Assembly: GCF_004570385.1 (NCBI RefSeq)
Contig: NZ_SPQL01000007.1
Coordinates: 62,001-126,000 of the forward strand
Origin: Blastococcus sp. CT_GayMR19
GTDB lineage: Bacteria > Actinomycetota > Actinomycetes > Mycobacteriales > Geodermatophilaceae
Length of the DNA: 64,000 nt
Direction: 5' to 3'
Below are positions 1 to 64,000 of this stretch, piece after piece (the first letter of the stretch is position 1; each line of letters begins with the position of its first letter). A program made the translations under genes and the position numbers. The notes under the pieces were generated by a model. The model was not told where the DNA came from and made no database searches. It saw only the letters and a program-made list of their open reading frames with translations.

Positions 1-586
1 GGAAGAAGATCTCGCGGGCGAACTTCTGGCCCACCTGGCGGGCGAGGTAGGCCGAACCGAAGCCGCCGTCGAAGCTGCCGACGTCGGCGTCGGTCTGCTT
101 GAACCGGGCGTGCTCGGCGCTGGCCAGGGTCAGGTCGGAGACGACGTGCAGGCTGTGCCCACCGCCGGCGGCCCACCCCGGGACGACGCAGATGACGACC
201 TTGGGCATGAAGCGGATCAGCCGCTGCGCCTCGAGGATGTGCAGCCGGCCGCTCGAGCCCGCGGCGTGCTCGTAGCCGTACTTCCCGCGCACCCGCTGGT
301 CCCCGCCGGAGCAGAACGCCCAGCCGCCGTCCTTCGGGCTGGGGCCGTTGCCGGTGAGCAGGAGGCAGCCGACGTCGGTGGACAGCCGCGCGTGCTCCAG
401 CGCGGTGATCAGCTCGTCGACGGTCTGCGGCCGGAAGGCGTTGCGCACCTCGGGCCGGTCGAACGCGATGCGGACGACGCCCGCGTCGACGGCACGGTGG
501 TAGGTGATGTCGGCGAAGTCGAAGGCGTCGACCGCCTCCCACGCGGCGCTGTCGAAGATCTCGGAGACGTCGTCACGGGCGGCCAT
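1..586 (-). CDS. menB: 1,4-dihydroxy-2-naphthoyl-CoA synthase MenB (3' end outside window)
   Basis: Crotonase-fold enzyme that closes the naphthoate ring from o-succinylbenzoyl-CoA in menaquinone synthesis, in the cytoplasm. The visible 195 codons start at ATG 586-584. They carry the oxyanion/CoA stretch CSGGDQRVRGKYGY (residues 92-105), the second glycine-rich oxyanion segment PGWAAGGGHSLHVV (136-149) and the DADVGSFDGG loop (166-175); this combination is typical of MenB rather than of general enoyl-CoA hydratases. About 100 residues of the usual ~300 are missing because the gene runs off the left edge. The flavoprotein at 4176-5288 belongs to a family that includes the menaquinone side-chain reductase, so some quinone genes may cluster here, but no other men gene is visible. 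Confidence 0.93.
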   Translation of the reverse strand, partial: MAARDDVSEIFDSAAWEAVDAFDFADITYHRAVDAGVVRIAFDRPEVRNAFRPQTVDELITALEHARLSTDVGCLLLTGNGPSPKDGGWAFCSGGDQRVRGKYGYEHAAGSSGRLHILEAQRLIRFMPKVVICVVPGWAAGGGHSLHVVSDLTLASAEHARFKQTDADVGSFDGGFGSAYLARQVGQKFAREIFF

Positions 587-620
587 GGACCGAAACCTAA
601 TCGGGCCGGTCGGTGCCAGC

Positions 621-1310
621 TCAGGGAAGGCCCGGCAGTGCGTTCGTCACGTCCTCGACGGTGTCCTCGACGACGTCCGTCGCGTCGGTGATCTTCTCGG
701 TCACGTCCCTGCACACGCAGTCGGCTTCCTCGCCGTCGCCACCGCCCGAGGTGCCGCCCGAGGTGCCTCCCGTGCTGCCACCCGAGGTGCCGCCGGTGCT
801 GCCCGACGTGCCGCCCGAGGTGCCGCCGGTGCCGCCGGTGCTGCCACCCGAGGTCCCGCCCGAGGTCTTCGTGGTGCCCGTGGTCCCCGTCGTCGTGCCG
901 CCGGATCCGGCCGCCGTACCGGACCTCGTCCCGGAGCCCGCGGTGCCCGTTCCCGAGCCGGTGCCCGTTCCGGAGCCGGTGCCGGCCGTGCCGGTGCCGG
1001 CCGTGCCGCTGCCGCCCATGACCGAGCCACCGGTTCCGGCGCCGCTCACGGCGGCACCCGGCAGGGCCCCGTCGCCACCGGTACCGGTCAGCGCGTCGTC
1101 CGCACCCGCGGCCGCCCCGACCCCGGCCGGGCCGGCAGCACCAGCCGGAGCGGTCGTCGCTGCGGAGGGCGACGAGGACCGCGTGCCGATCCCGCCACCC
1201 TGACCGCCGGTCCCCCGCTCCGTCTCGTCGGAGAAGACGCCGTCGTCACCGCTGCGACCGCCCTCGTCCGGAGCGCCGGGAAACACCAGCAGCGGTACGG
1301 CGATCAGCAC
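621..1310 (-). CDS. Membrane-anchored Gly/Thr/Ser-rich low-complexity protein
   Basis: Unknown function. From the GTG at 1310 the product is 229 residues: a hydrophobic start, a long Gly/Thr/Ser/Ala stretch built from TGGTSGGTSG-like repeats (about residues 75-190), and a short C-terminus with a CVC motif and acidic residues. The reading frame stays open upstream and encodes a basic stretch followed by SAILLALALACAGVLIAVPL, a clear membrane helix that the GTG start would cut in half. A CTG codon at 1445-1443 is preceded by AGGAG (1457-1453) at 7 bases, so the real start may be this CTG, giving 274 residues. Most likely an anchored, extended cell-surface or periplasmic protein. The opposite strand is also open (a Val/Pro repeat) but has no helix or ribosome site, so I prefer this strand. 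Confidence 0.5.
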   Translation of the reverse strand: MLIAVPLLVFPGAPDEGGRSGDDGVFSDETERGTGGQGGGIGTRSSSPSAATTAPAGAAGPAGVGAAAGADDALTGTGGDGALPGAAVSGAGTGGSVMGGSGTAGTGTAGTGSGTGTGSGTGTAGSGTRSGTAAGSGGTTTGTTGTTKTSGGTSGGSTGGTGGTSGGTSGSTGGTSGGSTGGTSGGTSGGGDGEEADCVCRDVTEKITDATDVVEDTVEDVTNALPGLP

Positions 1311-1536
1311 GCCGGCGCAGGCGAGCGCGAGCGCGAGCAGGATCGCGGACCGGCGTCCGGCCGCCCGGTTCCGGATGGCGTGGCGGGCGGCGCCGAGGCG
1401 GGAGGCCCCGCGGGTGGCAGTGCCAGGAGCGAGGTGGCGGGACAGGACCGGGCTCCTAAGAGGGAAGAGGATTGCGCTGTGCGAGGTCGCGCCTACCCAG
1501 CGATCCGCGTCTCATGCCGACACGCGGACGACGCGA

Positions 1537-2013
1537 TCACTCCCCGGCGTGTCGCAGCAGCGGCCGGAGGCGGGCCAGCGAGGCCGCGAGCCCCGGATGC
1601 AGCTCGACCTGGTCGAGCCCGGCCAGCGGCAGCCAGGCGGCCCCGTCGCTCTCGCCGTCCAGCCGCAGGTCGGCGACGTCGATCCGCCGGACGGGCCTGG
1701 CCAGCACGGTCGTGTACGACCAGCCGCCGTGATCATCGACCGACACGGCCCCGAGGACGACGTCGTCCGGCGACAGGCCGAGCTCCTCCCGCACCTCGCG
1801 CAGCGCGCCGACGTCCGCTGGCTCGCCCTCGTGCAGCGCGCCGCCCGGCGTCCCCCACGTGCCGCCGTGGTGCGACCACCCCGCACGGTGCTGCAGGAGC
1901 ACCTCGGGTCCCTGCTCGCCGTCCCGGTGCAGCAGGAGCCCGGCCGCACCCGCCCGCCCCCAGTGCCGATGGCCCTGGGCGCAGGTCGCCCAGCCGTCGG
2001 TCGAGGCACGCAC
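1537..2013 (-). CDS. Nudix hydrolase
   Basis: A 158-residue Nudix protein that would hydrolyse a nucleoside-diphosphate-linked substrate. The full Nudix box is present from Gly58 to Leu80: G-x5-E(64)-x7-R72-E73-V-R-E76-E77-L-G79-L, so the metal-binding glutamates are intact. The N-terminus (WATCAQGHRHWGRAGAAGLL) is a common actinobacterial version of the fold, often described as 8-oxo-dGTP or NTP pyrophosphohydrolase-like; the substrate cannot be told from sequence. It stands alone on the minus strand, transcribed away from the MaoC gene at 2158. Confidence 0.88.
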   Translation of the reverse strand: MRASTDGWATCAQGHRHWGRAGAAGLLLHRDGEQGPEVLLQHRAGWSHHGGTWGTPGGALHEGEPADVGALREVREELGLSPDDVVLGAVSVDDHGGWSYTTVLARPVRRIDVADLRLDGESDGAAWLPLAGLDQVELHPGLAASLARLRPLLRHAGE

Positions 2014-2157
2014 CCGTCCAGTGAACCCGCTCCGGCGTCCGGAGGGCGACCGGGGGCGAACCCGCAGCGGCCGGGGACCCTGCTCACCCCCGCCGGCGGA
2101 GCGCTAGGTTGCGGACCAGGACATCCCACCGGACGCACGCCCCACGGAGGACCCCGC

Positions 2158-2616
2158 ATGACCACGACCACCACCCTCGCCGAGCTGCCCGGACTCGTCG
2201 GCACCGAACTCGGCACCAGCGACTGGTACGAGGTGACCCAGGAGGCCGTGCAGCAGTTCGCCGACGCGAGCAGCGACCACCAGTGGATCCACCTGGACGT
2301 CGAGCGCGCGAAGCAGGAGAGCCCGTTCGGCGGGCCGATCGCGCACGGCTTCCTCACCCTCTCGCTCGTGGTGCCGCTGGTCGCCCAGGTGCTCACCATC
2401 ACCGACGTGAAGATGGGTGTGAACTACGGCCTGAACAAGGTGCGGTTCCCGGCGCCGGTCCCGGTCGGCTCGAAGGTCCGCGCGCGGGTCACCCTCAAGG
2501 AGTCCGAAGAGGTGGCCGGCGGGCTCCAGAACGTCCTCACGGTGACCGTCGAGCGCGAGGGTGGCGACAAGCCGGTCTGCATCGCCGAGTGGGTCACCCG
2601 CCAGTACGGGGGCTGA
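2158..2616 (+). CDS. MaoC-family (R)-specific enoyl-CoA hydratase-like protein
   Basis: A 152-residue single-hotdog MaoC dehydratase that probably hydrates a 2-enoyl-CoA. The hydratase-2 catalytic pair is visible as Asp40 and His45 in SSDHQWIHLD, followed by GGPIAHGFLTLSL, the usual helix of this family. ATG 2158 is preceded by GGAGG (2146-2150) at 7 bases. The LOG-family gene follows 7 bases after the stop, so the two are probably co-transcribed, though no functional link between them is obvious. Confidence 0.88.
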   Translation: MTTTTTLAELPGLVGTELGTSDWYEVTQEAVQQFADASSDHQWIHLDVERAKQESPFGGPIAHGFLTLSLVVPLVAQVLTITDVKMGVNYGLNKVRFPAPVPVGSKVRARVTLKESEEVAGGLQNVLTVTVEREGGDKPVCIAEWVTRQYGG

Positions 2617-2623
2617 TCGCCCG

Positions 2624-3193
2624 GTGCGCATCGCCGTCTTCACCGGGTCGCAGTCCGGCCCGGCCGCACACCGCGACGCGGCCGCCGCGTTCGCGACCGA
2701 TCTGGCCACAGCCGGCGTCGGCGTCGTCTACGGCGGGGGTCGCGTCGGCCTGATGGGCGTCGTGGCCGACGCCGCGCTCGCGGCCGGGGGCGAGGTGGTC
2801 GGCGTCATCCCCCAGCACCTGGTGGACGACGAGCTGGCGCACCCCGGCCTGCCCCGGCTCGAGATCGTGGACTCGATGCACGAGCGCAAGGCCCGCATGG
2901 CCGACCTGTCCGACGCCTTCGTCGCCCTGCCCGGCGCCGCGGGAACGCTGGAGGAGCTGTTCGAGGCCTGGACCTGGGGCATGCTCGGGCTGCATGCGAA
3001 GCCGACGGCGCTCCTCGACGTCGACGGGTTCTGGCAGCCGCTGCTCGCCCAGCTGCGCCGCATGGTCGACGACGGCTACCTCGACGGCCGCCGGCTCGAC
3101 GCGCTCGGCGTGGTCTCCGACGCCGCGGAGCTGCTGACCTTCGTGGACGCGTACGAGCACCCCGCCCGGAAGTGGACGACACCGAGCCGGTAA
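2624..3193 (+). CDS. LOG-family cytokinin riboside 5'-monophosphate phosphoribohydrolase-like protein
   Basis: A 189-residue Rossmann-fold protein of the TIGR00730/LOG family, which hydrolyses AMP-type nucleotides or N6-modified AMP to base plus ribose 5-phosphate. The signature is complete: YGGGRVGLMG (36-45), the MHERKARM loop (85-92) and PGAAGTLEE (103-111), the family's PGGxGTxxE with Ala in the third position. GTG 2624 is chosen because MRIAVFTGSQ is the normal family N-terminus; it lies 7 bases after the MaoC stop. The usual annotation 'lysine decarboxylase' for this family is historical and not supported by known activity. Confidence 0.9.
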   Translation: MRIAVFTGSQSGPAAHRDAAAAFATDLATAGVGVVYGGGRVGLMGVVADAALAAGGEVVGVIPQHLVDDELAHPGLPRLEIVDSMHERKARMADLSDAFVALPGAAGTLEELFEAWTWGMLGLHAKPTALLDVDGFWQPLLAQLRRMVDDGYLDGRRLDALGVVSDAAELLTFVDAYEHPARKWTTPSR

Positions 3194-3227
3194 CGACGGC
3201 GCAACGCGCGCGTGGTGCACTCGCGGG

Positions 3228-4157
3228 ATGGCCCCTGTCCGGGAGATCCGCGTGGTGCACGGGCACCGGCGCGCGTTCGTGCGGGCGGGCAGCGGGCCGG
3301 CCCTGCTCCTGCTGCACGGCATCGGGAACAACTGCCAGACGTGGGCCGGCGTGATCGACCGGCTCGCGGAGTCCCACACCGTTCTCGCGCCCGACCTCCT
3401 CGGCCACGGCGCGTCGGACAAGCCGCGGGGCGACTACTCCATCGCCGCCTACGCCAACGGGATGCGCGACCTGCTCACGGTTCTCGACATCGAGCGGGCG
3501 ACGGTCGTGGGGCACTCGCTGGGCGGCGGGATCGCCCTGCAGTTCGCCTACCAGTTCCCCGAGCGCTGCGAACGGCTCGCGCTGGTCGGCAGCGGCGGGC
3601 TCGGCCCGGAGCTGTCCGCGGGGCTGCGGGCAGCCACCCTGCCGGGCGCCGAGCTCGTGCTCACCGCGCTGACCGGCGTCTCCGGACCGCTCCGCCTCGG
3701 CATGCAGGCCCTCGACCGAATCGGGAAGGCCGCCGGCTGGAAGCCGGTGCGCGACGTGGCCGAGGCCGGCGAGGCGCTGCTCGCGCTCAAGGACGTCCAG
3801 GCCCGGCGCGCGTTCCTCCGCACGCTGCGGGGCGTGGTCGACGCCCGGGGCCAGGCGGTCACCGCGCTGGATCGCCTGTATCTCGCCGACGCCGTCCCGA
3901 TGCTCGTGGTCTGGGGCAGCCGCGACCCGATCGTCCCGGCCCTGCACGCCGAGTCGGTGCGCTCGCTGGTGCCCAGCGCCCGCGTGGAGGTGTTCCAGGG
4001 GGCGGGGCACTGGCCGCACCTCGACGAGCCCGAGGAGTTCTGCCGGATCCTGCTCGACTTCATCGCGACGACCGAGCCCGCGGCGCACGACCAGGGCAGC
4101 TGGCGGGCGCTGCTCTCCCAGCCCCGCGACGGCGTCGCCAGGCCCGCCCAGCACTGA
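3228..4157 (+). CDS. Alpha/beta-fold hydrolase
   Basis: A 309-residue alpha/beta hydrolase. Visible catalytic residues: nucleophile Ser97 in GHSLGG, the acid Asp233 in VWGSRDPIVP and His261 in GAGHWPH, plus the oxyanion HGIG at 30-33. There is no signal peptide, so it should be cytoplasmic. Its overall layout resembles C-C bond hydrolases and esterases of the MhpC/MenH type. The neighbouring flavoprotein begins 18 bases downstream, suggesting co-transcription. The substrate is unknown. Confidence 0.88.
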   Translation: MAPVREIRVVHGHRRAFVRAGSGPALLLLHGIGNNCQTWAGVIDRLAESHTVLAPDLLGHGASDKPRGDYSIAAYANGMRDLLTVLDIERATVVGHSLGGGIALQFAYQFPERCERLALVGSGGLGPELSAGLRAATLPGAELVLTALTGVSGPLRLGMQALDRIGKAAGWKPVRDVAEAGEALLALKDVQARRAFLRTLRGVVDARGQAVTALDRLYLADAVPMLVVWGSRDPIVPALHAESVRSLVPSARVEVFQGAGHWPHLDEPEEFCRILLDFIATTEPAAHDQGSWRALLSQPRDGVARPAQH

Positions 4158-4175
4158 CTGCCTAGCGTTCGGGTC

Positions 4176-5288
4176 ATGGCAGAGCGCTGGGACGTCGTCG
4201 TGGTCGGCGGCGGTCCGGCCGGCGCGGCCGCCGCCCTCGCGGCGCGGGCGGCCGGCTGCTCGGTCCTGATCCTCGACCGCGCCGTCTTCCCCCGGGACAA
4301 GGTCTGCGGCGACGGCATCGCCCCCGAGGCGCTGGACGTGCTGGCCGGCCTCGGCCTGGACCCGGCCGCACTGACGGAGGGCTCTCCGGCCGTGCCGCGG
4401 CTGCGGCTCCGGTCCCCCGGGGGGACGACGGTCGAGCGGGCGATGCACCGCCCCGCCTTCGTCGTCCCCCGCGAGGTCTTCGACCACCGGCTGCTGCAGG
4501 CGGCCGTGGCCTCCGGGGCCGAGCTGCGCCGGCACACCGTCCGCGGCCTCACCGCGCACCCGGCCCACGTCGAGGTGGACGGTTCCCTCACGGCAGGCGT
4601 CGTCGTCGCGGCGGACGGCGCCGAGTCCGTCGTCCGCCGGGCGGTGGGGGTGGCCCCGAACCGGCCGCGCCACACCGCCATCGCGATCCGGGGGTACGCC
4701 CCCGACCCCGGAGGCGATCGCGGCGTGCAGGTGATCGCGACGACCGGGCAGCGGTGGCCGGCGTACGCGTGGTCGTTCCCGCTGGGCGCCGGGCGGGCCA
4801 ACGTGGGTTACGGGGAACTGGTGTCCAGCGGGGTCACGCGGGCCGGCCTGCTCGCCGGCCTCGACGCCCTGCTGCCCGGCGCCGAACCCGCCGGCCTCCG
4901 CGCCCACCGGCTGCCGCTGTCCACCGGGCGCCCCCGGCTGCCCGACGGCCGCGTGCTGCTCGCCGGGGACGCCGCCTCGCTGATCAATCCGCTCACCGGG
5001 GAGGGGATCTTCTACGCCGTCCTCTCCGGCGCGCTGGCCGGTGCGGCGGCGGTGCACGGGCCCGCTGCGGGGCGGGCCTACCGGCGGGCCGTCAGCCGGC
5101 GGCTCGGCCGGCACCTGCGGCACTCGTCGACCGCGTCCTGGGCGAGCCGCTGGCCGGTGGTGATGGACGCCGCCTTCCGCGCCGCCGCCGCCGACCAGCG
5201 GGTGTTCGACGACGTCGTCGACCTGGGGCTGGCCGACGGCCGGCTCACCGCGCGCACCCTCGTCGCCGCCGCCCGCCGCCTCCGCTGA
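4176..5288 (+). CDS. Geranylgeranyl reductase family FAD-dependent oxidoreductase
   Basis: A 370-residue FAD flavoprotein of the family that saturates isoprenoid double bonds, including the menaquinone side-chain reductase MenJ and archaeal lipid GGR. The dinucleotide motif VVVVGGGPAGAAAA lies at residues 7-20, the family-typical DKVCGDGIAPEAL follows at about 45-57, and the second FAD motif RVLLAGDAASLINPLTGEGI is near residue 260. It follows the alpha/beta hydrolase by 18 bases. With menB about 4 kb away a role in menaquinone reduction is reasonable, but family members also act on other lipids. Confidence 0.85.
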   Translation: MAERWDVVVVGGGPAGAAAALAARAAGCSVLILDRAVFPRDKVCGDGIAPEALDVLAGLGLDPAALTEGSPAVPRLRLRSPGGTTVERAMHRPAFVVPREVFDHRLLQAAVASGAELRRHTVRGLTAHPAHVEVDGSLTAGVVVAADGAESVVRRAVGVAPNRPRHTAIAIRGYAPDPGGDRGVQVIATTGQRWPAYAWSFPLGAGRANVGYGELVSSGVTRAGLLAGLDALLPGAEPAGLRAHRLPLSTGRPRLPDGRVLLAGDAASLINPLTGEGIFYAVLSGALAGAAAVHGPAAGRAYRRAVSRRLGRHLRHSSTASWASRWPVVMDAAFRAAAADQRVFDDVVDLGLADGRLTARTLVAAARRLR

Positions 5289-5475
5289 CCCGCCCGCTTT
5301 CGGTACCGAGAGCAGACGGCGTAGGCCCCGCTTTCGGTACCGAAAGCGGGGGGTACGTCGATCACGCAGGCGTCCACCGGCCGGCCGGCCGGAGAGCCGC
5401 ACCGTTCGCCCGCTCGTCGTGGCGGGTCCGGGATGCGTCCACCCGCCGGCCATCCGGACGCCGGAGCCTTCGGCC
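5289..5475. other. Intergenic region with two KpnI-centred palindromes
   Basis: No gene is visible. The gap holds a perfect 26-base palindrome at 5326-5351 (arms CCCCGCTTTCGGT and its complement, centred on GGTACC) and an imperfect copy of the same unit at 5294-5312. The strong self-complementarity directly after the flavoprotein stop would form a stem in RNA, but a loop-free DNA palindrome also fits a protein-binding site or a dispersed intergenic repeat. Confidence 0.6.
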
Positions 5476-6042
5476 GTGACCGCGACGACGTCCTTCCCGC
5501 ACCTCGCCGACGCTCTTCCCGCCTCCCCCGCCGCACGGCTCGGAACGCCTGCGGCCCGGCCCGCGCCGCGCGCGACGCAGCGACGCCGGCGGCTGCGGGT
5601 GGCCCGCACGCTCGCCGTCGTCTCCGTCCGCAAGGCGCTGCTGCCCCGCGGTGCCATCCGGGCCCGGCAGCGGCTGCGGGTGTGCGGCGCGGCCGACATC
5701 CTCACCGCGCTCGACGTGCGGGTCGAGGTGATCGGGAGCGCCGTCCCCTGGCCCCGGCTGGGGCGGGTGGTGGTCAGCGACCACACCGGCTGGCTCGGGG
5801 ACCTCTCCCTGTCCACCGCCGCACCCGGGACGCCGGTGCTCAGCGGCGACTCCGCCGGGACCCTCCCGGTCGGCTCCGTGGCCTGCCCGGTCGTGCTCCG
5901 CTACCGGACGGCGGCGGGATACCTCGCCCCGTCGGAGATCCCCCGCACCCTGGCCGAGACCGCGGCCGCCCGCGATCTCGTCGTCGAGGTGCACCGCCTG
6001 CCGGCCCGGTCGACGGCGCCCGGCCCGGCCTCCGCCGCCTGA
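5476..6042 (+). CDS. Short, degenerate lysophospholipid acyltransferase (PlsC)-like protein
   Basis: A 188-residue protein (GTG 5476) that I only partly recognise. Residues about 60-140 resemble the core of 1-acylglycerol-3-phosphate acyltransferases: RVEVIGSAVPWPRLGRVVVS followed by DHTGWLGDLSL, where active enzymes have NHTSWLD. The catalytic H-x4-D is spoiled by one extra residue (H-x5-D), and the expected PEGT substrate motif is reduced to DSAGTLPVG just before PVVLRYR. The protein is about 60-80 residues shorter than usual, as if an internal block were lost. It may be a decayed acyltransferase or a non-catalytic relative. Assignment is tentative. Confidence 0.5.
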   Translation: MTATTSFPHLADALPASPAARLGTPAARPAPRATQRRRRLRVARTLAVVSVRKALLPRGAIRARQRLRVCGAADILTALDVRVEVIGSAVPWPRLGRVVVSDHTGWLGDLSLSTAAPGTPVLSGDSAGTLPVGSVACPVVLRYRTAAGYLAPSEIPRTLAETAAARDLVVEVHRLPARSTAPGPASAA

Positions 6043-6139
6043 GCTCCGGCTCCGCAGATCCCGCGCGCCGGCGGATCTCCCGTATCCCGGTCGGCGCTGC
6101 CATCCTCCCCTCGACGACGAGGCCGACGGAGGAGGACCC

Positions 6140-7057
6140 ATGGCAGAGGCGAGCTGGCTGGCCGACCCGCTCGGCGTGCACGAGCTGCGCTACTGGACCG
6201 GCACGGCCTGGAGCGAGCACGTCTCCGACCATGGCGTAACGACGATCGACCCGCTCGACGCGCAGCCGCCGCCTCCCGCACCGGCCGCCGCGTTCCCTCC
6301 ACCTCCTCCCCCCGCCTACGGCGCGTCCGCCGTACCCCCGGGCGGGAAGGTCAGCTGGAAGGACCGGCTCAAGCAGGTGGCCGACCAGGGCAAGGCGATG
6401 GCCGAGCAGGGCAAGCAGAAGGTCGCCGAGCAGCAGTCCAAGCGCACCGAGCAGTGGGCCAACGACCCGAACACGCTGTGGTTCGGCGAGAGCAAGGGCG
6501 CGGCCACGAGCGTGATGGGGGTGTCGAAGGCGCGCTACCGCGTGACCAGGGACCGCGTCTGGATCGAGAGCGGGCTGCTCGGCACCAAGACCGAGAACGT
6601 GCCGCTGTGGTCGGTGAAGGACATCGACGTCCGGCAGGCCCTCTGGCAGCGCGACAAGGACATCGGCGACGTCGTCCTCATCCTGGACGACGCCTCGTAC
6701 GCCGCCGCCCCGACCGAGATGTTCAGCATGACCGGGATGGCCGACCCGTCCGGGACGGCGTCGGGCCAGGTCGTGCTGGACAACATCGAGGACCCGTACG
6801 GCGTCGTCGACATCCTCTCGCCGCTGATCAGCGAGGCGCGGCACAAGAAGACGGTCGAGCGGCAGTCGCAGTACCTGCACGTCAACCCGGGGATGGCCGG
6901 GGCGGCGTTCGGGGCTCCCCCGGCGGCGCCGCCCCGGCCGGCCGCACCGCAGACCGACATGGTGGAGCAGCTCCGGAAGCTCGGTGAGCTCCGGGACGCC
7001 GGGATCCTGACCGAGGAGGAGTTCGCCGCGCAGAAGGCGAAGATCCTCGGCGCCTGA
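6140..7057 (+). CDS. DUF2510 / SHOCT domain protein
   Basis: A 305-residue protein of unknown role. Domain order: N-terminal DUF2510 (residues about 4-30, WLADPLGVHELRYWTGTAW), a Pro/Ala linker (45-68), a Lys/Gln-rich helix likely to form a coiled coil (72-108), a central beta-rich PH-like segment beginning FGESKGAATSVMG, and a C-terminal SHOCT helix pair (MVEQLRKLGELRDAGILTEE, starting near 275). SHOCT pieces are oligomerisation elements in actinobacterial proteins. GGAGGAGG at 6129-6136 lies just before ATG 6140. The gene converges with 7068-7895, 10 bases away. Confidence 0.85.
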   Translation: MAEASWLADPLGVHELRYWTGTAWSEHVSDHGVTTIDPLDAQPPPPAPAAAFPPPPPPAYGASAVPPGGKVSWKDRLKQVADQGKAMAEQGKQKVAEQQSKRTEQWANDPNTLWFGESKGAATSVMGVSKARYRVTRDRVWIESGLLGTKTENVPLWSVKDIDVRQALWQRDKDIGDVVLILDDASYAAAPTEMFSMTGMADPSGTASGQVVLDNIEDPYGVVDILSPLISEARHKKTVERQSQYLHVNPGMAGAAFGAPPAAPPRPAAPQTDMVEQLRKLGELRDAGILTEEEFAAQKAKILGA

Positions 7058-7067
7058 GCCCAGACGG

Positions 7068-7895
7068 TCAGCGCAGAGCCGTCACCAGGGAGCCGCCGGT
7101 CGCGCCGAGGGGCTCGACCACGAAGCCGAGGTTCGCGAGGACGTCGCCGATGGCGACGTTCATCTGCTGCTCGACCATGGCGTGGGCCGCCGGACCCCGG
7201 ACGGCGTGCCGGCCCATCCGGTCGTGGGGACGCCAGCTGACCCGGACGCCCCGCGACGGCCAGTCGGGCATCAGGCAGACCCCGCCGGCCGAGCGCCCCT
7301 GCGACACGTCCTGGAGCGGGAGGCCGGCCTCGACCAGCGCCGCGGCGATCTCCACCACCAGCGTCGTCAGGGGGTCGGTGTCGTCCACCAGGTCGTCCCA
7401 GGCGCTGGGGAGCCGGTCCAGCTGATCACTCAGCTCGGCGAACCACGCCCGCTCCTCGGGCGAGGGCCGCGGCGCCACGCCACCGTCGGCACTCGGGATG
7501 CCGTGGACCGAGACCGCCGGCAGCCCCTCGGCCAGGGCGGCCCAGTCGGCGTCGACCCGGTCGGCGAAGGGCCCGGCCACGACCTGGGCCCACTCGTCGA
7601 CGAGCCACCAGCCGGGGCCTCCCGTCGGCGTCGCCGGCGCCTGGCGGACGGCGAGGTCGACCGTCCGGGGCTGTGCCTGGGCGTCCGCGGCGCCGGCCGG
7701 CCGGCCCGCCGAACGCCGGCCGGCGGGGTGGGTGCCGTGGCTGCGGGCCGCGGAGCGCTGCCGCTCGCGCGTGCCGTTGAGCTCGAACTCGTAGCGGGCC
7801 GTCGAGGTGGTGGCCAGCGCGACGACCAGACCGGTCAAGAGCAGGAAGCCCAGCACTGCGATCGTCGGCCAACCCAGCGTCGGGACCATGGTCAC
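7068..7895 (-). CDS. Hypothetical protein with N-terminal membrane helix
   Basis: A 275-residue protein with no family I recognise. It has one N-terminal membrane helix (TIAVLGFLLLTGLVVALA, about residues 12-29) then a largely soluble, Trp/Asp-containing domain outside or inside the membrane. The start is GTG 7895 because AGGAG (7907-7903) lies 7 bases upstream; ATG 7889 two codons later is the alternative. A longer open frame to 8123 exists but has no ribosome site. It stands between the DUF2510 gene (convergent) and the alcohol dehydrogenase. Confidence 0.6.
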   Translation of the reverse strand: MTMVPTLGWPTIAVLGFLLLTGLVVALATTSTARYEFELNGTRERQRSAARSHGTHPAGRRSAGRPAGAADAQAQPRTVDLAVRQAPATPTGGPGWWLVDEWAQVVAGPFADRVDADWAALAEGLPAVSVHGIPSADGGVAPRPSPEERAWFAELSDQLDRLPSAWDDLVDDTDPLTTLVVEIAAALVEAGLPLQDVSQGRSAGGVCLMPDWPSRGVRVSWRPHDRMGRHAVRGPAAHAMVEQQMNVAIGDVLANLGFVVEPLGATGGSLVTALR

Positions 7896-8210
7896 GCGTG
7901 GACTCCTCAGCACCATCGCCGCGGCGGGGAAGTACCGCGGACAGGCCGAAAGGTATGGCGTCGGGGGCCTCCGCCAGGGGTGCGCGGACACGGCCCCGGA
8001 CGCCCCGTCACCGGATCGTTGCGGGAGTCCCCAACGGGCTCGACGACCCGCCTCCCGGGGCACCGCCTTGTCGACATGCGGCACGTTCACCAGCGGAAAC
8101 GCGCGAAAGTGGCGTCCGGTCATCCCGGAGTCGCCCCGCCGCCACGGCGTGTCGGCGGTGCCGGAAGGTCCGGGGAGGAACGGCGGGCCGCCGTCCCTCC
8201 CCGGCAGGCC

Positions 8211-9398
8211 TCAGGTCAGCTCGGGCTTGAGCTGCACCTTGATGGTGCCGTCGCGCTTCTCCTGGAACGCCTCGTACATCTCCGGCGCCCGCGACAGCGG
8301 CACCCGGTGGGTCGCGAACGTGTCGCAGCCGAGCGGGTCGTCGTCGCCGAGCAGCGGCATGATGTCGTCGACCCAGCGCTTGATGTTGCACTGGCCCATG
8401 CGCAGCTGGATCTGCTTGTCGAAGAGCGTGAGCATCGGGATCGGGTCGGCCATGCCGCCGTACACGCCGGACAGCGAGATCGTGCCGCCGCGGCGCACGA
8501 TGTCGATGGCCGAGTAGAGCGCGTTCATCCGGTCGACGCCGGCGGTCTCCATGAGCGGCGCGGAGAGCGCCTTGGGGAGCAGGCCGGCCGCCTTCTGGAT
8601 GAAGCTCGTCGCCGGGGAGCCGTGCGCCTCCATGCCGACGGCGTCGAGCACCGAGTCCGGCCCGCGGCCGCCGGTCATGTCGCGGATGGCGTCGCCGATG
8701 TTCTCGACCTCGTTCAGGTCGACCACCTCGACGCCCAGGGCCTTCACCCGGGCCAGCCGCTCGGGCACGAGATCGACACCGATGACCCGGAAGCCCTTGT
8801 GCTTGCCGATGCGGCAGGCGAAGTCGCCGATCGGGCCCAGCCCGAGGACGACGAGGGTGCCGCCCTCGGGCACGTTCGCGTACTCCACGCCCTGCCAGGC
8901 GGTGGGCAGGATGTCGGAGAGGTAGGCGAACCGGTCGTCCGGCGGCCCCTCGGGCAACCTGATGTGGGTGAACTGCGCCTGCGGCACCCGCAGGTACTCG
9001 GCCTGGCCGCCGGCGACCTCGCCGTAGAGCTTCGAGAAGCCGAACAGTGCCGCGCCCATGCCCTGGTCGCGCACCTGCGTCGTCTCGCACTGGGTGTAGA
9101 GCTGCTGCCGGCACATCCAGCAGTTGCCGCAGGAGATCTGGAACGGGATGGCCACGCGGTCCCCGACCTTCAGGTCGCCGCACTCCGAGCCGACCTCGAC
9201 GACCTGGCCCATGTTCTCGTGGCCGAGGATGTTGCCCTTGCCCATGAACGGGGCCATCGGCTCGTAGAGGTGCAGGTCGGAGCCGCAGATGTTGGTCGTG
9301 GTGACGCGGATGACGGCGTCGGTCGGAGCCTCCACGAACGGGTCGGGCACGTCCTCCACCGATACCTGCCGGACGCCCTGCCAGGTCACTGCCTTCAT
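8211..9398 (-). CDS. Zinc-dependent alcohol dehydrogenase (formaldehyde dehydrogenase-like MDR)
   Basis: A 395-residue medium-chain dehydrogenase that oxidises an alcohol or aldehyde with NAD(P). Catalytic zinc ligands are in CGSDLH (39-44) and GHENMG (59-64); the structural-zinc cysteines appear as CGNCWMC...C (about 92-106). The coenzyme motif GLGPIG is near 190. The long insertion and the LGCDTFATH region resemble glutathione-independent formaldehyde dehydrogenases. ATG 9398 is chosen over an upstream open stretch because MKAVTWQG is the standard family start and AGGTGG precedes it. Divergent from the methyltransferase at 9503. Confidence 0.92.
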   Translation of the reverse strand: MKAVTWQGVRQVSVEDVPDPFVEAPTDAVIRVTTTNICGSDLHLYEPMAPFMGKGNILGHENMGQVVEVGSECGDLKVGDRVAIPFQISCGNCWMCRQQLYTQCETTQVRDQGMGAALFGFSKLYGEVAGGQAEYLRVPQAQFTHIRLPEGPPDDRFAYLSDILPTAWQGVEYANVPEGGTLVVLGLGPIGDFACRIGKHKGFRVIGVDLVPERLARVKALGVEVVDLNEVENIGDAIRDMTGGRGPDSVLDAVGMEAHGSPATSFIQKAAGLLPKALSAPLMETAGVDRMNALYSAIDIVRRGGTISLSGVYGGMADPIPMLTLFDKQIQLRMGQCNIKRWVDDIMPLLGDDDPLGCDTFATHRVPLSRAPEMYEAFQEKRDGTIKVQLKPELT

Positions 9399-9502
9399 GT
9401 GGTGCCACCTTCGGTCTCGACGAATTCCCCTGGGTGGCGGGTGCCCGTGACCTGCATGTCGAAACGACGTCCCGCCCCGGGCTTCGCTGGCATGCTGCCC
9501 GG

Positions 9503-9949
9503 ATGGCTGGTCAGGGGCCACCGGGGCGCCTGTCGGCCCGGCTCGCGGCGATCGTCGACGCCCTCCCCGTGGGACCCGGGCTGCGCGTCCTCGAGATCGG
9601 TTGCGGCCCGGGTGCGGCGGCCCGCGCGGTCGCCGCCCGCATCGGAACAGGCCATGTGCTCGCCATCGATCGGTCCGCGGCAGCGGTCGCGCAGGCCGCG
9701 GCCGCCTCGGGAGAGGCCATCGCCTCGGGGCGGATGAGCGTCCGGCAGGTCGCCGCCGAGGACTTCGCTCTCGAGCCGGGCGAGCAGCCCTACGACCTGG
9801 CCTTCGCCGTACGCGTGGGCGCACTCGACGGCCGGCATCCCGAGCTGCGGGAGCGCGTGCGCCGTGCGGTGGCCGCCGCCCTGACCGAGGACGGGCGCCT
9901 GTTCATCGACGGCGGGGATCCTCTCCGCGAGGTCCCGCTGTTCCGGTAG
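9503..9949 (+). CDS. Small class I SAM-dependent methyltransferase
   Basis: A 148-residue Rossmann methyltransferase. Motif I is clear, RVLEIGCGPGAAARA (about 28-42), followed by the acidic strand end HVLAIDRS (52-59). It is shorter than most members (usually 190 or more), ending soon after the fourth strand, so it may lack part of the substrate cap. Substrate unknown; no operon partner is evident. Confidence 0.8.
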   Translation: MAGQGPPGRLSARLAAIVDALPVGPGLRVLEIGCGPGAAARAVAARIGTGHVLAIDRSAAAVAQAAAASGEAIASGRMSVRQVAAEDFALEPGEQPYDLAFAVRVGALDGRHPELRERVRRAVAAALTEDGRLFIDGGDPLREVPLFR

Positions 9950-9955
9950 CGCGAG

Positions 9956-10002
9956 CGGAGGCCGTGGGATCCGGAACCCGCGAGGGGTGTCACCCCACAG
10001 CG
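9956..10002 (-). repeat. Decayed partial copy of tRNA-Ser (3' half)
   Basis: Forty-seven bases match the 3' half of the tRNA-Ser gene at 11061-11106 with 40 identities, six substitutions and one inserted base (my hand alignment). The T-arm and the long variable arm are both recognisable (GTGGGAT..., then GGGTGT...ACCCCA.AGCG as read on the plus strand) in the same orientation as the intact gene. The match stops before the anticodon stem. It lies 1.06 kb beyond the 3' end of the tRNA, on the side where an integrated element would be. Confidence 0.65.
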
Positions 10003-10087
10003 TCCCGGCCGGTCCCCGGGGACGAGGGACGCATGTGCCCCGGATAGCGTCGGTGGAGCTCCCGACGGACCGACCCGAGGTGTTCGA

Positions 10088-11059
10088 GTGTCATCAGGCA
10101 ACGCCCGTCCGGCCACCCCGTCCGACGGCGGGGACGCCGTCCTGGCGGCCGCCCTGCGCGCCGCGGCGCGCACCCGCGCCCTGGGGATGCACTACTACGG
10201 CCACCTCCTCGGGATCGCGAGTTCCCGGCCCGACGAGGGCCGGCCGCGGCCGCACCTGGATCCCGATCCCGCTGTCATCCCGGACGTCGTCCCGCCGGTC
10301 GCGCTCGCCGCGATCGCCGACCTGGCCGTCGGCTCGGCCGTGCGCGCCGCGCTCGGCGCCGGGCGGCGACTCGGCACGGCCAGCCTCACCCTGCACCACG
10401 TCGGGTCCTCCGCCCGCGCCCCCGTGCGCGCCGATCCGACCCTGCTCTGGGCCGACAGCGACACCGGTGACGGCCTGGCCCGCTGCGATCTGCGGGACGC
10501 CCGCGGTGAACTGGTCGGCGCTGCCCAGGGCTGGTTCCTGGCCCTGCCCGTGCCCGACGGGCGGCAGCTCCCGCCCCTGCCGTGGGAGCGGGAACCGGCA
10601 CCGACGATCGAGGCGCTGGCCGAGGCGGACCTGGACGAGCGCGAGCGCGCAGCGGTGACGGCCACGCTCCGGGCGCACGAACGGGCGCGCGAGCGCGGGA
10701 CGTCGACCGCGGAGGAACTGACCTCCCCCGTCTGGTCGGAGTCCACTGCCGAGGGCACCGCGCAGGGGACGATGCAGGTCGGGCCCGAAGTGACCAACCG
10801 CGTGGGCCACGTGCAGGGCGGCGCGCTCTACGGCATCGCGCTGGCCGCCGCCGCGCGCGCCGTGGGCCCGGGCATGGAGGTCGCCGAGGGCCACTACCAG
10901 TTCGTCCGGCCCGCCGACGGCGAGCGGATCGTCGTCGACGGCGCGGTCCTGCGCCGCGGCCGCGCCGCCGCCTTCGCCGAGGCGAGCCTGTCGGTGGAGG
11001 GACGGCGGGTCGGCGTCGCTCGCTTCGCCTTCCGCCCGCCCCTCGGCGGAAACGGATGA
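10088..11059 (+). CDS. Tandem hotdog-fold (PaaI/acyl-CoA thioesterase-like) protein
   Basis: A 323-residue protein (GTG 10088) that looks like two hotdog domains in tandem: residues about 25-160, and about 200-318 with NRVGHVQGGALYGIALAAA, the PaaI-like helix-and-turn with the usual HGG changed to QGG. A probable role is thioester hydrolysis or acyl-CoA binding. There is no signal peptide. The gene lies exactly between the intact tRNA-Ser and its decayed copy. Function assignment is at fold level only. Confidence 0.7.
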   Translation: MSSGNARPATPSDGGDAVLAAALRAAARTRALGMHYYGHLLGIASSRPDEGRPRPHLDPDPAVIPDVVPPVALAAIADLAVGSAVRAALGAGRRLGTASLTLHHVGSSARAPVRADPTLLWADSDTGDGLARCDLRDARGELVGAAQGWFLALPVPDGRQLPPLPWEREPAPTIEALAEADLDERERAAVTATLRAHERARERGTSTAEELTSPVWSESTAEGTAQGTMQVGPEVTNRVGHVQGGALYGIALAAAARAVGPGMEVAEGHYQFVRPADGERIVVDGAVLRRGRAAAFAEASLSVEGRRVGVARFAFRPPLGGNG

Positions 11060-11060
11060 G

Positions 11061-11147
11061 CGGAGGGCGTGGGATTCGAACCCACGATGGGTGTTACCCC
11101 ATAGCGGTTTTCAAGACCGCCGCCATCGGCCACTAGGCGAGCCCTCC
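11061..11147 (-). tRNA. tRNA-Ser (anticodon UGA)
   Basis: An 87-base class II tRNA. The acceptor arms are GGAGGGC (11147-11141) and GCCCTCC (11068-11062) with discriminator G at 11061. The anticodon stem-loop reads GCGGT-CTTGAAA-ACCGC with anticodon TGA. A long variable arm (TATGGGGTAACACCCATC) and a T-loop of GTTCGAATC are present. CCA is not encoded. Confidence 0.96.
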
Positions 11148-11234
11148 CGGCGGGTCAGAGGCTAGTGCCCCGACGTCCGCCGCCCAGTCCTGCCCGTCGC
11201 GATGACGCTCCGGCCGGCAGGCCGGGCCCGCCGA

Positions 11235-11942
11235 TCACACCGCGACAGCGGTGACGAACACGCAGATCCCCTCGCCCTGGTCGGCCCGCGCTCGCAGACC
11301 GATGGCTGCCAGCAGTGCGGTCTCGATGCGATGGACCAGTTGCCGCAGGCCGTGGTACTCGGTGTCGCCGCCCCTGGTCACCACGATCTGGTCGAACCCC
11401 GCCAGCCGGACGTGCTCGGTCAGCATCCAGTGCGGCAGGATCGAGATGTGGCCGGGCTGGTAGTAGTGCCTCGGCCCGAACAGGTACGGCGCCCCCCGGA
11501 GCAGCATCTTCAGCCGTGAGTGCGGGTGCGCCACGTTCGGGGTGCTGACCAGGAGCTTGTCCCCGGGGCGGAGCATCGACCGGATCGACCGGAGCACCCC
11601 GCGCGGGTTCTCCACGTGCTCCAGCGTCTCGACGCACACCACCATGTCGAAGGGGCCGCGGGTGTCGTCGGTCCACTCCGGGTGGTCCAGGTCGAGCCGG
11701 AAGATCCACTCGTGCGGCGGGTCGAGATCGGTCGGGACGACGTCGAACCCGGCGTCGCGGAGCCGCAGCGCCAGGGAACCGCAGCCGGCCCCGACCTCGA
11801 GCACCCGCCCGCCGTCCGGAAGGGCCGCCCGCGCCAGCTCCACGGCGTACTCGTGCACGCCCGGCGCCGCGTGGATGTCGTGGCCCTTGTAGGACCGGGC
11901 GGTAGCCGTTCGCTGGACGGTCTCGAGCTCAGCCGCTGCCAC
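11235..11942 (-). CDS. Class I SAM-dependent methyltransferase
   Basis: A 235-residue methyltransferase of the Methyltransf_23/UbiG-like group. Motif I RVLEVGAGCGSLALRL lies at about 46-61, the acidic residue after strand 2 is in VVPTDLD (68-74), and VVCVETLEHVENP (100-112) is the typical post-motif II segment. The start is GTG 11942. The residues YYQPGHISILPHWM near 165 resemble methyltransferases acting on small lipids or sugars, but the substrate is unknown. Confidence 0.85.
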   Translation of the reverse strand: MAAAELETVQRTATARSYKGHDIHAAPGVHEYAVELARAALPDGGRVLEVGAGCGSLALRLRDAGFDVVPTDLDPPHEWIFRLDLDHPEWTDDTRGPFDMVVCVETLEHVENPRGVLRSIRSMLRPGDKLLVSTPNVAHPHSRLKMLLRGAPYLFGPRHYYQPGHISILPHWMLTEHVRLAGFDQIVVTRGGDTEYHGLRQLVHRIETALLAAIGLRARADQGEGICVFVTAVAV

Positions 11943-12021
11943 GTGGTCAGACTCCCACGCACCGGGGCAGAACGCGGCGCCGGACCACGTCGGTGGTCCG
12001 GCGCCGGGCGCGTCGCCGGCG

Positions 12022-13746
12022 TCAGCGACGGCGCGGAGGAGCCTTCTTCTTGACCGGCGCCTTCTTGACCGCTGCCTTCTTGACCGGCGCCTTCTTGACC
12101 GACGCCTTCACGACCGGTGCCTTCTTCACCGGTGCCTTCACGACGACGGTCTTGCAGGTCACCTTCGCGACGCGGTGCCCACGCACCCGGACGATGCGGG
12201 TGGTGCAGGTGCGCACGGTCCGCGACGGCGTCGGGGCCACGACCGGCGCGGGCGCCGGGGCAGGGGCGACCCGCGGGGCCGGAGCCGGAGCCGGAGCCGG
12301 GGCCGGGGCCGGGGGCGGCGGAGGGGGCGGCGGCGGCGTGACGACCGTGGCCCCCGTGCGCGCCGATTCCGAGCCGCCGGCGACCGTCGAGACGGCCCAG
12401 CCGTGCGCGCTCCCCACGCCGCGATCGGTGTAGGAGGTGCTCGTTCCCGTCGAGATGAGGACGCCGTCGCGGTAGACGTTGTACGCGGCGGCCCCCGCCG
12501 CTGCGGTCCACGACAGCGCGACGTCGGCTCCGCTCACCAGAGCCTGCGGGGAGGTGGGGGCGGCGGGCGTGGGCGGCGCCGGAGGCAGGCCCGTCAGGCC
12601 GAGCAGCCCGGCCGGGTCGACGACGCCGTAGCCGGTGTCGTTGTCGTAGCCCGGGGCCTGGACGTCGGTCGCGGTGCTCTGCAGCGCGCCGCGGACCTGC
12701 GCGACGGTCGCGCCCGGGTGGCCGGCGACGAACCGGGCGACGAGCCCGGCCACGTGCGGGGCGGCCATCGAGGTGCCGCTCCGGGAGACGTAGCCCTGGG
12801 CGGGGTCGGTGGACAGGACCGAGACGCCGGGGGCGGAGATGAAGTTGGTCGGGCCGGTGTAGCTGAACGAGGCCGGGGCGCCGGTGTTGTCGGTCGCGGC
12901 CACGGCGATCGCGCCGGACGTGGCGGCCGGGTAGTTGACCGTGTTCCCCGTGGCGCGGTTGTTGCCGGCGGCCACGACGACCGTCACGCCGCGGTCGACC
13001 GCGTACTGCACGACCGTGTCGTAGACGGGGTTGTAGGGCCCGCCCAGGCTCATGTTGATGACCGAGGCGCCGTTGTCGACCGCGTGGATGACCCCGCGGG
13101 CCACCGCGTCGGACGTTCCGCTGCCGTTCGCCGTCAGCACCCGCACCGGCATCACCGAGGCACTGCTGATGCCCGTGACGCCGAGCCCGTTCTGGCCGAC
13201 GGCGGCGATCTGGCCGGCGACATGGGTGCCGTGCCCGTTCGGGTCGACGCAGCCCGTGCCGGCCGGGTCCACGGTCGCGGCGTCGGACGCGAAGTCCGCG
13301 CCGAGGTCACAGCGCACGCGACCGGCCAGGTCCTCGTGCGCGGCCAGGACGCCGGTGTCGAGCACCGCGACCAGCTGGGTGGCGCCGTCCGGAGCGGTCG
13401 GGGGGAGGGCGTCGATCCCCAGGGTGTCGAGCGCCCACTGGCTGCTCCGCAGCGGGTCGGGGGTGCCGGCCAGCGCGACAGGGGTGGTGACGGCGACGCT
13501 CTCCGTGCCCGGCTGCGCCTCGAGCTGCTCGGTGACCCGCTCGACCTGGCTCGCCGGAACCGTGCGGCTGACCACCTCGGCACCGTCGCCGTCGACGATC
13601 ACCGCGGACACCGTCTGCAGGGGGCCCCCGGAGGGAGCCGGGGCGGCCAGCGCCGCGGGCGTCGCGCTCTCCATGGCGACCACCGCCACGAGACCGAATG
13701 CCGCCACGAGGCCTGTGCCCCGCAGCTTCCGACTGACTGTGCCCAC
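12022..13746 (-). CDS. Secreted subtilisin-like serine protease (S8) with FnIII and Lys/Ala-rich tail
   Basis: A 574-residue exported protease (GTG 13746). Order: signal peptide (1-35, basic SRKLR, then GLVAAFGLVAVVAM and ALAAPA), an I9-type inhibitor propeptide (about 42-95), the catalytic domain with Asp130 (AVLDTG), His172 (GHGTHVAG), Asn262 (AAGNN) and Ser326 (SGTSMAAPHV), then a fibronectin type III-like domain (about 365-445), a Pro/Ala linker with PAPAPA repeats, and a very basic C-terminus of repeated KKAPV units ending RRR. The tail may bind the anionic cell wall or nucleic acid. There is no LPxTG motif. Probable role: extracellular proteolysis. Confidence 0.93.
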   Translation of the reverse strand: MGTVSRKLRGTGLVAAFGLVAVVAMESATPAALAAPAPSGGPLQTVSAVIVDGDGAEVVSRTVPASQVERVTEQLEAQPGTESVAVTTPVALAGTPDPLRSSQWALDTLGIDALPPTAPDGATQLVAVLDTGVLAAHEDLAGRVRCDLGADFASDAATVDPAGTGCVDPNGHGTHVAGQIAAVGQNGLGVTGISSASVMPVRVLTANGSGTSDAVARGVIHAVDNGASVINMSLGGPYNPVYDTVVQYAVDRGVTVVVAAGNNRATGNTVNYPAATSGAIAVAATDNTGAPASFSYTGPTNFISAPGVSVLSTDPAQGYVSRSGTSMAAPHVAGLVARFVAGHPGATVAQVRGALQSTATDVQAPGYDNDTGYGVVDPAGLLGLTGLPPAPPTPAAPTSPQALVSGADVALSWTAAAGAAAYNVYRDGVLISTGTSTSYTDRGVGSAHGWAVSTVAGGSESARTGATVVTPPPPPPPPPAPAPAPAPAPAPRVAPAPAPAPVVAPTPSRTVRTCTTRIVRVRGHRVAKVTCKTVVVKAPVKKAPVVKASVKKAPVKKAAVKKAPVKKKAPPRRR

Positions 13747-14128
13747 GTTGTCCGCTCCCGGCTGTGCTCGTGCTGCTCGTGCCAGGGGTATCGACACGAG
13801 CGGGAGCGGACTGGAGTCCCGAACGGATGATTTCCGGACGGGCGCCGCCGATGTCCGGGTGCGCACACCCCGGGCGCCGCAGGGATCATGACCGCGAGGA
13901 GCGCGCACGCCACGTGCCCACGGCCGGGCTCGGCCGCGGCGCAGGGGGGTGGGCCACCTGGTGGCCGCGACCCGGTCCCCTGGCGGTCGGCCAGGTGCAC
14001 GGGGCCACCGGGCGGATGGCGCGGTGGGCTGGTCCTGCTGCTGGCCGTGCCCGTGGCCCAGGCGGTGGCGAGGCTGGCCACCGCACGCCCCCGCCTGGTC
14101 GACGCCGCCGCCTGGCAGCGGCCCGTCG

Positions 14129-14158
14129 TTGACACTCAGGAATCGATGGACTTATGGT
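14129..14158 (+). promoter_or_regulatory. Promoter of the cupin-eutA-MFS unit
   Basis: TTGACA at 14129-14134 and TATGGT at 14153-14158 are separated by 18 bases. The -10 overlaps the operator core that begins at 14155, so a bound repressor would block RNA polymerase. Confidence 0.6.
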
Positions 14159-14167
14159 CCTACCAAT
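14154..14167. promoter_or_regulatory. GntR/FadR-type operator, site 1
   Basis: ATGGTCCTACCAAT contains an exact TGGT-N3-ACCA core at 14155-14165. It lies 76 bases before the cupin start and overlaps the -10 hexamer. It matches the recurring operator of this region. Confidence 0.7.
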
Positions 14168-14242
14168 ACGTTGCGGTTCCGGGGCACCGCCCCGTTCATC
14201 CCGGCGCGCCCTGGCTGGCGCGCCTGACCAGGAAGGCCGCCC

Positions 14243-15364
14243 ATGGCCAAGGACGCACTCGTCAACAAGGACCTGGCGGCGAAGTTCGCCACCGAGAAGG
14301 ACTCCCCGTACACCCGCTGGGTGGCCGACGAGGGCCTGGACATCATCGCGGCGCACTACGTGGCCGACCTCAAGGAGGTCGAGCTCAAGCCGTGGGCACG
14401 TCGCGGCGGCAAGGGCGTCTTCATCAATCACGAGGCCAGCCGCACGTCGAACGACTGCTACGTGGCCGAGATCCCGGCCGGGGGTGAGCTCGCCCCGCAG
14501 CGCCAGCTGTTCGAGGAGATGATCCTGGTCCTCTCCGGCCACGGCTCCACGAAGGTGTGGAACGACAGCGGCGCCGAGGTCACCTTCGAGTGGGGCCCGG
14601 GCGCACTGTTCGCCATCCCCCTCAACGCCAACCACCAGCACTTCAACGGCTCGGGCAACGAGACCGCGCGCTTCGTCTCCTCGACCAACGCCCCGGGGAT
14701 CATCAACCTCTACGACGACATCGAGTTCGTGTTCGGCACCGCGCACGACTTCCCGAAGCGCTTCAACGGCGAGCCGGACTACTTCGCGCCCAAGGGCGAG
14801 CAGAAGGGCCTGCTGCTCGACACCAACTTCGTCGCCGACTCGATCAACCTGCCGCTGATCGAGGCCAAGGAGCGCGGCGCCGGAGGCGGGCACATCCGCT
14901 TCAACATGGCCAAGGGCTCGATGAACAGCCACATCTCGCAGTTCCCGACGGCCACGTACAAGAAGGGCCACCGCCACGGCCCCGGCGCACACGTGATCAT
15001 CCTGTCCGGCGAGGGCTACAGCCTCATGTGGCCCGAGGGCGAGGAGCCCACGCGCTACGAGTGGGGCCCCGGCACGCTGATCGTTCCGCCGAACATGTGG
15101 TACCACCAGCACTTCAACACCGGGACCGAGCCGGCCCGCTACCTCGCCTTCAAGCACGAGGTCGTGTCCATCCGGAACGCGCAGGGTGTGCCGAAGGCCT
15201 GGATCAGCCAGCGCATCGGCGGCGACCAGATCGACTACGCCGACGAGTCGTCCTACGTCCGCGAGACGTTCAAGGAGGCCCTGGCCAAGCACGGCCTCGA
15301 GCCGCAGATGGACAAGGCGTACGAGCAGGAGCAGGAGAACCTGCCGCCCAAGTCGGCTGCCTGA
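14243..15364 (+). CDS. Bicupin protein
   Basis: A 373-residue double cupin, the fold of gentisate 1,2-dioxygenase and oxalate decarboxylase. The first barrel (about 75-165) ends in LNANHQHFNGSG; the second (about 235-330) has the metal motif GHRHGPGAHVIILSGEGYSL and NMWYHQHFNTGTEPA, so the C-terminal barrel keeps the His-x-His...Glu/His set expected for a metal site. In the first barrel the His pair is replaced (PQRQLFEEM), so it is probably structural. It heads a plus-strand unit with the eutA-like gene and an MFS transporter, under operator site 1. It could be a ring-cleaving dioxygenase; the substrate is unknown. Confidence 0.85.
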   Translation: MAKDALVNKDLAAKFATEKDSPYTRWVADEGLDIIAAHYVADLKEVELKPWARRGGKGVFINHEASRTSNDCYVAEIPAGGELAPQRQLFEEMILVLSGHGSTKVWNDSGAEVTFEWGPGALFAIPLNANHQHFNGSGNETARFVSSTNAPGIINLYDDIEFVFGTAHDFPKRFNGEPDYFAPKGEQKGLLLDTNFVADSINLPLIEAKERGAGGGHIRFNMAKGSMNSHISQFPTATYKKGHRHGPGAHVIILSGEGYSLMWPEGEEPTRYEWGPGTLIVPPNMWYHQHFNTGTEPARYLAFKHEVVSIRNAQGVPKAWISQRIGGDQIDYADESSYVRETFKEALAKHGLEPQMDKAYEQEQENLPPKSAA

Positions 15365-15439
15365 TCCCACCGCTGTTCCACCCCGACGTGCGGTCCGCCC
15401 TTCGCTGGCGGACCGCACGTCGTCGTTCGAGGAGTTCCC

Positions 15440-17089
15440 GTGACGCATCCGCACCACCATCACGACCACGACCACGACCACAGCCACGGCCACGGCGCCG
15501 AGGAACCCGTCTACGGCCGTGAGCACGCCGAGCCGCAGGCGGTGCACTCGACGTTCACGCCCGACCACGACCACGACCACGACGACGCCGACCTGCCGCT
15601 CGAGGACAACCCGATCTGGCAGCAGGACAACGTCACGCTGCACAGCGTCGGCATGGACATCGGGAGCTCCGGCACGCAGGTCGTGTTCAGCCGGCTGCAC
15701 CTGCGGCGGATCGGCGAGGAGCTCACCAGCCGCTACATCGTCATCAGCCGCGACACCGTCTACCGCTCCCCGGTCGCCCTGACCCCCTACGCCAGCAGCG
15801 AGGCGATCGACGCCGAGGCGCTCGGCTCGATCATCGACCGGGCGTACGGCGAGGCCCGCATCGGTCCGGAGGAGATCGACACCGGCGTGGTGATCCTGAC
15901 CGGCGAGGCGCTGCGCCGCCGCAACGCCGAGGCCATCGCCGGCGTGCTGGCCGAGCGCGGCGGGGAGCTCGTCACGGCCACGGCCGGGCACAACATGGAG
16001 GCGATGCTGGCCGCCTACGGTTCCGGTGCCGCCAAGGTGTCCTACGACGAGGGGCTCCGCATCCTCAACGTCGACATCGGCGGAGGGACGACGAAGCTCG
16101 CCCTCCTCGACCGCGGCCGAGTCCTGCAGACGGCCGCGGTGCACGTCGGCGGCCGCCTGCAGGTCGTGGACGACGAAGGCCGCATCGTCCGGCTCGACCC
16201 CGCCGGCCGCGACCACGCCGCCCGGGCGGGCCACCACTGGGACCTCGGCGACACGGCACGGCCCGACCAGATCGAGGAGGTGGCCGAGGGGATGGCCGAC
16301 GTCCTCGTGGCCGCCCTCACCGCCGACCCGCTGCCGGACGCCGTCGAGGCGCTGCTCCTCACCGATCCCCTCGGCCCGCCGGACGGCGTCGACGGGGTGA
16401 TGTTCTCCGGCGGCGTCGCGGAGTACGTCTACGACCGGGAGAGCCGGCTGTTCGGCGACCTCGGCGGACCGCTCGGCCGGGCCATCCGCCGGCGGATCGA
16501 CTCGGGCGCGCTGCCCTTCCCGCTGCTGCCGGCGGGCGAGTGCATCCGGGCCACGGCGCTGGGGGCGTCGGAGTACAGCGTCCAGCTCAGCGGCAACACC
16601 GGCTGGATCTCCGACCCGGACGCCCTGCTCCCCCGCCGGAACCTGCAGGTCCTGCGCCCGGTCTACGAGCTCGGGGACGACGTCGACGCCGATGCCGTGG
16701 CGGCCGCCGTCCGCCGGCACCTCGTCGCGCTGGACGCGGTCCACGCCGACGCCGACCTCGCGCTGGCGATGTCCTGGGAGGGGCTGCCCAGCTACCGGCG
16801 GCTGTTCCCGTTCGCCTGTGGCATCCGCGACGGCCTGGCCGACCGCCTCGCCCAGGGACGGCCGATCTACGTGATGCTCGACGGCGACGTCGCCATGACC
16901 CTGGGCCGGCTGCTGCACGACGAGCTCGGCGTCACCACGGGCCTGCTGGTCGTGGACGGGCTGGCGCTGCGCGACTTCGACTACATCGACATCGGCCGCG
17001 TACGGCACCCGTCCAACACCGTGCCGGTCACCATCAAGTCGCTGGTGTTCGAGGCGGACCCGCACCACAGCCAGGTACCGACGGCCTAG
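15440..17089 (+). CDS. eutA: EutA-family ethanolamine ammonia-lyase reactivase-like ATPase
   Basis: A 549-residue member of the EutA family, actin/Hsp70-fold ATPases that reactivate the B12-dependent ethanolamine ammonia-lyase by exchanging damaged cofactor. The fold's phosphate loops are visible: GMDIGSSGTQVVFSRL (71-86) and VDIGGGTTKLAL (211-222), with the family blocks LTGEALRRRNAE (153-164), TATAGHNMEAML (179-190) and FSGGVAEYVYD further on. Odd: an extra ~55-residue N-terminus very rich in His and Asp (residues 4-18 and 41-49), a likely metal-binding tail, which makes the protein longer than the usual ~470. No eutB or eutC is present in the window, so its client is probably another enzyme, perhaps the preceding cupin. 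GTG 15440 follows GAGGAG. Confidence 0.8.
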   Translation: MTHPHHHHDHDHDHSHGHGAEEPVYGREHAEPQAVHSTFTPDHDHDHDDADLPLEDNPIWQQDNVTLHSVGMDIGSSGTQVVFSRLHLRRIGEELTSRYIVISRDTVYRSPVALTPYASSEAIDAEALGSIIDRAYGEARIGPEEIDTGVVILTGEALRRRNAEAIAGVLAERGGELVTATAGHNMEAMLAAYGSGAAKVSYDEGLRILNVDIGGGTTKLALLDRGRVLQTAAVHVGGRLQVVDDEGRIVRLDPAGRDHAARAGHHWDLGDTARPDQIEEVAEGMADVLVAALTADPLPDAVEALLLTDPLGPPDGVDGVMFSGGVAEYVYDRESRLFGDLGGPLGRAIRRRIDSGALPFPLLPAGECIRATALGASEYSVQLSGNTGWISDPDALLPRRNLQVLRPVYELGDDVDADAVAAAVRRHLVALDAVHADADLALAMSWEGLPSYRRLFPFACGIRDGLADRLAQGRPIYVMLDGDVAMTLGRLLHDELGVTTGLLVVDGLALRDFDYIDIGRVRHPSNTVPVTIKSLVFEADPHHSQVPTA

Positions 17090-17121
17090 AGCCGCGCAGT
17101 GAGGAACAGGAGCCGCATCCG

Positions 17122-18570
17122 GTGACGTCGGCGACGAGACCCGACGCCGGCGTCCCGGTGGAACCCCGGGGGCCCGCGGGGGCCGCCCGCTGGCTCGTCC
17201 TGTTCTCGATCACGACCGGGACGTTCATGGCGAACGTCGACTCCACGGCCGTGACCGTCGCGCTGCCGACGATGGCCCGGGAGTTCGGCGTGGGGCTCGA
17301 CGAGCTCCAGTGGGTGCTCCTGGCCTATCTCCTGGCCATCACGGCGATCCTGCCGGTCTTCGGGCGGCTCGCCGACATGGTGGGGCGCAAGCCGATCCTG
17401 AACACCGGACTCGCCCTGTTCGTCAGCGCCTCGCTCGTCGTCGCGCTGGCGCCCAACCTTCCGGTGCTGATCACGTCCCGGGTGTTCCAGGGCATCGGCG
17501 CGTCGATGTTCATGGCCACGATCATGGCCACGGCCGTCACGACCTTCCCCGCCCGTCAGCGCGGCCGGGTCCTCGGCCTCATCGGGAGCATCGTCGCCGC
17601 CGGCACGCTGCTCGGTCCCGCCCTCGGCGGCCTGCTGACCGACGCGTTCGGCTGGCGGTCGATCTTCTTCATCAACCTGCCCGTCGGCCTGCTCGGCGCG
17701 GTCGGCACGCTGGTCTTCCTGCCGTCCGTGCGGGGCACCGGCGGATCGCTGCGGCAGCTGGACCCGGCAGGGGCAGTTCTCTTCGCCGGTTTCGCGGCCG
17801 CGCTGCTGCTCGGGCTCGGGACCGGGCCGCGGGCCGGGTGGGCCAGCGCAGGCGTCGTCGCGCTGCTGCTCGGTGCCGGCGCGCTCCTGCTGCTCTTCGT
17901 GCTCTGGGAGTTCCGGGTCGCCCACCCCCTCGTCGACCTGAGGCTGTTCCGTCACCGGGTGTTCGGGCTGGGCAACCTCGCGGGCTTCCTCTACTACGTG
18001 CTCACCGTCTTCCCGCCCTTCCTGTTCCCGCTGTACCTCTACGAGGTCCTCGGGCTGTCGACCGGGCGGACGGGCCTGCTCATGACGGTGCCGGCCGTGA
18101 CCATGCTGGTCGTCTCGCCGTTCTCGGGCTGGTGGAGCGACCGCGTCGGCTCGATGTGGCCGGCGCTGGTCGCGCTCACCCTCATCATGGCGGCCATGTC
18201 GGGGACGGCGTTCCTGGGCTCGTCGTCCCCACTGTGGGCCGTCGGCGGGCTGCTCGCGCTGCTCGGGGCCGCCCTGGGGCTCTTCAACTCCCCGAACAAC
18301 TCGGCCGTCATGGGCGCCCTGGGACGGGAGCAGGTGGGGATGGCCAACGGGATCGTCTCGACGCTCCGCAATCTGGGGAGGGCCGTCGGCATCGCGGTGG
18401 TGGTGCTCCTGTACCAGGCGTTCGCCGGCACGTCGGCGACGGTCGGCGCCTCGCCCGACACCCTGCTCGCCGGGTTCCGGGGCGTGTTCGTCGCCGGCGC
18501 CGTGGTCGCGGCCGGAGCGTTCGCCGTGATCGTCCTGATGTACCGGCGCCCTCGGCCGCAGGCGCCGTAG
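17122..18570 (+). CDS. MFS transporter, DHA2 (14-helix) family
   Basis: A 482-residue drug:H+ antiporter-type permease. It has about 14 hydrophobic helices. Motif A is seen as GRLADMVGRKPILNTG (about 78-93), motif D1-like residues as MANVDSTAVTVALP (36-49), and motif C-like glycine-rich residues as GTLLGPALGGLLTDAFGWR (about 160-178). GTG 17122 has AGGAG about 9 bases upstream. It is the last gene of the cupin-eutA unit and probably exports a substrate analogue or intermediate, or imports an acid; direction cannot be judged. Confidence 0.9.
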   Translation: MTSATRPDAGVPVEPRGPAGAARWLVLFSITTGTFMANVDSTAVTVALPTMAREFGVGLDELQWVLLAYLLAITAILPVFGRLADMVGRKPILNTGLALFVSASLVVALAPNLPVLITSRVFQGIGASMFMATIMATAVTTFPARQRGRVLGLIGSIVAAGTLLGPALGGLLTDAFGWRSIFFINLPVGLLGAVGTLVFLPSVRGTGGSLRQLDPAGAVLFAGFAAALLLGLGTGPRAGWASAGVVALLLGAGALLLLFVLWEFRVAHPLVDLRLFRHRVFGLGNLAGFLYYVLTVFPPFLFPLYLYEVLGLSTGRTGLLMTVPAVTMLVVSPFSGWWSDRVGSMWPALVALTLIMAAMSGTAFLGSSSPLWAVGGLLALLGAALGLFNSPNNSAVMGALGREQVGMANGIVSTLRNLGRAVGIAVVVLLYQAFAGTSATVGASPDTLLAGFRGVFVAGAVVAAGAFAVIVLMYRRPRPQAP

Positions 18571-18640
18571 CAGCCGGAGCCGCCGGTCGAGACAACGTCC
18601 CGACGCCGGACGCACAGCCTCGGTCCGGTGCCGGAACCGG

Positions 18641-18697
18641 ACGGAGTGCGCTGAGGACCCGTTCCGGAGGGAAAAACAGGGCCTCAGCGCACTCCGT
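18641..18697. terminator. Bidirectional hairpin between convergent MFS and tctB genes
   Basis: Perfect 16-base inverted repeat: ACGGAGTGCGCTGAGG (18641-18656) and its complement (18682-18697) with a 25-base loop that includes GAAAAAC. It lies between two convergent stop codons. No T-run follows, as is common in actinobacteria. Confidence 0.65.
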
Positions 18698-18787
18698 CGG
18701 CCGGCGCCGGCCGTCCACGACCGGACGTGGTCGTCCGGTGTACCCGATGCTCCCGACGAGGACGTCGGTCCTCGCGGGGTGCGCCGG

Positions 18788-19510
18788 TCAGAACTGCATG
18801 AAGGGGAGGTAGCCGGTCGGCAGCGGGATGTAGACCAGCTCGCGGAACGCCACGTAGATCAGCACGCCGGTCACCACTGCGTAGATGACGGCGGACAACC
18901 ACGACGTCCGGCCCGAGAACCGCAGGTAGAGGAGGGCGAACAGCGGCACCGAGAGGAACGCGCCGAGCGTGAAGAAGGCGACGAAGAAGGCCACGATCCA
19001 CGACAGCGCCTCGAGCCAGGCCCGGCCGCCGGCGCTGGCGAAGACGTACTCCATGCTCGCGTCGTCTTCACGGTCGTCGTCGACGAGCTCCAGCTCCGCG
19101 GGCACGGCGACGGCTCCCACCGTCTCGCCGTCCGGATCCGCGTCCGGATCTGCGTCCGCGCTGACGGCCGCGGCCCCGGTCCCCGCCGCCGGGACAGCCG
19201 CACCGGCCGGCGCGGCCGCAGGCTTCTCCACCGTCGCAGTCGGTGCGGCCGCGACGGCGGGGGCCGGTACGGGCGCGCGCCGGCCTCGGACGGTGTCCCG
19301 GACCAACCCGATGAGGCGGAACACGCTCAGCAGGAATCCGAGCACCGACACCATCTGCGGGAACAGCGCCGCGCGGAACGGATAGTCCTGGGCGATCAGA
19401 TAGGCAGCGGCGAAGAACGCCAGCATGAAGACGGTGATGACCCACTCGCCGGGGCGCGGCCCCGTCACTGTCTCCTGCTCTGCCACCGGAGCCTCCACGG
19501 CCTTCGTCAC
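18788..19510 (-). CDS. tctB: Tripartite tricarboxylate transporter small membrane subunit TctB
   Basis: A 240-residue small subunit of a TTT-family secondary importer. Four membrane helices are visible in two pairs (about 23-42, 50-70, 168-188 and 198-220), separated by an unusually long Ala/Pro- and Asp-rich linker (about 80-150) that is not part of the core family and is probably cytoplasmic or periplasmic. The start GTG 19510 overlaps the tctA stop by four bases (GTGA), so translation is coupled. With TctA it forms the membrane channel; TctC binds the substrate outside. Confidence 0.88.
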   Translation of the reverse strand: MTKAVEAPVAEQETVTGPRPGEWVITVFMLAFFAAAYLIAQDYPFRAALFPQMVSVLGFLLSVFRLIGLVRDTVRGRRAPVPAPAVAAAPTATVEKPAAAPAGAAVPAAGTGAAAVSADADPDADPDGETVGAVAVPAELELVDDDREDDASMEYVFASAGGRAWLEALSWIVAFFVAFFTLGAFLSVPLFALLYLRFSGRTSWLSAVIYAVVTGVLIYVAFRELVYIPLPTGYLPFMQF

Positions 19511-21027
19511 TGGGTCACCTCGGCCGCGTCGTTCCGACCCGCCCGCGCCGCCGCGCGGCGCTTGCGCGCCGCTCGCAGGATCGGACCGACGATCACGAAC
19601 GCGATCACGGCCATCAGCCCCAGGACGATCGGATCATTGAGCCAGGTCCACCCGTCCAGGGAGTACGACAGGAAAAGGTACCGCTCGGCGATCCCCCCGA
19701 GGACGACGGCGAGCAGGAACGGCACCCGGGGCCAGTCCCAGTGGATGCAGATGACGCCGAATGCGGCGGCGACGAGCATCACGGCGATGTCGGCCGGGTT
19801 GTTGTTCGCGGTGAATGCGCCGATCGAGAGCAGGATCAGCAGGAAGGGAACGAGCCAGGTCCCGCGCAGGAACGACAGCTTCACCAGCTGCTTGATCAGC
19901 AGGAACGCCGCGACGACCGCGATGACGTTGGAGATCACCGTGATCCACACCATCGAGAAGGTCACGTCCAGGTTGGTCGTGAGCATCTCGGGCCCGGGCT
20001 GCAGGCCGGCGATGATGAAGGCGCCGAGCAGCACTGCCATGGACACGCTGCCCGGGATGCCGAAGGCGATGGTCGGGATCAGCGAGCCGGAGTCCTTGGC
20101 GTTGTTGTTCGCCCCGGCGGCGATCACGCCCTCCATCGATCCCTTGCCGAACTCCTCGGGGTGCTTGGAGGCCTGGCGGGCGGAGCCGTAGGCGATGAAC
20201 TGCGAGACGGACCCGCCCAGGCCCGGGATGACGCCGACACCGACACCGATCAGGCTGGAGCGCAGGACGACCCGCCAGTACTTGAACGTCTCCCGGACGC
20301 CCTGGCCCATCCCGGCGTACGGATCGGCGGTGGCGGTCTTCGTCGCGATGCTGGCCTTGCTCAGCATCAGCTGCAGCAGCTCCGCGCCGCCGAAGAGGCC
20401 CACGACCAGGGCGACGAGGTTGATGCCGTCCCAGAGGTAGAGCTGGTCGAAGGCGTAGCGGGGCACACCGGCCTGCGCGTCCAGGCCCACCATCGAGATC
20501 ATGAAGCCGGCCGTGGCCATGATCAGGCCCTTGACCATCGACCGGCCGGAGAGCGCGATCACGAAGCTCAGACCCACCAGGGTGAGCATGAAGAACTCGG
20601 GCGGTCCCAGGGCCAGCACCACCGGCCGCATGACGGGGACCGCCGCCGCGAGCAGGAACGCGCCGATGATGCCCGCCAGCGCCGAGCCGACCAGGGCGCC
20701 GGCCAGCGCGCGTCCCGCCTGCCCCTTCCTCGTCATCGGGTAACCGTCGAGCACGGTCGCGGCGGAGGTCGCCTCGCCGGGGACGCCGAGGAGCACGGAC
20801 GTCACGTCGCCGGTCGTCGCGCTGGCGGCCAGCATCCCCAGCAGGAACGCGAACGCCTGCACCGGCTCCATGTAGAAGGTGAACGGCAGCATGAGGGCGA
20901 GGCTGACCGAGCCACCGAGGCCCGGAAGGATCCCGACGGCGAAGCCGATGGCGATGCCGACGAGCATCGTCAGCAGGGTCGTGGGTTCAAAGATCCCCAG
21001 CAGGCTGCTGAAGAAGACTTCGAGCAT
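19507..21027 (-). CDS. tctA: Tripartite tricarboxylate transporter large permease TctA
   Basis: A 506-residue permease of normal family length with about 11-12 helices. The TctA signature is complete: GILPGLGGSVSLALMLPFTF (about 33-52), AASATTGDVTSVLLGVPGEA (about 66-85), and the repeat VIPGLGGSVSQFIAYGSARQ with NNNAKDSGSLIPTIAFGIPGS in the middle. These two symmetric glycine-rich blocks bind the carboxylate substrate in the family. It lies downstream of the cysteine hydrolase (21164-21937) and couples to tctB by overlap. Confidence 0.95.
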   Translation of the reverse strand: MLEVFFSSLLGIFEPTTLLTMLVGIAIGFAVGILPGLGGSVSLALMLPFTFYMEPVQAFAFLLGMLAASATTGDVTSVLLGVPGEATSAATVLDGYPMTRKGQAGRALAGALVGSALAGIIGAFLLAAAVPVMRPVVLALGPPEFFMLTLVGLSFVIALSGRSMVKGLIMATAGFMISMVGLDAQAGVPRYAFDQLYLWDGINLVALVVGLFGGAELLQLMLSKASIATKTATADPYAGMGQGVRETFKYWRVVLRSSLIGVGVGVIPGLGGSVSQFIAYGSARQASKHPEEFGKGSMEGVIAAGANNNAKDSGSLIPTIAFGIPGSVSMAVLLGAFIIAGLQPGPEMLTTNLDVTFSMVWITVISNVIAVVAAFLLIKQLVKLSFLRGTWLVPFLLILLSIGAFTANNNPADIAVMLVAAAFGVICIHWDWPRVPFLLAVVLGGIAERYLFLSYSLDGWTWLNDPIVLGLMAVIAFVIVGPILRAARKRRAAARAGRNDAAEVTQ

Positions 21028-21163
21028 GGCGAAAACCTCGGTGTGGTCGGGAGCGAACGTCAGCTGGGGGACGGGCCAGGTGGCCCGACGTGCCGGTCAG
21101 GGTGCCGGGAAGAGGACGGGTTGCGCGACCGCTGCGCGCGTGGCGCGCCGATCACAGCCCCGG

Positions 21164-21937
21164 TCAGGCCCGGGCTCCCTCCAGGACGTCGGACCGGAGG
21201 CCGGCCAGATACTGCAGCACCTCACCGAGGTGCAGCACGGACGCGTACTTCAGGTGCATGTCGAACAGGTTCACCTTGTGGGAGAGCAGGCTGCGGTCGA
21301 AGGTCGCCTCCTCGACCACCGCGACCTCGAGGCCGTGCGAGTAGGCGTCGACCACGCTGGCGCGGACACAACCACTGGTGGACTCGCCGGCGACGATCAG
21401 CGTGTCGGCGTCCACCTGCCGGAGCCAGGTCGTCACCGGGGTGCCGAAGAACGCGCTGGCGCGGGCTTTGCGGGCCATCAGCTCGCCCTCGACGGGCGCC
21501 AGCGACGGCATGAACTCGTAGCCCACCACGTCGTCCTCCCCGGGTACCCGGGCGCGCTGGGTGGCGGCTCCGAGCCGCGAGCCCGGCCGGGCCTCCCCGG
21601 TCGTGTGGATCACCGGGATGCCGGCCTCACGGGCTCCGTGGAGCAGCTTCTCCATGGCGGGCAGGGCGTCCCACGCGTTGAGGCCGCAGGTGGCCGGCCA
21701 CTCGTCGATGGCGTCGGCCAGCGGCCGGGGGCGGTCGCCGAAGACCTTGGCGTAGCAGTCGATCATGAGCAGGGCCGGTCGCGTGCCCAGCGGGCGCTTC
21801 GTCTCGTAGCGGCTTGCGATGAGCCGCTCGTCCGCGCCGATGACGTCGTCCCAGCAGTGTGCGCCGAGCTCGTCCAACTCACGGCCTCCCTCAGACGGGC
21901 GTGCTGCCCGCGGCCCCGCGGACGTGGCCGGCGTCAT
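21164..21937 (-). CDS. Isochorismatase-family cysteine hydrolase
   Basis: A 257-residue hydrolase with the full Asp-Lys-Cys triad: Asp60 in ALLMIDCY, Lys157 in ARKARASAFFGT and Cys190 in GESTSGCVRASVVDAYSHG. Members hydrolyse amides or carbamoyl groups (N-carbamoylsarcosine, maleamate, nicotinamide) or isochorismate ether bonds. A ~45-residue N-terminal extension precedes the core. It is the first gene of a unit with tctA and tctB, so the enzyme and importer are expressed together, just downstream of operator site 2. An amidase role fits the nitrile hydratase elsewhere in the region. Confidence 0.85.
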   Translation of the reverse strand: MTPATSAGPRAARPSEGGRELDELGAHCWDDVIGADERLIASRYETKRPLGTRPALLMIDCYAKVFGDRPRPLADAIDEWPATCGLNAWDALPAMEKLLHGAREAGIPVIHTTGEARPGSRLGAATQRARVPGEDDVVGYEFMPSLAPVEGELMARKARASAFFGTPVTTWLRQVDADTLIVAGESTSGCVRASVVDAYSHGLEVAVVEEATFDRSLLSHKVNLFDMHLKYASVLHLGEVLQYLAGLRSDVLEGARA

Positions 21938-21968
21938 AGTGGCCCCTACTGAAGCACGCGGGCGGGCA

Positions 21969-21989
21969 ATGGTCCATAGGTCTTACCAA
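21969..21989. promoter_or_regulatory. GntR/FadR-type operator, site 2
   Basis: ATGGTCC-ATA-GGTCTTACCAA; the core AGGTCTTACCA (21978-21988) differs from TGGT-N3-ACCA at one base, with an extra TGGTC half-site before it. It lies 32 bases upstream of the cysteine hydrolase start. The DNA between it and the gene shares ACTGAAGCACG with site 3. Confidence 0.6.
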
Positions 21990-22072
21990 AGACTTTCCCG
22001 CCGTGCGGCAGACCGGAGCGACGGCCTCCCCGCCGCTCGCGGGGTCGTCCCGGAGCGGCGCCGGTTCGAGGC

Positions 22073-22118
22073 GGTCGCGGCAGGTCGAGAGACCCGGTCG
22101 CGGCAGGTCGAGAGACCC
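22073..22118. repeat. 23-base tandem direct repeat
   Basis: Two identical abutting 23-base units at 22073-22095 and 22096-22118, each starting GGTCGCGGCAGG and ending GAGACCC, in the gap between tctC and the cysteine hydrolase. No gene overlaps them. Confidence 0.8.
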
Positions 22119-22146
22119 GCGCCGGTGGCCGGCGGTCCGCCCACCG

Positions 22147-23197
22147 TCACTGGTTCGCGTAGGCGCCTTCCAGCAGCGCGCGGTACTCCTCGGGCGCCTC
22201 CAGCACCGACTGCATGACGTCCGCCAGCTCGTCCCCCGGGGTGAACTCGACCGGCTGGTACCGCTCCTCCATGTCCCCGACGAACGTGGGGTCGGCGAGG
22301 GTGGCCTCGAACGCGTCCTCCAGCTCGCCGGCACAGTCCTCGGGGATCCCGGGCGGCCCGAGGACGTCGACACCCACCGACTGCAGTGACGTGTGCGCCT
22401 CGGCCAGCGCGCGCTGGTCGTCGTCGAGGTCGAGCTCCAGCAGCGCCGGCACGTCCGGGAACGCCTCGTTGCGGTCCTCCGCGATGACGAGCACCGGAAC
22501 GTGATCGCCGCTCTCGATCGAGGACATGCGGCTGGGCACCGTGCCGCTCGCGAGGTGGGCGTCGCCCGATGTCACCGCCAGCGCGGTCTCCGCGCTGCCC
22601 GCATAGCCGGTGACGATGTCGGCATCGAGCCCGAGGACGGGAATGAGGATCGTCGCGTCGATGTGGTCGGCGCCGCCGGGGCCGGCGCTCGCGAAGGCCA
22701 GCCTGTCCCGGCCCGAGAGGTCCTCGACCGAGCTGATCCCACTCTCCGGACCGGTCACGAGGACACGGTCGTCCTGCGCGAGCCGCGCGACGAAGGTGAA
22801 CTCCTCCCAGGTCGAAGGTGGCGCCCGCCGACCCGCCCAGCACGGCACCGGCGAGCCCCTGACCGCTGAAGAACCCGATGGTCAGCCCGTCGGGTTCGGC
22901 CGTGTAGATCTCGCTCGCCGCCGTGAGCCCCCCGGCGCCCGGATGGTTCTCGACGACGACGGTCCCGCCGAGTTCCTTCTCGAGGTGCGGCGCCGCCGTG
23001 CGGGCGAAGAGGTCGTAGAGGCCGCCCTCGCCGTACGCGACGACGAAGGAGATCCGCTCCCCCTCGTAACACGACGATGCGCTGGGCTCGGGATCCCGAC
23101 TCCCCTGCTCGGGGGCGCAAGCCGCGGCCACGAGGCCGACCGGCAGCAGGAGTGTCACCGCGCGGAACCGATGTGCGAACTGCCTCCGGATCTTCAT
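22147..23197 (-). pseudogene. tctC: TctC substrate-binding protein, interrupted by a one-base frameshift
   Basis: Extracytoplasmic TTT-family binding lipoprotein, read in two frames. Frame one (from ATG 23197, with GAGGAG upstream) gives a lipoprotein signal with Cys27 (VGLVAAACAPE) and the binding core VVVENHPGAGGLTAASEIYT; frame two continues with EEFTFVARLAQDDRVLVTG to the stop at 22147. Removing one G from the CCC/GGG run at 22806-22808 restores ATFDLEEFTFVARL, which aligns residue for residue with the intact paralogue at 43355-44425 (ASYDPEKFTYVARL). So either a recent mutation or a sequencing error. The restored length is 349 residues. It lies next to tctA/tctB and would be their natural partner. 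Confidence 0.85.
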
Positions 23198-23331
23198 GCG
23201 GGTGCACTCCTCGGACCCGGATCCGCGGCGAGCTCGTCCACCGGTGACCCTCCCCTGGCACGGCCCTCGCGCCGACCGCGGATGTGACCGGCGACACAGC
23301 GACGGGTCCACTGAAGCACGTCTGCCAGGTA

Positions 23332-23352
23332 ATGGTCTATAGGTCTTACCAA
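23332..23352. promoter_or_regulatory. GntR/FadR-type operator, site 3
   Basis: ATGGTCT-ATA-GGTCTTACCAA, nearly identical to site 2, in the divergent gap between tctC (start 23197) and the CoA transferase (start 23517). It could control either or both. CTGAAGCACG at 23311-23320 is shared with the site 2 leader. Confidence 0.6.
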
Positions 23353-23516
23353 CCCTCCTGGCCCTTGTTAGGGTCCTGGCCAGCCGGCCGTGACCCGGGA
23401 CACAACCGCAGCCCGCGGAGTCGGACGAACCCGTCGCGCCGCGGATCGGAGGACCCTCCCGTGACCGCCCTGGCCGGCCGCGCCCTGAAGCTCCCCGACC
23501 TCCAGGAGGACGGTTC

Positions 23517-24707
23517 GTGACAGCGACCGAGGACGCCCCGACCATCGGCGGCACCGCTCCCGCCGGCCCAGAGCTGCCGCTGACCGGCGTCCGGGTGCTC
23601 GACCTCGGTTCCTACATCTCCGGGCCGTGCGCCGCGGTGCTGCTCGCCGAGATGGGCGCCGACGTGATCAAGGTGGAGCCGCCCACCGGCGACCCGTTCC
23701 GGAAGTGGGAGTCCGGCGGGCTCAACGCGACCTTCGTGGCGTTCAACCGGGGCAAGCGCAGCGTCGTCCTGGACCTGAAGTCCGACGACGGCCGGGCACA
23801 CCTGCTCGACCTCGCGGGCTCGGCCGACGTCCTGGTCGAGAACTTCCGGCCGGGCGTCATGGAGCGGCTGGGCATCGGCTGGGACGTGCTCCGCGACCTG
23901 CAGCCCGGGCTGATCCACTGCAGCATCACCGGCTTCGGCAGCGGGGGGCCGTACGCGGGCATGCCGGCGTACGACGGCGTCGCACTGGGCTACAGCGGCC
24001 TGGCCGGCCTGCTGCTCGACCCGGAGGACCCGCGGCTGCGCGGGCCGGCGCTCGCGGACGCGATCACCGGGCACTCCGCGGCGTTCGCCGTCCTGGCGGC
24101 GCTGCACCAGCGGCACCGGACGGGCCGGGGGGAGCACCTGGAGGTGAGCATGCTGGGCGCCCTCGTGCACTTCCTGCACTCCGCTGTCGCCAAGAACGTC
24201 GTCGAGGGACGGGACGAGACGCCCTACCTGCGGCCGCACAGCTCACAGGCCTACGTCTTCGGGACCCGCGACGACCGGCAGGTCCTCATCCACCTCTCCT
24301 CGCCACCCAAGTTCTGGCAGGGCCTGTGCGCCGCCGTCGGCCGGGAGGACCTGCTCACCGACGAGCGCTTCGCCGAGCGCGGCGGGCGGCAGCGGCACTA
24401 CGAGGTGCTGCGCGCGGAGCTCTCGCCGATCTTCGCCGGCCGCGACCGGGACGAGTGGCTGCAGGTGCTGCAGGCGCACAGCGTCCCGTGCGCGCCGGTC
24501 AACGCCGTCAGCGAGGCGCTGGAGGACCCGCAGCTGCGGCACCTCGGGATCATCGACGTGCTCGACGAGCCGGGCATCGGGCCGATGCCGCAGATCCGCC
24601 CGCCGGCCCTGTTCGGGGGCTTCGCGCTGCCCGCGGTGCGGCGGGCTCCGTATCTCGGGGAGCATTCGGACGAGCTGCTGGGCACGGACGTCGAGGGGCA
24701 GTCATGA
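23517..24707 (+). CDS. CaiB/BaiF (class III) CoA transferase
   Basis: A 396-residue class III CoA transferase that moves CoA between a donor thioester and an acid. The N-terminal family block GVRVLDLGSYISGPCAAVLL (24-43) and VIKVEPPTGDPFR (50-62) are typical; Asp181 in LADAITGH sits where the catalytic aspartate that forms the mixed anhydride is expected. It heads a plus-strand chain with the three carboxylase genes; its TGA overlaps the next ATG by four bases. This suggests activation of an imported acid to a CoA ester before or after carboxylation. Confidence 0.9.
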   Translation: MTATEDAPTIGGTAPAGPELPLTGVRVLDLGSYISGPCAAVLLAEMGADVIKVEPPTGDPFRKWESGGLNATFVAFNRGKRSVVLDLKSDDGRAHLLDLAGSADVLVENFRPGVMERLGIGWDVLRDLQPGLIHCSITGFGSGGPYAGMPAYDGVALGYSGLAGLLLDPEDPRLRGPALADAITGHSAAFAVLAALHQRHRTGRGEHLEVSMLGALVHFLHSAVAKNVVEGRDETPYLRPHSSQAYVFGTRDDRQVLIHLSSPPKFWQGLCAAVGREDLLTDERFAERGGRQRHYEVLRAELSPIFAGRDRDEWLQVLQAHSVPCAPVNAVSEALEDPQLRHLGIIDVLDEPGIGPMPQIRPPALFGGFALPAVRRAPYLGEHSDELLGTDVEGQS

Positions 24708-26194
24708 GCGAGGCAGTGCGGTTCGTCGACACCACCATCCGCGACGGCCAGGCGAGCCTCTGGGCGATGAACATGCGGACCCGGCACATGCTGCCGGCCA
24801 TGCCGCACCTGGACGCCGCGGGCTTCGACAGCATGGAGTTCATCGCCACCGGCAGCCGGCTGAAGAAGTTCGTCCGGCACCTCGGCGAGAACCCCTGGGA
24901 CTGGATCCGGCAGGGTTCGGCCGCCGCCGAGCGGACGCCGCTGCGGTGGCACGGCCCCATCGACGGGTCGAGCATGAGCGGCGCCGTGGTGCCCGAGGTG
25001 GGCGAGCTGCTCATCTCCAAGGCGGTCGAGCTGGGCATCCGGCACACCCGGACCGGCAGCAACTGGAACAACTTCGACGCCGTCGCCGCGCAGCTTCCCC
25101 GCTTCGAGCGGCTCGGCATGACTCCGGTCATCAACGTCATGTACTCGGTCTCGCCCAAGCACACGGACGAGTACTTCGTGCGCAAGGCGAAGGAGGCCGG
25201 GGCCATCGCGCCCTACCGGCTCTGCTTCAAGGACGTCAGCGGGATGCTGACGCCGGAGCGGACGCGGACCCTGCTGCCGCAGATGATGGCCGCCGCCGGG
25301 AGCATCCCGTGGGAGTTCCACGGCCACTGCAACAACGGGCTGGGGCCGCTGAACGCGATCGAGGCCGTCCGCGCCGGGGTGCGGGTCGTGCACACCGCGG
25401 TGCCGCCCCTCGCCAACGCCAACTCGCAGCCCTCGGTCTACAACGTGGCGGCGAACCTCCGCGAACTCGGCTACGAGGTGGACGTCGACACCGACGTCCT
25501 GCGCCCGGCGACGGAGCACTTCACCGCCATCGCGAAGCGGGAAGGCTTCCAGATCGGCGTGCCGTACGAGTACGACGAGCGGCTGTACCGGCACCAGGTG
25601 CCCGGCGGAATGATCTCCAACCTGCAGTACCAGCTGCGGCTCGCCGGGGTCGAGGACCGGCTCCCCGAGGTGCTCGAGGAGACCGCCCGGGTCCGCGCCG
25701 ACTTCGGCTACCCGATCATGGTGACCCCGCTGTCGCAGTTCGTCGGCAGCCAGGCGGCGATCAACGTGATCACCGGCGAGCGGTACCGACAGGTCACCGA
25801 CAAGACGATCGAGTACGCCCTCGGCCGGCACGGCGGCGACGAGGCGGTCGACGGGATGGACCCCGACGTCCGGGACCGGATCCTCGACCGGCCCCGGGCC
25901 CGGGAGATCGCCGCCTTCGAGGCGCCACGGGTGACGCTCGCGCAGCTGCGCGAGCACTACGGCCGGGACACCCCGGACGAGGACCTCATCCTGATGAGCA
26001 TCGTCGGGGACGACGCCGTGGACGTCGTCGGCAGCGTGCGGGACCCACGTCCCCCGGCACCGGCCGACGGCCCGCTGCTGGAACTCATCCGCCGGCTCGC
26101 CGAGCAGGACCGGCACGCGTTCGTGTCCCTGCAGCAGCCGGGACTGAAGCTGACCATGCGCAAGGGCTCCCCCGCCGGCGCCGACGAGGCATGA
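24704..26194 (+). CDS. Carboxyltransferase subunit (pyruvate carboxylase/OadA-type TIM barrel)
   Basis: A 496-residue carboxyltransferase of the pyruvate carboxylase/oxaloacetate decarboxylase alpha/transcarboxylase 5S family. Active-site elements: DTTIRDG with Asp9, the carbamylated-lysine motif CFKDVSGML with Lys176, and metal ligands His206 and His208 in HGHCNNG. Differences from true pyruvate carboxylases are frequent (for example DTTIRDGQASLWAMNM against the usual DTTLRDAHQSL, and FIATGSR for WGGATF), so the acceptor is probably not pyruvate. It carries no biotinyl domain itself; biotin is supplied by the next gene. The start overlaps the CoA transferase stop (ATGA). Confidence 0.85.
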   Translation: MSEAVRFVDTTIRDGQASLWAMNMRTRHMLPAMPHLDAAGFDSMEFIATGSRLKKFVRHLGENPWDWIRQGSAAAERTPLRWHGPIDGSSMSGAVVPEVGELLISKAVELGIRHTRTGSNWNNFDAVAAQLPRFERLGMTPVINVMYSVSPKHTDEYFVRKAKEAGAIAPYRLCFKDVSGMLTPERTRTLLPQMMAAAGSIPWEFHGHCNNGLGPLNAIEAVRAGVRVVHTAVPPLANANSQPSVYNVAANLRELGYEVDVDTDVLRPATEHFTAIAKREGFQIGVPYEYDERLYRHQVPGGMISNLQYQLRLAGVEDRLPEVLEETARVRADFGYPIMVTPLSQFVGSQAAINVITGERYRQVTDKTIEYALGRHGGDEAVDGMDPDVRDRILDRPRAREIAAFEAPRVTLAQLREHYGRDTPDEDLILMSIVGDDAVDVVGSVRDPRPPAPADGPLLELIRRLAEQDRHAFVSLQQPGLKLTMRKGSPAGADEA

Positions 26195-26271
26195 GCCTCC
26201 CCGGAGCGCGGAGCGCGGAGCCGACGAGACGTGCGAGATCCCCGATCTCGCCGGAAGGAGCTGATGGTGCT

Positions 26272-26820
26272 GTGGAGCTGACGCACGACGACGTGGTCTC
26301 GATCCTGGAGCTGCTCGAACGGTCGAACGTCGAGTACCTCGAGGTGGAGGTGGGGAGCTCGCGGATCGTCGCCGACCGCACGGGGGTCACCACCCAGGCC
26401 CGTGGGAGGGCACCCGTCCCCGCCGCAGCGGCGCCGGTCGCGGCTCCGGCCCCGGTCGTGGCGCCGGCTCCCGCCCCGGTCGCGGCTCCGGCACCCCCGG
26501 CGGGAACGGCACCCCCGGTGGTGACGGCGCCTCCGGTGCCGCCCCAGGCCTGGGCGGCTCCCGTCGCTGCCGACCTGGTGACCGTGACCGCCCCGATGCT
26601 GGGGGTGTTCTTCCGTGCGCCGCAGCCGGGTGCGCCGAACTTCGTCGAGGTCGGGTCGCAGATCGAGGAGGGCGCCACGCTCGGCCTGGTCGAGGTCATG
26701 AAGATGTACAACGGCGTCGCCTCACCGACCGCCGGCGAGGTGGTCGAGGTGCTGGCGGCCAACGAGGAGTTCGTGGAGTACGGCCAGCCGCTCTTCCGGC
26801 TGCGTCCCGCCGTCGCGTGA
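26272..26820 (+). CDS. Biotin carboxyl carrier protein
   Basis: A 182-residue BCCP. An N-terminal helical domain (VELTHDDVVSILELLERSNV) like that of AccB is followed by a Pro/Ala hinge (about 46-95) and the biotinyl domain with Lys144 in EVMKM, a variant of the usual EAMKM. GTG 26272 is chosen because its sequence matches AccB N-termini and AGGAG lies at 26256-26260; an in-frame ATG at 26191, overlapping the previous stop, would add 27 unrelated residues. The stop overlaps the biotin carboxylase start (GTGA). It carries CO2 between the flanking two subunits. Confidence 0.85.
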   Translation: MELTHDDVVSILELLERSNVEYLEVEVGSSRIVADRTGVTTQARGRAPVPAAAAPVAAPAPVVAPAPAPVAAPAPPAGTAPPVVTAPPVPPQAWAAPVAADLVTVTAPMLGVFFRAPQPGAPNFVEVGSQIEEGATLGLVEVMKMYNGVASPTAGEVVEVLAANEEFVEYGQPLFRLRPAVA

Positions 26821-28166
26821 ACCGCGTCCTCGTCGCCAACCGGGGTGAGATCGCCGTCCGGGTGGTCCGGGCCTGCCGGGCGCTGGGCCTGGAGTCGGTG
26901 GTCGCGGTCTCCGCGGCCGACCGCGACAGCATGGCCGCGCGCCTGGCGGACCGGGCCGTGTGCGTCGGTCCGGCGCGACCGGGCCTGAGCTACCTGAACC
27001 AGGACGCGCTGCTCGCCGCGGCGCTCGGCACCGGTGCCGACGCGGTGCATCCCGGGTACGGGTTCCTGGCCGAGAACGCCGCCTTCGCCGCGGCGTGCGA
27101 GCGCGAGGGCCTGCGCTTCGTCGGGCCGGCGAGCGAGGTCGTCCACACGATGGGCAACAAGCTGGCCGCGCGCGAGGTGGCCCGCAAGGCCGGCGTCCCG
27201 CTCGTGCCCGGGTCCGACCGCCTGTCCGACGTCGGGGAGGCCCGCGCGGTGGCGGACGGGATCGGCTACCCGCTGCTGTTCAAGGCGGCCGCCGGCGGTG
27301 GGGGACGCGGCATCCGCATCGTCCGGGACGCCGGCGAGCTGGCCGACGCGTTCGACAGCGCCTCGGGCGAGGCACGGGCGGCGTTCGGCGACGCCACGCT
27401 CTACGCCGAGCGCTACGTCACCACGGGCCGGCACATCGAGGTCCAGGTCTTCGGCGACCGGCACGGGCGGGTGCTGCACTTCGGCGAGCGCGACTGCTCC
27501 CTGCAGCGGCGCTACCAGAAGGTCCTGGAGGAGGCGCCCGCCTCCGCCGTCCCCGAGCACGCGCGCGAGGCCATCCGCCGCTCCGCGGTCCTGCTCGCCG
27601 GGGCCATCGGCTACGAGAACGCCGGCACGGTGGAGTTCCTGTACGACGAGGAGCGCGACGAGCACTACTTCCTGGAGATGAACACGCGGATCCAGGTCGA
27701 GCACCCGGTCACGGAGATGGTGACCGGCCTGGACCTGGTGCGCCTGCAGCTGCAGGTGGCCGCCGGCGACCCGCTCCCACTGACCCAGGAGCAGGTGACG
27801 TTCACGGGGCACGCGATCGAGTGCCGGATCAACGCCGAGTCCCCGGAGCAGGGCTTCCGCCCCTCCCCCGGCCAGATCACGCGGTGGGCCCCACCGGAGG
27901 GGCCGGGCGTCCGCCTGGACACCCACTGCTTCGAGGGCTACGTCGTCCCGCCGTTCTACGACTCCCTGCTGGGCAAGCTGATCGTGCACGGCCGCGACCG
28001 GGCCGAGGCGCTGCGGCGGACGAAGGCCGCCCTGCGCACCTTCGAGGTGGACGGCGTGGCCACGACGATCCCGTTCCACCGCTGGCTGCTCGAGCAGCCC
28101 GACGTGGAGTCCGGCCGCTTCGGGACGCGGTGGCTGGAGCCCGCGATGTCCGGCTTCCGGCCCTGA
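26817..28166 (+). CDS. Biotin carboxylase subunit
   Basis: A 449-residue AccC-type biotin carboxylase that uses ATP and bicarbonate to carboxylate BCCP. Visible: VLVANRGEIAVRVVRACR (4-21), the ATP-grasp glycine loop KAAAGGGGRGIRIV (about 158-171), the EYRVTTGRHIEVQVFGD-type segment, RDCSLQRRYQKV and EMNTRIQVEHPVTEMVTG near 280-300. These are all active-site blocks, so it should be functional. It overlaps the BCCP gene by four bases, completing a three-gene carboxylase. No acyl-CoA carboxylase beta subunit or membrane decarboxylase subunit is nearby. Confidence 0.93.
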   Translation: MNRVLVANRGEIAVRVVRACRALGLESVVAVSAADRDSMAARLADRAVCVGPARPGLSYLNQDALLAAALGTGADAVHPGYGFLAENAAFAAACEREGLRFVGPASEVVHTMGNKLAAREVARKAGVPLVPGSDRLSDVGEARAVADGIGYPLLFKAAAGGGGRGIRIVRDAGELADAFDSASGEARAAFGDATLYAERYVTTGRHIEVQVFGDRHGRVLHFGERDCSLQRRYQKVLEEAPASAVPEHAREAIRRSAVLLAGAIGYENAGTVEFLYDEERDEHYFLEMNTRIQVEHPVTEMVTGLDLVRLQLQVAAGDPLPLTQEQVTFTGHAIECRINAESPEQGFRPSPGQITRWAPPEGPGVRLDTHCFEGYVVPPFYDSLLGKLIVHGRDRAEALRRTKAALRTFEVDGVATTIPFHRWLLEQPDVESGRFGTRWLEPAMSGFRP

Positions 28167-28183
28167 CGAGGCGTGTCCCTGCT

Positions 28184-28204
28184 CTCACCCGAACGGGCGG
28201 TGAG
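28184..28204 (+). terminator. Weak hairpin after the carboxylase operon
   Basis: CTCACC (28184-28189) pairs with GGTGAG (28199-28204) across a short GC-rich loop, 17 bases after the biotin carboxylase stop. It is short, so termination strength is doubtful. Confidence 0.35.
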
Positions 28205-28334
28205 GAGCGTCACCGCAGGTCAAGGGAGCATTCCCCCGTGCCGAGGACTTACATGTAACGAGGACGCCACGCGATCGTTCGGGCGCGATTTCAGTTGTCG
28301 CGCAGGCCGGGGCGTCCCGCCCTAGGAGTTCTCC

Positions 28335-28526
28335 ATGACCGCTCTCAGCCTCGAGCGCATCGTCCACCCGCGCCGCTCGGCCACCCCGCGGATCCGCACC
28401 GTTCTCACCGCCGGCACCACCATGATCGGGCAGTCCATCCGGGCCGCCCGGGAGCTCGACGCCGTCGTGTCCCCCGGCGCGCAGCTCCGCGTGATGGAGC
28501 GCTTCGCCGCCCGCATCGACCACTGA
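28335..28526 (+). CDS. Small hypothetical protein (63 residues)
   Basis: Unknown small basic protein (MTALSLERIVHPRRSATP...). Support: AGGAG at 28324-28328, six bases before the ATG; a separate non-coding leader of 168 bases; and a strong hairpin at 28523-28570 whose outer stem includes this gene's stop codon and that of the convergent SDR. Nothing in it suggests a membrane helix or a known domain. It could be a regulator or adaptor; I cannot assign a role. Confidence 0.5.
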   Translation: MTALSLERIVHPRRSATPRIRTVLTAGTTMIGQSIRAARELDAVVSPGAQLRVMERFAARIDH

Positions 28527-28570
28527 CGGCCGGGACCGGGCCCAGCGGGCCCGGCCCCTCCCGGCGTCAG
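28523..28570. terminator. Bidirectional hairpin spanning two convergent stops
   Basis: Outer arms 28523-28535 and 28559-28570 pair with one bulge; the inner arms CCGGGCCC (28536-28543) and GGGCCCGG (28547-28554) are perfect with a three-base loop. Both the small gene's TGA and the SDR's stop lie inside the stem. Confidence 0.75.
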
Positions 28571-29343
28571 TGCATGTGGCTGCCGCCATCGACCACGAGG
28601 GTCTGCCCGGTGACGAAGTCGCTCTCCGGGCCGAGCATGAACCGCACGGCCCCCACCACGTCCGGGGGCAGCATCACCCGCTGGATCGCGCGCCCGCCGA
28701 CCTGGGTCTGCCGGTAGGCCATCGTGCCCTCGTCCGGGGCCTCCTCGGACAGCGTGCTGCCCGGTGCCACGCAGTTGACCCGGATGCCGTCGCCGCCCAC
28801 CTCGCGGGCGAGGACCTTGGTGAAGCCGAGGATCGCCGCCTTCGACGTCACGTAGTGGATCCGGCTGGCCGACCCCTTGAGCGCCGTGCCCGAGCTGATG
28901 TTCACGATCTTGCCGTAGCCCGCCGCTCGCATCGCCGGGATCACCGCCTTGCAGGCCTGCCAGGTGCCGCGGACGTTGACCCGCATCATCAGGTCCCACT
29001 CGTCCAGCGTGATCTCGTCGAACGGTGACCGGGACATGGGGACGACGGAGAAGACCGCGGCGTTGTTGACCAGGCCGGTGATCGTGCCGAACTCCGCGAC
29101 CGTGCCGTCGACCATCGCCTTCAGGTCCGCCTCGTCGGAGATGTCGGCCCGGAAGGCCAGCGCCCGTCCGCCGGACTCCCGGAGCTCGCCGGCCAGCTTC
29201 TCGGCTCCGTCCCCGTCCAGGTCCACGACCACGACGGCGGCGCCCTCGGCGACGAGCGCGCGGGCGTAGGCCGCCCCGATCCCGTGCGCGGCGCCGGTGA
29301 TGACGACGACGGCGTCGGCGATCGTGCGGGCCGGTTCCGTCAT
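28567..29343 (-). CDS. Short-chain dehydrogenase/reductase
   Basis: A 258-residue classical SDR, NAD(P)-dependent. Cofactor motif TGAAHGIG (16-23), NNA in LVNNAAVF (91-98), catalytic Ser151, Tyr164 and Lys168 (SSG...YVTSKAA), and the C-terminal VDGGSHMH. Asp41 after strand 2 (VVVVDLDG) favours NAD. The ATG overlaps the aldehyde dehydrogenase stop by four bases, so the two enzymes may act in sequence on an alcohol/ketone and an aldehyde. Confidence 0.92.
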   Translation of the reverse strand: MTEPARTIADAVVVITGAAHGIGAAYARALVAEGAAVVVVDLDGDGAEKLAGELRESGGRALAFRADISDEADLKAMVDGTVAEFGTITGLVNNAAVFSVVPMSRSPFDEITLDEWDLMMRVNVRGTWQACKAVIPAMRAAGYGKIVNISSGTALKGSASRIHYVTSKAAILGFTKVLAREVGGDGIRVNCVAPGSTLSEEAPDEGTMAYRQTQVGGRAIQRVMLPPDVVGAVRFMLGPESDFVTGQTLVVDGGSHMH

Positions 29344-30803
29344 CGGAGGGTCACCGTGACGGACTGCTCCCGGCCGTAGCTCAGCAGCTCGTCCAGCGCG
29401 CTCTCCTTGCCGATGCCGCTCTGCTTGAAGCCGCCGAACGGCGAACCGATCGGGCGCTTGCCCGTGCCGTTGACCGAGATGTAGCCGGAGTGGATCCGCC
29501 GCGCGGTGCGCAGCGCGAGCGAGATGTCGTTGGTCCAGATGTTCCCGGTCAGGCCGACGTCGAGGCTGTTGACCTGCTCGAGCATGTCCTCGTAGTCGCG
29601 CCAGGTGAGCACCGACATCACCGGCCCGAAGATCTCCTCGCGGGCGATCCGCATGCTCATGTCCACCTGCGCGAACACGGTCGGCTCGACGTAGAAGCCC
29701 TTGTCCAGGCCCTCGGGGCGGACGCCGCCGTGCAGCAGCTTGGCCCCCTCCTCGACGCCACTGGCGATCAGGCCCATCACCTTGTCGTAGTGCGCCCGGA
29801 AGGCCAGCGGGCCCATGTCCGTGTCGTCGTCCATGGGATCGCCGACCTTGAGCTTCCGGACCGCCTCGACGAGCGCGCCGAGGAACTCCTCGCTGACGTC
29901 CTCGTGCACGAAGATGCGCGAGGCGGAGCCGCAGGACTGGCCCATGCAGCGGGCCAGGTTCATCGCGGCCACGGCGGCCTTGGCGGTGGTGGCGACGTCG
30001 GCGTCGGGGAACACGATCAGCGGGTTCTTGCCGCCGAGCTCCAGGCTCAGGTGCTTGACCTGCTCGGCGCCGAGGGCGGCGACCCGCTGGCCGGTCGCGA
30101 CGCTGCCGGTGAAGGCGACACGGGGCACCCGCGGGTGTCCGGCGAGGGCCGCACCAGCGGTCGCGCCGTTGCCGGTGATGACGTTGAAGACACCGGCCGG
30201 GAAGAGGTCCTTGACCAGCTCGCCGAGGCGGAGCGCCGAGAGCGAGGTCTGCTCACCGGGCTTGACGATGACGGGGCAGCCGGCGGCCAGCGGGGCCGCG
30301 GACTTGGCGGAGGCGAACTTGACCGGGTGGTTGAACGGCACGATCCGCGCGACCACGGGATAGGGCACGAACTCGGTGAAGGTCAGCGCGTCCGGGCCGC
30401 TGGGGATGGTGCGGCCCTTCGTCTCGCCGGCGATCCCGGCGAAGTAGCGGATCTCGCCGACGGCGCTCTGGACGTCGGCGCGCATGCTGGTGATCGGGTT
30501 GCCCGAGTCGATGGCGTCGAGGTGGGCGAGCTCCTCGAGGTTGTCCTCGAGGACCTGGGCGTACTGGCGGAGGACCGCCGCGCGCTGGGTCCAGGTGCGG
30601 TCGCGCCAGGCGGGACCGGCCTTCTCCGCAGCGCGGACGGCGCGGTCGACGTCGTCGGCCGTGGCCTCGGGAACGGCGCCGACGACCTCCTCGGTGGCCG
30701 GGTTGACCGACTCGAGCGTGCCCCCACCGGTCGCCTCGACGAGCTGCCCGTCGATCAGCATCCCGCGGAAAGGAACCTCCGACTGCTGTGGCAAAGCATC
30801 CAC
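29340..30803 (-). CDS. Aldehyde dehydrogenase family protein
   Basis: An NAD(P)-dependent aldehyde dehydrogenase of about 487 residues. Catalytic residues: Asn158 in VPFNHP, Glu255 in LELGGKNP and Cys291 in MGQSCGSASR; VAFTGSVATGQ is the coenzyme-binding loop. GTG 30803 is used as start because the promoter and operator (30889-30927) rule out the longer open frame; ATG 30761 is a possible later start. It is first in a two-gene unit with the SDR. Probable role: oxidation of an aldehyde intermediate to the acid. Confidence 0.9.
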   Translation of the reverse strand: MDALPQQSEVPFRGMLIDGQLVEATGGGTLESVNPATEEVVGAVPEATADDVDRAVRAAEKAGPAWRDRTWTQRAAVLRQYAQVLEDNLEELAHLDAIDSGNPITSMRADVQSAVGEIRYFAGIAGETKGRTIPSGPDALTFTEFVPYPVVARIVPFNHPVKFASAKSAAPLAAGCPVIVKPGEQTSLSALRLGELVKDLFPAGVFNVITGNGATAGAALAGHPRVPRVAFTGSVATGQRVAALGAEQVKHLSLELGGKNPLIVFPDADVATTAKAAVAAMNLARCMGQSCGSASRIFVHEDVSEEFLGALVEAVRKLKVGDPMDDDTDMGPLAFRAHYDKVMGLIASGVEEGAKLLHGGVRPEGLDKGFYVEPTVFAQVDMSMRIAREEIFGPVMSVLTWRDYEDMLEQVNSLDVGLTGNIWTNDISLALRTARRIHSGYISVNGTGKRPIGSPFGGFKQSGIGKESALDELLSYGREQSVTVTLR

Positions 30804-30888
30804 CGTCCTGTTCGGAATCGTGTCGTCCGGCCTCGCGCTGTCCGGTTCCCGGTGCGGGGAAAAAGCACCTGGCAGGCCGTCGAGAACC

Positions 30889-30902
30889 ATTGGTAAGACC
30901 AT
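30889..30902. promoter_or_regulatory. GntR/FadR-type operator, site 4
   Basis: ATTGGTAAGACCAT with an exact TGGT-N3-ACCA core at 30891-30901. On the minus strand it begins in the -10 hexamer TATGGT (30903-30898) of the aldehyde dehydrogenase promoter. Confidence 0.7.
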
Positions 30903-30927
30903 AAGCCCTTTGTGACTGGGCGCACAA
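30898..30927 (-). promoter_or_regulatory. Promoter of the aldehyde dehydrogenase-SDR unit
   Basis: TTGTGC (30927-30922) and TATGGT (30903-30898) with an 18-base spacer, the same arrangement as at 14129 and 43183. The operator overlaps the -10. Confidence 0.5.
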
Positions 30928-30971
30928 GGCGTCGACCCGCCACCGCGGCGGGGTCCCGCGGACCGATGCCG

Positions 30972-31886
30972 TCAGGCCGGGAGCGGGGACTTGCCGAGGA
31001 GGGCCGCAGGGTTGGTGGCGGCGGCCGACCGGATCTGCTCCACCGACAGCCCGGCGTCGTAGAGCACCCCGAGGAGCATCCGCAGGAGGTCCGACGGCGA
31101 CGGATTGCTGCCGCTGAAGAAGTCGCTCGTGAAGACGAACCGCGAGGCGCCGAGGTCCTGGACGAGCCGCACGACCTCGGCGGGGTCGTACCGGCCCGGA
31201 GCGATCGTCGGCCAGCAGACCTCGATGTAGGCGCCGAGCCCGGCGGCCTCCGTGATCGCCTCGACCGGAGCCCCGACGGATCCGGACATGGGATGCCCGA
31301 AGAGGAGCCGCTCGAAGCCGATGCGGTGCGCCTCCCGGGCGAGCACCAGGGACTCCGCCCAGGACACGTGCCCTGTGCTGAGCAGGAGGTCGTGCTCGAC
31401 GGCGAGCCGCAGGACCTCCTGGGCGCCGTCGGTGAGTGCGCCGGACTCGTCGGTGATCGAGAGCGTGCACAACCGCTCGGGGTCGAAGTGCTCGAACGCG
31501 GCGGCGAGCCGCCGGTGGAACCCGCCGCGCTCCCGGTCGTTGCGCGATCCCCAGGTGGGCAGGAACACCGCCTTGGCCCCCATCGCCGCGGCCGCCTCCA
31601 CCGCCCAGGGATCGACGCCGCCCACGGCGGGGTTCAGGGTGATGCTCGTCTCGACCTCGACGCTGCCCGAGTACAGCTGGGCTATGAACGGGGAGAGCGA
31701 CACCGAGGGCCACAGGTGCGACTTCAGGACGACGGCGCGGACGCCGGCGGCCTCCGCGCGGGGCAGCCACTCCCACTCGGGAAGCGCCTTGCGGAACTGG
31801 GTCGTCGAGAACTCGAGGTCCACGTGGCAGTGCAGGTCGACCGCACCGACCAGGAGCTCGTCGTAGACCGTGCGCGCGCCCGGCAT
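30972..31886 (-). CDS. DUF6282-type amidohydrolase-like protein
   Basis: A 304-residue TIM-barrel-like protein with a metal-binding start VDLHCHVDLEF (His19, His21), a central LKSHLWPS and LSTGHVSWAE, and GHPMSGSVGAP and FTSDFFSGSNPSP toward the end, which together look like the His/Asp metal ligands of an amidohydrolase/PHP-like fold. I relate it to the DUF6282 family, whose activity is not known to me. It is the last gene of an eight-gene chain; its ATG overlaps the nitrile hydratase alpha stop by one base (TGATG). It might hydrolyse the amide or a cyclic product made upstream. Confidence 0.75.
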   Translation of the reverse strand: MPGARTVYDELLVGAVDLHCHVDLEFSTTQFRKALPEWEWLPRAEAAGVRAVVLKSHLWPSVSLSPFIAQLYSGSVEVETSITLNPAVGGVDPWAVEAAAAMGAKAVFLPTWGSRNDRERGGFHRRLAAAFEHFDPERLCTLSITDESGALTDGAQEVLRLAVEHDLLLSTGHVSWAESLVLAREAHRIGFERLLFGHPMSGSVGAPVEAITEAAGLGAYIEVCWPTIAPGRYDPAEVVRLVQDLGASRFVFTSDFFSGSNPSPSDLLRMLLGVLYDAGLSVEQIRSAAATNPAALLGKSPLPA

Positions 31887-32518
31887 CAGCCGGCTCCGCT
31901 CGGCACCGGACGATCGGCCGGCGACGGCACCTCGGCGACCCCGATGAGGGCGTCGCGCCGCACCAGGGCGGCCAGTTGGTCCTCGCTCATGCCGTCGGTG
32001 CCCTCCGGACGCCGGGGCAGCACCATGTACCGCACGTGGGAGGTGCTGTCCCAGACGGTGATCCGGCGGTCGTCGGGCAGGTGCAGGCCGAACTCGGCCA
32101 GCACGCCGCGCGGGTCGCGGACCACCCGTGAGCGGTAGGCCGCCGTCTTGTACCAGGACGGCGGGGTGCCGAGCAGCCGCAGCGGATAGCAGGAGCAGAG
32201 CGTGCAGACGATGACGTTGTGCACCTCGTCGGTGTTCTCGACGACCCGCAGGTCCACCTCGCCGTGACCGGCCGGCCCGACGGGCATCCCCATCGATGCG
32301 GCCACGGCGCCGGCGTCCGCCAGCAGCGCCCGGCGGACGTCGTCGTCGACCCACGCGCGGGCCACCAGCCGTGCGCCGTTCAACGGCATCGCGCGGGCGA
32401 TGAAGTTCTCGATGACCGGGTCGAGCTCGCCGGGCTGCAGCACGCCCTTCTCCTCGAGCAGCCGTTCCAGCACCGCCACCCGCCGGTTGATCCGCTCGTT
32501 CGTCGCATCGGCACTCAC
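31886..32518 (-). CDS. Nitrile hydratase/thiocyanate hydrolase-type alpha (metal) subunit
   Basis: A 210-residue catalytic subunit. The metal-binding motif is intact: VCTLCSC with Cys105, Cys108 and Cys110; Thr after the first Cys is typical of cobalt-type enzymes. TPPSWYKTAAYRSRVVRDPR and VWDSTSHVRYMVLPRRPEGT are standard alpha-subunit blocks. It hydrates a nitrile to an amide (or hydrolyses thiocyanate in the related three-subunit enzyme). GTG 32518 overlaps the preceding stop by four bases. Beta is split over the two genes before it. No separate activator gene of the usual kind (nhlE/P14K) is visible, but the beta-like pieces may serve. Confidence 0.93.
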   Translation of the reverse strand: MSADATNERINRRVAVLERLLEEKGVLQPGELDPVIENFIARAMPLNGARLVARAWVDDDVRRALLADAGAVAASMGMPVGPAGHGEVDLRVVENTDEVHNVIVCTLCSCYPLRLLGTPPSWYKTAAYRSRVVRDPRGVLAEFGLHLPDDRRITVWDSTSHVRYMVLPRRPEGTDGMSEDQLAALVRRDALIGVAEVPSPADRPVPSGAG

Positions 32519-32760
32519 GAGACCTCCTCCAGGTTGCTGAGCCACAGGTCCGCGTGCAGGTACGAGCCCGCCCCTGTGGCGCCGAAGACCCGCTCCGCGT
32601 CGAAGCGCACGGTCAGCACCGGCTCGGGCTCGCGGAAGACCTCGCCCGCCCCGTGGCCGACGGGCAGCGGCTTGTTCCCGCACTCCCCCACGACGACGCC
32701 GACCTGCCCCCGCAGATAGCCCGGCACCCTGCGGAACTCGTCAGGATCGACCGAGCTCAC
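32515..32760 (-). CDS. Nitrile hydratase beta subunit, C-terminal half
   Basis: An 81-residue SH3-like barrel matching the C-terminal half of nitrile hydratase beta: PGYLRGQVGVVVGECG, VLTVRFDAERVFG and LHADLWLSNLEEV correspond to the conserved PRYxRGxxG, VRFDARELWG and VDLWExYLEP blocks. GTG 32760 overlaps the preceding stop (GTGA), in line with the other junctions; an ATG at 32778 is an alternative. Having beta as two proteins matches thiocyanate hydrolase and the toyocamycin-type nitrile hydratase. Confidence 0.88.
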   Translation of the reverse strand: MSSVDPDEFRRVPGYLRGQVGVVVGECGNKPLPVGHGAGEVFREPEPVLTVRFDAERVFGATGAGSYLHADLWLSNLEEVS

Positions 32761-33146
32761 TCGTACCTCGTCGCCCATGGCTGGGCGCCGCCGCTCTCCT
32801 CGTTCCATTCCCGGTGTCCCCCGTTCCCGCCCGACTCGGCCAGCTGCTGCTCCACGGAGGCCACGGCCGCGTCCAGCTCGCCCGGCGCCAGCACGCCGTC
32901 GTCGACCAGCAGGATCTCCAGCCGGGTCAGCCAGCGCTCGTAGTAGCCCTGCTCCATGTGCACCCGCGCGGGCAGCTGCTCGCTCAGGTCGCGTTTCTCG
33001 TCGGTGCTGTGCCCGAACCGCGGGGGCACCACGTTGTTCAGCGCCCACACCCGGGCCTGCCAGACCCAGTCGAAGGGCTGCTGGTCGTCCGACGTGTCGA
33101 TCGGGCCGAAGCCCTCGACGCCGCCGACGTTGGAGAAGCGGGGCAC
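32757..33146 (-). CDS. Nitrile hydratase beta subunit, N-terminal half
   Basis: A 129-residue protein matching the helical N-terminal half of nitrile hydratase beta: FSNVGGVEGFGPI (residues 4-16, beta subunits have DVGGMDGFGP) and HMEQGYYERWLTRLEILL (about 62-79). It has a Gly/Asn-rich C-terminal tail where the single-chain subunit would continue. It starts at GTG 33146, seven bases after the SDR stop, and runs into the C-terminal half gene by a 4-base overlap. Confidence 0.9.
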   Translation of the reverse strand: MPRFSNVGGVEGFGPIDTSDDQQPFDWVWQARVWALNNVVPPRFGHSTDEKRDLSEQLPARVHMEQGYYERWLTRLEILLVDDGVLAPGELDAAVASVEQQLAESGGNGGHREWNEESGGAQPWATRYE

Positions 33147-33152
33147 GGCCGA

Positions 33153-33908
33153 TCAGTCCATCGGCCCGTGCAGGACGCCACCGTCGACCAGCAGGTCGGT
33201 GGCGGTGATGAAGCTCGACTCCTCCGACGCCATGAACAGCACGGCGTCGGCGATGTCCTCGGGACGCCCGCCCCGGCCGACCAGGTTCGAGCGCTTCCGG
33301 TCGGTGGGCTCCACGTCCTGCCCCACGGGCGAGCCGACCTTGTTCGGCGTCACCGAGTTGGCCCGGATGCCGTAGGGCGCCAGCTGCGCGGCGAAGGACC
33401 GGGTCAGGTTGATGACGGCGGCCTTCGCGGCCGGGTAAGCGGTGGCGTTGGGCCGGGCCCGGTAGCCCGACGTCGACCCGATGTTGACGATCGCGCCGCC
33501 GCGGCCGGTCTCGACGATCTGCTTCCCGACGTACTTGGTGCACAGGAAGACGCTGGTCAGCGTCACCTTCAGCACCCGGTCCCACTCGTCCTCGTCCAGG
33601 TCGAGCACGGTGGCGCCGCGGTCGGTGATGGCCACGTTGTTGACCAGGATGTCCACCCCGCCGAAGGTGCCGGCGACCGCGGTGGCCATCTCCTGCACGG
33701 ACGCGGACTCGGACACGTCGCAGACGAAGACCGCGGCCGCGCCCGGGTGCTCCTGCTCGACCAGGTCGACCGTGCGCTGGGCGCGGTCCTTGTCGAGGTC
33801 GACGACCGCGACCTTCGCGCCCTCGCGGGCGAAGCGCAGGGCGATCGCCTCGCCCACATTGCGCCCGCCCCCGGTGACGACGGCGACCTTTCCTGCCAGC
33901 CTGCTCAT
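33153..33908 (-). CDS. Short-chain dehydrogenase/reductase
   Basis: A 251-residue SDR inside the nitrile hydratase/HyuAB operon. Cofactor loop TGGGRNVG (12-19), Asp37 after strand 2 (VVDLDKD, NAD preference), NNVA (90-93), catalytic Ser145, Tyr158 and Lys162 (YPAAK), C-terminal LLVDGGVLHGP. The ATG overlaps the HyuB stop (ATGA). It probably oxidises a hydroxyl on the pathway intermediate. Confidence 0.92.
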   Translation of the reverse strand: MSRLAGKVAVVTGGGRNVGEAIALRFAREGAKVAVVDLDKDRAQRTVDLVEQEHPGAAAVFVCDVSESASVQEMATAVAGTFGGVDILVNNVAITDRGATVLDLDEDEWDRVLKVTLTSVFLCTKYVGKQIVETGRGGAIVNIGSTSGYRARPNATAYPAAKAAVINLTRSFAAQLAPYGIRANSVTPNKVGSPVGQDVEPTDRKRSNLVGRGGRPEDIADAVLFMASEESSFITATDLLVDGGVLHGPMD

Positions 33909-35710
33909 TCGGCGATCACTTCCTGTGCGAGGGCCGGCACCCCGACGTCGGAGGCCGGTGCGTCGAGCGCGCGCTCGTGGCGCAGTTTCCCGGTCGCCTG
34001 GCGGTCCAGCACGACCGTGCCCTTCGCGTCGCGCGTGACGACGACGCCGTAGTCCTCCCGGGCCGCGGCCTCGGACACGTAGCCCGAGGCGACGTCGGCG
34101 ACGACCGCGTCCGCGTCCCGCTCCAGCGGGTTGCCGTAGCCCCCGCCGCCCGGGGTCTCCAGGCGGAAGGTGTCGCCGGGCTTCAGCGGCAGGTCGGAGT
34201 AGCGCGAGGGCAGCACCCGCTCCTGCGGCGTCCCCGGGTTGACCGTCAGCCGGCCGATCCGGCCCCGGTGCCCGCCGTCCACGCCGAGCGGGGCGACCTT
34301 GTGCCGGGTCGAGCGCAGCGAGAAGCGGGCCGGCTCGACGACCTCGTACTCGCGCAGGATGCCCAGCCCGCCGCGGAACCGGCCGGCGCCGCCGGAGTCG
34401 GGGATGAGCTCCAGCCGCTTGACGCGGGCGGTGTACTCGCTCTCCACGATCTCGACCGGTGCGATCTTGCCGTTGGTGTGGTTGACCGAGGAGCCCGAGA
34501 CGCCGTCCCGGTCCTTGAGCGCGCCGGTGCCGCCGCCGAAGATCTCGTACTGCACGTACTTCTTCGTGCCGGGCTCGCGGCCGCCGCTCATCACGAACGA
34601 CCGGCTGGCGCAGCCGTCGGCGCGGCCCCGCCCGGGCACGATGGCGCTCATCGCGTCGAACACCGCGTCGACGACCGCGTGGACGGTCGGGTTGTAGGTG
34701 TTGACCGCCGCCGGGAAGTGCGGGTCGACGACGCTGCCCGGACGGGTCGTGATGTCCATGGCGTCGAGCAGGCCCGAGTTGACGTAGGTGTCGGGGCCCA
34801 GCAGCGAGATGACCACGTAGGCGCAGGCCGCGCGCAGCAGCGGTGGGCGGATGTTCGCCGGGCCGCGGGTCTGGTCGTCGGACTGGGTGAAGTCGAACTC
34901 GATCCGGTCGCCGGCCTTGCGCACGGTCACGTGCAGCCGGAACGAGTGCTCGAGATCGATGCCGTCGTCGTCGACGAACCGCTCGGCCTCGACCTCCATG
35001 TCCGGCCACTCCGCCAGCGCGGCGCGGACCCGCTGCTCCGAGACGGCCAGCACGTCCTCGAAGTAGTTCCGCAGCTCGTCGAGACCGTGCTTCTCGGCGA
35101 TCTCCTGCAGCCGGCGCTCACCCACCCGCACCGAGCCCAGCTGGCCACGGGTGTCGCCCAGCACGACCTCGGGGGTGCGGCTGTTGGCGGCGATGATCCG
35201 CTCGATGTCGCGGTTCGTCTCGCCGTCGCGCTGGTAGCGGACGGCGGGCATGTGCAGGCCCTCGTTGTAGATCTCGGTGGCCGAGGCCGAGCAGCTGCCC
35301 GGCACCGGCCCGCCGATGTCGCCCTTGTGCGCCATCGACGCGGCGAACCCGAGCAGCTCGCCGTCGATGAACACCGGGCAGATGACGAAGAAGTCCGGGG
35401 CGTGCGGGCTGCCGCCCTCGTAGGTGTGGTTGATCAGGTAGGCGTCACCCTCGCACAGGTCGTCCCCGAAGTCGCGCAGCACCGCGGCGGTGCAGGCGGG
35501 GAAGGCACCGATGTGCAGCGGGAGGACGACGTGCTGCGCGACCACCCGGCCCGTCGGGTCCAGGAACGCGCACGAGGCGTCCTGGGACTCGCGGATGATC
35601 GTCGAGAACCCGGTGCGGAAGAGCGAGAACTGCATCTCCTGCACCACCCCGGACAGCCGGGCGCGCAGCACCTGGAAGGTGACGGGGGCGACCTTCATCG
35701 GGCGGTTCAT
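33905..35710 (-). CDS. HyuB-type hydantoinase B/oxoprolinase subunit
   Basis: A 601-residue subunit of the ATP-dependent hydantoinase/oxoprolinase/acetone carboxylase superfamily. Family blocks: QEMQFSLFRTGFSTIIRESQD (near 24), HIGAFPACT, INHTYEGGSPHAPDFFVICP, AHKGDIGGPVPGS, and TPGGGGYGNPLERD at the end. HyuB binds metal and the substrate amide or carboxylates it; HyuA supplies ATP. Overlaps HyuA by four bases. In this context a ring-opening or amide-cleaving step on a cyclic imide-like compound is likely, but a carboxylase role cannot be excluded. Confidence 0.9.
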   Translation of the reverse strand: MNRPMKVAPVTFQVLRARLSGVVQEMQFSLFRTGFSTIIRESQDASCAFLDPTGRVVAQHVVLPLHIGAFPACTAAVLRDFGDDLCEGDAYLINHTYEGGSPHAPDFFVICPVFIDGELLGFAASMAHKGDIGGPVPGSCSASATEIYNEGLHMPAVRYQRDGETNRDIERIIAANSRTPEVVLGDTRGQLGSVRVGERRLQEIAEKHGLDELRNYFEDVLAVSEQRVRAALAEWPDMEVEAERFVDDDGIDLEHSFRLHVTVRKAGDRIEFDFTQSDDQTRGPANIRPPLLRAACAYVVISLLGPDTYVNSGLLDAMDITTRPGSVVDPHFPAAVNTYNPTVHAVVDAVFDAMSAIVPGRGRADGCASRSFVMSGGREPGTKKYVQYEIFGGGTGALKDRDGVSGSSVNHTNGKIAPVEIVESEYTARVKRLELIPDSGGAGRFRGGLGILREYEVVEPARFSLRSTRHKVAPLGVDGGHRGRIGRLTVNPGTPQERVLPSRYSDLPLKPGDTFRLETPGGGGYGNPLERDADAVVADVASGYVSEAAAREDYGVVVTRDAKGTVVLDRQATGKLRHERALDAPASDVGVPALAQEVIAE

Positions 35711-37803
35711 CGGGTGGCCTCCTGAGACCTGGACTCCGACGACGTCGGAGCCGGCGAGATGCGCAGGTTGCGCCAGCGGTCGACCTCGACCGGCTGGCCG
35801 GGGAGCACGACCACGGTGGTGTCCTCCTGGTCGACGATCGCCGGCCCGGTGAAGGTGACCCCGACGTCGAGCAGCTCGCGGGCGTAGATCGGGGTGTCGA
35901 CGACCGAGTCGCCGAAGCGCACCGGCCGGGTGTCGACCTGGGCCTCGGCCAGCGGGCGGCCGACCGGCTCGTGCTCGAGCAGCTTCACCTCGGGGACGAG
36001 ACCGCGCCCGGTCACCCGGTAGGAGACGACCTCCACCGACTCCTCGGGGGCGGCGTGGCCGAAGCGGTCGAGGTGCTCGGCGTCGAAGGCCTTGCGCATC
36101 GTGGCGGTGTCGCCCTGCTCCAGCGCCCCCCGGGACACCTTGACCGGCACCTCGTAGCCCTGGCCGCGGTAGCGCATGTCGAGGGTGTAGTCGATCTCGA
36201 CGGCGTCGTCGGCGAAGCCCTCCTCGGACAGGTCGGCCCGGGCCGCGGCGACGAGGCCGTCGACGATCGACAGCATGTCCGGGCCGGAGAGCTCGTCGAG
36301 CGCGTCCAGCCGCGAGCGCACGTAGTCGTGCTGCACGTCGGCCATCATCAGGCCGAGCGCCGAGAGCACGCCCGGGTGGGCCGGGATCAGCGCCCCGGCC
36401 ATGTGCAGGTCCTCCATCATCGCGGCGGTGTGCACGGGGCCGGCACCCCCGAACCCGACGAGGACGAAGTCGCGCAGGTCGTAGCCGCGCATGGTGGAGA
36501 TGCCCTTGATGGCCTCCTCCATCTGGATGTTGACGATGTCGACGACGCCCTTGGCCGCGTCCAGGACGTCCATGCCCAGCGGGTCGGCGACGTGCTCGCG
36601 CACGGCCCGCGCCGCGGCGTCGGTGTCCAGGGCCAGCGAGCCGCCCAGCCGCGAGCGGGCCGAGAGGTAGCCGAGCACGAGGTTGGCGTCCGTGACCGTC
36701 GGACGGGTGCCGCCGCGGCCGTAGCAGGCCGGTCCGGGCACCGAGCCGGCACTGTCGGGGCCGACCTTGAGCACGCCCTGCGCGTCGACGCCGGCCAGGG
36801 TGCCTCCCCCGGCGCTGACGGTGTCGATGTCGAGACCGGGCAGCGCGACCTGGCGGCCGGCGATGAGTCCGCCGTTGGTCAGCCGGGGCGCGCCGCCCTC
36901 GATCAGGGCCACGTCGCACGACGTGCCGCCCATGTCGAAGGTGATGATGTTGTTGACGCCGCACATGCGGGACAGCCGGGCGCCGGCGGTCACGCCTCCC
37001 GCCGGGCCGGACAGCAGCGTCGCCGCCGCCTTCTGAGCGGCCTTGTCGAAGGTCGCCGTCCCGCCGTTGGACTGCATGACGTAGGCCTGCGCCGTCGTGA
37101 CGCCGACGTCGATCAGCCGGGTGCGCAGGTTGCCGAGGTAGCGCTCGAGGATCGGCTGCAGGTAGGCGTTGATGACCGTCGTCGACAGGCGGGCGTACTC
37201 GCGGATCTGGGGCAGCACGTCGGAGGACAGCGAGACGACGCAGCCGGGCAGCTCCTCGGCGATGATCTCGCGGACCCGCTGCTCATGGGCGGGGTGCAGG
37301 TAGCTGAAGAGCAGGCAGACGGCGATGGACTCGATGTCCTCGCCCTCGAGCCCGCGCAGCGTCGTCCGCAGGGCCTCCTCGTCGAGGGGGACGAGCACCG
37401 AACCGCGGTAGTCGACCCGCTCGCGCACCTCCCCGGTCCGGCTCTGCGGCGCCAGCAGGGCGGGCTTCCTGTAGTTGAGGTCGAACAGCGCCGGCCCGTG
37501 CGGCCGCGACTGCTCCATCACCTCGTAGATGCCGCGGAAGCCCTCGCTGACCAGCAGGCCCGTGCGCACACCCTTCTCCTCGAGCAGGGCGTTCGTGCCG
37601 ACGGTGGTGCCGTGGCAGAAGTAGGTCACCCCCTCGGCCTCGGGGGTGGCCAGCAGGGAGTCGACGCCCTCCATGATCGCGACGGAGGGGTCGTGCGGCG
37701 TGGACAGCCGCTTGGCGATCGAGAGCTCGCCGGTGTCCTCCCGAAGGAAGACGAAGTCGGTGAACGTTCCGCCCGTGTCGACGGCTACCCGGTACTGCGG
37801 CAT
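35707..37803 (-). CDS. HyuA-type hydantoinase A/oxoprolinase ATPase subunit
   Basis: A 698-residue ATP-using partner of HyuB. The actin-like phosphate motifs are clear: VAVDTGGTFTDFVF (7-20), FCHGTTVGTNALLE (63-76), LLSGPAGGV and IITFDMGGTSCDVALIEGG near 285-305, and FGGAGPVHTAAM around 455. The length matches the family (about 680-720). It follows the hydroxyacid dehydrogenase by about 20 bases in the operon controlled by site 5. It phosphorylates the substrate carbonyl or carboxyl to drive hydrolysis. Confidence 0.92.
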   Translation of the reverse strand: MPQYRVAVDTGGTFTDFVFLREDTGELSIAKRLSTPHDPSVAIMEGVDSLLATPEAEGVTYFCHGTTVGTNALLEEKGVRTGLLVSEGFRGIYEVMEQSRPHGPALFDLNYRKPALLAPQSRTGEVRERVDYRGSVLVPLDEEALRTTLRGLEGEDIESIAVCLLFSYLHPAHEQRVREIIAEELPGCVVSLSSDVLPQIREYARLSTTVINAYLQPILERYLGNLRTRLIDVGVTTAQAYVMQSNGGTATFDKAAQKAAATLLSGPAGGVTAGARLSRMCGVNNIITFDMGGTSCDVALIEGGAPRLTNGGLIAGRQVALPGLDIDTVSAGGGTLAGVDAQGVLKVGPDSAGSVPGPACYGRGGTRPTVTDANLVLGYLSARSRLGGSLALDTDAAARAVREHVADPLGMDVLDAAKGVVDIVNIQMEEAIKGISTMRGYDLRDFVLVGFGGAGPVHTAAMMEDLHMAGALIPAHPGVLSALGLMMADVQHDYVRSRLDALDELSGPDMLSIVDGLVAAARADLSEEGFADDAVEIDYTLDMRYRGQGYEVPVKVSRGALEQGDTATMRKAFDAEHLDRFGHAAPEESVEVVSYRVTGRGLVPEVKLLEHEPVGRPLAEAQVDTRPVRFGDSVVDTPIYARELLDVGVTFTGPAIVDQEDTTVVVLPGQPVEVDRWRNLRISPAPTSSESRSQEATR

Positions 37804-37826
37804 GGATCTGCTCCTCCTGCGGGCGC

Positions 37827-38687
37827 TCAGGCCTGCGCGGGGTCGGTGTCGGGCTGCTTGTCGGCGAGCAGCGCGGCCACGCTGTCGACGGTGATCGAGA
37901 GCATCGCCTCGCGGGCGGTCGCGGCGACCGGCAGCTCGATGGGGGGCTCCACGGTCTGCGCCATGGCGAACGCGTTGGCGAGGTCCTTCTTGTGCCAGGT
38001 GAAGCGCATCTGCTCGATCTCACGCAGCGTGCGGCTGTCGGTCGGGCCGTCCTTGAGCGCTTCCCGCAGCTTGGCCGGGGCGACGCCGAGCCGCTGGCCG
38101 AAGCGCAGCGCCTCGTTGATCGCCGAGATCTGCGCCCAGTGCACGAGGTTGTTGACCGTCTTGCCGACCTGGCCGGTGCCCAGGGCGCCCATGTGGTGGA
38201 CCGAGCCGCACCAGGGCTCCAGCACCGGGCGGATGCGGTCGAGCACCTGCTCCTCGCCGCCGACGAGCAGGTTGATCTCACCCGCCTCCGCACCGCGGAC
38301 GCCGCCGGTCAGTGCCGCGTCCAGCACGTCGACGCCGCGCTCCGCCCCCGCCGCGGCGATGGCCGCGCACGTCTCGGGCAGGGCGGAGCTGCAGATGGCC
38401 AGGACGGAGCCGGGCTGCGCGCCGGCGAGCAGCCCGTCGTCCCCCAGGCACACGGTGCGGACGTCGTCGTCGGAGGGGACGAACACGAAGATGACGGTCG
38501 ACTTCCCCGCCAGGTCCTTCAGGGACGGCACCGGCGTCGCGCCCTTCTGCCCGATGGCGTCGAGGGCCGCCGCGTCGAGGTCGAAGGCGAAGGTGTCGAA
38601 CTCCGAGGCCGCGAGGAACTCGGCCGCCGGGCGGCCCATCGCCCCCAGCCCCACCACTCCGACGCTGGGGCGTGCACCTTCGGTCAT
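37827..38687 (-). CDS. NAD(P)-dependent beta-hydroxyacid dehydrogenase (3-hydroxyisobutyrate dehydrogenase family)
   Basis: A 286-residue dehydrogenase. Cofactor motif VGVVGLGAMGRPAAEF (9-24), substrate loop VLDAALTGGVRGAEAG (121-136) and catalytic Lys176 in GTGQVGKTVNNLVHW. Family members oxidise 3-hydroxy acids or reduce tartronate semialdehyde. ATG 38687 is chosen over the ATG seven codons upstream because GAGGAG (38699-38694) lies six bases before it. First gene of an eight-gene operon running to 30972, with site 5 about 80 bases upstream. Confidence 0.9.
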   Translation of the reverse strand: MTEGARPSVGVVGLGAMGRPAAEFLAASEFDTFAFDLDAAALDAIGQKGATPVPSLKDLAGKSTVIFVFVPSDDDVRTVCLGDDGLLAGAQPGSVLAICSSALPETCAAIAAAGAERGVDVLDAALTGGVRGAEAGEINLLVGGEEQVLDRIRPVLEPWCGSVHHMGALGTGQVGKTVNNLVHWAQISAINEALRFGQRLGVAPAKLREALKDGPTDSRTLREIEQMRFTWHKKDLANAFAMAQTVEPPIELPVAATAREAMLSITVDSVAALLADKQPDTDPAQA

Positions 38688-38767
38688 CGACGTCTCCTCG
38701 GATCGCATAGGGGCCTCGCAGCGGCGCGCTGCGCGCGCGGCGGATCGTGAGCCACGCTACACAGGGT

Positions 38768-38788
38768 TTGGTCCTACCAACAGACCTT
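38768..38788. promoter_or_regulatory. GntR/FadR-type operator, site 5
   Basis: TTGGTCCTACCAA (38768-38780) is a perfect palindromic core, followed by CAGACC, a further half-site; read on the minus strand it has the same layout as sites 7 and 8. It precedes the hydroxyacid dehydrogenase-HyuAB-nitrile hydratase operon. Confidence 0.7.
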
Positions 38789-38808
38789 TAGGATCGGCCG
38801 CCGGACCC

Positions 38809-39861
38809 TCAGTCCAGGATCCCGGCGGGTTCGGGAGCGCCCAGCACGTCGGCGCCGCCGAACTCGGGGGCGTCCTCGAGGTAGTGCACCCGGTCGTAGC
38901 CGAGCTTCTTGAACAGCCGGTTCTGCGCCGAGAGCAGGAGCAGCGGCGACCCGTCGGCGGCGAAGTGCTGCACCACCGTGTTCTGGGGGACGTAGAGGGT
39001 GTCGCCCTTGCCGATCTCGTGGCGGGTCGGCTCGGTGGCGATGCGGGCGTAGTACTTCTCGGCGATCTCGGCCTGCACCTCCCAGTGCAGCGAGTACCCC
39101 TCGCCCTCGACCACGTAGAGGATCTCGTCGGCCATCTTCCAGTGCTTGCCCGACCGGCTGCCGGCGGGGATCTCGAGCTCGAAGACGTCGGCGCTGAACT
39201 GGCGGACGTCGGGCCGCTCCGGGCCGCAGAGCACGCGGACCCGCCCCAGCTGCGTCGTCTCCCAGGAGGCGTCGTCCTTGCCGACGATCTTCTTCAGGCC
39301 GGTGACGCCCGGCGTCCAGATGCGGGACCAGTCCTCGCGGGGGCCGAACTCGTCCTCGCGGTCGAAGGCCTTGCGGCTGCCCTGCTGCATCAGCCCGGCG
39401 AACAGCCAGGTCGCCTTCGCCTTGATCACGAGGGTGAGCGCGGGCTCGTCGTAGGGGTTGAAGTGCTGGTGCACCGAGTCGGTGTGCACGAGCACCAGGT
39501 CGCCCTTGATCCAGTCGTAGCGCTGGTCGTCGTGGATCTCGTAGCCGGCGCCCTCGAGGATGTAGAACGGCGCCTCGTTCTGGTGGCCGTGGCCCTTGGC
39601 CGCGCCCCGGGCGGGCAGCTCGACCAGGTGGACCTGCAGGGTCTGGGTCCAGAACGGGTCGTCGCCGGGACCGACCCGCCACCAGGCGTCCTGGCCCTCG
39701 GTGTAGCCCTGCTTGCCGAGGATCGACACGTCGTCCTCGGGGCTGCGTACGCGGGGAGCGGCCAGCTGCCTGCGACGGAACTCGTCGAGGCCGTAGGTCT
39801 GCGAGATCATCTCGCGGACGAAGACCCTGCCCTCTCCTGAACTGCCTTGTCCGGCGGCCAT
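38809..39861 (-). CDS. Bicupin protein, paralogue of 61429-62454
   Basis: A 350-residue double cupin. First barrel: GHGHQNEAPFYILEGAGYEI (near 95) and HTDSVHQHFNPYDEPA; second barrel: GSRSGKHWKMADEILYVVEGEGYSL and PQNTVVQHFAADGSP. The first barrel keeps the full His-x-His...Glu...His metal set; the second has only one His in its first motif (KHWKMADE). It is closely similar to the protein at 61429 along its whole length. Last gene of the Cdc48-cupin-cupin-bicupin unit. Could be a dioxygenase; the substrate is not recognisable. Confidence 0.85.
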   Translation of the reverse strand: MAAGQGSSGEGRVFVREMISQTYGLDEFRRRQLAAPRVRSPEDDVSILGKQGYTEGQDAWWRVGPGDDPFWTQTLQVHLVELPARGAAKGHGHQNEAPFYILEGAGYEIHDDQRYDWIKGDLVLVHTDSVHQHFNPYDEPALTLVIKAKATWLFAGLMQQGSRKAFDREDEFGPREDWSRIWTPGVTGLKKIVGKDDASWETTQLGRVRVLCGPERPDVRQFSADVFELEIPAGSRSGKHWKMADEILYVVEGEGYSLHWEVQAEIAEKYYARIATEPTRHEIGKGDTLYVPQNTVVQHFAADGSPLLLLSAQNRLFKKLGYDRVHYLEDAPEFGGADVLGAPEPAGILD

Positions 39862-39878
39862 GGGGACTCCTCTGGGGA

Positions 39879-40412
39879 TCAGTCGCGGCGGAGCGTCGTG
39901 TCGACGTCCGGCTTGGGGGGCTCCTCGCCCTCGGCGAGCGGGTGGAAGCCGCAGCCGCGGTCCACGCCCAGGGCGTCGAGGAGGTTGGGCTCGGTCAGCA
40001 CCAGGCGGGCCGGCTCGTCCTCGTCGAGGTTGACGTGCTGCACGGTGATGCCGTCGGTGCGCACCGGCAGGTTCAGGACGTCGCCGGCGCTCCAGTCGTG
40101 GCGCTCGTCGTCGATCAGCGTGTAGCCGCGGCCCACCCAGACGTAGCCCACGGTGCCGCCCTGGTAGTGCAGCCGGCCGCTCCTGCCGCCGGGCGGGATC
40201 TCCTGCACCCAGAACAGCAGCGAGGACAGGCTGTTCTCGGTCATGTCCGGGTGCATGTACCACTTCTGCCGGCCGAGCTCGTTGTCCTCCCAGGGGAGGT
40301 CGCGGCCGGCCACCACGGACTGCCCGGCCGACCAGGTCGCGCGCTGCTTGTCGCGCAGGTCGATGAGCCGGCCCAGCCGGTTCGGCCGCTGCTGCTCGCC
40401 CACGTCACTCAC
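39879..40412 (-). CDS. Single-domain cupin with degenerate metal motif
   Basis: A 177-residue single cupin. The first motif reads GGRSGRLHYQGGTVGYVWVG: the second His of the usual HxH is Tyr and the Glu is replaced by Val, so metal binding is doubtful; the second motif VQHVNLDED keeps one His. It overlaps the neighbouring cupin gene by 8 bases, and the two proteins share the layout YxxxDxERHDWxAGD. This suggests a catalytic/non-catalytic pair, possibly a hetero-oligomer. Confidence 0.8.
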   Translation of the reverse strand: MSDVGEQQRPNRLGRLIDLRDKQRATWSAGQSVVAGRDLPWEDNELGRQKWYMHPDMTENSLSSLLFWVQEIPPGGRSGRLHYQGGTVGYVWVGRGYTLIDDERHDWSAGDVLNLPVRTDGITVQHVNLDEDEPARLVLTEPNLLDALGVDRGCGFHPLAEGEEPPKPDVDTTLRRD

Positions 40413-40980
40413 CCGCCCGGAAGGACTGGCCCTGGCTCGCCTTGCGCGCGATGTAGGCCTCGTACAGCGGTGACGACTCGATCTGGATGATCTCGCACCC
40501 TCCGTGGTCGAAGAACGGCCAGTAGATGAAGGCGATCCACTCCGCGGGCTGCTCGGGATCGGTGTTGAAGTGCTGGTGCTCGATGCCGCCGGGCGTCATG
40601 GGCAGCAGTAGGAGGTCGCCGGCCTCCCAGTCGTGCCGCTCGCCGTCGTAGACCGAGTAGCCCTTGCCGGCGAGGATGAAGATGACCAGCCCGCCCTGGT
40701 GGCGGTGCCGCCCGGAGCGCTCCGGGAAGACCTGCCGGAAGACCTCCCAGCTCTGCAGGCAGGTGTCCTGCAGGTCGGGCTCGAGCGGCGACAGGTACCG
40801 CTTCGAGTTGGCCTGCCGGTGCATGTCCCACTGCCGCTCGGAGTCCCGGACCACGACCCGGCCGTTGCGCATCCGGTCGTGCACCTTGAACGAGTGCTCG
40901 TAGATCCTCGGCTCGTAGAGCCGGGTGTCCCCCTCGCTCGGCTCGGGCTCAGCGGCCCGCCGCATCCGTTCGTCACTCAT
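40405..40980 (-). CDS. Single-domain cupin
   Basis: A 191-residue cupin with motif GRHRHQGGLVIFILAGKGYS and, on the second motif, GIEHQHFNTDPEQPAEW. HxH and the downstream His are present; the Glu position is Leu/Val, so the metal set is His-rich but incomplete. The ATG overlaps the stop of the Cdc48-like ATPase by four bases (ATGA), which implies coupled translation and equimolar needs. It shares its overall layout with the next cupin. Confidence 0.83.
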   Translation of the reverse strand: MSDERMRRAAEPEPSEGDTRLYEPRIYEHSFKVHDRMRNGRVVVRDSERQWDMHRQANSKRYLSPLEPDLQDTCLQSWEVFRQVFPERSGRHRHQGGLVIFILAGKGYSVYDGERHDWEAGDLLLLPMTPGGIEHQHFNTDPEQPAEWIAFIYWPFFDHGGCEIIQIESSPLYEAYIARKASQGQSFRAGE

Positions 40981-43115
40981 CGGTGCGCCTCCTGGCGTTG
41001 CCGGCCGGCCGGCCGGACGGCCAGGTCGGAGAGCTCGTGGGCGAGGGAATCAGCGAGGGACCGGCCCGTCCCGCGGGCGAGGGCGGCGGCCAGGTCGACG
41101 GCGAGCACGAGATCCCCGGGCGTCAGCCCGTCGGCCAGCTCGGCCAGTGCCCGCTGGTCGTTCTCCGGGAGCTCGGCACCGATCGCCTCGAGGTGGGCGG
41201 CGAGGATGGCGGCCCGGTCCTCGTCGTCGGGCAGGGGGACGTCGACGCGCAGGCGCAGGCCGGTCGCCCCGAGGACGAGCTCGTCGACGAGTTCCGGCTG
41301 CGAGGTCGCGCCCACCACCATCACCCCCGCGGTGCTGGTCAGTTCCGTGAGGATCGCCGCCAGCTGACCGGCGATGCGGATGTCGCCCGGGTCGCGCCCC
41401 TCGGTCCGCCGGGGCGCCATGGCCTCGAGGTGGTCCAGCAGCAGCAGGCTCGGGCGCATCCGCTTGGTCACCTTGGCCAGCCCGCGCACCGACTCCTCGG
41501 TGTCCCCGAGCCAGCGGCTGGCCAGCTCGGGGCCCGTCACGACGACCAGCCGCAGACCGAGTTCGCGGGCCAGCGTGGCGACGGTGGCGGTCTTGCCGGC
41601 ACCGCTGCGCCCGGTCAGCAGCACACCCGACCCCGCGGCGCTCCCCTCGTTTCCCACTCCGCCGAGCGCGACGGCGCTGACCTGGCGCAGCCGGTCGAGG
41701 GCCGGGGTGCGGCCGGCGAGCTTCCGCGGCGGCACGGTGACGAAGTGCGCGTCGCGGACGCCGGCCGGCTGGACGGCGGCCTTGGCGGCGACGAGGTCGT
41801 CGACGCCCACCGCCTCGCTCGTCGCGAGCAGGCCCTCGGCCCCGCGCAGCCCCCCGCGCGCGGTGATCCGCCGCAGCGCGGCCAGCCCCGCGCGCTGGCA
41901 CACCGCCGCCAGGTCGGCCCCGTTGAAGCCGACGGTCCCTTCCGCCAGCCGGGGCAGCGCCGCCCGCGCCTCGGCGGACAGGGGCATCGACCGCGACTGC
42001 ACCGTGAGGATCTCCAGGCGGGCGCGCTCGTCGGGCTCGGCGATCTCGATCTCGCGGTCGAACCGGCCGGGACGGCGGAACGCGGGGTCGATCAGCTCCA
42101 CCTGGTTGGTCGTACCGACGACGAAGACCCCGCGGGCCCGCCGCAGCCCGTCCATCAGCGACAGGAGCTGGGCGACCGCCCGCAGGTCGGCGTGGCTCGA
42201 CAGCGCCCTGCGGTTGCGGGTGAGGGCCTCGATCTCGTCGATGCAGATGATCGCGGGCGCATGGTCGGCCGCGTCGGAGAAGACCGCCCGCAGGCTCTCC
42301 TCGGTCTGCCCGTGCAGGCTGCCGACGACCTCCGGGCCGGAGATGTAGTAGAAGGCCGCGTCCAGCTCGCCCGCCAGGCTGCGGCACAGCAGCGTCTTGC
42401 CACTGCCGGGCGGCCCGTGCAGGACCACGCCGCGGGCGGGGGTGATGCCCAGCCGGGTCAGCACCTCGGGCCGCGTGATGGCCAGCTGGATGACCTCGCG
42501 GAGCTCCTCGACCGCCGTCCCGAGCCCGCCGACGTCCGCCAGCCCGGCGTTGACCGGGTGGGTCAGCTCCTTGAGGTCGGCGCCCGCGAGCCGCAGGTCC
42601 GTGTGCGCGGCGACCATCCCGACCCCGTCGACCGAGGCCACGCGGACGACGACCTGACTGCCGAGCGGCCCGACGGGGAGGGCGAGTGCCGCGCCGCGCA
42701 CCAGCGGCGTCCGGGCCTCCCGGAGGTGGGTGTGCAGCCGCTCGCGCAGCCCCTCGGCGCCGTGCCGCTCGACGGCGGTGTCCACCTCGAGCCCGACCTC
42801 GGCGGACTCGCGCGGCTGGCACGCCGCCACCTCGACGTCCGTACCGAGCCGCGCGACGAGGAACCGCCGGGTCAGGGCGTCCAGCCGCAGGATCCCGGCG
42901 CAGGAGTCCTCGAGGGGGGATCCGGCCAGCCGCACGACGGCTTCGTGGCCGGCGCCGGTCCGGACCAGCACCGCGTCCCCGGGAGCGGCGCCGATCCGCT
43001 CGCCGACCTCAGGGTCCAGGGTGGCGACCAGACCGTCGGGGTAGCGCGCGCGGTCCAGCAGCTCCACCTGGGCGGGCGCGGTGCGGGGTCCGGATTCCTC
43101 CGGGAGCGAGCTCAC
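40977..43115 (-). CDS. Cdc48-like double-AAA ATPase (Cpa type)
   Basis: A 712-residue Cdc48/VAT-like unfoldase with an N-terminal double-psi-barrel-like domain (about 14-170) and two AAA modules. D1 is complete: Walker A GPPGSGKT (234-241), Walker B CIDEIEAL (Asp293, Glu294), sensor GTTN and arginine fingers in RRPGRFD. D2 keeps Walker A GRSGAGKT (502-509) but its Walker B is LLLLDHLEAM, with His562 for the catalytic Glu, and it lacks the RxxGRFD fingers, so D2 may bind but not hydrolyse ATP. Size and layout match the actinobacterial Cdc48-like protein Cpa. GTG 43115 is the preferred start; TTG 43166 is possible. It leads a unit of three cupin genes. Confidence 0.88.
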   Translation of the reverse strand: MSSLPEESGPRTAPAQVELLDRARYPDGLVATLDPEVGERIGAAPGDAVLVRTGAGHEAVVRLAGSPLEDSCAGILRLDALTRRFLVARLGTDVEVAACQPRESAEVGLEVDTAVERHGAEGLRERLHTHLREARTPLVRGAALALPVGPLGSQVVVRVASVDGVGMVAAHTDLRLAGADLKELTHPVNAGLADVGGLGTAVEELREVIQLAITRPEVLTRLGITPARGVVLHGPPGSGKTLLCRSLAGELDAAFYYISGPEVVGSLHGQTEESLRAVFSDAADHAPAIICIDEIEALTRNRRALSSHADLRAVAQLLSLMDGLRRARGVFVVGTTNQVELIDPAFRRPGRFDREIEIAEPDERARLEILTVQSRSMPLSAEARAALPRLAEGTVGFNGADLAAVCQRAGLAALRRITARGGLRGAEGLLATSEAVGVDDLVAAKAAVQPAGVRDAHFVTVPPRKLAGRTPALDRLRQVSAVALGGVGNEGSAAGSGVLLTGRSGAGKTATVATLARELGLRLVVVTGPELASRWLGDTEESVRGLAKVTKRMRPSLLLLDHLEAMAPRRTEGRDPGDIRIAGQLAAILTELTSTAGVMVVGATSQPELVDELVLGATGLRLRVDVPLPDDEDRAAILAAHLEAIGAELPENDQRALAELADGLTPGDLVLAVDLAAALARGTGRSLADSLAHELSDLAVRPAGRQRQEAHR

Positions 43116-43166
43116 AGCGGGCCGTCCCCTTCCCGCTGGGAGGCATACCAGCAGTTCGGCTCGCAA

Positions 43167-43187
43167 ATGGTCTGTTATTCAGACCAT
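43167..43187. promoter_or_regulatory. Operator variant, site 6 (perfect palindrome)
   Basis: ATGGTCTG-N5-CAGACCAT, 21 bases, perfectly symmetric arms. The arms equal the outer half-site of sites 5 and 7, but the central TGGT-N3-ACCA is missing. It starts in the -10 of the ATPase promoter. Confidence 0.65.
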
Positions 43188-43212
43188 AGGTGGGTGGGGC
43201 AGAACGCGTCAA
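43183..43212 (-). promoter_or_regulatory. Promoter of the Cdc48-like ATPase/cupin unit
   Basis: TTGACG (43212-43207) and TATGGT (43188-43183), spacer 18 bases. The operator overlaps the -10. Confidence 0.55.
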
Positions 43213-43281
43213 TCCTCGATCCGGGCGCAATCCTTCCCCGGGCTCCCGGTTCCGGCCGGACGGTGCCCGGCCCGGACGTGC

Positions 43282-43317
43282 GAACGGGGCAGGGTCGTCC
43301 TCGACCCTGCCCCGTTC
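43282..43317 (-). terminator. Hairpin after tctC
   Basis: Perfect 16-base arms GAACGGGGCAGGGTCG (43282-43297) and complement (43302-43317) with loop TCCT, 37 bases beyond the tctC stop. A strong rho-independent-like stem without a T-run. Confidence 0.75.
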
Positions 43318-43354
43318 CGACCGCCGCGAGCACAGGCTCACCGCGGGTCGTGCG

Positions 43355-44425
43355 TCACTGGCCGGCGTATGCCTTCTCCAGCAGCGCCACGAGCTCCTCG
43401 GGAGCGCCGAGCACGTTCTCCACGGCGCTCCGCAGCTCCTCGCCGTCCGCGTACTCGAACGGCACGTCCACGCTGCCGGCGATCTGCTCCTCGAACTCCG
43501 GGTTCGAGAGGGTGCTCTCGAGGGCGTCCTGGAGCTGCGTCAGGCAGTTCTCCTCCATCGCCGGCGGGGCGAAGACCGAACGGCCCACCTCCTGCAGGCC
43601 GATGTAGGCCTCGGCGAGCTCGGGGTTCTCGAGGTCGAGCTCGAGCAGGGCCGGGACGTCGGGCAGCTCGTCGGCCCGCTCGCGACCCATCAGCAGGAGC
43701 GGGATCTGGTCACCGTTCTCGATCCCGTTGAGCCGGGTGCCGAGCGTGCCGCTGCCGATCTGGACCGTGCCGGCGGTCACCGCGAGCTCGGTCTCCGAGG
43801 AGCCCTCGAAGCCGGTGACGATCTCGACGTTGTCCAGGCCGAGGATGGTCGGCAGGACGTTGGCGTCGACGTGGTCCGCGGCACCCGTGCCGGATGTGGC
43901 GTACTGCAACGGGCCGGCGTCGGCCAGGTCCTCGACCGAGGTGAGGGTGCTCTGCGGGCTGGCCAGGAGCACTCGCGCGTCCTCGGCGAGGCGCGCCACG
44001 TAGGTGAACTTCTCCGGGTCGTAGCTCGCGCCGGCCGCACCGGCGATCGAGGCGCCGACGATGCCCTGCGCGGCGAACAGACCGAAGGTCAGGCCGTCCG
44101 GCTCCGCGGCATAGAGGGTGTTCGCCGCGGTGAGCCCGCCGGCACCCGGCTGGTTCTCGACCACGACGGCGGACGCGCCGAGCTCCTCCTCGAGGAACGG
44201 TGCGAGGCCACGGGCGATGACGTCGTAACCGCCACCCGGGGAGAAGGGCACGACGAACGTCGCCGTCTCGCCCTCGTAGCAGGATTCGGCGGCCGCTTCT
44301 CCGCCACCCCCGGCGGCCTCGCCGCCCTCCTCCGAGCCTCCACCGCAGGCTGTGGCGAGCAGGCCGATGACCGGCAGCAGCACCGCTGCCCGCGTGCTGC
44401 GTCGTCGTACGGTGCGTCGAGTCAT
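43355..44425 (-). CDS. tctC: TctC-family substrate-binding lipoprotein
   Basis: A 356-residue extracytoplasmic binding protein of the TTT family (Bug type). Lipobox LLATACGG with Cys27, then a Gly/Glu-rich spacer and the binding core VVPFSPGGGYDVIARGLAPF, VVVENQPGAGGLTAANTLY and TSGTGAADHVDANVL. GGGAG lies seven bases before ATG 44425. It stands alone, with no adjacent tctA/tctB, and is a full-length paralogue of the frameshifted gene at 22147-23197; it may therefore serve the TctAB pair at 18788-21027. Operator site 7 lies upstream and a strong terminator downstream. Confidence 0.93.
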   Translation of the reverse strand: MTRRTVRRRSTRAAVLLPVIGLLATACGGGSEEGGEAAGGGGEAAAESCYEGETATFVVPFSPGGGYDVIARGLAPFLEEELGASAVVVENQPGAGGLTAANTLYAAEPDGLTFGLFAAQGIVGASIAGAAGASYDPEKFTYVARLAEDARVLLASPQSTLTSVEDLADAGPLQYATSGTGAADHVDANVLPTILGLDNVEIVTGFEGSSETELAVTAGTVQIGSGTLGTRLNGIENGDQIPLLLMGRERADELPDVPALLELDLENPELAEAYIGLQEVGRSVFAPPAMEENCLTQLQDALESTLSNPEFEEQIAGSVDVPFEYADGEELRSAVENVLGAPEELVALLEKAYAGQ

Positions 44426-44532
44426 GCGTGTTCTCCCGGAGAGGTCGTGTGCGTCGTGGGACGGTGCGGGGACTGCTGACGTTCTCCAGGCCGACTGCTG
44501 CGCCTGGACGTGACGGGGACCATAGTTCACCA

Positions 44533-44553
44533 ATGGTCTGTTGGTAAGACCAC
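44533..44553. promoter_or_regulatory. GntR/FadR-type operator, site 7
   Basis: ATGGTCTG followed by TTGGTAAGACCAC; exact core TGGTAAGACCA at 44542-44552 with an extra half-site in front. A further ACCATAGTTCACCA lies just left (44519-44532). Upstream of tctC. Confidence 0.7.
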
Positions 44554-44685
44554 GAGCCCATTTGCGACCTGGCCGTGACCTGCGCCACTCCGGCGCCTGC
44601 GCGGCGGCCGTTCTGCAATCGGGCCGGCGATCGGGCCGGCGGCCCCAGGGCACCCTCGTATGACGCTTGCCACACCGGCGGCACT

Positions 44686-44706
44686 ATGGTTGTTTGGTAG
44701 GACCAT
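44686..44706. promoter_or_regulatory. GntR/FadR-type operator, site 8
   Basis: ATGGTTGT followed by TTGGTAGGACCAT; exact core TGGTAGGACCA at 44695-44705, same half-site spacing as site 7. It ends 21 bases before the bicupin start and begins in a TATGGT hexamer. Confidence 0.7.
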
Positions 44707-44727
44707 TAGCCAGCGGATGGGATGCCC

Positions 44728-45801
44728 ATGGCCACGAAGACGACGACCTCCGTCACGCACTACCACGTCCAGAAGAGCCGTCGGAAGAAGTTCGTCGAGG
44801 ACTGGCGGGCCAACTGGCGCACCATCGTCACCGTCGAGGACGCACCGCTCGTCGAGACGGAGCGCGGTTCCCGCGTCGGCGTCTACGTCGGTGCCGACGG
44901 CGACCGCCAGACGCGGACGATGGATGCCCTCGTCCACGAGATCGACCCCGGCGTCACCACGACGGTGCACCGGCACTCGTGGGACGCGATGGTCCTCGTC
45001 GTCGGCGGCCAGGGGTGGTTCGAGATCGACGGCGAGCACATCGACGTCGGGCCGGGCGACTCGGTGCACCTGCCCTGCTGGGCCTGGCACCGCACCGGCG
45101 TCGCCGCCGAAGGCACCGCCCCTCTCCGCTACATGACCTTCTCCAGCGAGCCGATGCTCGAGACGATGGGCATGTCGGTCCTCGAGGACGCCGGCCACGC
45201 CGAGTTCTCCACCCTGCCCCCCCGTCCCCCGGTCAGCGAGCCCGTCGAGGGCGACGACCCCTACGCCCGCCGGCAGCGCCGCATCGCCCGCCAGCAGGGG
45301 GAGCGCCGCTCCGGCCGGCTGCACACGTCCTGGGACGACCTGGAGCTGCTCAACACCCCGCGCGGCACCCGCACCACGTTCCTGCTGGACAAGGCGATCG
45401 GCTACCAGGCCTCCGGCATCACCATGGCGATGTTCGAGATCGGCCCCGGCCGCCGCCAGTCGATGCACCGGCACCCCGGGGAGGCGTGGCTGTACGTCCT
45501 GGAGGGCACCGGCCACTCCTACGAGGGCACCGAGCCCGAGGGCGGGACGGACTACCCGTGGAAGAAGGGCGACCTGATCGTGGTCGACCACTTCCTCTGG
45601 CACCAGCACTTCAACGACGACCCGGACAACACCGCCAAGGTCGTCCGGATCCACATGTTCGACAGCCTGCTGGAGACGATGCGGGTGCTCTGCGATCCGC
45701 TGGTGCTCTTCGAGGAGCCGCCGGACCACATCCGCGACGAGCAGGCCGGCGACGTCTCGACCATCGAGTGGCCGGCGCTCGAGCGCCCCAGCTGGCCCTG
45801 A
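44728..45801 (+). CDS. Bicupin protein
   Basis: A 357-residue double cupin. First barrel: VHRHSWDAMVLVVGGQGWFE and WAWHRTGV; second barrel: MHRHPGEAWLYVLEGTGHSY with LWHQHFNDDPDN. The second barrel holds the full HxH...E...H set; the first has HxH with Asp and a final His. ATG 44728 is preferred over ATG 44722 because GGATGG precedes it at a better distance. First gene of a five-gene plus operon with a TRIP13-like ATPase and ThDP enzymes. A dioxygenase role is likely; the substrate is unknown. Confidence 0.85.
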   Translation: MATKTTTSVTHYHVQKSRRKKFVEDWRANWRTIVTVEDAPLVETERGSRVGVYVGADGDRQTRTMDALVHEIDPGVTTTVHRHSWDAMVLVVGGQGWFEIDGEHIDVGPGDSVHLPCWAWHRTGVAAEGTAPLRYMTFSSEPMLETMGMSVLEDAGHAEFSTLPPRPPVSEPVEGDDPYARRQRRIARQQGERRSGRLHTSWDDLELLNTPRGTRTTFLLDKAIGYQASGITMAMFEIGPGRRQSMHRHPGEAWLYVLEGTGHSYEGTEPEGGTDYPWKKGDLIVVDHFLWHQHFNDDPDNTAKVVRIHMFDSLLETMRVLCDPLVLFEEPPDHIRDEQAGDVSTIEWPALERPSWP

Positions 45802-45803
45802 GG

Positions 45804-46727
45804 ATGGCGCTGAGCTCGGCTGGGCCGGCAGCGACGTATCCCCCGGGGATCGTGGGGGTCCACGCGCTGCCGGCCGACCATCACGACGGCCCGTGGGACA
45901 GCATCATCACGCCGCCCGGCCTCAAGGACCGGCTGCTCGGCACCGCCCTGCTGATCCTGCGGCACGGCCGGGCGCTGGGTCAGCTGAACGGCGCCCCGCA
46001 CGGGTTGATCCTGCTGTCCGGGCCGCCCGGCACCGGTAAGACGACCCTGTGCCAGGGCCTGGCGCAGAAGGTGGCGCTGGGCCTGTCCCAGCGCGGCGCG
46101 ACGACGTTCGTCGAGGTGGATCCGCACGCCTTCCCGAGCGACATGCTCGGCGAGGGGCCGCGGGCGGTGCTCCGGCTGTTCAGCGACACGCTGCCGGAGA
46201 TCGCCGCCCGCCGGCCGCACACCGTCGTGCTGGTCGACGAGATCGAGGCACTGGCCGTCCGCCGCAGCACGGCGAGCTTCGAGACCAACCCGGTCGACGT
46301 CCATCGGGCCACCGACGCGCTGCTGTCCGGCCTGGACCTGCTGCGGAAGACCTGCCCGCAGGTGCTGGTCCTCGGGACGACGAACTTCGCGGCCGCCGTG
46401 GACGAGGCCTTCCTCGACCGCGCCGACCTGGTGCTGCGACTCGGCCTGCCGGACGAGGACACCATCGCCACGATCCTGCGCCAGACGATCGCCGAGGCGG
46501 CCACGGTCTTCCCCGGCCTGAACGGGCTGGTCGGGGACGAGGCGCTGATCGCGCACCTGGCCGCGCACTGCCTCGGCCTCGACGGGCGGCGGGTCCGCAA
46601 GCTGCTGCTCTCGGCCATGGGCTCCACGCCGGAGCTGGGACTGGAGCCCGGCGCCGTGACCGCGGCCCACCTGCGCGCCGCGGTCGACGCCGAGCGGGCG
46701 ATGCTGACCGCGGCGGCCCGCCCGTGA
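45804..46727 (+). CDS. TRIP13/Pch2-like AAA+ ATPase
   Basis: A 307-residue single-module AAA+ protein. Walker A GPPGTGKT (73-80) is followed by TLCQGLAQKVALGLSQR, a close match to the TRIP13/Pch2 helix (TSLCKALAQKL...); Walker B VLVDEIEAL (Asp145, Glu146), sensor 1 LGTTN (Asn194) and the finger segment DEAFLDRADLV (Arg206) also follow Pch2. Pch2/TRIP13 remodels HORMA proteins; bacterial relatives are known from CBASS defence. Here no HORMA or CD-NTase gene is present: it sits two bases after a bicupin and overlaps a ThDP enzyme gene (GTGA). It has a short N-terminus rather than a full adaptor domain. A role in activating or disassembling a neighbouring enzyme is my inference. Confidence 0.8.
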   Translation: MALSSAGPAATYPPGIVGVHALPADHHDGPWDSIITPPGLKDRLLGTALLILRHGRALGQLNGAPHGLILLSGPPGTGKTTLCQGLAQKVALGLSQRGATTFVEVDPHAFPSDMLGEGPRAVLRLFSDTLPEIAARRPHTVVLVDEIEALAVRRSTASFETNPVDVHRATDALLSGLDLLRKTCPQVLVLGTTNFAAAVDEAFLDRADLVLRLGLPDEDTIATILRQTIAEAATVFPGLNGLVGDEALIAHLAAHCLGLDGRRVRKLLLSAMGSTPELGLEPGAVTAAHLRAAVDAERAMLTAAARP

Positions 46728-48520
46728 GCCCGGAGGCCGGGAACGGGACCTCCGGCGTCGAGCGGCCCGCCGGGCTGCCCGAGGACGGGCCGGCCGGGTC
46801 GTACGGCAGCGACGCGATCGTCGACCTGCTCCGGGAGATGGACGTGCGGTACGTCCCGCTCAACCCCGGGTCGAGCTTCCGTGGTCTGCACGACTCCCTG
46901 GTCAACCATGGCGGCAACCGGGATCCGCAGCTGCTGCTCTGCCTGCACGAGGAGATCGCGGTCTCCCTCGCCCACGGCTACGGGAAGGCCACCAACGACC
47001 TGGCGGTGGCGGCCGTGCACGACCTGGTCGGCCTGATGCACGCCTCGATGGCCGTCTACGACGCGTTCTGCGACCGCACGCCGGTGCTCGTCCTCGGCGG
47101 CAGCGGCCCGATGGACCCCGCGCAGCGCCGCCCCGTCGACTGGACGCACTCCGCCACCACCCAGGCGCAGCTGGTCCGCGACTACGTCGTCTGGGACGCG
47201 GAGCCCGCCACCCCGGCCGCCTCGGTCGCCGACGTGGTGCGCGCCCGCCAGCGCGCGCTGTCCGCCCCGCAGGGCCCGGCCTACGTCTCGCTGGACGCCG
47301 GCGTGCAGGAGGCGGAGCTGCCCGCCCCGCTCGAGCTGCCCGACATCTCGCTGCACGCACCGGCGCCCCCGATCGGCCCGGATCCCACGGCCGTCCTCCG
47401 GGCGGCCGAGCTGCTGGCCGCCGCCGAACGCCCGGTCGTCGTGGCCGGGCGGGTCGGGCTCGATCCACGGGTCACCGCGCCCCTGGTCGCCCTGGTGGAA
47501 CTGCTCGGTGCGGGCTACCGCGACGACCGCAACGTGGTCGCCTTCCCCACCGCGCATCCCCAGAACGCCACGGGGGACAAGGACCTCCTCCGCGAGGCCG
47601 ACGTGGTGCTCGCCGTCGACGTGGTCGACCTGCCCGCCCTCCTGGCCGCCCAGAGCCGCGGTGCCCGGGACGCGCAGAGCGAGCAGCCGCGGACCCGGCC
47701 CCTGGTCATCGACCTGTCCCACGGCGACCTCGGGCTGCGCTCGTGGAGCAACGCCCTCGCCGCCCCGATCGAGCGGTCGGTGCAGCTCCTCGCCGATCCG
47801 CTGCTGGGACTCGCCCAGCTCACCGAGGCGCTGAGGTCCTGCGTCGACGCCCGCGCCGCCACGGCCCGCCGCGAGGCGATGTGCCGGCGCGTGGCCGCCC
47901 TCAAGGCCCGCCAGTGGGCCGCCGTCGAGGAGCGCTGGGACGACTCCCCCATCGCGCCGTCCCGCCTGGTCGCCGAGACCTGGCAGGCCGTGCGCGAGGT
48001 CGACCACCTGCTCTGCGTGCGCAACACCCGCACCTGGCCCGAGGGCGTCTGGAAGTTCCCCGGGGCGGGCAGCTACCTGGGCCATTCCGGCGGCGGCGGG
48101 GTCGGCTACGGGCCCGGCGCCTTCGTCGGCGGCGCCCTGGCCGCGCGCGACCAGGGCCGGCTCGGCGTCGGGATCATCGGCGACGGCGACCTGCTCATGG
48201 CCGCCGGCGCGCTGTGGACCGCCGTCCACTACCGGATCCCGATGCTCGTGGTCGTCAACGACAACAGCAGCTTCTACAACGACGAGCCGCACCAGGCCGA
48301 GGTCGCCCGCCACCGCGGCCGGCCGCCCGAGAACAGCTGGATCGGGATGCGCATGGACGACCCCCTCATCGACTTCGCGGGGCTGGCCCGCTCCTACGGA
48401 TGCTGGGCCTCGGACACGGTGACCGACCCCGCGCGGCTCGGCCCGGCGCTCGAGGAGGCGCTCGCCCGGGCGCAGGCCGGCGCGGTCGCCGTCGTCCACG
48501 TGCGCACGGCCCCCCGGTGA
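46724..48520 (+). CDS. ThDP-dependent enzyme (acetolactate synthase-like)
   Basis: A 598-residue three-domain ThDP enzyme. The PYR domain has NPGSSFRGLHDSL (47-59) and the activating Glu in CLHEEIAVSLAHGYGKA (73-89); the PP domain has IGDGDLLMAAGALW and VVNDNSSFYND, the Mg/ThDP motif. It is paralogous to the protein at 49250 (shared LNPGSSFRGLHDSLVN). Family activities are decarboxylation or carboligation of 2-oxo acids. GTG 46724 overlaps the ATPase stop and its own stop overlaps the next gene (GTGA both times). Confidence 0.85.
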   Translation: MSPEAGNGTSGVERPAGLPEDGPAGSYGSDAIVDLLREMDVRYVPLNPGSSFRGLHDSLVNHGGNRDPQLLLCLHEEIAVSLAHGYGKATNDLAVAAVHDLVGLMHASMAVYDAFCDRTPVLVLGGSGPMDPAQRRPVDWTHSATTQAQLVRDYVVWDAEPATPAASVADVVRARQRALSAPQGPAYVSLDAGVQEAELPAPLELPDISLHAPAPPIGPDPTAVLRAAELLAAAERPVVVAGRVGLDPRVTAPLVALVELLGAGYRDDRNVVAFPTAHPQNATGDKDLLREADVVLAVDVVDLPALLAAQSRGARDAQSEQPRTRPLVIDLSHGDLGLRSWSNALAAPIERSVQLLADPLLGLAQLTEALRSCVDARAATARREAMCRRVAALKARQWAAVEERWDDSPIAPSRLVAETWQAVREVDHLLCVRNTRTWPEGVWKFPGAGSYLGHSGGGGVGYGPGAFVGGALAARDQGRLGVGIIGDGDLLMAAGALWTAVHYRIPMLVVVNDNSSFYNDEPHQAEVARHRGRPPENSWIGMRMDDPLIDFAGLARSYGCWASDTVTDPARLGPALEEALARAQAGAVAVVHVRTAPR

Positions 48521-49176
48521 CGGCCGCCGACCCCACCCTGTTCCGCGGCGAGGAGGTGCTCGATCCCGCGCGCACGTTCCTCTGCGCGTTCGACCTGCTC
48601 GAGCACTACCGCGCCGGTGCGGAGGCGGCCGGGGCGATCCCGCACGTGCGGCGGCTGGCCGACGAGGTCCGCCGCCGCGGCGTCGTCGTCGCCTGGGCGC
48701 GGGCCGACCACCGTGCGGACGGCCTCGACTTCGCCCGGTCGCTCTCCGACCTGGACGGGAGTCACCGGGCGTTCGGCCCCGACCACCCGCGCCCGGTCCG
48801 CCCGCCGCACGGGCAGGGCGACCCCGGGTACCGCACGATCGCCGAGCTCGGCCAGCAGCCCGGGGACCTCGACGTCCCGAAGCACCGCTGGTCCGCCCTG
48901 CACGGCACCTGCCTGCTCCCGGCGATGCGCTCCCGCGGCGCCGACACGCTCGTCCTCGTGGGCGGGTCGACGCACGTCGGCGTCGCGTCGACCGCCTACG
49001 CGGCGCGCGACCTCGACCTGCAGGTCTTCGTCGTCCCCGAGGGGCTGACCGGGCGCGACCCGCAGCGCACCTTCTTCGCCGACGACGTCTTCCCCCGCAT
49101 CGCCCGGGTCCGCTCGACCGACGAGATCCTCGCCGCCCTCGACCGGCACCCCTCCCGGACAGGAGCACCCACGTGA
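48517..49176 (+). CDS. Isochorismatase-fold protein lacking the catalytic cysteine
   Basis: A 219-residue cysteine-hydrolase-fold protein. Asp26 (CAFDLLEHY) and Lys122 (DVPKHRWSALHGT) occupy the usual triad positions, but the nucleophile segment reads GGSTHVGVASTAYAARD where active members have STNVCVESTARDA: Gly155 stands in place of Cys. Hydrolysis by the normal mechanism is therefore not expected; it may be a structural or regulatory partner of the ThDP enzymes it is translationally coupled to (GTGA overlap with 46724-48520). The cysteine at residue 132 is elsewhere in the fold. Confidence 0.82.
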   Translation: MTAADPTLFRGEEVLDPARTFLCAFDLLEHYRAGAEAAGAIPHVRRLADEVRRRGVVVAWARADHRADGLDFARSLSDLDGSHRAFGPDHPRPVRPPHGQGDPGYRTIAELGQQPGDLDVPKHRWSALHGTCLLPAMRSRGADTLVLVGGSTHVGVASTAYAARDLDLQVFVVPEGLTGRDPQRTFFADDVFPRIARVRSTDEILAALDRHPSRTGAPT

Positions 49177-49249
49177 CCGAGCGTGCGAGGTCACGCAGGG
49201 ACACAGCACCGCCGGTCACGTGGCCGACGAGCGACAGCGAGGAGGATGC

Positions 49250-51088
49250 GTGACCGAGAACTCGACCGAGAAGCCGGATGCCAGCGGGAAGCACCCCGCG
49301 TCCTACGAGAAGCACCACGCCCGCGGCGCGAACATGGCCCCGTACGACAAGCCCGCGTGGGGCTCGGACGTCATGGTGGACGTGCTGCGCGGGCTGGACC
49401 TGAGGTACGTCGCGCTGAACCCGGGCTCGTCGTTCCGCGGCCTGCACGACTCGCTGGTCAACTACGGCGGCGACGACATCGAGATGATCGAGTGCCCGCA
49501 CGAGAAGATCGCGGTGGCACTCGCGCACGGATACGCCAAGGCGACCGGGAAGCCGATGGGCGTGATCCTGCACGACCTCGTCGGGCTCCTGCAGGGCACG
49601 ATGGGCGTCTACTACAGCTACATCGACCGCACGCCCGTTCTCGTCCTCGGCGGCTCCGGGCCGGGCGAGCACGACCGGCGCCGGCCGAACATCGACTGGA
49701 TCCACGCGGCCAACGTGCAGGGCGAGGCCGTGCGGGCCTACACCAAGTGGGACCACGAGCCACGCAGCCTCGCGTCGGTGCAGACCGTGCTGGCCCGGGC
49801 CTACCGGATCGCGATGGAGGAGCCCCGCGGCCCGGTCTACGTCGCGCTGGACGCCGGGCTGCAGGAGTCGCCGATCGAGGAGCCGGTGCCGCTGGACGAC
49901 CTGCCGCGCCTGGCCGCCGTCCCCTCCCCCCTGGCGCCGGAGCCGGCCGCGCTGCGCGACCTGGCGCAGCGGCTGTGTGCCGCCAGACGGCCGGTGATCG
50001 TCCCCTCCTACGCCGGGCGCGACCCGCAGAGCTTCCACACGCTCGTCGAGCTGGCCGAGACGGTCGGCATCGGCGTGGTCGAGACGCACTGGCGGCTGAA
50101 CTTCCCGAACCGGCACCCGCTCAACGTCACCGGCAGCACCGTGCTCGAGGACGCCGACTGCGTGCTGTTCGTCGACGTCAAGGACATGGGCAAGCCCATC
50201 CAGAAGCTGGACTCGGTGACCCGCAGGATCACCTCGCGCCTGGCGCCGGGCACGACCGTGCTCGACATCGGCTTCAACGACGTCGGCATCTCGTCCTGGA
50301 GCGAGGACTACGCGGAGCTGCTGCCCACCGACCTGCAGGTCACCGCCGACACCGCCGTGGCGCTGCCGCTGCTGCTCGAGGAGTGCCGCCGCCTGGTCGC
50401 CGAGGACGACGAGCCGCGCGCCGCCGAGCGGCAGGCCTGGCGCGACGACCTCCGCCGCCGGCACGACGAGGTATGGGCCGGCTGGCGCGCCAAGGCCGCC
50501 GCCAAGCGGGACGAGGTCCCGGTCGCGACGTCCCGCCTGGCCGAGGAGGTCTGGGCGGTCGTCCAGGAGCACGACTGGGTCCTCACCGCCGGCACCGCCG
50601 CCGAGTGGGCGCTGCGCACCTGGGACTTCGACGCCCCCTACCGCCACCCGGGCCGCCAGCTGGGCACCGCGACCCAGATCGGCATCTCGCTCGGCGTGGC
50701 CCTGGCCCACAAGGGCTCCGGCAAGCTGGTCGTCGACCTCCAGCCGGACGGCGACCTGATGTTCGACGCCGGCGCCCTGTGGGTGGCCAGCCGCTACGAG
50801 CTGCCGCTGCTGGTCGTGATGTTCAACAACCGCGCCTACTACAACGACTGGGAGCACCAGGAGCGCCTGGCCCGCCAGCGGGGCACCCCGGTCGCCCGCG
50901 CGCACATCGGCATGGCCATCGACACCCCCGCGCCGGACTTCGCCGCGCTGGCCAAGTCCTTCGGCTGGTGGGCGGAGGGCCCGATCGAGAACCCGGAGGA
51001 CATCCAGGCCGCCGTCCGCCGTGCCGCCGAGCACGTCCAGCGCACGGGCACCCCGGCGCTCGTCGACGTCATCTGCCAGCCGAAGTAG
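49250..51088 (+). CDS. ThDP-dependent enzyme (acetolactate synthase-like), paralogue of 46724
   Basis: A 612-residue ThDP enzyme. ALNPGSSFRGLHDSL (55-69), activating Glu85 in CPHEKIAVALAHGYAKA, and the PP-domain motif PDGDLMFDAGALW...FNNRAYYND. A charged ~35-residue N-terminal extension (Lys/His rich) precedes the core. GTG 49250 is chosen because AGGAGG ends just before it; a GTG at 49220 would add ten residues. It ends the operon and may pair with the first ThDP protein as a hetero-oligomer or act on a different 2-oxo acid. Confidence 0.87.
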   Translation: MTENSTEKPDASGKHPASYEKHHARGANMAPYDKPAWGSDVMVDVLRGLDLRYVALNPGSSFRGLHDSLVNYGGDDIEMIECPHEKIAVALAHGYAKATGKPMGVILHDLVGLLQGTMGVYYSYIDRTPVLVLGGSGPGEHDRRRPNIDWIHAANVQGEAVRAYTKWDHEPRSLASVQTVLARAYRIAMEEPRGPVYVALDAGLQESPIEEPVPLDDLPRLAAVPSPLAPEPAALRDLAQRLCAARRPVIVPSYAGRDPQSFHTLVELAETVGIGVVETHWRLNFPNRHPLNVTGSTVLEDADCVLFVDVKDMGKPIQKLDSVTRRITSRLAPGTTVLDIGFNDVGISSWSEDYAELLPTDLQVTADTAVALPLLLEECRRLVAEDDEPRAAERQAWRDDLRRRHDEVWAGWRAKAAAKRDEVPVATSRLAEEVWAVVQEHDWVLTAGTAAEWALRTWDFDAPYRHPGRQLGTATQIGISLGVALAHKGSGKLVVDLQPDGDLMFDAGALWVASRYELPLLVVMFNNRAYYNDWEHQERLARQRGTPVARAHIGMAIDTPAPDFAALAKSFGWWAEGPIENPEDIQAAVRRAAEHVQRTGTPALVDVICQPK

Positions 51089-51116
51089 CGGACCGTCGGC
51101 CGGCCAACCGCAACGT

Positions 51117-51164
51117 TGTCCCTCAGCCGGGCATTCTGCGCACGAAATGCCCGGCTGAGGGACA
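51117..51164. terminator. Bidirectional hairpin between convergent ThDP and cupin genes
   Basis: Perfect 18-base arms TGTCCCTCAGCCGGGCAT (51117-51134) and complement (51147-51164) with a 12-base loop, between two convergent stops. Confidence 0.8.
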
Positions 51165-51192
51165 TCGCCGGCCGGTGGCCGAGTGAGGGCGC

Positions 51193-51654
51193 TCAGTCCT
51201 CGCCGAAGGTCTCGCCGGAGAACACCGGCGGCACCTGCTTGTTGCGCGGGTCCTTGCCCTCGAGGGGCTGCCCGTCGATGCCGAGGCGCGGCGCGACGGT
51301 GCCCTCCGGCGTCGGGAGGTCGGCGCCGAAGCGGAGCAGGACCAGGTTGGTGTCGCCGGTGGACTGGAAGCGGTAGTAGGCCCCCGCCGGGATCATCAGC
51401 CCCTCGTACCGGCCGACGACGGTGGGCCGGTCCTCCGGGTCGTAGAACGTGGCCTCCCCGTCCAGGATGAAGAAGGTGTGGTCCTCGTCGGTGTGGGTGT
51501 GCAGGCCGTTCTCGCCGCCCTCGGCGTAGACCTTGGCGCGCACCTCCACGGTGTCGGTGCGGGCCAGCACCTGGTTCGTCCGGCCGCTGGTCAGCAGCGG
51601 CACCTTCATGCTGTACGCCTGGACCTTCGGCGTCGTCTTCTCCGTCGTCGTCAT
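51193..51654 (-). CDS. Small cupin protein
   Basis: A 153-residue single cupin with a well-formed metal motif: GENGLHTHTDEDHTFFILDG (HxH...His) and a beta-barrel continuing AGAYYRFQSTGD; the usual final His is Tyr/Phe. ATG 51654 overlaps the aldo/keto reductase stop (ATGA), and AGGA precedes it. Last gene of the seven-gene ABC transporter operon. The final residues DPRNKQVPPVFSGETF form a tail. Role unknown; could be a small dioxygenase, isomerase or metabolite-binding protein. Confidence 0.8.
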   Translation of the reverse strand: MTTTEKTTPKVQAYSMKVPLLTSGRTNQVLARTDTVEVRAKVYAEGGENGLHTHTDEDHTFFILDGEATFYDPEDRPTVVGRYEGLMIPAGAYYRFQSTGDTNLVLLRFGADLPTPEGTVAPRLGIDGQPLEGKDPRNKQVPPVFSGETFGED

Positions 51655-52664
51655 TGCAGATCCTCTCCTGAACCTGTCGTGCTGGTGTCCTGGCTGGGGG
51701 CGTGCGCGGCCGGCGGCTTCCGCCACGGCGCGTCGACGGCCATCGAGAGGTGGCCGAAGAGCGAGACGAGCCGCTTGCTCACCTCGGGCGGGAGCGGACC
51801 GGAGCTCAGGGCGCGGGCGTTCTCCTCGAGATGCGCGGGGTTCCCCGTCCCGACCAGCACGACGTGGACCCCCGGCTCGTGCGCCACGAAGCGGTACGAG
51901 GCCTCGGTCAGGGACCGCACCCCGCCGTCGGCGAGGAAGCGCAGCGGATCGGCCGGATCGACGTCGTCCCGGCCGATCACCCCGGCGTCGGCCAGACGGG
52001 CGATCTCCGCGGCGAGCTGCTCCGGGCGGCTGAAGTAGCTGCGCGCCGAGGCCATGATCTCGACCGCGATGTCCTTCGCGATCGTCGCCGGGAACAGGAC
52101 GTCGCGGGCCGACTGGTTGAAGAAGGTGAAGCCGGTCATCACGACGTCCCAGACGTCGTCCGCCACGGCGCGGGAGAGCATGGCGTGCCGGGCGTCACTC
52201 CCGGTGCTCTCGGAGATGCCCAGGAAGCGGATCTTGCCCTCCCCCCGCAGCGCCAGGAGCTCCGGGACGATCTCGGCGGCCGCGTACCCGTAGTCGTCGG
52301 GCTGCACCCGGTGCAGGTGGTAGACGTCGACGACGTCGCTGCGGAGCTTCCGGAGCGTCTCGTCCAGCGCGCTCCGCACGTCCGCGCCGGACACGGGCGA
52401 GCCGTCGGCCCGACGGGCGACCGTCTTCGAGGAGATCACGACGTCGTCGCGGCAGCCGGCGAGCGCCCGGCCGATGACGTCCTCGGTGCCGTAGTTCGGC
52501 GCGGTGTCGAAGTAGTTGATGCCGAGGTCGACGCCCCGCCGGACCACCTCGATCGCCTGGTCCTCGGTGGAGCCCTTCTTCAGGCCGAGGCGGCTCTCGC
52601 CGCCACCGCCGAGGCCGCAGACGCTGACCCGGAGGCCGGTGCGGCCGAAGGTCCGGTAGTCCAT
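51651..52664 (-). CDS. Aldo/keto reductase
   Basis: A 337-residue AKR, NADPH-dependent carbonyl reductase fold. The catalytic tetrad is visible: Asp53 and Tyr58 (NYFDTAPNYG), Lys80 (VISSKTV) and His118 (YHLHRV). The C-terminal ~25 residues are a hydrophilic extension. It lies between an MFS exporter gene and the small cupin in the operon controlled from site 9; a role in reducing a carbonyl intermediate of the imported compound is likely. Confidence 0.9.
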   Translation of the reverse strand: MDYRTFGRTGLRVSVCGLGGGGESRLGLKKGSTEDQAIEVVRRGVDLGINYFDTAPNYGTEDVIGRALAGCRDDVVISSKTVARRADGSPVSGADVRSALDETLRKLRSDVVDVYHLHRVQPDDYGYAAAEIVPELLALRGEGKIRFLGISESTGSDARHAMLSRAVADDVWDVVMTGFTFFNQSARDVLFPATIAKDIAVEIMASARSYFSRPEQLAAEIARLADAGVIGRDDVDPADPLRFLADGGVRSLTEASYRFVAHEPGVHVVLVGTGNPAHLEENARALSSGPLPPEVSKRLVSLFGHLSMAVDAPWRKPPAAHAPSQDTSTTGSGEDLQ

Positions 52665-52722
52665 CTCTGGCGTGCTGATGCTGGTCTCCTTCGGTTCGCC
52701 CGGGGGCGGGGCGGGCGGATCG

Positions 52723-54018
52723 TCAGGTGGCGCGCCGGGTCTCCCCGGAGACGGGCCGGGCGTCCGGCGGGGCCACCGGTTCCACCGGCTCGTCCTCGGA
52801 GTCGTCGACGCCCTGGTAGTCGCGGACGACGTTGGGCCGGGAGGCGAACCCCAGCGCCACCAGCATCGGCCCGAACCCGCCGATCGTCAGCGCGACCATC
52901 GGGCCGACGACGCCGGCGAACGCACCCATCACGACGTCCCCGATGGCCGGGCCACCCCGGGAGGACATCTGGTAGAACGCCGTCACCCGGCCGCGGAGCT
53001 CGTCCGGGGTGTCGATCTGCACGGCCGCGTGCCGGATGGTCGTGGCCATGGCGTCGAACGACCCGAGGAGCAGCGCCGCGCCGACCGCGAGCCAGACCGT
53101 CGGGGACTGGGCGAGCAGGATCGCCGCGATGCCGTAGAGGAAGGTCGCGCCCAGCAGCACCCTGCCCTGCCGGCGCGAGTCCTTGACCACCCGGAAGATC
53201 GTGTACGTGGCCAGCAGCGCCCCCGCGGACGGGGCGCTGGAGAGGATCCCGTAGCCGGTGGCGCCGATCGCGAGCACGTCGGTCGCGATCGCCGGCAGGA
53301 GGACCCGGTAGGCCGAGAGCACCGTCGCCGACAGGTCCAGCGCCATGAGGCTGGTGATCAGCGGCCGCCGGACGACGTACCGCGCGCCCTCGGCGATGCT
53401 GCCGAAGATCGACCCGGCCGCGGCCCCCGTGGGCTTCAGCCGCGGCACCCGGACGAACGCCAGGACGACGATCAGCAGGGCGTAGGTCACCGCGTCGACC
53501 GCGTACATCAGCCCGGGGCCGCTGACCGCGATGAGCACGCCGGCCAGCAGGGGGCCGAGGAGCACGGCCACCTCGCGGGAGGGGTTCAGCAGCGCGATGG
53601 CCTCACCGATGTGCTTCTTGCCGACGATGGCCGGGATCAGCGCCTGCCGGGCCGGCTGGTCGAACGTCGCCGCCGCCGTGGTGAGCAGCACGCTGAGCAC
53701 CACGTGCCAGGCCTCGACCACGTCGGTGAACGTGGCGACCGCCAGCCCCAGGGCGACGACCAGCGACACGGCCTGGGCCACCTGGAGCAGCCGCCGCCGG
53801 TCGTAGCGGTCGGCCAGGGCGCCGCCCAGCGGGCTGAGCAGCAGCAGCGCCACCGCCTGACCGGCCCCCACCAGCCCGGTGTAGGCGATGGAGTCGGTCA
53901 GCGCGTAGACGTGGAAGAAGTTCGCCGCGACCGTGCCGCGGGTGCCGATCTGGCTGAGGACGACCCCGGACCAGTAGAGGTCGAAGTCGCGGTTCTTCAG
54001 GACCTCCGGCAGCGGCAC
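52723..54018 (-). CDS. MFS transporter (EntS/MFS_3-like)
   Basis: A 431-residue MFS protein with about 12 helices. The cytoplasmic loop GGALADRYDRRRLLQVAQ (motif A-like) lies near 65-82, and FDQPARQALIPAIVG (about 121-135) is characteristic of the enterobactin exporter-like MFS_3 family. GTG 54018 lies one base after the ABC ATPase stop. It is related to the MFS gene at 59820, and may export an intermediate or inhibitor while the ABC system imports. Confidence 0.9.
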   Translation of the reverse strand: MPLPEVLKNRDFDLYWSGVVLSQIGTRGTVAANFFHVYALTDSIAYTGLVGAGQAVALLLLSPLGGALADRYDRRRLLQVAQAVSLVVALGLAVATFTDVVEAWHVVLSVLLTTAAATFDQPARQALIPAIVGKKHIGEAIALLNPSREVAVLLGPLLAGVLIAVSGPGLMYAVDAVTYALLIVVLAFVRVPRLKPTGAAAGSIFGSIAEGARYVVRRPLITSLMALDLSATVLSAYRVLLPAIATDVLAIGATGYGILSSAPSAGALLATYTIFRVVKDSRRQGRVLLGATFLYGIAAILLAQSPTVWLAVGAALLLGSFDAMATTIRHAAVQIDTPDELRGRVTAFYQMSSRGGPAIGDVVMGAFAGVVGPMVALTIGGFGPMLVALGFASRPNVVRDYQGVDDSEDEPVEPVAPPDARPVSGETRRAT

Positions 54019-54019
54019 C

Positions 54020-55174
54020 TCAGCCGACCGGGACGAGGGAGATCTTCGTCGGGTCGAGCTGGAGGTAGACCTGCGTCCCCGGCTCGAACGACACCGACGG
54101 GTTCACCCGGGCGCGGATCTCGTGCTTGTCCACGGCGACGACGTGGTCGACGGCGTCACCGAGGAAGGCGCGCGCCACGACCGTGCCGTGCCACTCGTTG
54201 GGCACCTGGCCCGCGCGGCTCTCGGTCGAGAGCTCGACCGCCTCGGGGCGGATCGAGACGACGACGTCCGAGCCGGTGGGGAGGTCGGAGCCGGACTCGA
54301 TGAAGAGCCTGCCGTTGGTCGTGTCGACGGAGTGCTGCCCGCCCTGCGCGGAGCCGACGGTGCCCGGGATGAAGTTCGACGTGCCGATGAACTCGGCGAC
54401 GAACTTGTTGCTCGGGCTCTCGTAGACCTCGCGCGGCCGGCCGAGCTGGACCACCCGGCCGTGCTCCATGACGGCGATGTGCGTGGAGAGCGCCAGCGCC
54501 TCGACCTGGTCGTGGGTGACGTAGACCGAGGTGATGCCCAGCTCGCGCTGCAGCCGCTTGAGCTCGTAGCGCAGCGACTCACGCAGCTTGGCGTCGAGGT
54601 TGGACAGCGGCTCGTCGAGCAGCAGCAGCGGCGGCTGGATGACCAGCGCCCGGGCCAGCGCGAGGCGCTGCTGCTGACCGCCGGACAACTTGGTCGCCTG
54701 GCGCCCGGCCTGCGGGGAGAGCTCCATCGTGGCGAGCACCCGCTCGACGCGCTCCGCGATCTCCGCCTTGGACGGCCGGTCGGCACGCTTGCGCACCTGC
54801 AGGGGGAACGCGACGTTGTCGAACACGGTCATGTGCGGCCAGATGGCGTAGGACTGGAAGACCATCCCCAGACCGCGCTGGTTCGCGGGCATGTTGACCG
54901 CGCGGTCGCCGCCCTTGACGCCGCCGGAGAACATCACCCGGTCGCCCACCGTGATCGTCCCGCTGTCGGGCTTTTCGAGGCCGGCGATGGAGCGCAGCGT
55001 CGTCGTCTTCCCGCAGCCCGACGGGCCGAGCAGGGTGAACAGCTCACCCTCCTTGACCTCGAAGCTCACGTCGTTGACGGCGAACACCGCCGCATGACCC
55101 TCCTGGGCCTTGTTCTTCTTGCCCCGTGCCTTCTCACCGGCGAAGGACTTGACGAGGTGGTCGATGCGAAGCAT
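54020..55174 (-). CDS. ABC transporter ATPase (iron/spermidine-putrescine type)
   Basis: A 384-residue import ATPase. Walker A LLGPSGCGKTT (48-58), Q-loop VFQSYAIWPHMTV, signature KLSGGQQQRLALAR, Walker B LLLLDEPLSNLD, switch VYVTHDQVEALAL, and a C-terminal TOBE region. A charged insertion KARGKKNKAQEGH (15-27) splits the first strands, which is unusual. Partner of the fused permease at 55248. Class is iron(III)/polyamine/phosphonate-like, so the substrate cannot be fixed. Confidence 0.93.
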   Translation of the reverse strand: MLRIDHLVKSFAGEKARGKKNKAQEGHAAVFAVNDVSFEVKEGELFTLLGPSGCGKTTTLRSIAGLEKPDSGTITVGDRVMFSGGVKGGDRAVNMPANQRGLGMVFQSYAIWPHMTVFDNVAFPLQVRKRADRPSKAEIAERVERVLATMELSPQAGRQATKLSGGQQQRLALARALVIQPPLLLLDEPLSNLDAKLRESLRYELKRLQRELGITSVYVTHDQVEALALSTHIAVMEHGRVVQLGRPREVYESPSNKFVAEFIGTSNFIPGTVGSAQGGQHSVDTTNGRLFIESGSDLPTGSDVVVSIRPEAVELSTESRAGQVPNEWHGTVVARAFLGDAVDHVVAVDKHEIRARVNPSVSFEPGTQVYLQLDPTKISLVPVG

Positions 55175-55247
55175 GGCGGTTCTGGTCCTTTCCGACCGTT
55201 ACGCGTTCGGGGGGAGCGGCTGGGGGGTGGTGTGCCGGTCGAGCGGC

Positions 55248-57002
55248 TCAGTCCTCACGCAGACCGACCTTGGCGCCGAGCTTGTAGGCGATCGTGACCA
55301 TGATCACGAGCGCCACCACCATGAGCACACCGATCGCGGCGAGCACGTTGAACGACCCGTTCTCGAACTGCTCCCAGATGAGGATCGACAGCACCTCGTT
55401 GCCCGGGCTGTACAGGAGCAGCGAGCTCGACAGCTCGCGGAAGCTGACGACCAGGATGTAGACGAAGCCGGCCATGATGCCGGGCGAGAGCAGCGGCAGG
55501 AGCACGCGGCGGAACGTCGTCCACCAGCTGGCCCCGCTCACCTGCGCCGACTCCTCCAGCTCGCTGGAGATCTGCGTCATCGACGTGGTCGCGTACCGCA
55601 TGCCGTAGGGCATGTACTTGGTGCAGTAGGCGATCAGCAGGATGAGCAGCGTCCCGTAGATCGGGATGGGGCTGCGCAGGTAGACGAAGGAGATCGAGAC
55701 ACCGAGCACGATGCCGGGGATGACCAGCGGCACGAAGCTCAGCTGCTCGACGATGCCGCGCCCGGGGATCGTCGACCGGACCGAGATCCAGGCCGCGATG
55801 GACATCAGCGCCATGACGATCACGGCGGCGCTGATGCCGAGGACCAGGCTGTTCACGAGCGCCCGGCCGGCGGAGTCCATCTCGAAGACCTGGCGGAAGT
55901 TGTCGAGGGTGAACGAGGCGAACGCCTCGGCGGACGGCGCCTGGTAGTAGGGCAGCAGCGCGGCGTAGATCAGCACCAGCAGCGGGCCGACGACGGTGGC
56001 GAAGAAGTAGATCAGGATGCCGGCGCCGACGACGGGCCGCCACTTGCCCAGGTCCAGCGGCCGCGGGCGGAAGCCCTTGCCCGTGACGGTCTGGTAGGTC
56101 TTGGTGCCCCGGCCGGCGAGCAGCCGGGCGATGATCACGCCGATGACGGCGATGGCGAGCAGGCTGACCGCCAGCGCACCGGCGGCCTGCAGGTCCCGCG
56201 GATAGCTGCGGAAGACGAAGTAGATGCGGCTGGTGAAGACGTAGATGCCGTTCTGGAGCCCGAGCAGCGCGGGCACCTCGAAGCTCTCGAGGCTGGTGAT
56301 CAGGATGACCAGGACGGAGGACAGCAGCGCCGGCCGGACCAGCGGCAGGGTCACCCGGCGCAGGGTCTGGAGCCGGGTGGCGCCCGACATCAGGGCCGAC
56401 TCCTCCAGGGAGGGGTCCATCGACCGGAAGGCCGCCACCATCAGCAGGAAGACGATCGGCGAGGAGTGCAGCCCCTCGACCCAGATCATCCCCCAGATGC
56501 TGAAGATGTTGAACGGGGCCGTGCCGAAGACGGGCTCCAGGAAGTTGTTGAGCAGCCCGATCTGCGGGCTGGCCAGGAAGATCCAGGAGACCGTGTAGAG
56601 GATGCCGGGAACGATCAGCGGCACGATCGACGCGGCGAAGAACAGCGCCTTGAACGGCACCGCCGTCCGAACGTTGAGGTACGCGAGCGTGGTGCCCACG
56701 GTCAGGGACAGGAATGCCGAGCCACCGGCGAAGGCCAGCGAGTTGCCCCACAGCTCGCCCATCCGGCCGGAACCGTAGGCGCGCTCGAACCCGCCGAGGT
56801 CGAAGCCCTCGGCGTCGAAGAAGGTGCCCCAGAGCAGGTAGCCGAGGGGCACGAGAGCCAGGTAGCCGATCGCTGCGGCGACGCCGGCGACGATGAAGAA
56901 CTTGGGGGACAGCGGCAGCTTCCTCCGCGAGGGGGAGGCGCCCGTCGAGCCGGTCGGCTCGGTCCGCTCCTCGGCCCGTACCGGAGGGCTGGTCAGCGTC
57001 AT
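55248..57002 (-). CDS. ABC transporter permease, two fused permease domains
   Basis: A 584-residue permease in which two six-helix domains are fused, as in the Fe3+ FbpB type. Both coupling (EAA) loops are visible: ESALMSGATRLQTLRRVTLP in the first half and ESAQVSGASWWTTFRRVLLP in the second. A short cytoplasmic N-terminus with basic residues precedes helix 1. It lies between the binding protein and ATPase genes. Confidence 0.93.
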   Translation of the reverse strand: MTLTSPPVRAEERTEPTGSTGASPSRRKLPLSPKFFIVAGVAAAIGYLALVPLGYLLWGTFFDAEGFDLGGFERAYGSGRMGELWGNSLAFAGGSAFLSLTVGTTLAYLNVRTAVPFKALFFAASIVPLIVPGILYTVSWIFLASPQIGLLNNFLEPVFGTAPFNIFSIWGMIWVEGLHSSPIVFLLMVAAFRSMDPSLEESALMSGATRLQTLRRVTLPLVRPALLSSVLVILITSLESFEVPALLGLQNGIYVFTSRIYFVFRSYPRDLQAAGALAVSLLAIAVIGVIIARLLAGRGTKTYQTVTGKGFRPRPLDLGKWRPVVGAGILIYFFATVVGPLLVLIYAALLPYYQAPSAEAFASFTLDNFRQVFEMDSAGRALVNSLVLGISAAVIVMALMSIAAWISVRSTIPGRGIVEQLSFVPLVIPGIVLGVSISFVYLRSPIPIYGTLLILLIAYCTKYMPYGMRYATTSMTQISSELEESAQVSGASWWTTFRRVLLPLLSPGIMAGFVYILVVSFRELSSSLLLYSPGNEVLSILIWEQFENGSFNVLAAIGVLMVVALVIMVTIAYKLGAKVGLRED

Positions 57003-57081
57003 CGGGGGAAAGGCTCCTCGATCAGGTCTCGGCGTGGTGCGGTGGCGGAACGGACGGCGCGACGGCGCGGAACGCCGGACC

Positions 57082-57114
57082 GGGGCGGCGCCGTGACGCG
57101 CACGGCACCGCCCC
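57082..57114 (-). terminator. Attenuating hairpin between binding protein and permease genes
   Basis: GGGGCGGCGCCGTG (57082-57095) pairs with CACGGCACCGCCCC (57101-57114), one mismatch, loop ACGCG. A stem here commonly keeps binding-protein mRNA in excess of permease mRNA. Confidence 0.6.
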
Positions 57115-57122
57115 GGCGGGGA

Positions 57123-58244
57123 TCACTCGATCGTCTCGGCGCCCGCGAGCAGCTCGTCGTACTTCGCGCTCCACTCGTCGCCCTGCTCGAGCAGCCGCTC
57201 GCTGTCGACCGCGACGAGCTCGGCGCCACCCAGCGCGTCACCCTCGGCGATGGCCGGGGTCAGCTCCAGGTCGGCGATGACCTGCTGGCCCTCCTCGAGC
57301 AGCCAGTCCATGAACAGCATCGCCGTGGCGGGGTTCTCCGCGTTCTTCATGCAGCTGCCGCCGTTGGGGCGGGCGATGACCGGGCTGACGTAGGGCTGGG
57401 TCTCCACGGGAGCTCCGGCCGCCTTCGCCGCCTCGACGATGTAGCTGTAGTTCGACGCCGCGACGCCGAACTGACCGGCGCTCATGAGCTCGGCCATCAC
57501 CGTGTGGCCCTTGACCACCACGGCGCCGTCGACCATGTCGGCGAAGAGCTGGTCGATCTCCTCCTGGCTCTTGCCCTCCGAGAGCCACAGGTCGGTCAGC
57601 CCGAGGTACCAGTCGTAGTCACCGAGCTCGAGGGCCAGCTGGCCGTCGTACTTCGGGTCGGCGAGGTCCTCCCACGAGGTCGGGACCATGTCGCCGCTGA
57701 TGATGTTGGTGTTCCAGCTCGGGGCGAAGAGGTTGAACCGGGTCGAGGTCCAGGCCTCGGACTGGCCGGCCTCGGGCACCTGGTCGATCAGCTCCTGCGC
57801 CACGCACTGGGCCATGACGCCCTCCTTCTGGAGCGCGCCAAGCTCGCTGCCGTTCGTCTCGACGACGTCGTTGCCCGGGAAGCCCGCGTCCTGCTCCTGC
57901 AGGATGCGCTGCAGGACGGTCTCCGAACCCGCGCGGTAGACGTTGACGTCGATGTCGAAGGTGTCGGTGAACGCCTCGGACACGGAGTCGAGGATGTCGG
58001 CGTTCATCGAGGTGTAGAGGTTGAGGCCGTTCTCCTCCGCGGCGAGCTCGACCAGGCGGTCGCGCCGCTCCTGGCCGGAGAGGCCGCCGATCTCCTCGTA
58101 GAGCTCCTCGGCCTTGGTGGGGCCGCTGTCGGCGTTGTCGCCGCTGTCGGCCGACGGCGAGGTCGGGCTGCCGCCACACGCGGCGAGGACGAGGACGGTG
58201 CCGGCCGCGAGGGCAGCGCGGGCGACGGTGCGGGACTTCCGCAT
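57123..58244 (-). CDS. ABC transporter substrate-binding lipoprotein 1
   Basis: A 373-residue lipoprotein (lipobox LVLAACGG, Cys23) with the periplasmic-binding fold of iron(III)/polyamine family. Blocks: LNLYTSMNADILDSVSEAF, DVNVYRAGSETVLQRILQEQ, TSTRFNLFAPSWNTNIISGD and PVIARPNGGSCMKNAENPAT. AGGAG lies nine bases before ATG 58244. It is paralogous to the next gene upstream (58298-59440). Two Tyr in the SYIVEAAK region could reflect iron binding, but the iron-type Tyr pair is not clear, so an organic ligand is equally possible. Confidence 0.9.
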   Translation of the reverse strand: MRKSRTVARAALAAGTVLVLAACGGSPTSPSADSGDNADSGPTKAEELYEEIGGLSGQERRDRLVELAAEENGLNLYTSMNADILDSVSEAFTDTFDIDVNVYRAGSETVLQRILQEQDAGFPGNDVVETNGSELGALQKEGVMAQCVAQELIDQVPEAGQSEAWTSTRFNLFAPSWNTNIISGDMVPTSWEDLADPKYDGQLALELGDYDWYLGLTDLWLSEGKSQEEIDQLFADMVDGAVVVKGHTVMAELMSAGQFGVAASNYSYIVEAAKAAGAPVETQPYVSPVIARPNGGSCMKNAENPATAMLFMDWLLEEGQQVIADLELTPAIAEGDALGGAELVAVDSERLLEQGDEWSAKYDELLAGAETIE

Positions 58245-58297
58245 GGGGTGGGTCTCCTTCTGGTTGTCAGAACTGATGCGGGCCGTACGGCGCCGGC

Positions 58298-59440
58298 TCA
58301 ATCGATGGCCTGGCCGTTGGCGAGGAGGTCCTCGTAGGCCTTGTTCCAGGTGTCGGGGTCCTCGAGCAGCTTCTCCTCGGGGACGGCGAAGGTCTCGAAC
58401 GCGCTGAGCGGGTTGTCGGTGCCTTCGACCGAGCCGATCCGGAAGGCCTCCTTGAACACGTCCTGGCCACCGGTCAGCTCGAAGTCGACGAAGAGCATCG
58501 CGGCGCACGGGTTCGTGGCGGTCTTGACCAGCCCGATGCCGTTGGGCCGGGAGATGATCGGCTGCACGGGCTCACCGCTGGCGGGCCGCCACGCGACGGG
58601 GGCACCCTCGGCGGCGGCCTTGTCGACCGTGTGGCTGTAGAGGGAGACGCCGACGTCGAACTGGCCGGCGGAGAGCAGCTCGCCCTGGACGGTGTGACCC
58701 TTGACGACCTGGGAGTTCGAGGCCAGGCGGGTCATCAGGTCGGTGTACTCGTCCTCGCTCATCCCCTGCTCGTCGACGTAGTAGTCGTGCAGTGCGGTGA
58801 ACCAGTCGACGTCGCCGACCTCCATCGAGATCCGGCCCTTCCACTCGGGACCGGCCAGCTGCTCCAGCGAGGTCGGCTCCTCGCCGGGCTTCACGTTGTC
58901 GGTGTTCCACCCGACGACGAAGGCGTTGAACCGCGTGGCGGTCCAGCCCTCGGACTGCCGGCCCTGCTCCAGGACGGAGTCGCGCAGCTCGCTCTCGTAC
59001 GGGTGGAGCAGGCCCTCCTGGTCGGCGACGCCGAGCTCGAGCGCGTTCGTCTCGAAGACGTCCGCCCCGTAGTAGCCCGCCTCGTCCTCCTGCAGGAGGC
59101 GCTGGAGGACCGACTCGGAGCCGGCACGGTAGTTGTTGACCTCGATGTCGTACTCATCGCTGAACACGTCGATCAGGTCTTCCATGTCCGTGTTGGACGT
59201 GTAGACGTTGAGCTGGCCCTCCTCCTCGGCGCAGGCCACGAGCTCGTCGGTGCGCTCCTGGCCGCTCATGCCGTTGAACTTGGCGTAGGTCTCCGCCGCC
59301 GCGACGGCGAGGTCCGAGTCCTCCCGGCCGCTGCCGCTGTCCCCGCTGCTCGGGGAGGCGGTCGGCGCCCCCCCGCACGCGGCGAGCATGAGGGTGGCCG
59401 CGACCGCAGCGGCGGTCCGAGTGGCGACGAGAGAACGCAT
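58298..59440 (-). CDS. ABC transporter substrate-binding lipoprotein 2
   Basis: A 380-residue lipoprotein (LMLAACGG, Cys22), paralogue of the protein at 57123: GQLNVYTSNTDMEDLIDVFS, EVNNYRAGSESVLQRLLQED, TATRFNAFVVGWNTDNV and PIISRPNGIGLVKTATNPCA align in order. AGGAG lies seven bases before ATG 59440, favouring it over an in-frame upstream ATG. It is the first gene of the seven-gene operon. Two closely related binding proteins feeding one permease suggest two ligands or different affinities. Confidence 0.9.
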   Translation of the reverse strand: MRSLVATRTAAAVAATLMLAACGGAPTASPSSGDSGSGREDSDLAVAAAETYAKFNGMSGQERTDELVACAEEEGQLNVYTSNTDMEDLIDVFSDEYDIEVNNYRAGSESVLQRLLQEDEAGYYGADVFETNALELGVADQEGLLHPYESELRDSVLEQGRQSEGWTATRFNAFVVGWNTDNVKPGEEPTSLEQLAGPEWKGRISMEVGDVDWFTALHDYYVDEQGMSEDEYTDLMTRLASNSQVVKGHTVQGELLSAGQFDVGVSLYSHTVDKAAAEGAPVAWRPASGEPVQPIISRPNGIGLVKTATNPCAAMLFVDFELTGGQDVFKEAFRIGSVEGTDNPLSAFETFAVPEEKLLEDPDTWNKAYEDLLANGQAID

Positions 59441-59516
59441 CGATGGTCTCCTGCGGGGAAAGGACGGCCAGGGCCGGGAACGGCTGTGCACCGTGGTGAT
59501 GCAGCTTACAGCTCGT

Positions 59517-59537
59517 TTGGTGTGATGGTCCTACCAT
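59517..59537. promoter_or_regulatory. GntR/FadR-type operator, site 9
   Basis: TTGGTGTG followed by ATGGTCCTACCAT; exact core TGGTCCTACCA at 59526-59536 with the same half-site spacing as sites 7 and 8. It lies 77 bases upstream of the ABC operon. Confidence 0.7.
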
Positions 59538-59729
59538 TCACCCGCTGATCGACACAAGACCGTCAACAAGTCGATACCTCAGCGTGACCTGCGCCACGGG
59601 CGCTGCCCGGGACGCGGCGGGGCCGAGGGCCGGGCGTCGCCGCGTGGCGCGACCCGGCGTGGTTCGAGGTCCGGCGGGACGACGCCGGTTCGCGGGTCCC
59701 CTGGCGGTTCGGCGCGATCCGCCGGGCCG

Positions 59730-59742
59730 ATGGTCTTACCAT
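59730..59742. promoter_or_regulatory. GntR/FadR-type operator, site 10
   Basis: ATGGTCTTACCAT, a perfect 13-base palindrome (apart from the centre), flanked by GCCG and CGGC. It faces the leader peptide and MFS gene to the right. Confidence 0.7.
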
Positions 59743-59769
59743 TCGGCGACACGGGAGGAAGCCACCAGC

Positions 59770-59823
59770 ATGAGCAGCACGTGCCCCACCCTCCCCGAGC
59801 ACCGCCCGTCGACTGCGGCATGA
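59770..59823 (+). CDS. Possible 17-residue leader peptide coupled to the MFS gene
   Basis: ATG 59770 opens a 17-codon frame (MSSTCPTLPEHRPSTAA) whose TGA overlaps the MFS start as ATGA. GGGAGG is found 12 bases before it, while the MFS ATG itself has no ribosome site, so translation of the short frame probably delivers ribosomes to the MFS gene. It may have no function beyond coupling. Confidence 0.4.
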   Translation: MSSTCPTLPEHRPSTAA

Positions 59824-61124
59824 GGCGCGCTCGAGCGGCGGTCCGCCACGCCCGCGACCGGACGTTCCGGTCCCTCCGGGAACCGAACTACCGGCGCTAC
59901 TTCACCGGTCAGGCGGTGTCGGTCGCCGGCACGTGGATGCAGCGCGTCGCCCAGGACTGGCTGGTGCTCACGCTGACCGGCAGCGGAGTGGCGCTCGGCA
60001 TCGCCACGGCGCTCCAGTTCGGCCCCCTGCTGGTGCTCGGGCTGTGGGCCGGGGCCGTCGTCGACCGCCTGAACCGCCGCCGTCTGATCATCGTGACCCA
60101 GACGATCCAGGCGGTGCTGGCGGCGACACTGGCGGTGCTGACCCTCACCGGCACGGTCGAGCTGTGGATGGTCTACGCGCTGGCGCTGGCACTCGGGATC
60201 GTCAACGCCTTCGACACCCCCGCCCGCCAGGCGTTCGTGGGCGAGATGGTGGAGCCGGAGAACTACGTCAACGCCCAGGCCCTGAGCTCGACGATCCACA
60301 ACGCCGGGCGACTGGTCGGCCCCGCGATCGCCGGCATCCTGATCGCGACGACGGACGTCGGGGTGGCGTTCGCGGTGAACGCGTTGTCCTTCGTCGGCGT
60401 CCTCATCGGCCTGCTGCGGATCGACGCGGCCAGCCTCCGGCCGGTCACGGTGCCCGAATCCGGCAAGGGCGCCGCCCGCGCCGGCCTGCGCTACGTCCTC
60501 GCCAAGCCCGAGCTCCGGGCGGCGCTGCTGCTGATCGGCGTCATCGCGCTCTTCGGGCAGAACTTCCGGGTGGTCCTGCCGCTGCTGGCCCAGGACACGT
60601 TCCGGAGCGGCGCGGAGGTCTACGGGTACCTGACCGCGGCGCTCGGGCTCGGGGCGGTGGTGGGCGCACTGTTCAGCGCCTCCCGCGAGACGGCCACGTC
60701 CTGGGGGCTGCTGCTGTCCTGCATGGCCTTCGGCGCGATCAACCTGGTGGCCGCGGCCGCGCCGAGCCTCACCGCCGCCTACCTGGCGATGGCCGCGATC
60801 GGCTTCGCGAACATCATCGTCAACACGCTGGGCCGGACGGTCCTGCAGCTCGGCACCGACCCGAGCATGCACGGCCGGGTGCTCGCGCTGCACGGGCTGG
60901 TCTTCCTGGGCTCCACGCCGATCGGCGGGCCGTTGCTCGGCTGGATCTGCGAGACGTTCGGCGCCCGCGCGGGCCTCGTCGTCGCCGGGGGGACGGCGCT
61001 GGCCGCCGCCGTCGTCCTGCTGCCCCGCCTGCGGCGGCTGAGGCGGGCCCCTGCGCCCGAGCCCGAGCCCGAGCAGGCGAGCGAGTCGCCCCCTGCCGAT
61101 CCCGTTCCCCGGCCGGCGGCCTGA
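59820..61124 (+). CDS. MFS transporter (EntS/MFS_3-like)
   Basis: A 434-residue MFS protein with about 12 helices and a Pro/Glu-rich hydrophilic C-terminus (APEPEPEQASESPPADP). NYRRYFTGQAVSVAGTWMQR (near 28-47), the loop VVDRLNRRRLIIVTQ and FDTPARQAFVGEMV are hallmark MFS_3/enterobactin-exporter segments. ATG 59820 has no ribosome site of its own; it overlaps the short upstream frame (ATGA). Related to the MFS at 52723 on the other side of the operator region. Confidence 0.9.
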   Translation: MRRARAAVRHARDRTFRSLREPNYRRYFTGQAVSVAGTWMQRVAQDWLVLTLTGSGVALGIATALQFGPLLVLGLWAGAVVDRLNRRRLIIVTQTIQAVLAATLAVLTLTGTVELWMVYALALALGIVNAFDTPARQAFVGEMVEPENYVNAQALSSTIHNAGRLVGPAIAGILIATTDVGVAFAVNALSFVGVLIGLLRIDAASLRPVTVPESGKGAARAGLRYVLAKPELRAALLLIGVIALFGQNFRVVLPLLAQDTFRSGAEVYGYLTAALGLGAVVGALFSASRETATSWGLLLSCMAFGAINLVAAAAPSLTAAYLAMAAIGFANIIVNTLGRTVLQLGTDPSMHGRVLALHGLVFLGSTPIGGPLLGWICETFGARAGLVVAGGTALAAAVVLLPRLRRLRRAPAPEPEPEQASESPPADPVPRPAA

Positions 61125-61428
61125 CGGCTCTCGGAGGGCCGGAGCGCCGGTGGAACGGCGCCTCCCACCCTGTGACTAATGGTATGACAATTGTCCCACC
61201 GGGCTGTTACGGTACGGCTGTCCACCCGCCCCGGAAACGGGAGTGTGTGAGCAGCCGCTCCGTCCTCGGACCGGCCTGCACCGCACCGCCCCTCGTCGCC
61301 CCGGCGGCGGCCGCACGATCGGCCTGCCCGGCCTGCTGACCGGGCTCGCCGCAGAGATCCACACGCTGACCGCCGGGGCACCCGGCGGCGCACTGCCGGC
61401 CGTCGGAGCCGGGGAACAGGAGTTCGCA
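61125..61428. other. Leader region of the second bicupin
   Basis: No supported gene: an open frame in phase with the bicupin begins at 61243, but its 62 extra residues have no counterpart in the paralogue at 38809. The gap contains a degenerate operator-like ATGGTATGACAAT (61179-61191) overlapping a perfect palindrome GACAATTGTC (61186-61195). Confidence 0.55.
61186..61195. promoter_or_regulatory. Palindrome GACAATTGTC, possible operator (site 11, weak)
   Basis: A ten-base perfect palindrome, AT-centred in GC-rich DNA, flanked by TGGT at 61180-61183 and CACC at 61196-61199. It partly resembles the regulon core but differs at three positions. Confidence 0.35.
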
Positions 61429-62454
61429 TTGGCTAAAAAGGGACGCGTCTTCGTCCGCGGACTGACCTCGGAGACCTACGGTCTCGGTCACTTCCGCAAG
61501 GCACAGCTGGCCGCCGAGCGCGTGCGTGACGACTCGGTCGTCGTGGACGACGCCAAGGTCGGGCACTCCGGCGACTCGGAAGCGTCGCGCACCTGGTGGC
61601 GCATCGGGCCCGGGGACGAGGACTTCCTCACCCAGACCCTGCAGGTCCACTTCGTGGAGCTGCCCCCGCAGAGCTCCAACCACGGCCACGGCCACCAGAA
61701 CGAGGCCGCGTTCTACATCCTCGAGGGCGCCGGCTACGAGATCCACGACGACATCCGGTACGACTGGAAGGCCGGCGACCTGGCCTTCGTGCACACCGAC
61801 TCGGTGCACCGGCACTTCAACCCCTACGACGAGAAGGCCGTCGCCCTCGTCATCAAGGCGAAGTGCACCTGGATGTTCATGGGCCTGATCCAGCAGGGCC
61901 GCAGCGGCCCGATCGAGCGCGAGGACGAGTTCGGCCCCCGCGAGGACTGGTCGGCCATCTGGACCGAGGGCGTCGTCGACCGCCAGAAGATCGTCACCCC
62001 CGAGGACGGCACCTGGGAGGTGACGCCGCTGGGCAACGTGCGGCAGATGGTCAACAAGGAGCTCACCCACCTCCGCCAGTTCGGCGTCGACATCTACGAG
62101 CTGAAGATCCCCGCGGGGAGCCGCTCGGGCAAGCACTGGAAGATGGCCGACGAGGTCGACTACGTGCTCGAGGGCGAGGGCTACTCGCTGCACTGGGAGG
62201 TGCAGGAGGAGATCGCGGAGAAGTACTACGCCCGCATCGCCAAGGAGCCCACGCGCCACGAGATCCGCAAGGGCGACACGCTCTACGTCCCGCAGAACAC
62301 TGTCGTCCAGCACTTCGCCGCGGACGGCTCGGAGCTGCGCCTGCTCGCGTCGCAGAACCGCATCTTCAAGCACCTCGGCTACGACAACGTGCACTACTTC
62401 GAGGACGCACCCGAGTACACGGCTGAGCTCAGCTCCGTCCCCGCTCAGGTCTGA
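61429..62454 (+). CDS. Bicupin protein, paralogue of 38809-39861
   Basis: A 341-residue double cupin. First barrel NHGHGHQNEAAFYILEGAGY and HTDSVHRHFNPYDE; second GSRSGKHWKMADEVDYVLEG and PQNTVVQHFAADGSE, almost identical in layout to the 38809 protein. TTG 61429 is chosen as start: AGGAG (61418-61422) is six bases upstream, and the following AKKGRVFVRGLTSETYGL aligns with the paralogue's N-terminus (GRVFVREMISQTYGL). The first barrel holds an intact metal set. It is followed 8 bases later by an MFS gene. Confidence 0.85.
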   Translation: MAKKGRVFVRGLTSETYGLGHFRKAQLAAERVRDDSVVVDDAKVGHSGDSEASRTWWRIGPGDEDFLTQTLQVHFVELPPQSSNHGHGHQNEAAFYILEGAGYEIHDDIRYDWKAGDLAFVHTDSVHRHFNPYDEKAVALVIKAKCTWMFMGLIQQGRSGPIEREDEFGPREDWSAIWTEGVVDRQKIVTPEDGTWEVTPLGNVRQMVNKELTHLRQFGVDIYELKIPAGSRSGKHWKMADEVDYVLEGEGYSLHWEVQEEIAEKYYARIAKEPTRHEIRKGDTLYVPQNTVVQHFAADGSELRLLASQNRIFKHLGYDNVHYFEDAPEYTAELSSVPAQV

Positions 62455-62462
62455 GTCCCCTG

Positions 62463-63629
62463 GTGGCGGCGTCGCGGGCGGGACGGAGGTTCGTCCCGTC
62501 CCGCGACGCCGCTGCATCGAACGCCGGTGCGGTGATCTTCTCCTTCGCACTCGGCATCGCCACCGTGGCGGTGCCCCTGCTCGCCCTGCGGGCCGGCTAC
62601 TCCGCAGCGGAGATCGGCGCCGTCACGGCGGTCTCGGCCGTGGCCCAGATGGCCACCCGGCTCAGCCTCGGTCCCGCCATGCGCCGCTGGCCGGACTGGA
62701 CCCTCATCACCGCCGCCGGTGTCCTGCTCACGGCCAGCAGCGGGCTCATGGCCCTGTCGGCGGCCGTCGTCCCCCTGGTCGTCGCCAACCTCCTGCAGGG
62801 GGCGGCACGGGCCTGCTTCTTCACCGGCACGCAGACACACGTGGTGCGCGGTCCGGGGCGGGCCGTCGGTGCGCTGGCGACGACGAACTTCGTGGGGAGC
62901 CTCGGCCTCCTCGCCGGCCCCGCGGTCGCCGGGCTGCTGTCCGAGCGGACGCCCGTCCTCGCGCTGGCCGTGGCCACCGGGGCCGCGGCCCTCGGCATCG
63001 TCCCGACCTTCCTGCTGGACCGCCTGCCTCCCTTCTCCCCGCCGGCCGACCGGCCCCGCGGCCAGATCTGGCGCCGGCCCGGGGTGAGCATCGGCTGCTG
63101 GGCGGGCGTGACCGCCGGATCCTGGCGCGGGCTGCTCAGCTCCTTCATCCCCGTCGCCCTGGATTCCGCCCGCCACTCCTCCTCGACCATCGGCATGCTG
63201 GTGACGATCGCCAACGGCGCCGCGCTCGCCGGAGCCGGCATCGTCGGCCGGGTACGCGAGCGCGGCACGCGCTGGGCCTACGTAGTCGGCACGCTCGCGG
63301 CGGGCATCGGCACGGCCCTCGCCGTCGCACTGGCGGACGACGTCCTGCTCGCCGCCCTCGTGCTGGCCCTCAGCGGTCTCGGCGCGGGCGCACTCCAGAC
63401 CGTCGGCCCGGCGATCGCCACGGACTCCGTGCACCCGGAGGAACGGGGCGAGGCGATCGCCGCAGCCGGTACGTTCCGCGCCGCCGCGCTGTTCGCCGCC
63501 CCGCTGGCCGTCTCCGGGCTCGTCGGGGCCATCGCGCTGGCACCGGCGATGGCCCTCGTCGGGGCGGCGATGACCGTGCCCGCCCTCGCGTTGCGCACGC
63601 GACGCCACGTCCCGGAGGCCGCGGTATGA
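62463..63629 (+). CDS. MFS transporter
   Basis: A 388-residue MFS protein with about 12 predicted helices (AGAVIFSFALGIATVAVPLL is the first). Motif A is weak (GPAMRRWPDWTLITAAG near 70). GTG 62463 lies eight bases after the bicupin stop, so they are co-transcribed; the stop overlaps the next gene (ATGA). It differs clearly in sequence from the two MFS_3 proteins. Probably moves the compound handled by the bicupin. Confidence 0.87.
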   Translation: MAASRAGRRFVPSRDAAASNAGAVIFSFALGIATVAVPLLALRAGYSAAEIGAVTAVSAVAQMATRLSLGPAMRRWPDWTLITAAGVLLTASSGLMALSAAVVPLVVANLLQGAARACFFTGTQTHVVRGPGRAVGALATTNFVGSLGLLAGPAVAGLLSERTPVLALAVATGAAALGIVPTFLLDRLPPFSPPADRPRGQIWRRPGVSIGCWAGVTAGSWRGLLSSFIPVALDSARHSSSTIGMLVTIANGAALAGAGIVGRVRERGTRWAYVVGTLAAGIGTALAVALADDVLLAALVLALSGLGAGALQTVGPAIATDSVHPEERGEAIAAAGTFRAAALFAAPLAVSGLVGAIALAPAMALVGAAMTVPALALRTRRHVPEAAV

Positions 63630-64000
63630 GGCCGTCGCTGCGCAGCACCTCGACCCGGACCTTCGCGGCCGTCCCCGCCGTCGTCCTGGCGGAACAGGCG
63701 ATGTCCCGGCGACCGCTCCGCCTCGCCTGGGCCCCGGTGATGGCCTGGGGCTACCTGCAGTACCGGCTCGCCGGCACGTACCGGATCACCCGCGCCGGTG
63801 GCCCTCCCGGCATGTCCCAGGGGCAGCCGGAGCGGCTGGTGACGACGGGGATCTACGCGCACACCCGCAACCCGATGTACATGGGACACCTGATCTTCCT
63901 GACCGGCCTGACCCTGGCGACCCGGTCGCCACTGTCCCTGGCCGTGACCGCGGGCCTGGTGCACTGGTTCGACGAGCGGGCCCGCACGGACCACCGACGG
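63626..64000 (+). CDS. Isoprenylcysteine methyltransferase/phospholipid methyltransferase-like membrane protein (3' end outside window)
   Basis: The first 125 codons of a membrane methyltransferase of the ICMT/PEMT superfamily. The SAM-binding signature VTTGIYAHTRNPMYMGHL is present near residues 72-89, between hydrophobic segments LAWAPVMAWGYLQ and LIFLTGLTLA. The frame is open to the window edge, so the C-terminus with the second SAM motif may continue outside (the visible HWFDERARTDHRR could be close to the end of the core). It overlaps the MFS stop by four bases. Confidence 0.75.
   Translation, partial: MRPSLRSTSTRTFAAVPAVVLAEQAMSRRPLRLAWAPVMAWGYLQYRLAGTYRITRAGGPPGMSQGQPERLVTTGIYAHTRNPMYMGHLIFLTGLTLATRSPLSLAVTAGLVHWFDERARTDHRR

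Follow-up and report, generated by a model that had tools for sequence, protein, structure and literature searches.

A repeated palindrome in a catabolic cluster

A catabolic and transport gene cluster occupies much of a 64,000-nucleotide stretch of Blastococcus DNA (the window, meaning the whole stretch analysed), and the palindrome TGGT-N3-ACCA recurs before its units. This raises the question of whether the repeats are operators of a single regulon and, if so, which protein reads them. The exact palindrome was observed nine times in the window, against 0.41 expected from the mean of shuffled windows; the shuffled windows held at most two exact cores, and 0 of 100 reached nine. When one mismatch was allowed, 17 matches were found versus 11.5 by chance, and 12 shuffles reached 17. 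As the one-mismatch count does not exceed chance, the case for the near-exact sites comes from where they lie, how they score on the matrix and how well they are conserved, and not from the pattern by itself. Pooled loci contained 67 exact cores in ~166 kb of intergenic DNA versus 22 in 921 kb of coding DNA, and 625 kb of homologous loci contained 29 motif sites before genes versus 0-2 for each of 11 control patterns. These results confirm that the repeated signal in the window is real.

The original prediction listed ten sites (seven exact cores, two one-mismatch cores and a spaced variant), and all were correctly placed. It described them as intergenic and upstream of genes, and each indeed lies within 300 bp of a start in independent gene calls, made with our own simple predictor, whose start positions are approximate. 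All ten were kept as operators (Table 1), and an overlooked one at 61180 was added. The seven exact cores are present, and two more, at 1868 and 15098, bring the total to nine; both lie inside genes and scored -11.9 and 4.8 bits on a matrix from other genomes. We rejected these two and the recurrent intragenic cores of homologues as operators and regard them as coding coincidences. Intragenic exact cores mostly lacked A/T flanks, and only 2 of 22 in the pooled genomes had the outer box described below. Some intragenic core matches recur in homologous genes.

Table 1. Operator sites and cluster extent, in window coordinates
Feature	Coordinates	Strand	Matrix score (bits)	Unit behind the site
Core TGGTCCTACCA	14155..14165	+	25.4	77 bp upstream of cupin-EutA-MFS unit (14243-18570, +)
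One-mismatch core AGGTCTTACCA, TGGT at -8	21978..21988	+	19.7	Before isochorismatase-family gene and TctA/TctB (-)
One-mismatch core AGGTCTTACCA, TGGT at -8	23341..23351	+	19.5	Between broken TctC frame (-) and CoA-transferase/carboxylase unit (+)
Core TGGTCTTACCA	30891..30901	-	34.9 (top of matrix scan)	Before aldehyde dehydrogenase-SDR unit (-)
Core TGGTCCTACCA	38769..38779	+	23.6	Before unit 38708-30972 (-): dehydrogenase, hydantoinase A/B, SDR, nitrile-hydratase-like subunits, DUF6282
Spaced variant ATGGTCTG-N5-CAGACCAT	43167..43187	.	15.9 (register 43176)	Before AAA ATPase-three cupins unit (-)
Core TGGTCTTACCA + outer half-site	44542..44552	-	26.0	Before TctC gene 43355 (-)
Core TGGTCCTACCA + outer half-site	44695..44705	-	26.7	Before 44722-51088 unit (+): cupin-AAA-TPP enzyme-isochorismatase-TPP enzyme
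Core TGGTCCTACCA + outer half-site	59526..59536	+	23.4	Before ABC-transporter unit 59440-51193 (-)
Core TGGTCTTACCA	59731..59741	+	22.9	Before MFS transporter gene 59820 (+)
Operator TGGTATGACAA, overlooked by the original prediction	61180..61190	+	23.5	244 bp upstream of cupin gene 61429 (+)
Site-bearing part of catabolic/transport cluster within window	14243..62454	.

Distribution of the operator

The matrix was built from 30 sites of other genomes, picked by eye: 28 of the 29 exact cores before a gene start in homologous loci, plus L058:3287, which lies inside a predicted gene and 115 bp before another, and L072:9977, which has no predicted start nearby; L066:486 was left out although it lies 155 bp before a GntR gene. 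Scanning 184 kb of C39, the contig that holds the window, yielded 18 sites above 7 bits, all 18 before genes and none intragenic. Eleven are in the window (the ten predicted sites and 61180), six to its right and one to its left. Fifteen operators in the cluster scored at least 14 bits.

The genome scan proposed with the original prediction was run with a model from the same other-species sites and returned eight distinct places, seven of them in the cluster, so that the motif was not scattered at random over the genome. Its best match was the operator at 30891, and 59731 was also recovered; five of the 11 window operators, 38769 among them, escaped the model. Off C39 there were 16 exact cores, and among the 15 examined (C42:188116 was left out) four were intergenic; one scored 22.9 bits and the others 6.0 bits or less. 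The prediction of one regulon of several transcription units sharing a FadR-type operator is thus supported. This regulon is local to one cluster (C39 ~76-141 kb, perhaps to 143 kb); outside it a single site is convincing, which would make one possible remote member.

A scan of 517 kb, made up of ten regions from nine genomes (three of which had supplied training sites), gave 93 matches of at least 9 bits; 88 lay within 300 bp of a start, and no match reached further than 50 bp into a predicted gene. The operator before the cupin-EutA-MFS unit also precedes the orthologous unit in relatives. Collapsing identical 31-base neighbourhoods reduced the operator collection from 152 to 147 sites, for which the distance to the nearest predicted start had a median of 47 bp and a 5-95% range of 20-247 bp.

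Anatomy of the operator

Once oriented to a single strand, all nine main cores of this genome fit (T/A)GGTCYTACCA, and GGTCYTACCA occurs 10 times in the 4.57-Mb genome, nine of them in the window. A motif with a free centre was rejected for this genome, since every one of the nine has CYT there; the relatives show variation at these positions. An outer TGGT eight bases before the core had been noted at four of the sites. It is exact at five sites (21978, 23341, 44542, 44695 and 59526), has one mismatch at 14155 (TGGA) and 38769 (AGGT), and is absent at 30891 and 59731. The variant at 43167 has half-sites in the -8 and +7 register and a degenerate central half-site. Because matrix-found sites are biased towards flanks like those of the training sites, only exact cores were used in a recount of the -8 box, with identical 31-base neighbourhoods collapsed. 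Of the 67 intergenic exact cores, 32 carried a third half-site at a distance of 8 bp from the core half-site, versus 0-8 of 67 for other offsets outside the core.

A candidate regulator at the cluster end

The regulator was predicted to be encoded outside the window, and a FadR-subfamily GntR gene was found at C39:140408-141187, 14.4 kb past the right edge. It lies at the cluster's right-hand end, the cluster and this gene continuing beyond the window over C39:126001-141190. Its product matches the GntR winged-helix domain PF00392 (72.1 bits vs a cut-off of 27) and, at the level of sequence match, the FCD domain PF07729 (75.5 bits vs 24.3). The genome search for GntR genes covered the FCD-domain subfamily only. 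No strict TnGTnnnACnA was found around any of the eight FCD-domain genes of the genome; the matrix later gave sites with a degenerate core at the C39 gene, one 60 bp upstream of it (17.5 bits) and a second (14.7 bits) before the phosphatase gene that precedes it. The expected GntR gene with the site in its own promoter was therefore found, though with degenerate cores. Among the proteins scanned, which covered part of the reading frames of the cluster, no transcription-factor domains were detected besides those of GntR and of a TetR gene left of the window.

The arginines R54, R64 and R68 of the LPSER and SRVTVR motifs and the histidines H170, H215 and H237 are invariant in 13 of 13 aligned GntR sequences, chosen from the relatives found. 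The arginines in these motifs are DNA contacts of FadR, and the histidines would be the metal-binding ones of the FCD domain.

A GntR orthologue of at least 75% identity was present in 11 of 112 family genomes, our own included. Operator matches were found in all 11 genomes with the close orthologue versus 4 of the 101 others (Fisher p 2.6e-12, by a test that ignores shared ancestry), using stricter filters than in the own-genome search. Three of the 11 (G088, G089 and G090) had one operator place each at the cut-off used, like the four exceptions. Five genomes with a 57-61% identical relative gave no model match, and in the same five a matrix site of 23-28 bits lay within ~1.4 kb of each gene. 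The operator before the phosphatase-GntR operon recurred in 8 of 8 relatives fetched. A GntR relative (best match 56-67% identical) was also present in 29 of 32 further genomes with a close homologue of cupin 44722; of the remaining three, one had a 34% match only and two had none. In proteobacterial genomes with a close homologue of this cupin, the relative was found in 0 of 4. The genomes share ancestry, and the co-occurrence test cannot single out the GntR gene from the other genes of the co-inherited cluster.

Promoter overlap and mode of action

Among 25 promoter-like matches, 18 place the -10 hexamer at exactly -7 (12) or +1 (6) from the operator centre, and a mirrored control gave three matches, none at either position. 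Of the 12 matches at -7, at least 7 come from a single orthologous promoter, the one preceding cupin 14243, and another orthologous promoter accounts for 3 of the 6 at +1; most of the 182 oriented site-gene pairs had no promoter-like match. At some promoters, few of them independent, the -10 hexamer thus seems to lie inside the operator, which favours repression.

We consider it probable that a single dedicated GntR repressor of the FadR subfamily (FCD-domain), encoded at C39:140408-141187, uses the sites as its operators; binding by this protein, repression and an acidic effector are inferred. A GntR dimer would bind the palindrome TGGT-N3-ACCA, often assisted by a third half-site of sequence (T/A)GGTC located 8 bp beyond the core. 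The operator seems to cover the -10 at some promoters, in TTGACA-N17/18-TATGGT, where TATGGT is its left half (TTGACA-N18-TATGGT overlaps the operator at 14155), so that bound GntR would block RNA polymerase. A pathway acid entering the FCD pocket would release GntR from its operators, and the import and degradation units would then be switched on together with the regulator's own operon.

The same protein might instead act on the same operators as an activator or in a dual role, with the third half-site deciding which. FadR-type proteins can activate, and the operator-to-start distances of the 147 sites are varied, some lying far enough upstream for activation. At the recognisable promoters, few of which are independent, the operator sits on the -10 hexamer, where activation is improbable, and we consider this alternative unlikely. 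That another transcription factor binds the sites, such as one not yet recognised or the TetR-type protein encoded to the left of the window, with the GntR gene as a bystander, appears very unlikely. Co-inheritance alone would yield the co-occurrence of GntR gene and operator, the DNA-binding-domain scan was partial, and a weak site (10.9 bits) precedes the TetR gene C39:60536-61138. Against this, three TetR-type genes near the window had no homologue (E 1e-15) in the other fetched regions, and the phosphatase-GntR operon bore the operator in every relative fetched. In addition, as the original prediction held for FadR/PdhR/LldR-type operators, the core agrees with the subfamily form TKGT-N3-ACMA given in the available part of PMC4494728. 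An artefact of chance, composition or repeats might be suspected from the one-mismatch count and from the intragenic cores, two of them exact in the window and some recurring in homologous genes; the shuffles, the intergenic excess and the control patterns refute it, leaving it a negligible probability.

Implications for the cluster

A short repeated signal precedes most units of this large, uncharacterised cluster for nutrient breakdown in a soil actinobacterium, and the likely switch protein is encoded at the cluster's end, just outside the window. From sequence alone, the analysis assigns a local regulon and a named candidate regulator to the cluster. Units marked by the operators (Rieske oxygenase, cupins, hydantoinase/caprolactamase-like, nitrile-hydratase-like and TPP enzymes) probably function together, and this grouping narrows down what the substrate could be. 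Moreover, the 147 natural operators, many of which carry their third half-site at the same offset, provide material for testing the role of the extra half-site.

Comparison with known systems

Our literature searches returned no paper joining a GntR protein with an actinobacterial cupin/nitrile hydratase/Rieske gene cluster and none on a Blastococcus GntR regulon. For Geodermatophilaceae and GntR these searches gave one paper, on the copper response.

The candidate resembles FadR, PdhR and LldR in combining PF00392 with the FCD domain PF07729, in its putative TGGT-N3-ACCA operators and in their presence before its own operon. It falls below the NCBIfam cut-offs of all three (PdhR 84.4 vs 330, LldR 95.3 vs 311, FadR 29.7 vs 249.2) and, unlike the known members, would serve one large uncharacterised catabolic cluster. 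The FadR-subfamily consensus is TKGT/ACMA, typically with 3 nt between GT and AC and with N2 in some groups, according to the sections available of PMC4494728. A literature query with TGGTNNNACCA led to PMC7660256, the accessible part of which gives the PdhR box as AATTGGTnnnACCAATT.

The best PDB match (6on4, E 4.7e-20) and best NCBIfam match of the candidate is E. coli NanR, whose cut-off (PRK03837) it also did not reach (122.3 bits vs 260). NanR uses direct repeats TGGTATAW (PMC4494728, available part); three NanR dimers bind the repeats cooperatively, and the repeat is bound asymmetrically (PMC8012715, likewise in part). As in NanR, there is a direct repeat here, formed by the outer half-site and the core half at a distance of 8 bp; unlike in NanR, the main element is an inverted repeat with 3 bp between its halves. 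Tentatively, the operator may be a hybrid combining two modes so far known apart, with a FadR/PdhR-type inverted repeat (N3) joined to a NanR-like direct repeat at a constant step of 8 bp. The outer half-site would recruit a second dimer, and how many half-sites a promoter has (A at -8, B at 0, C at +7 and D at +15), and of what quality, would let the repressor grade the cluster's many promoters. If so, where the central half is weak (at 43167 and before the GntR and phosphatase genes), the operator would rely on the outer half-site. For 13 groups of the FadR subfamily, Suvorova et al. 2015 described weaker boxes at 7-12 nt from the site centre and, in the part available, left their function open (PMC4494728). 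By comparison, the box here lies 9 to 13 bp from the centre, and a single offset, 8 bp from the core half-site, stands out.

Operator motif and its distribution

Exact TGGT-N3-ACCA palindromes occurred nine times in the window versus a mean of 0.41 in shuffled windows. The ten sites of the original prediction were all found at the positions it gave, and all are intergenic by our own gene calls; its seven exact cores are present, and two further exact cores are intragenic, bringing the total to nine. When one mismatch was allowed, the window contained 17 matches versus 11.5 in the shuffles, which is not above chance, and the near-exact sites therefore need other support. The nine main cores, read on a single strand, conform to (T/A)GGTCYTACCA. 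Nine of the ten occurrences of GGTCYTACCA in the 4.57-Mb genome (42 contigs) lie in the window (62001-126000 of contig C39), and the looser TGGT-N3-ACCA occurs 29 times genome-wide, 13 of them on C39.

Homologues of cupin 44722 were found in 47 loci, 36 of them close (L040-L075). Relative G005 contains a 3-kb piece of L040 (Blastococcus sp. DSM 46786) without change, and relative G004 likewise one of L041 (Blastococcus capsensis), which makes Geodermatophilaceae the probable family. The 36 close loci (625 kb) contained 51 exact cores, 29 of which preceded a gene start, compared with zero to two for eleven control patterns. From 30 sites in these loci of other genomes (exact cores picked by eye, nearly all before gene starts) we derived a 35-position matrix, which was scanned over 184 kb of C39. 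All 18 matches above 7 bits lay before genes and none was intragenic; 11 were in the window, six to its right and one, preceding a TetR gene, to its left. In a set of ten regions from nine genomes (517 kb), three of these genomes having supplied training sites, 93 matches of at least 9 bits were obtained; none lay deeper than 50 bp within a predicted gene, and a gene start was within 300 bp for all except five (88 of 93).

A sequence-only model of the same training sites gave 15 genome-wide matches at E up to 10, representing eight distinct places, seven of them within the cluster; it missed five of the 11 window operators (21978, 23341, 38769, 43167 and 61180). The eighth place, on contig C2 (22.9 bits), may be a remote regulon member. 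It is followed after ~630 bp by a second hydantoinase A/B pair, whose A subunit is 37% identical to that of the window; a weak short reading frame intervenes. The other 14 of 15 off-contig exact cores examined scored at most 6.0 bits. An ornithine-cyclodeaminase-like gene located just after the GntR gene has an 11.5-bit site, TGGTCAGACCA, 20 bp ahead of it, and the regulon may reach to this gene.

Positions of operators and genes (window coordinates unless a contig is named)
Feature	Position	Remark
Exact intergenic cores	14155, 30891, 38769, 44542, 44695, 59526, 59731	
Exact intragenic cores	1868, 15098	
Other window operators	21978, 23341, 43167, 61180	
Weak site left of window	C39:61207 (L018:19207)	10.9 bits, 74 bp before TetR-type gene
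Candidate GntR gene	C39:140408-141187	
Site past GntR gene	C39:142990 (L019:16990)	
Remote site	C2:152535-152545 (L004:1501, L162:8535)	outside cluster
TctC receptor gene	21983-23299 (-)	second frame 22147-22848
AAA ATPase	40977-43115	
AAA ATPase	45852-46727	

Operator anatomy and promoters

In 32 of 67 exact intergenic cores, counted without the matrix, a TGGTC-like box (4 of 5 letters) begins 8 bp ahead of the core. Other offsets outside the core gave 0 to 8 of 67, and the box was present at two of 22 intragenic exact cores. With matrix-found sites included the count was 86 of 147, which is biased by the matrix. Site 43167 and those before the GntR gene and the phosphatase gene combine a weak central half with a good outer half, site 61180 has a weak core without the outer box, and 29 of 84 imperfect-core sites found by the matrix also lacked this box.

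We searched for TTGACA (one mismatch allowed, or TTGAC) followed 16-19 bases on by TAnnnT, which gave 25 matches in 182 oriented site-gene pairs. Relative to the operator centre, the -10 element was at -7 in 12 matches and at +1 in six; a mirrored control gave three matches, none at -7 or +1. The matches are not independent, as at least seven of the 12 at -7 come from one orthologous promoter, located upstream of cupin 14243, and three of the six at +1 from that upstream of gene 37827. At site 14155, in TTGACA-N18-TATGGT, the TATGGT lies inside the operator. As judged from sequence, this overlap favours repression at the matching promoters and is silent on the remainder.

Candidate regulator

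A regulator outside the window had been predicted, and a candidate FadR-subfamily GntR gene was found 14.4 kb to its right. The search, limited to GntR genes with an FCD domain, identified eight in the genome, of which this one contains an LPSER...SRVTVREAL...GGAF-type DNA-binding domain and the other seven do not. The matrix detected a 17.5-bit site 60 bp before the GntR gene and a 14.7-bit site ahead of the upstream phosphatase gene; the original prediction had proposed to look for a regulator gene with a site at its own promoter. These two sites suggest that the GntR gene is autoregulated. A site before the phosphatase-GntR operon was present in all eight relatives fetched (G005, G025, G022, G004, G010, G089, G088 and G036), and, of the 36 close loci, five (L045, L046, L066, L069 and L075) had a GntR gene inside the fetched stretch.

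The 50 window proteins that were scanned yielded no transcription-factor domain apart from two cupins that matched the AraC-type ligand-binding cupin profile, and the scanned proteins of the right-hand stretch contained none besides GntR. Three TetR-type genes near the window had no homologue at E 1e-15 in other regions; the weak site left of the window precedes a TetR-type gene.

The GntR protein had matches at E 1e-40 in 16 of 112 family genomes, own included, 11 at ≥75% and five at 57-61% identity. At E 0.5 the operator model matched 15 of these 112 genomes, comprising all 11 high-identity genomes plus G080, G007, G042 and G060, each with a single operator place, as likewise in G088, G089 and G090 among the 11. 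The association (11/11 versus 4/101; Fisher p 2.6e-12, a test that ignores ancestry) does not separate the regulator from the rest of its cluster. The five genomes with a 57-61% relative gave no operator-model match at this threshold, and each contained a 23- to 28-bit matrix site within ~1.4 kb of that relative; these relatives (L110-L114) form a sister group of the regulator, perhaps with a sister regulon sharing the same operator. We also examined the genomes of 36 of 37 further loci (L054 left out). A GntR relative was found in 29 of 32 genomes with a close cupin homologue (best match 56-67% identical); of the other three, one had only a 34% match and two had none. The four proteobacterial genomes examined (of 11 such loci) contained no GntR relative.

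Gene content

Genes were identified with Pfam and NCBIfam profiles. In the units that carry sites, these profiles matched cupins (several of them remotely similar to gentisate or aminosalicylate dioxygenases), isochorismatase-family hydrolases, two TPP enzymes, aldehyde and short-chain dehydrogenases, and a CoA-transferase with carboxylase subunits. Transporters of the tripartite tricarboxylate and ABC types, AAA ATPases, nitrile-hydratase-like subunits, DUF6282 and an EutA-like protein are encoded there too, as is hydantoinase A/B, whose A subunit is nearest caprolactamase and scores below its cut-off (586 of 1000 bits). Right of the window are a Rieske oxygenase whose C-terminal domain is of the LigXa type, a ferredoxin, a reductase, amidohydrolases, RraA-like and class II aldolases, RpiB, a PanB-like enzyme and one protein each of the dienelactone-hydrolase and histidine-phosphatase families. 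We read these annotations as a cluster that would import and break down an aromatic or nitrogen-containing acid.

The TctC receptor gene is apparently split over two reading frames, as one frame matches the beginning of the family profile and another the remainder; this would be a broken gene or a sequencing error. Two AAA ATPases are embedded among the cupin genes; one has a CDC48-type N-terminal match below cut-off, and 35 of the 36 close loci have a gene that groups with the one at 45852.

Comparison with known GntR systems

The predicted regulon is of notable scale, with 15 operators of at least 14 bits by the matrix across ~64 kb. The GntR protein has the domains of the FadR subfamily and falls below the cut-offs for NanR, PdhR and LldR. 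In the cited passages, N3 spacing and extra half-sites are already described for the FadR subfamily (PMC4494728), and direct repeats for NanR (PMC4494728; PMC8012715). The predicted regulon and its operator set are therefore new, of a kind already known.
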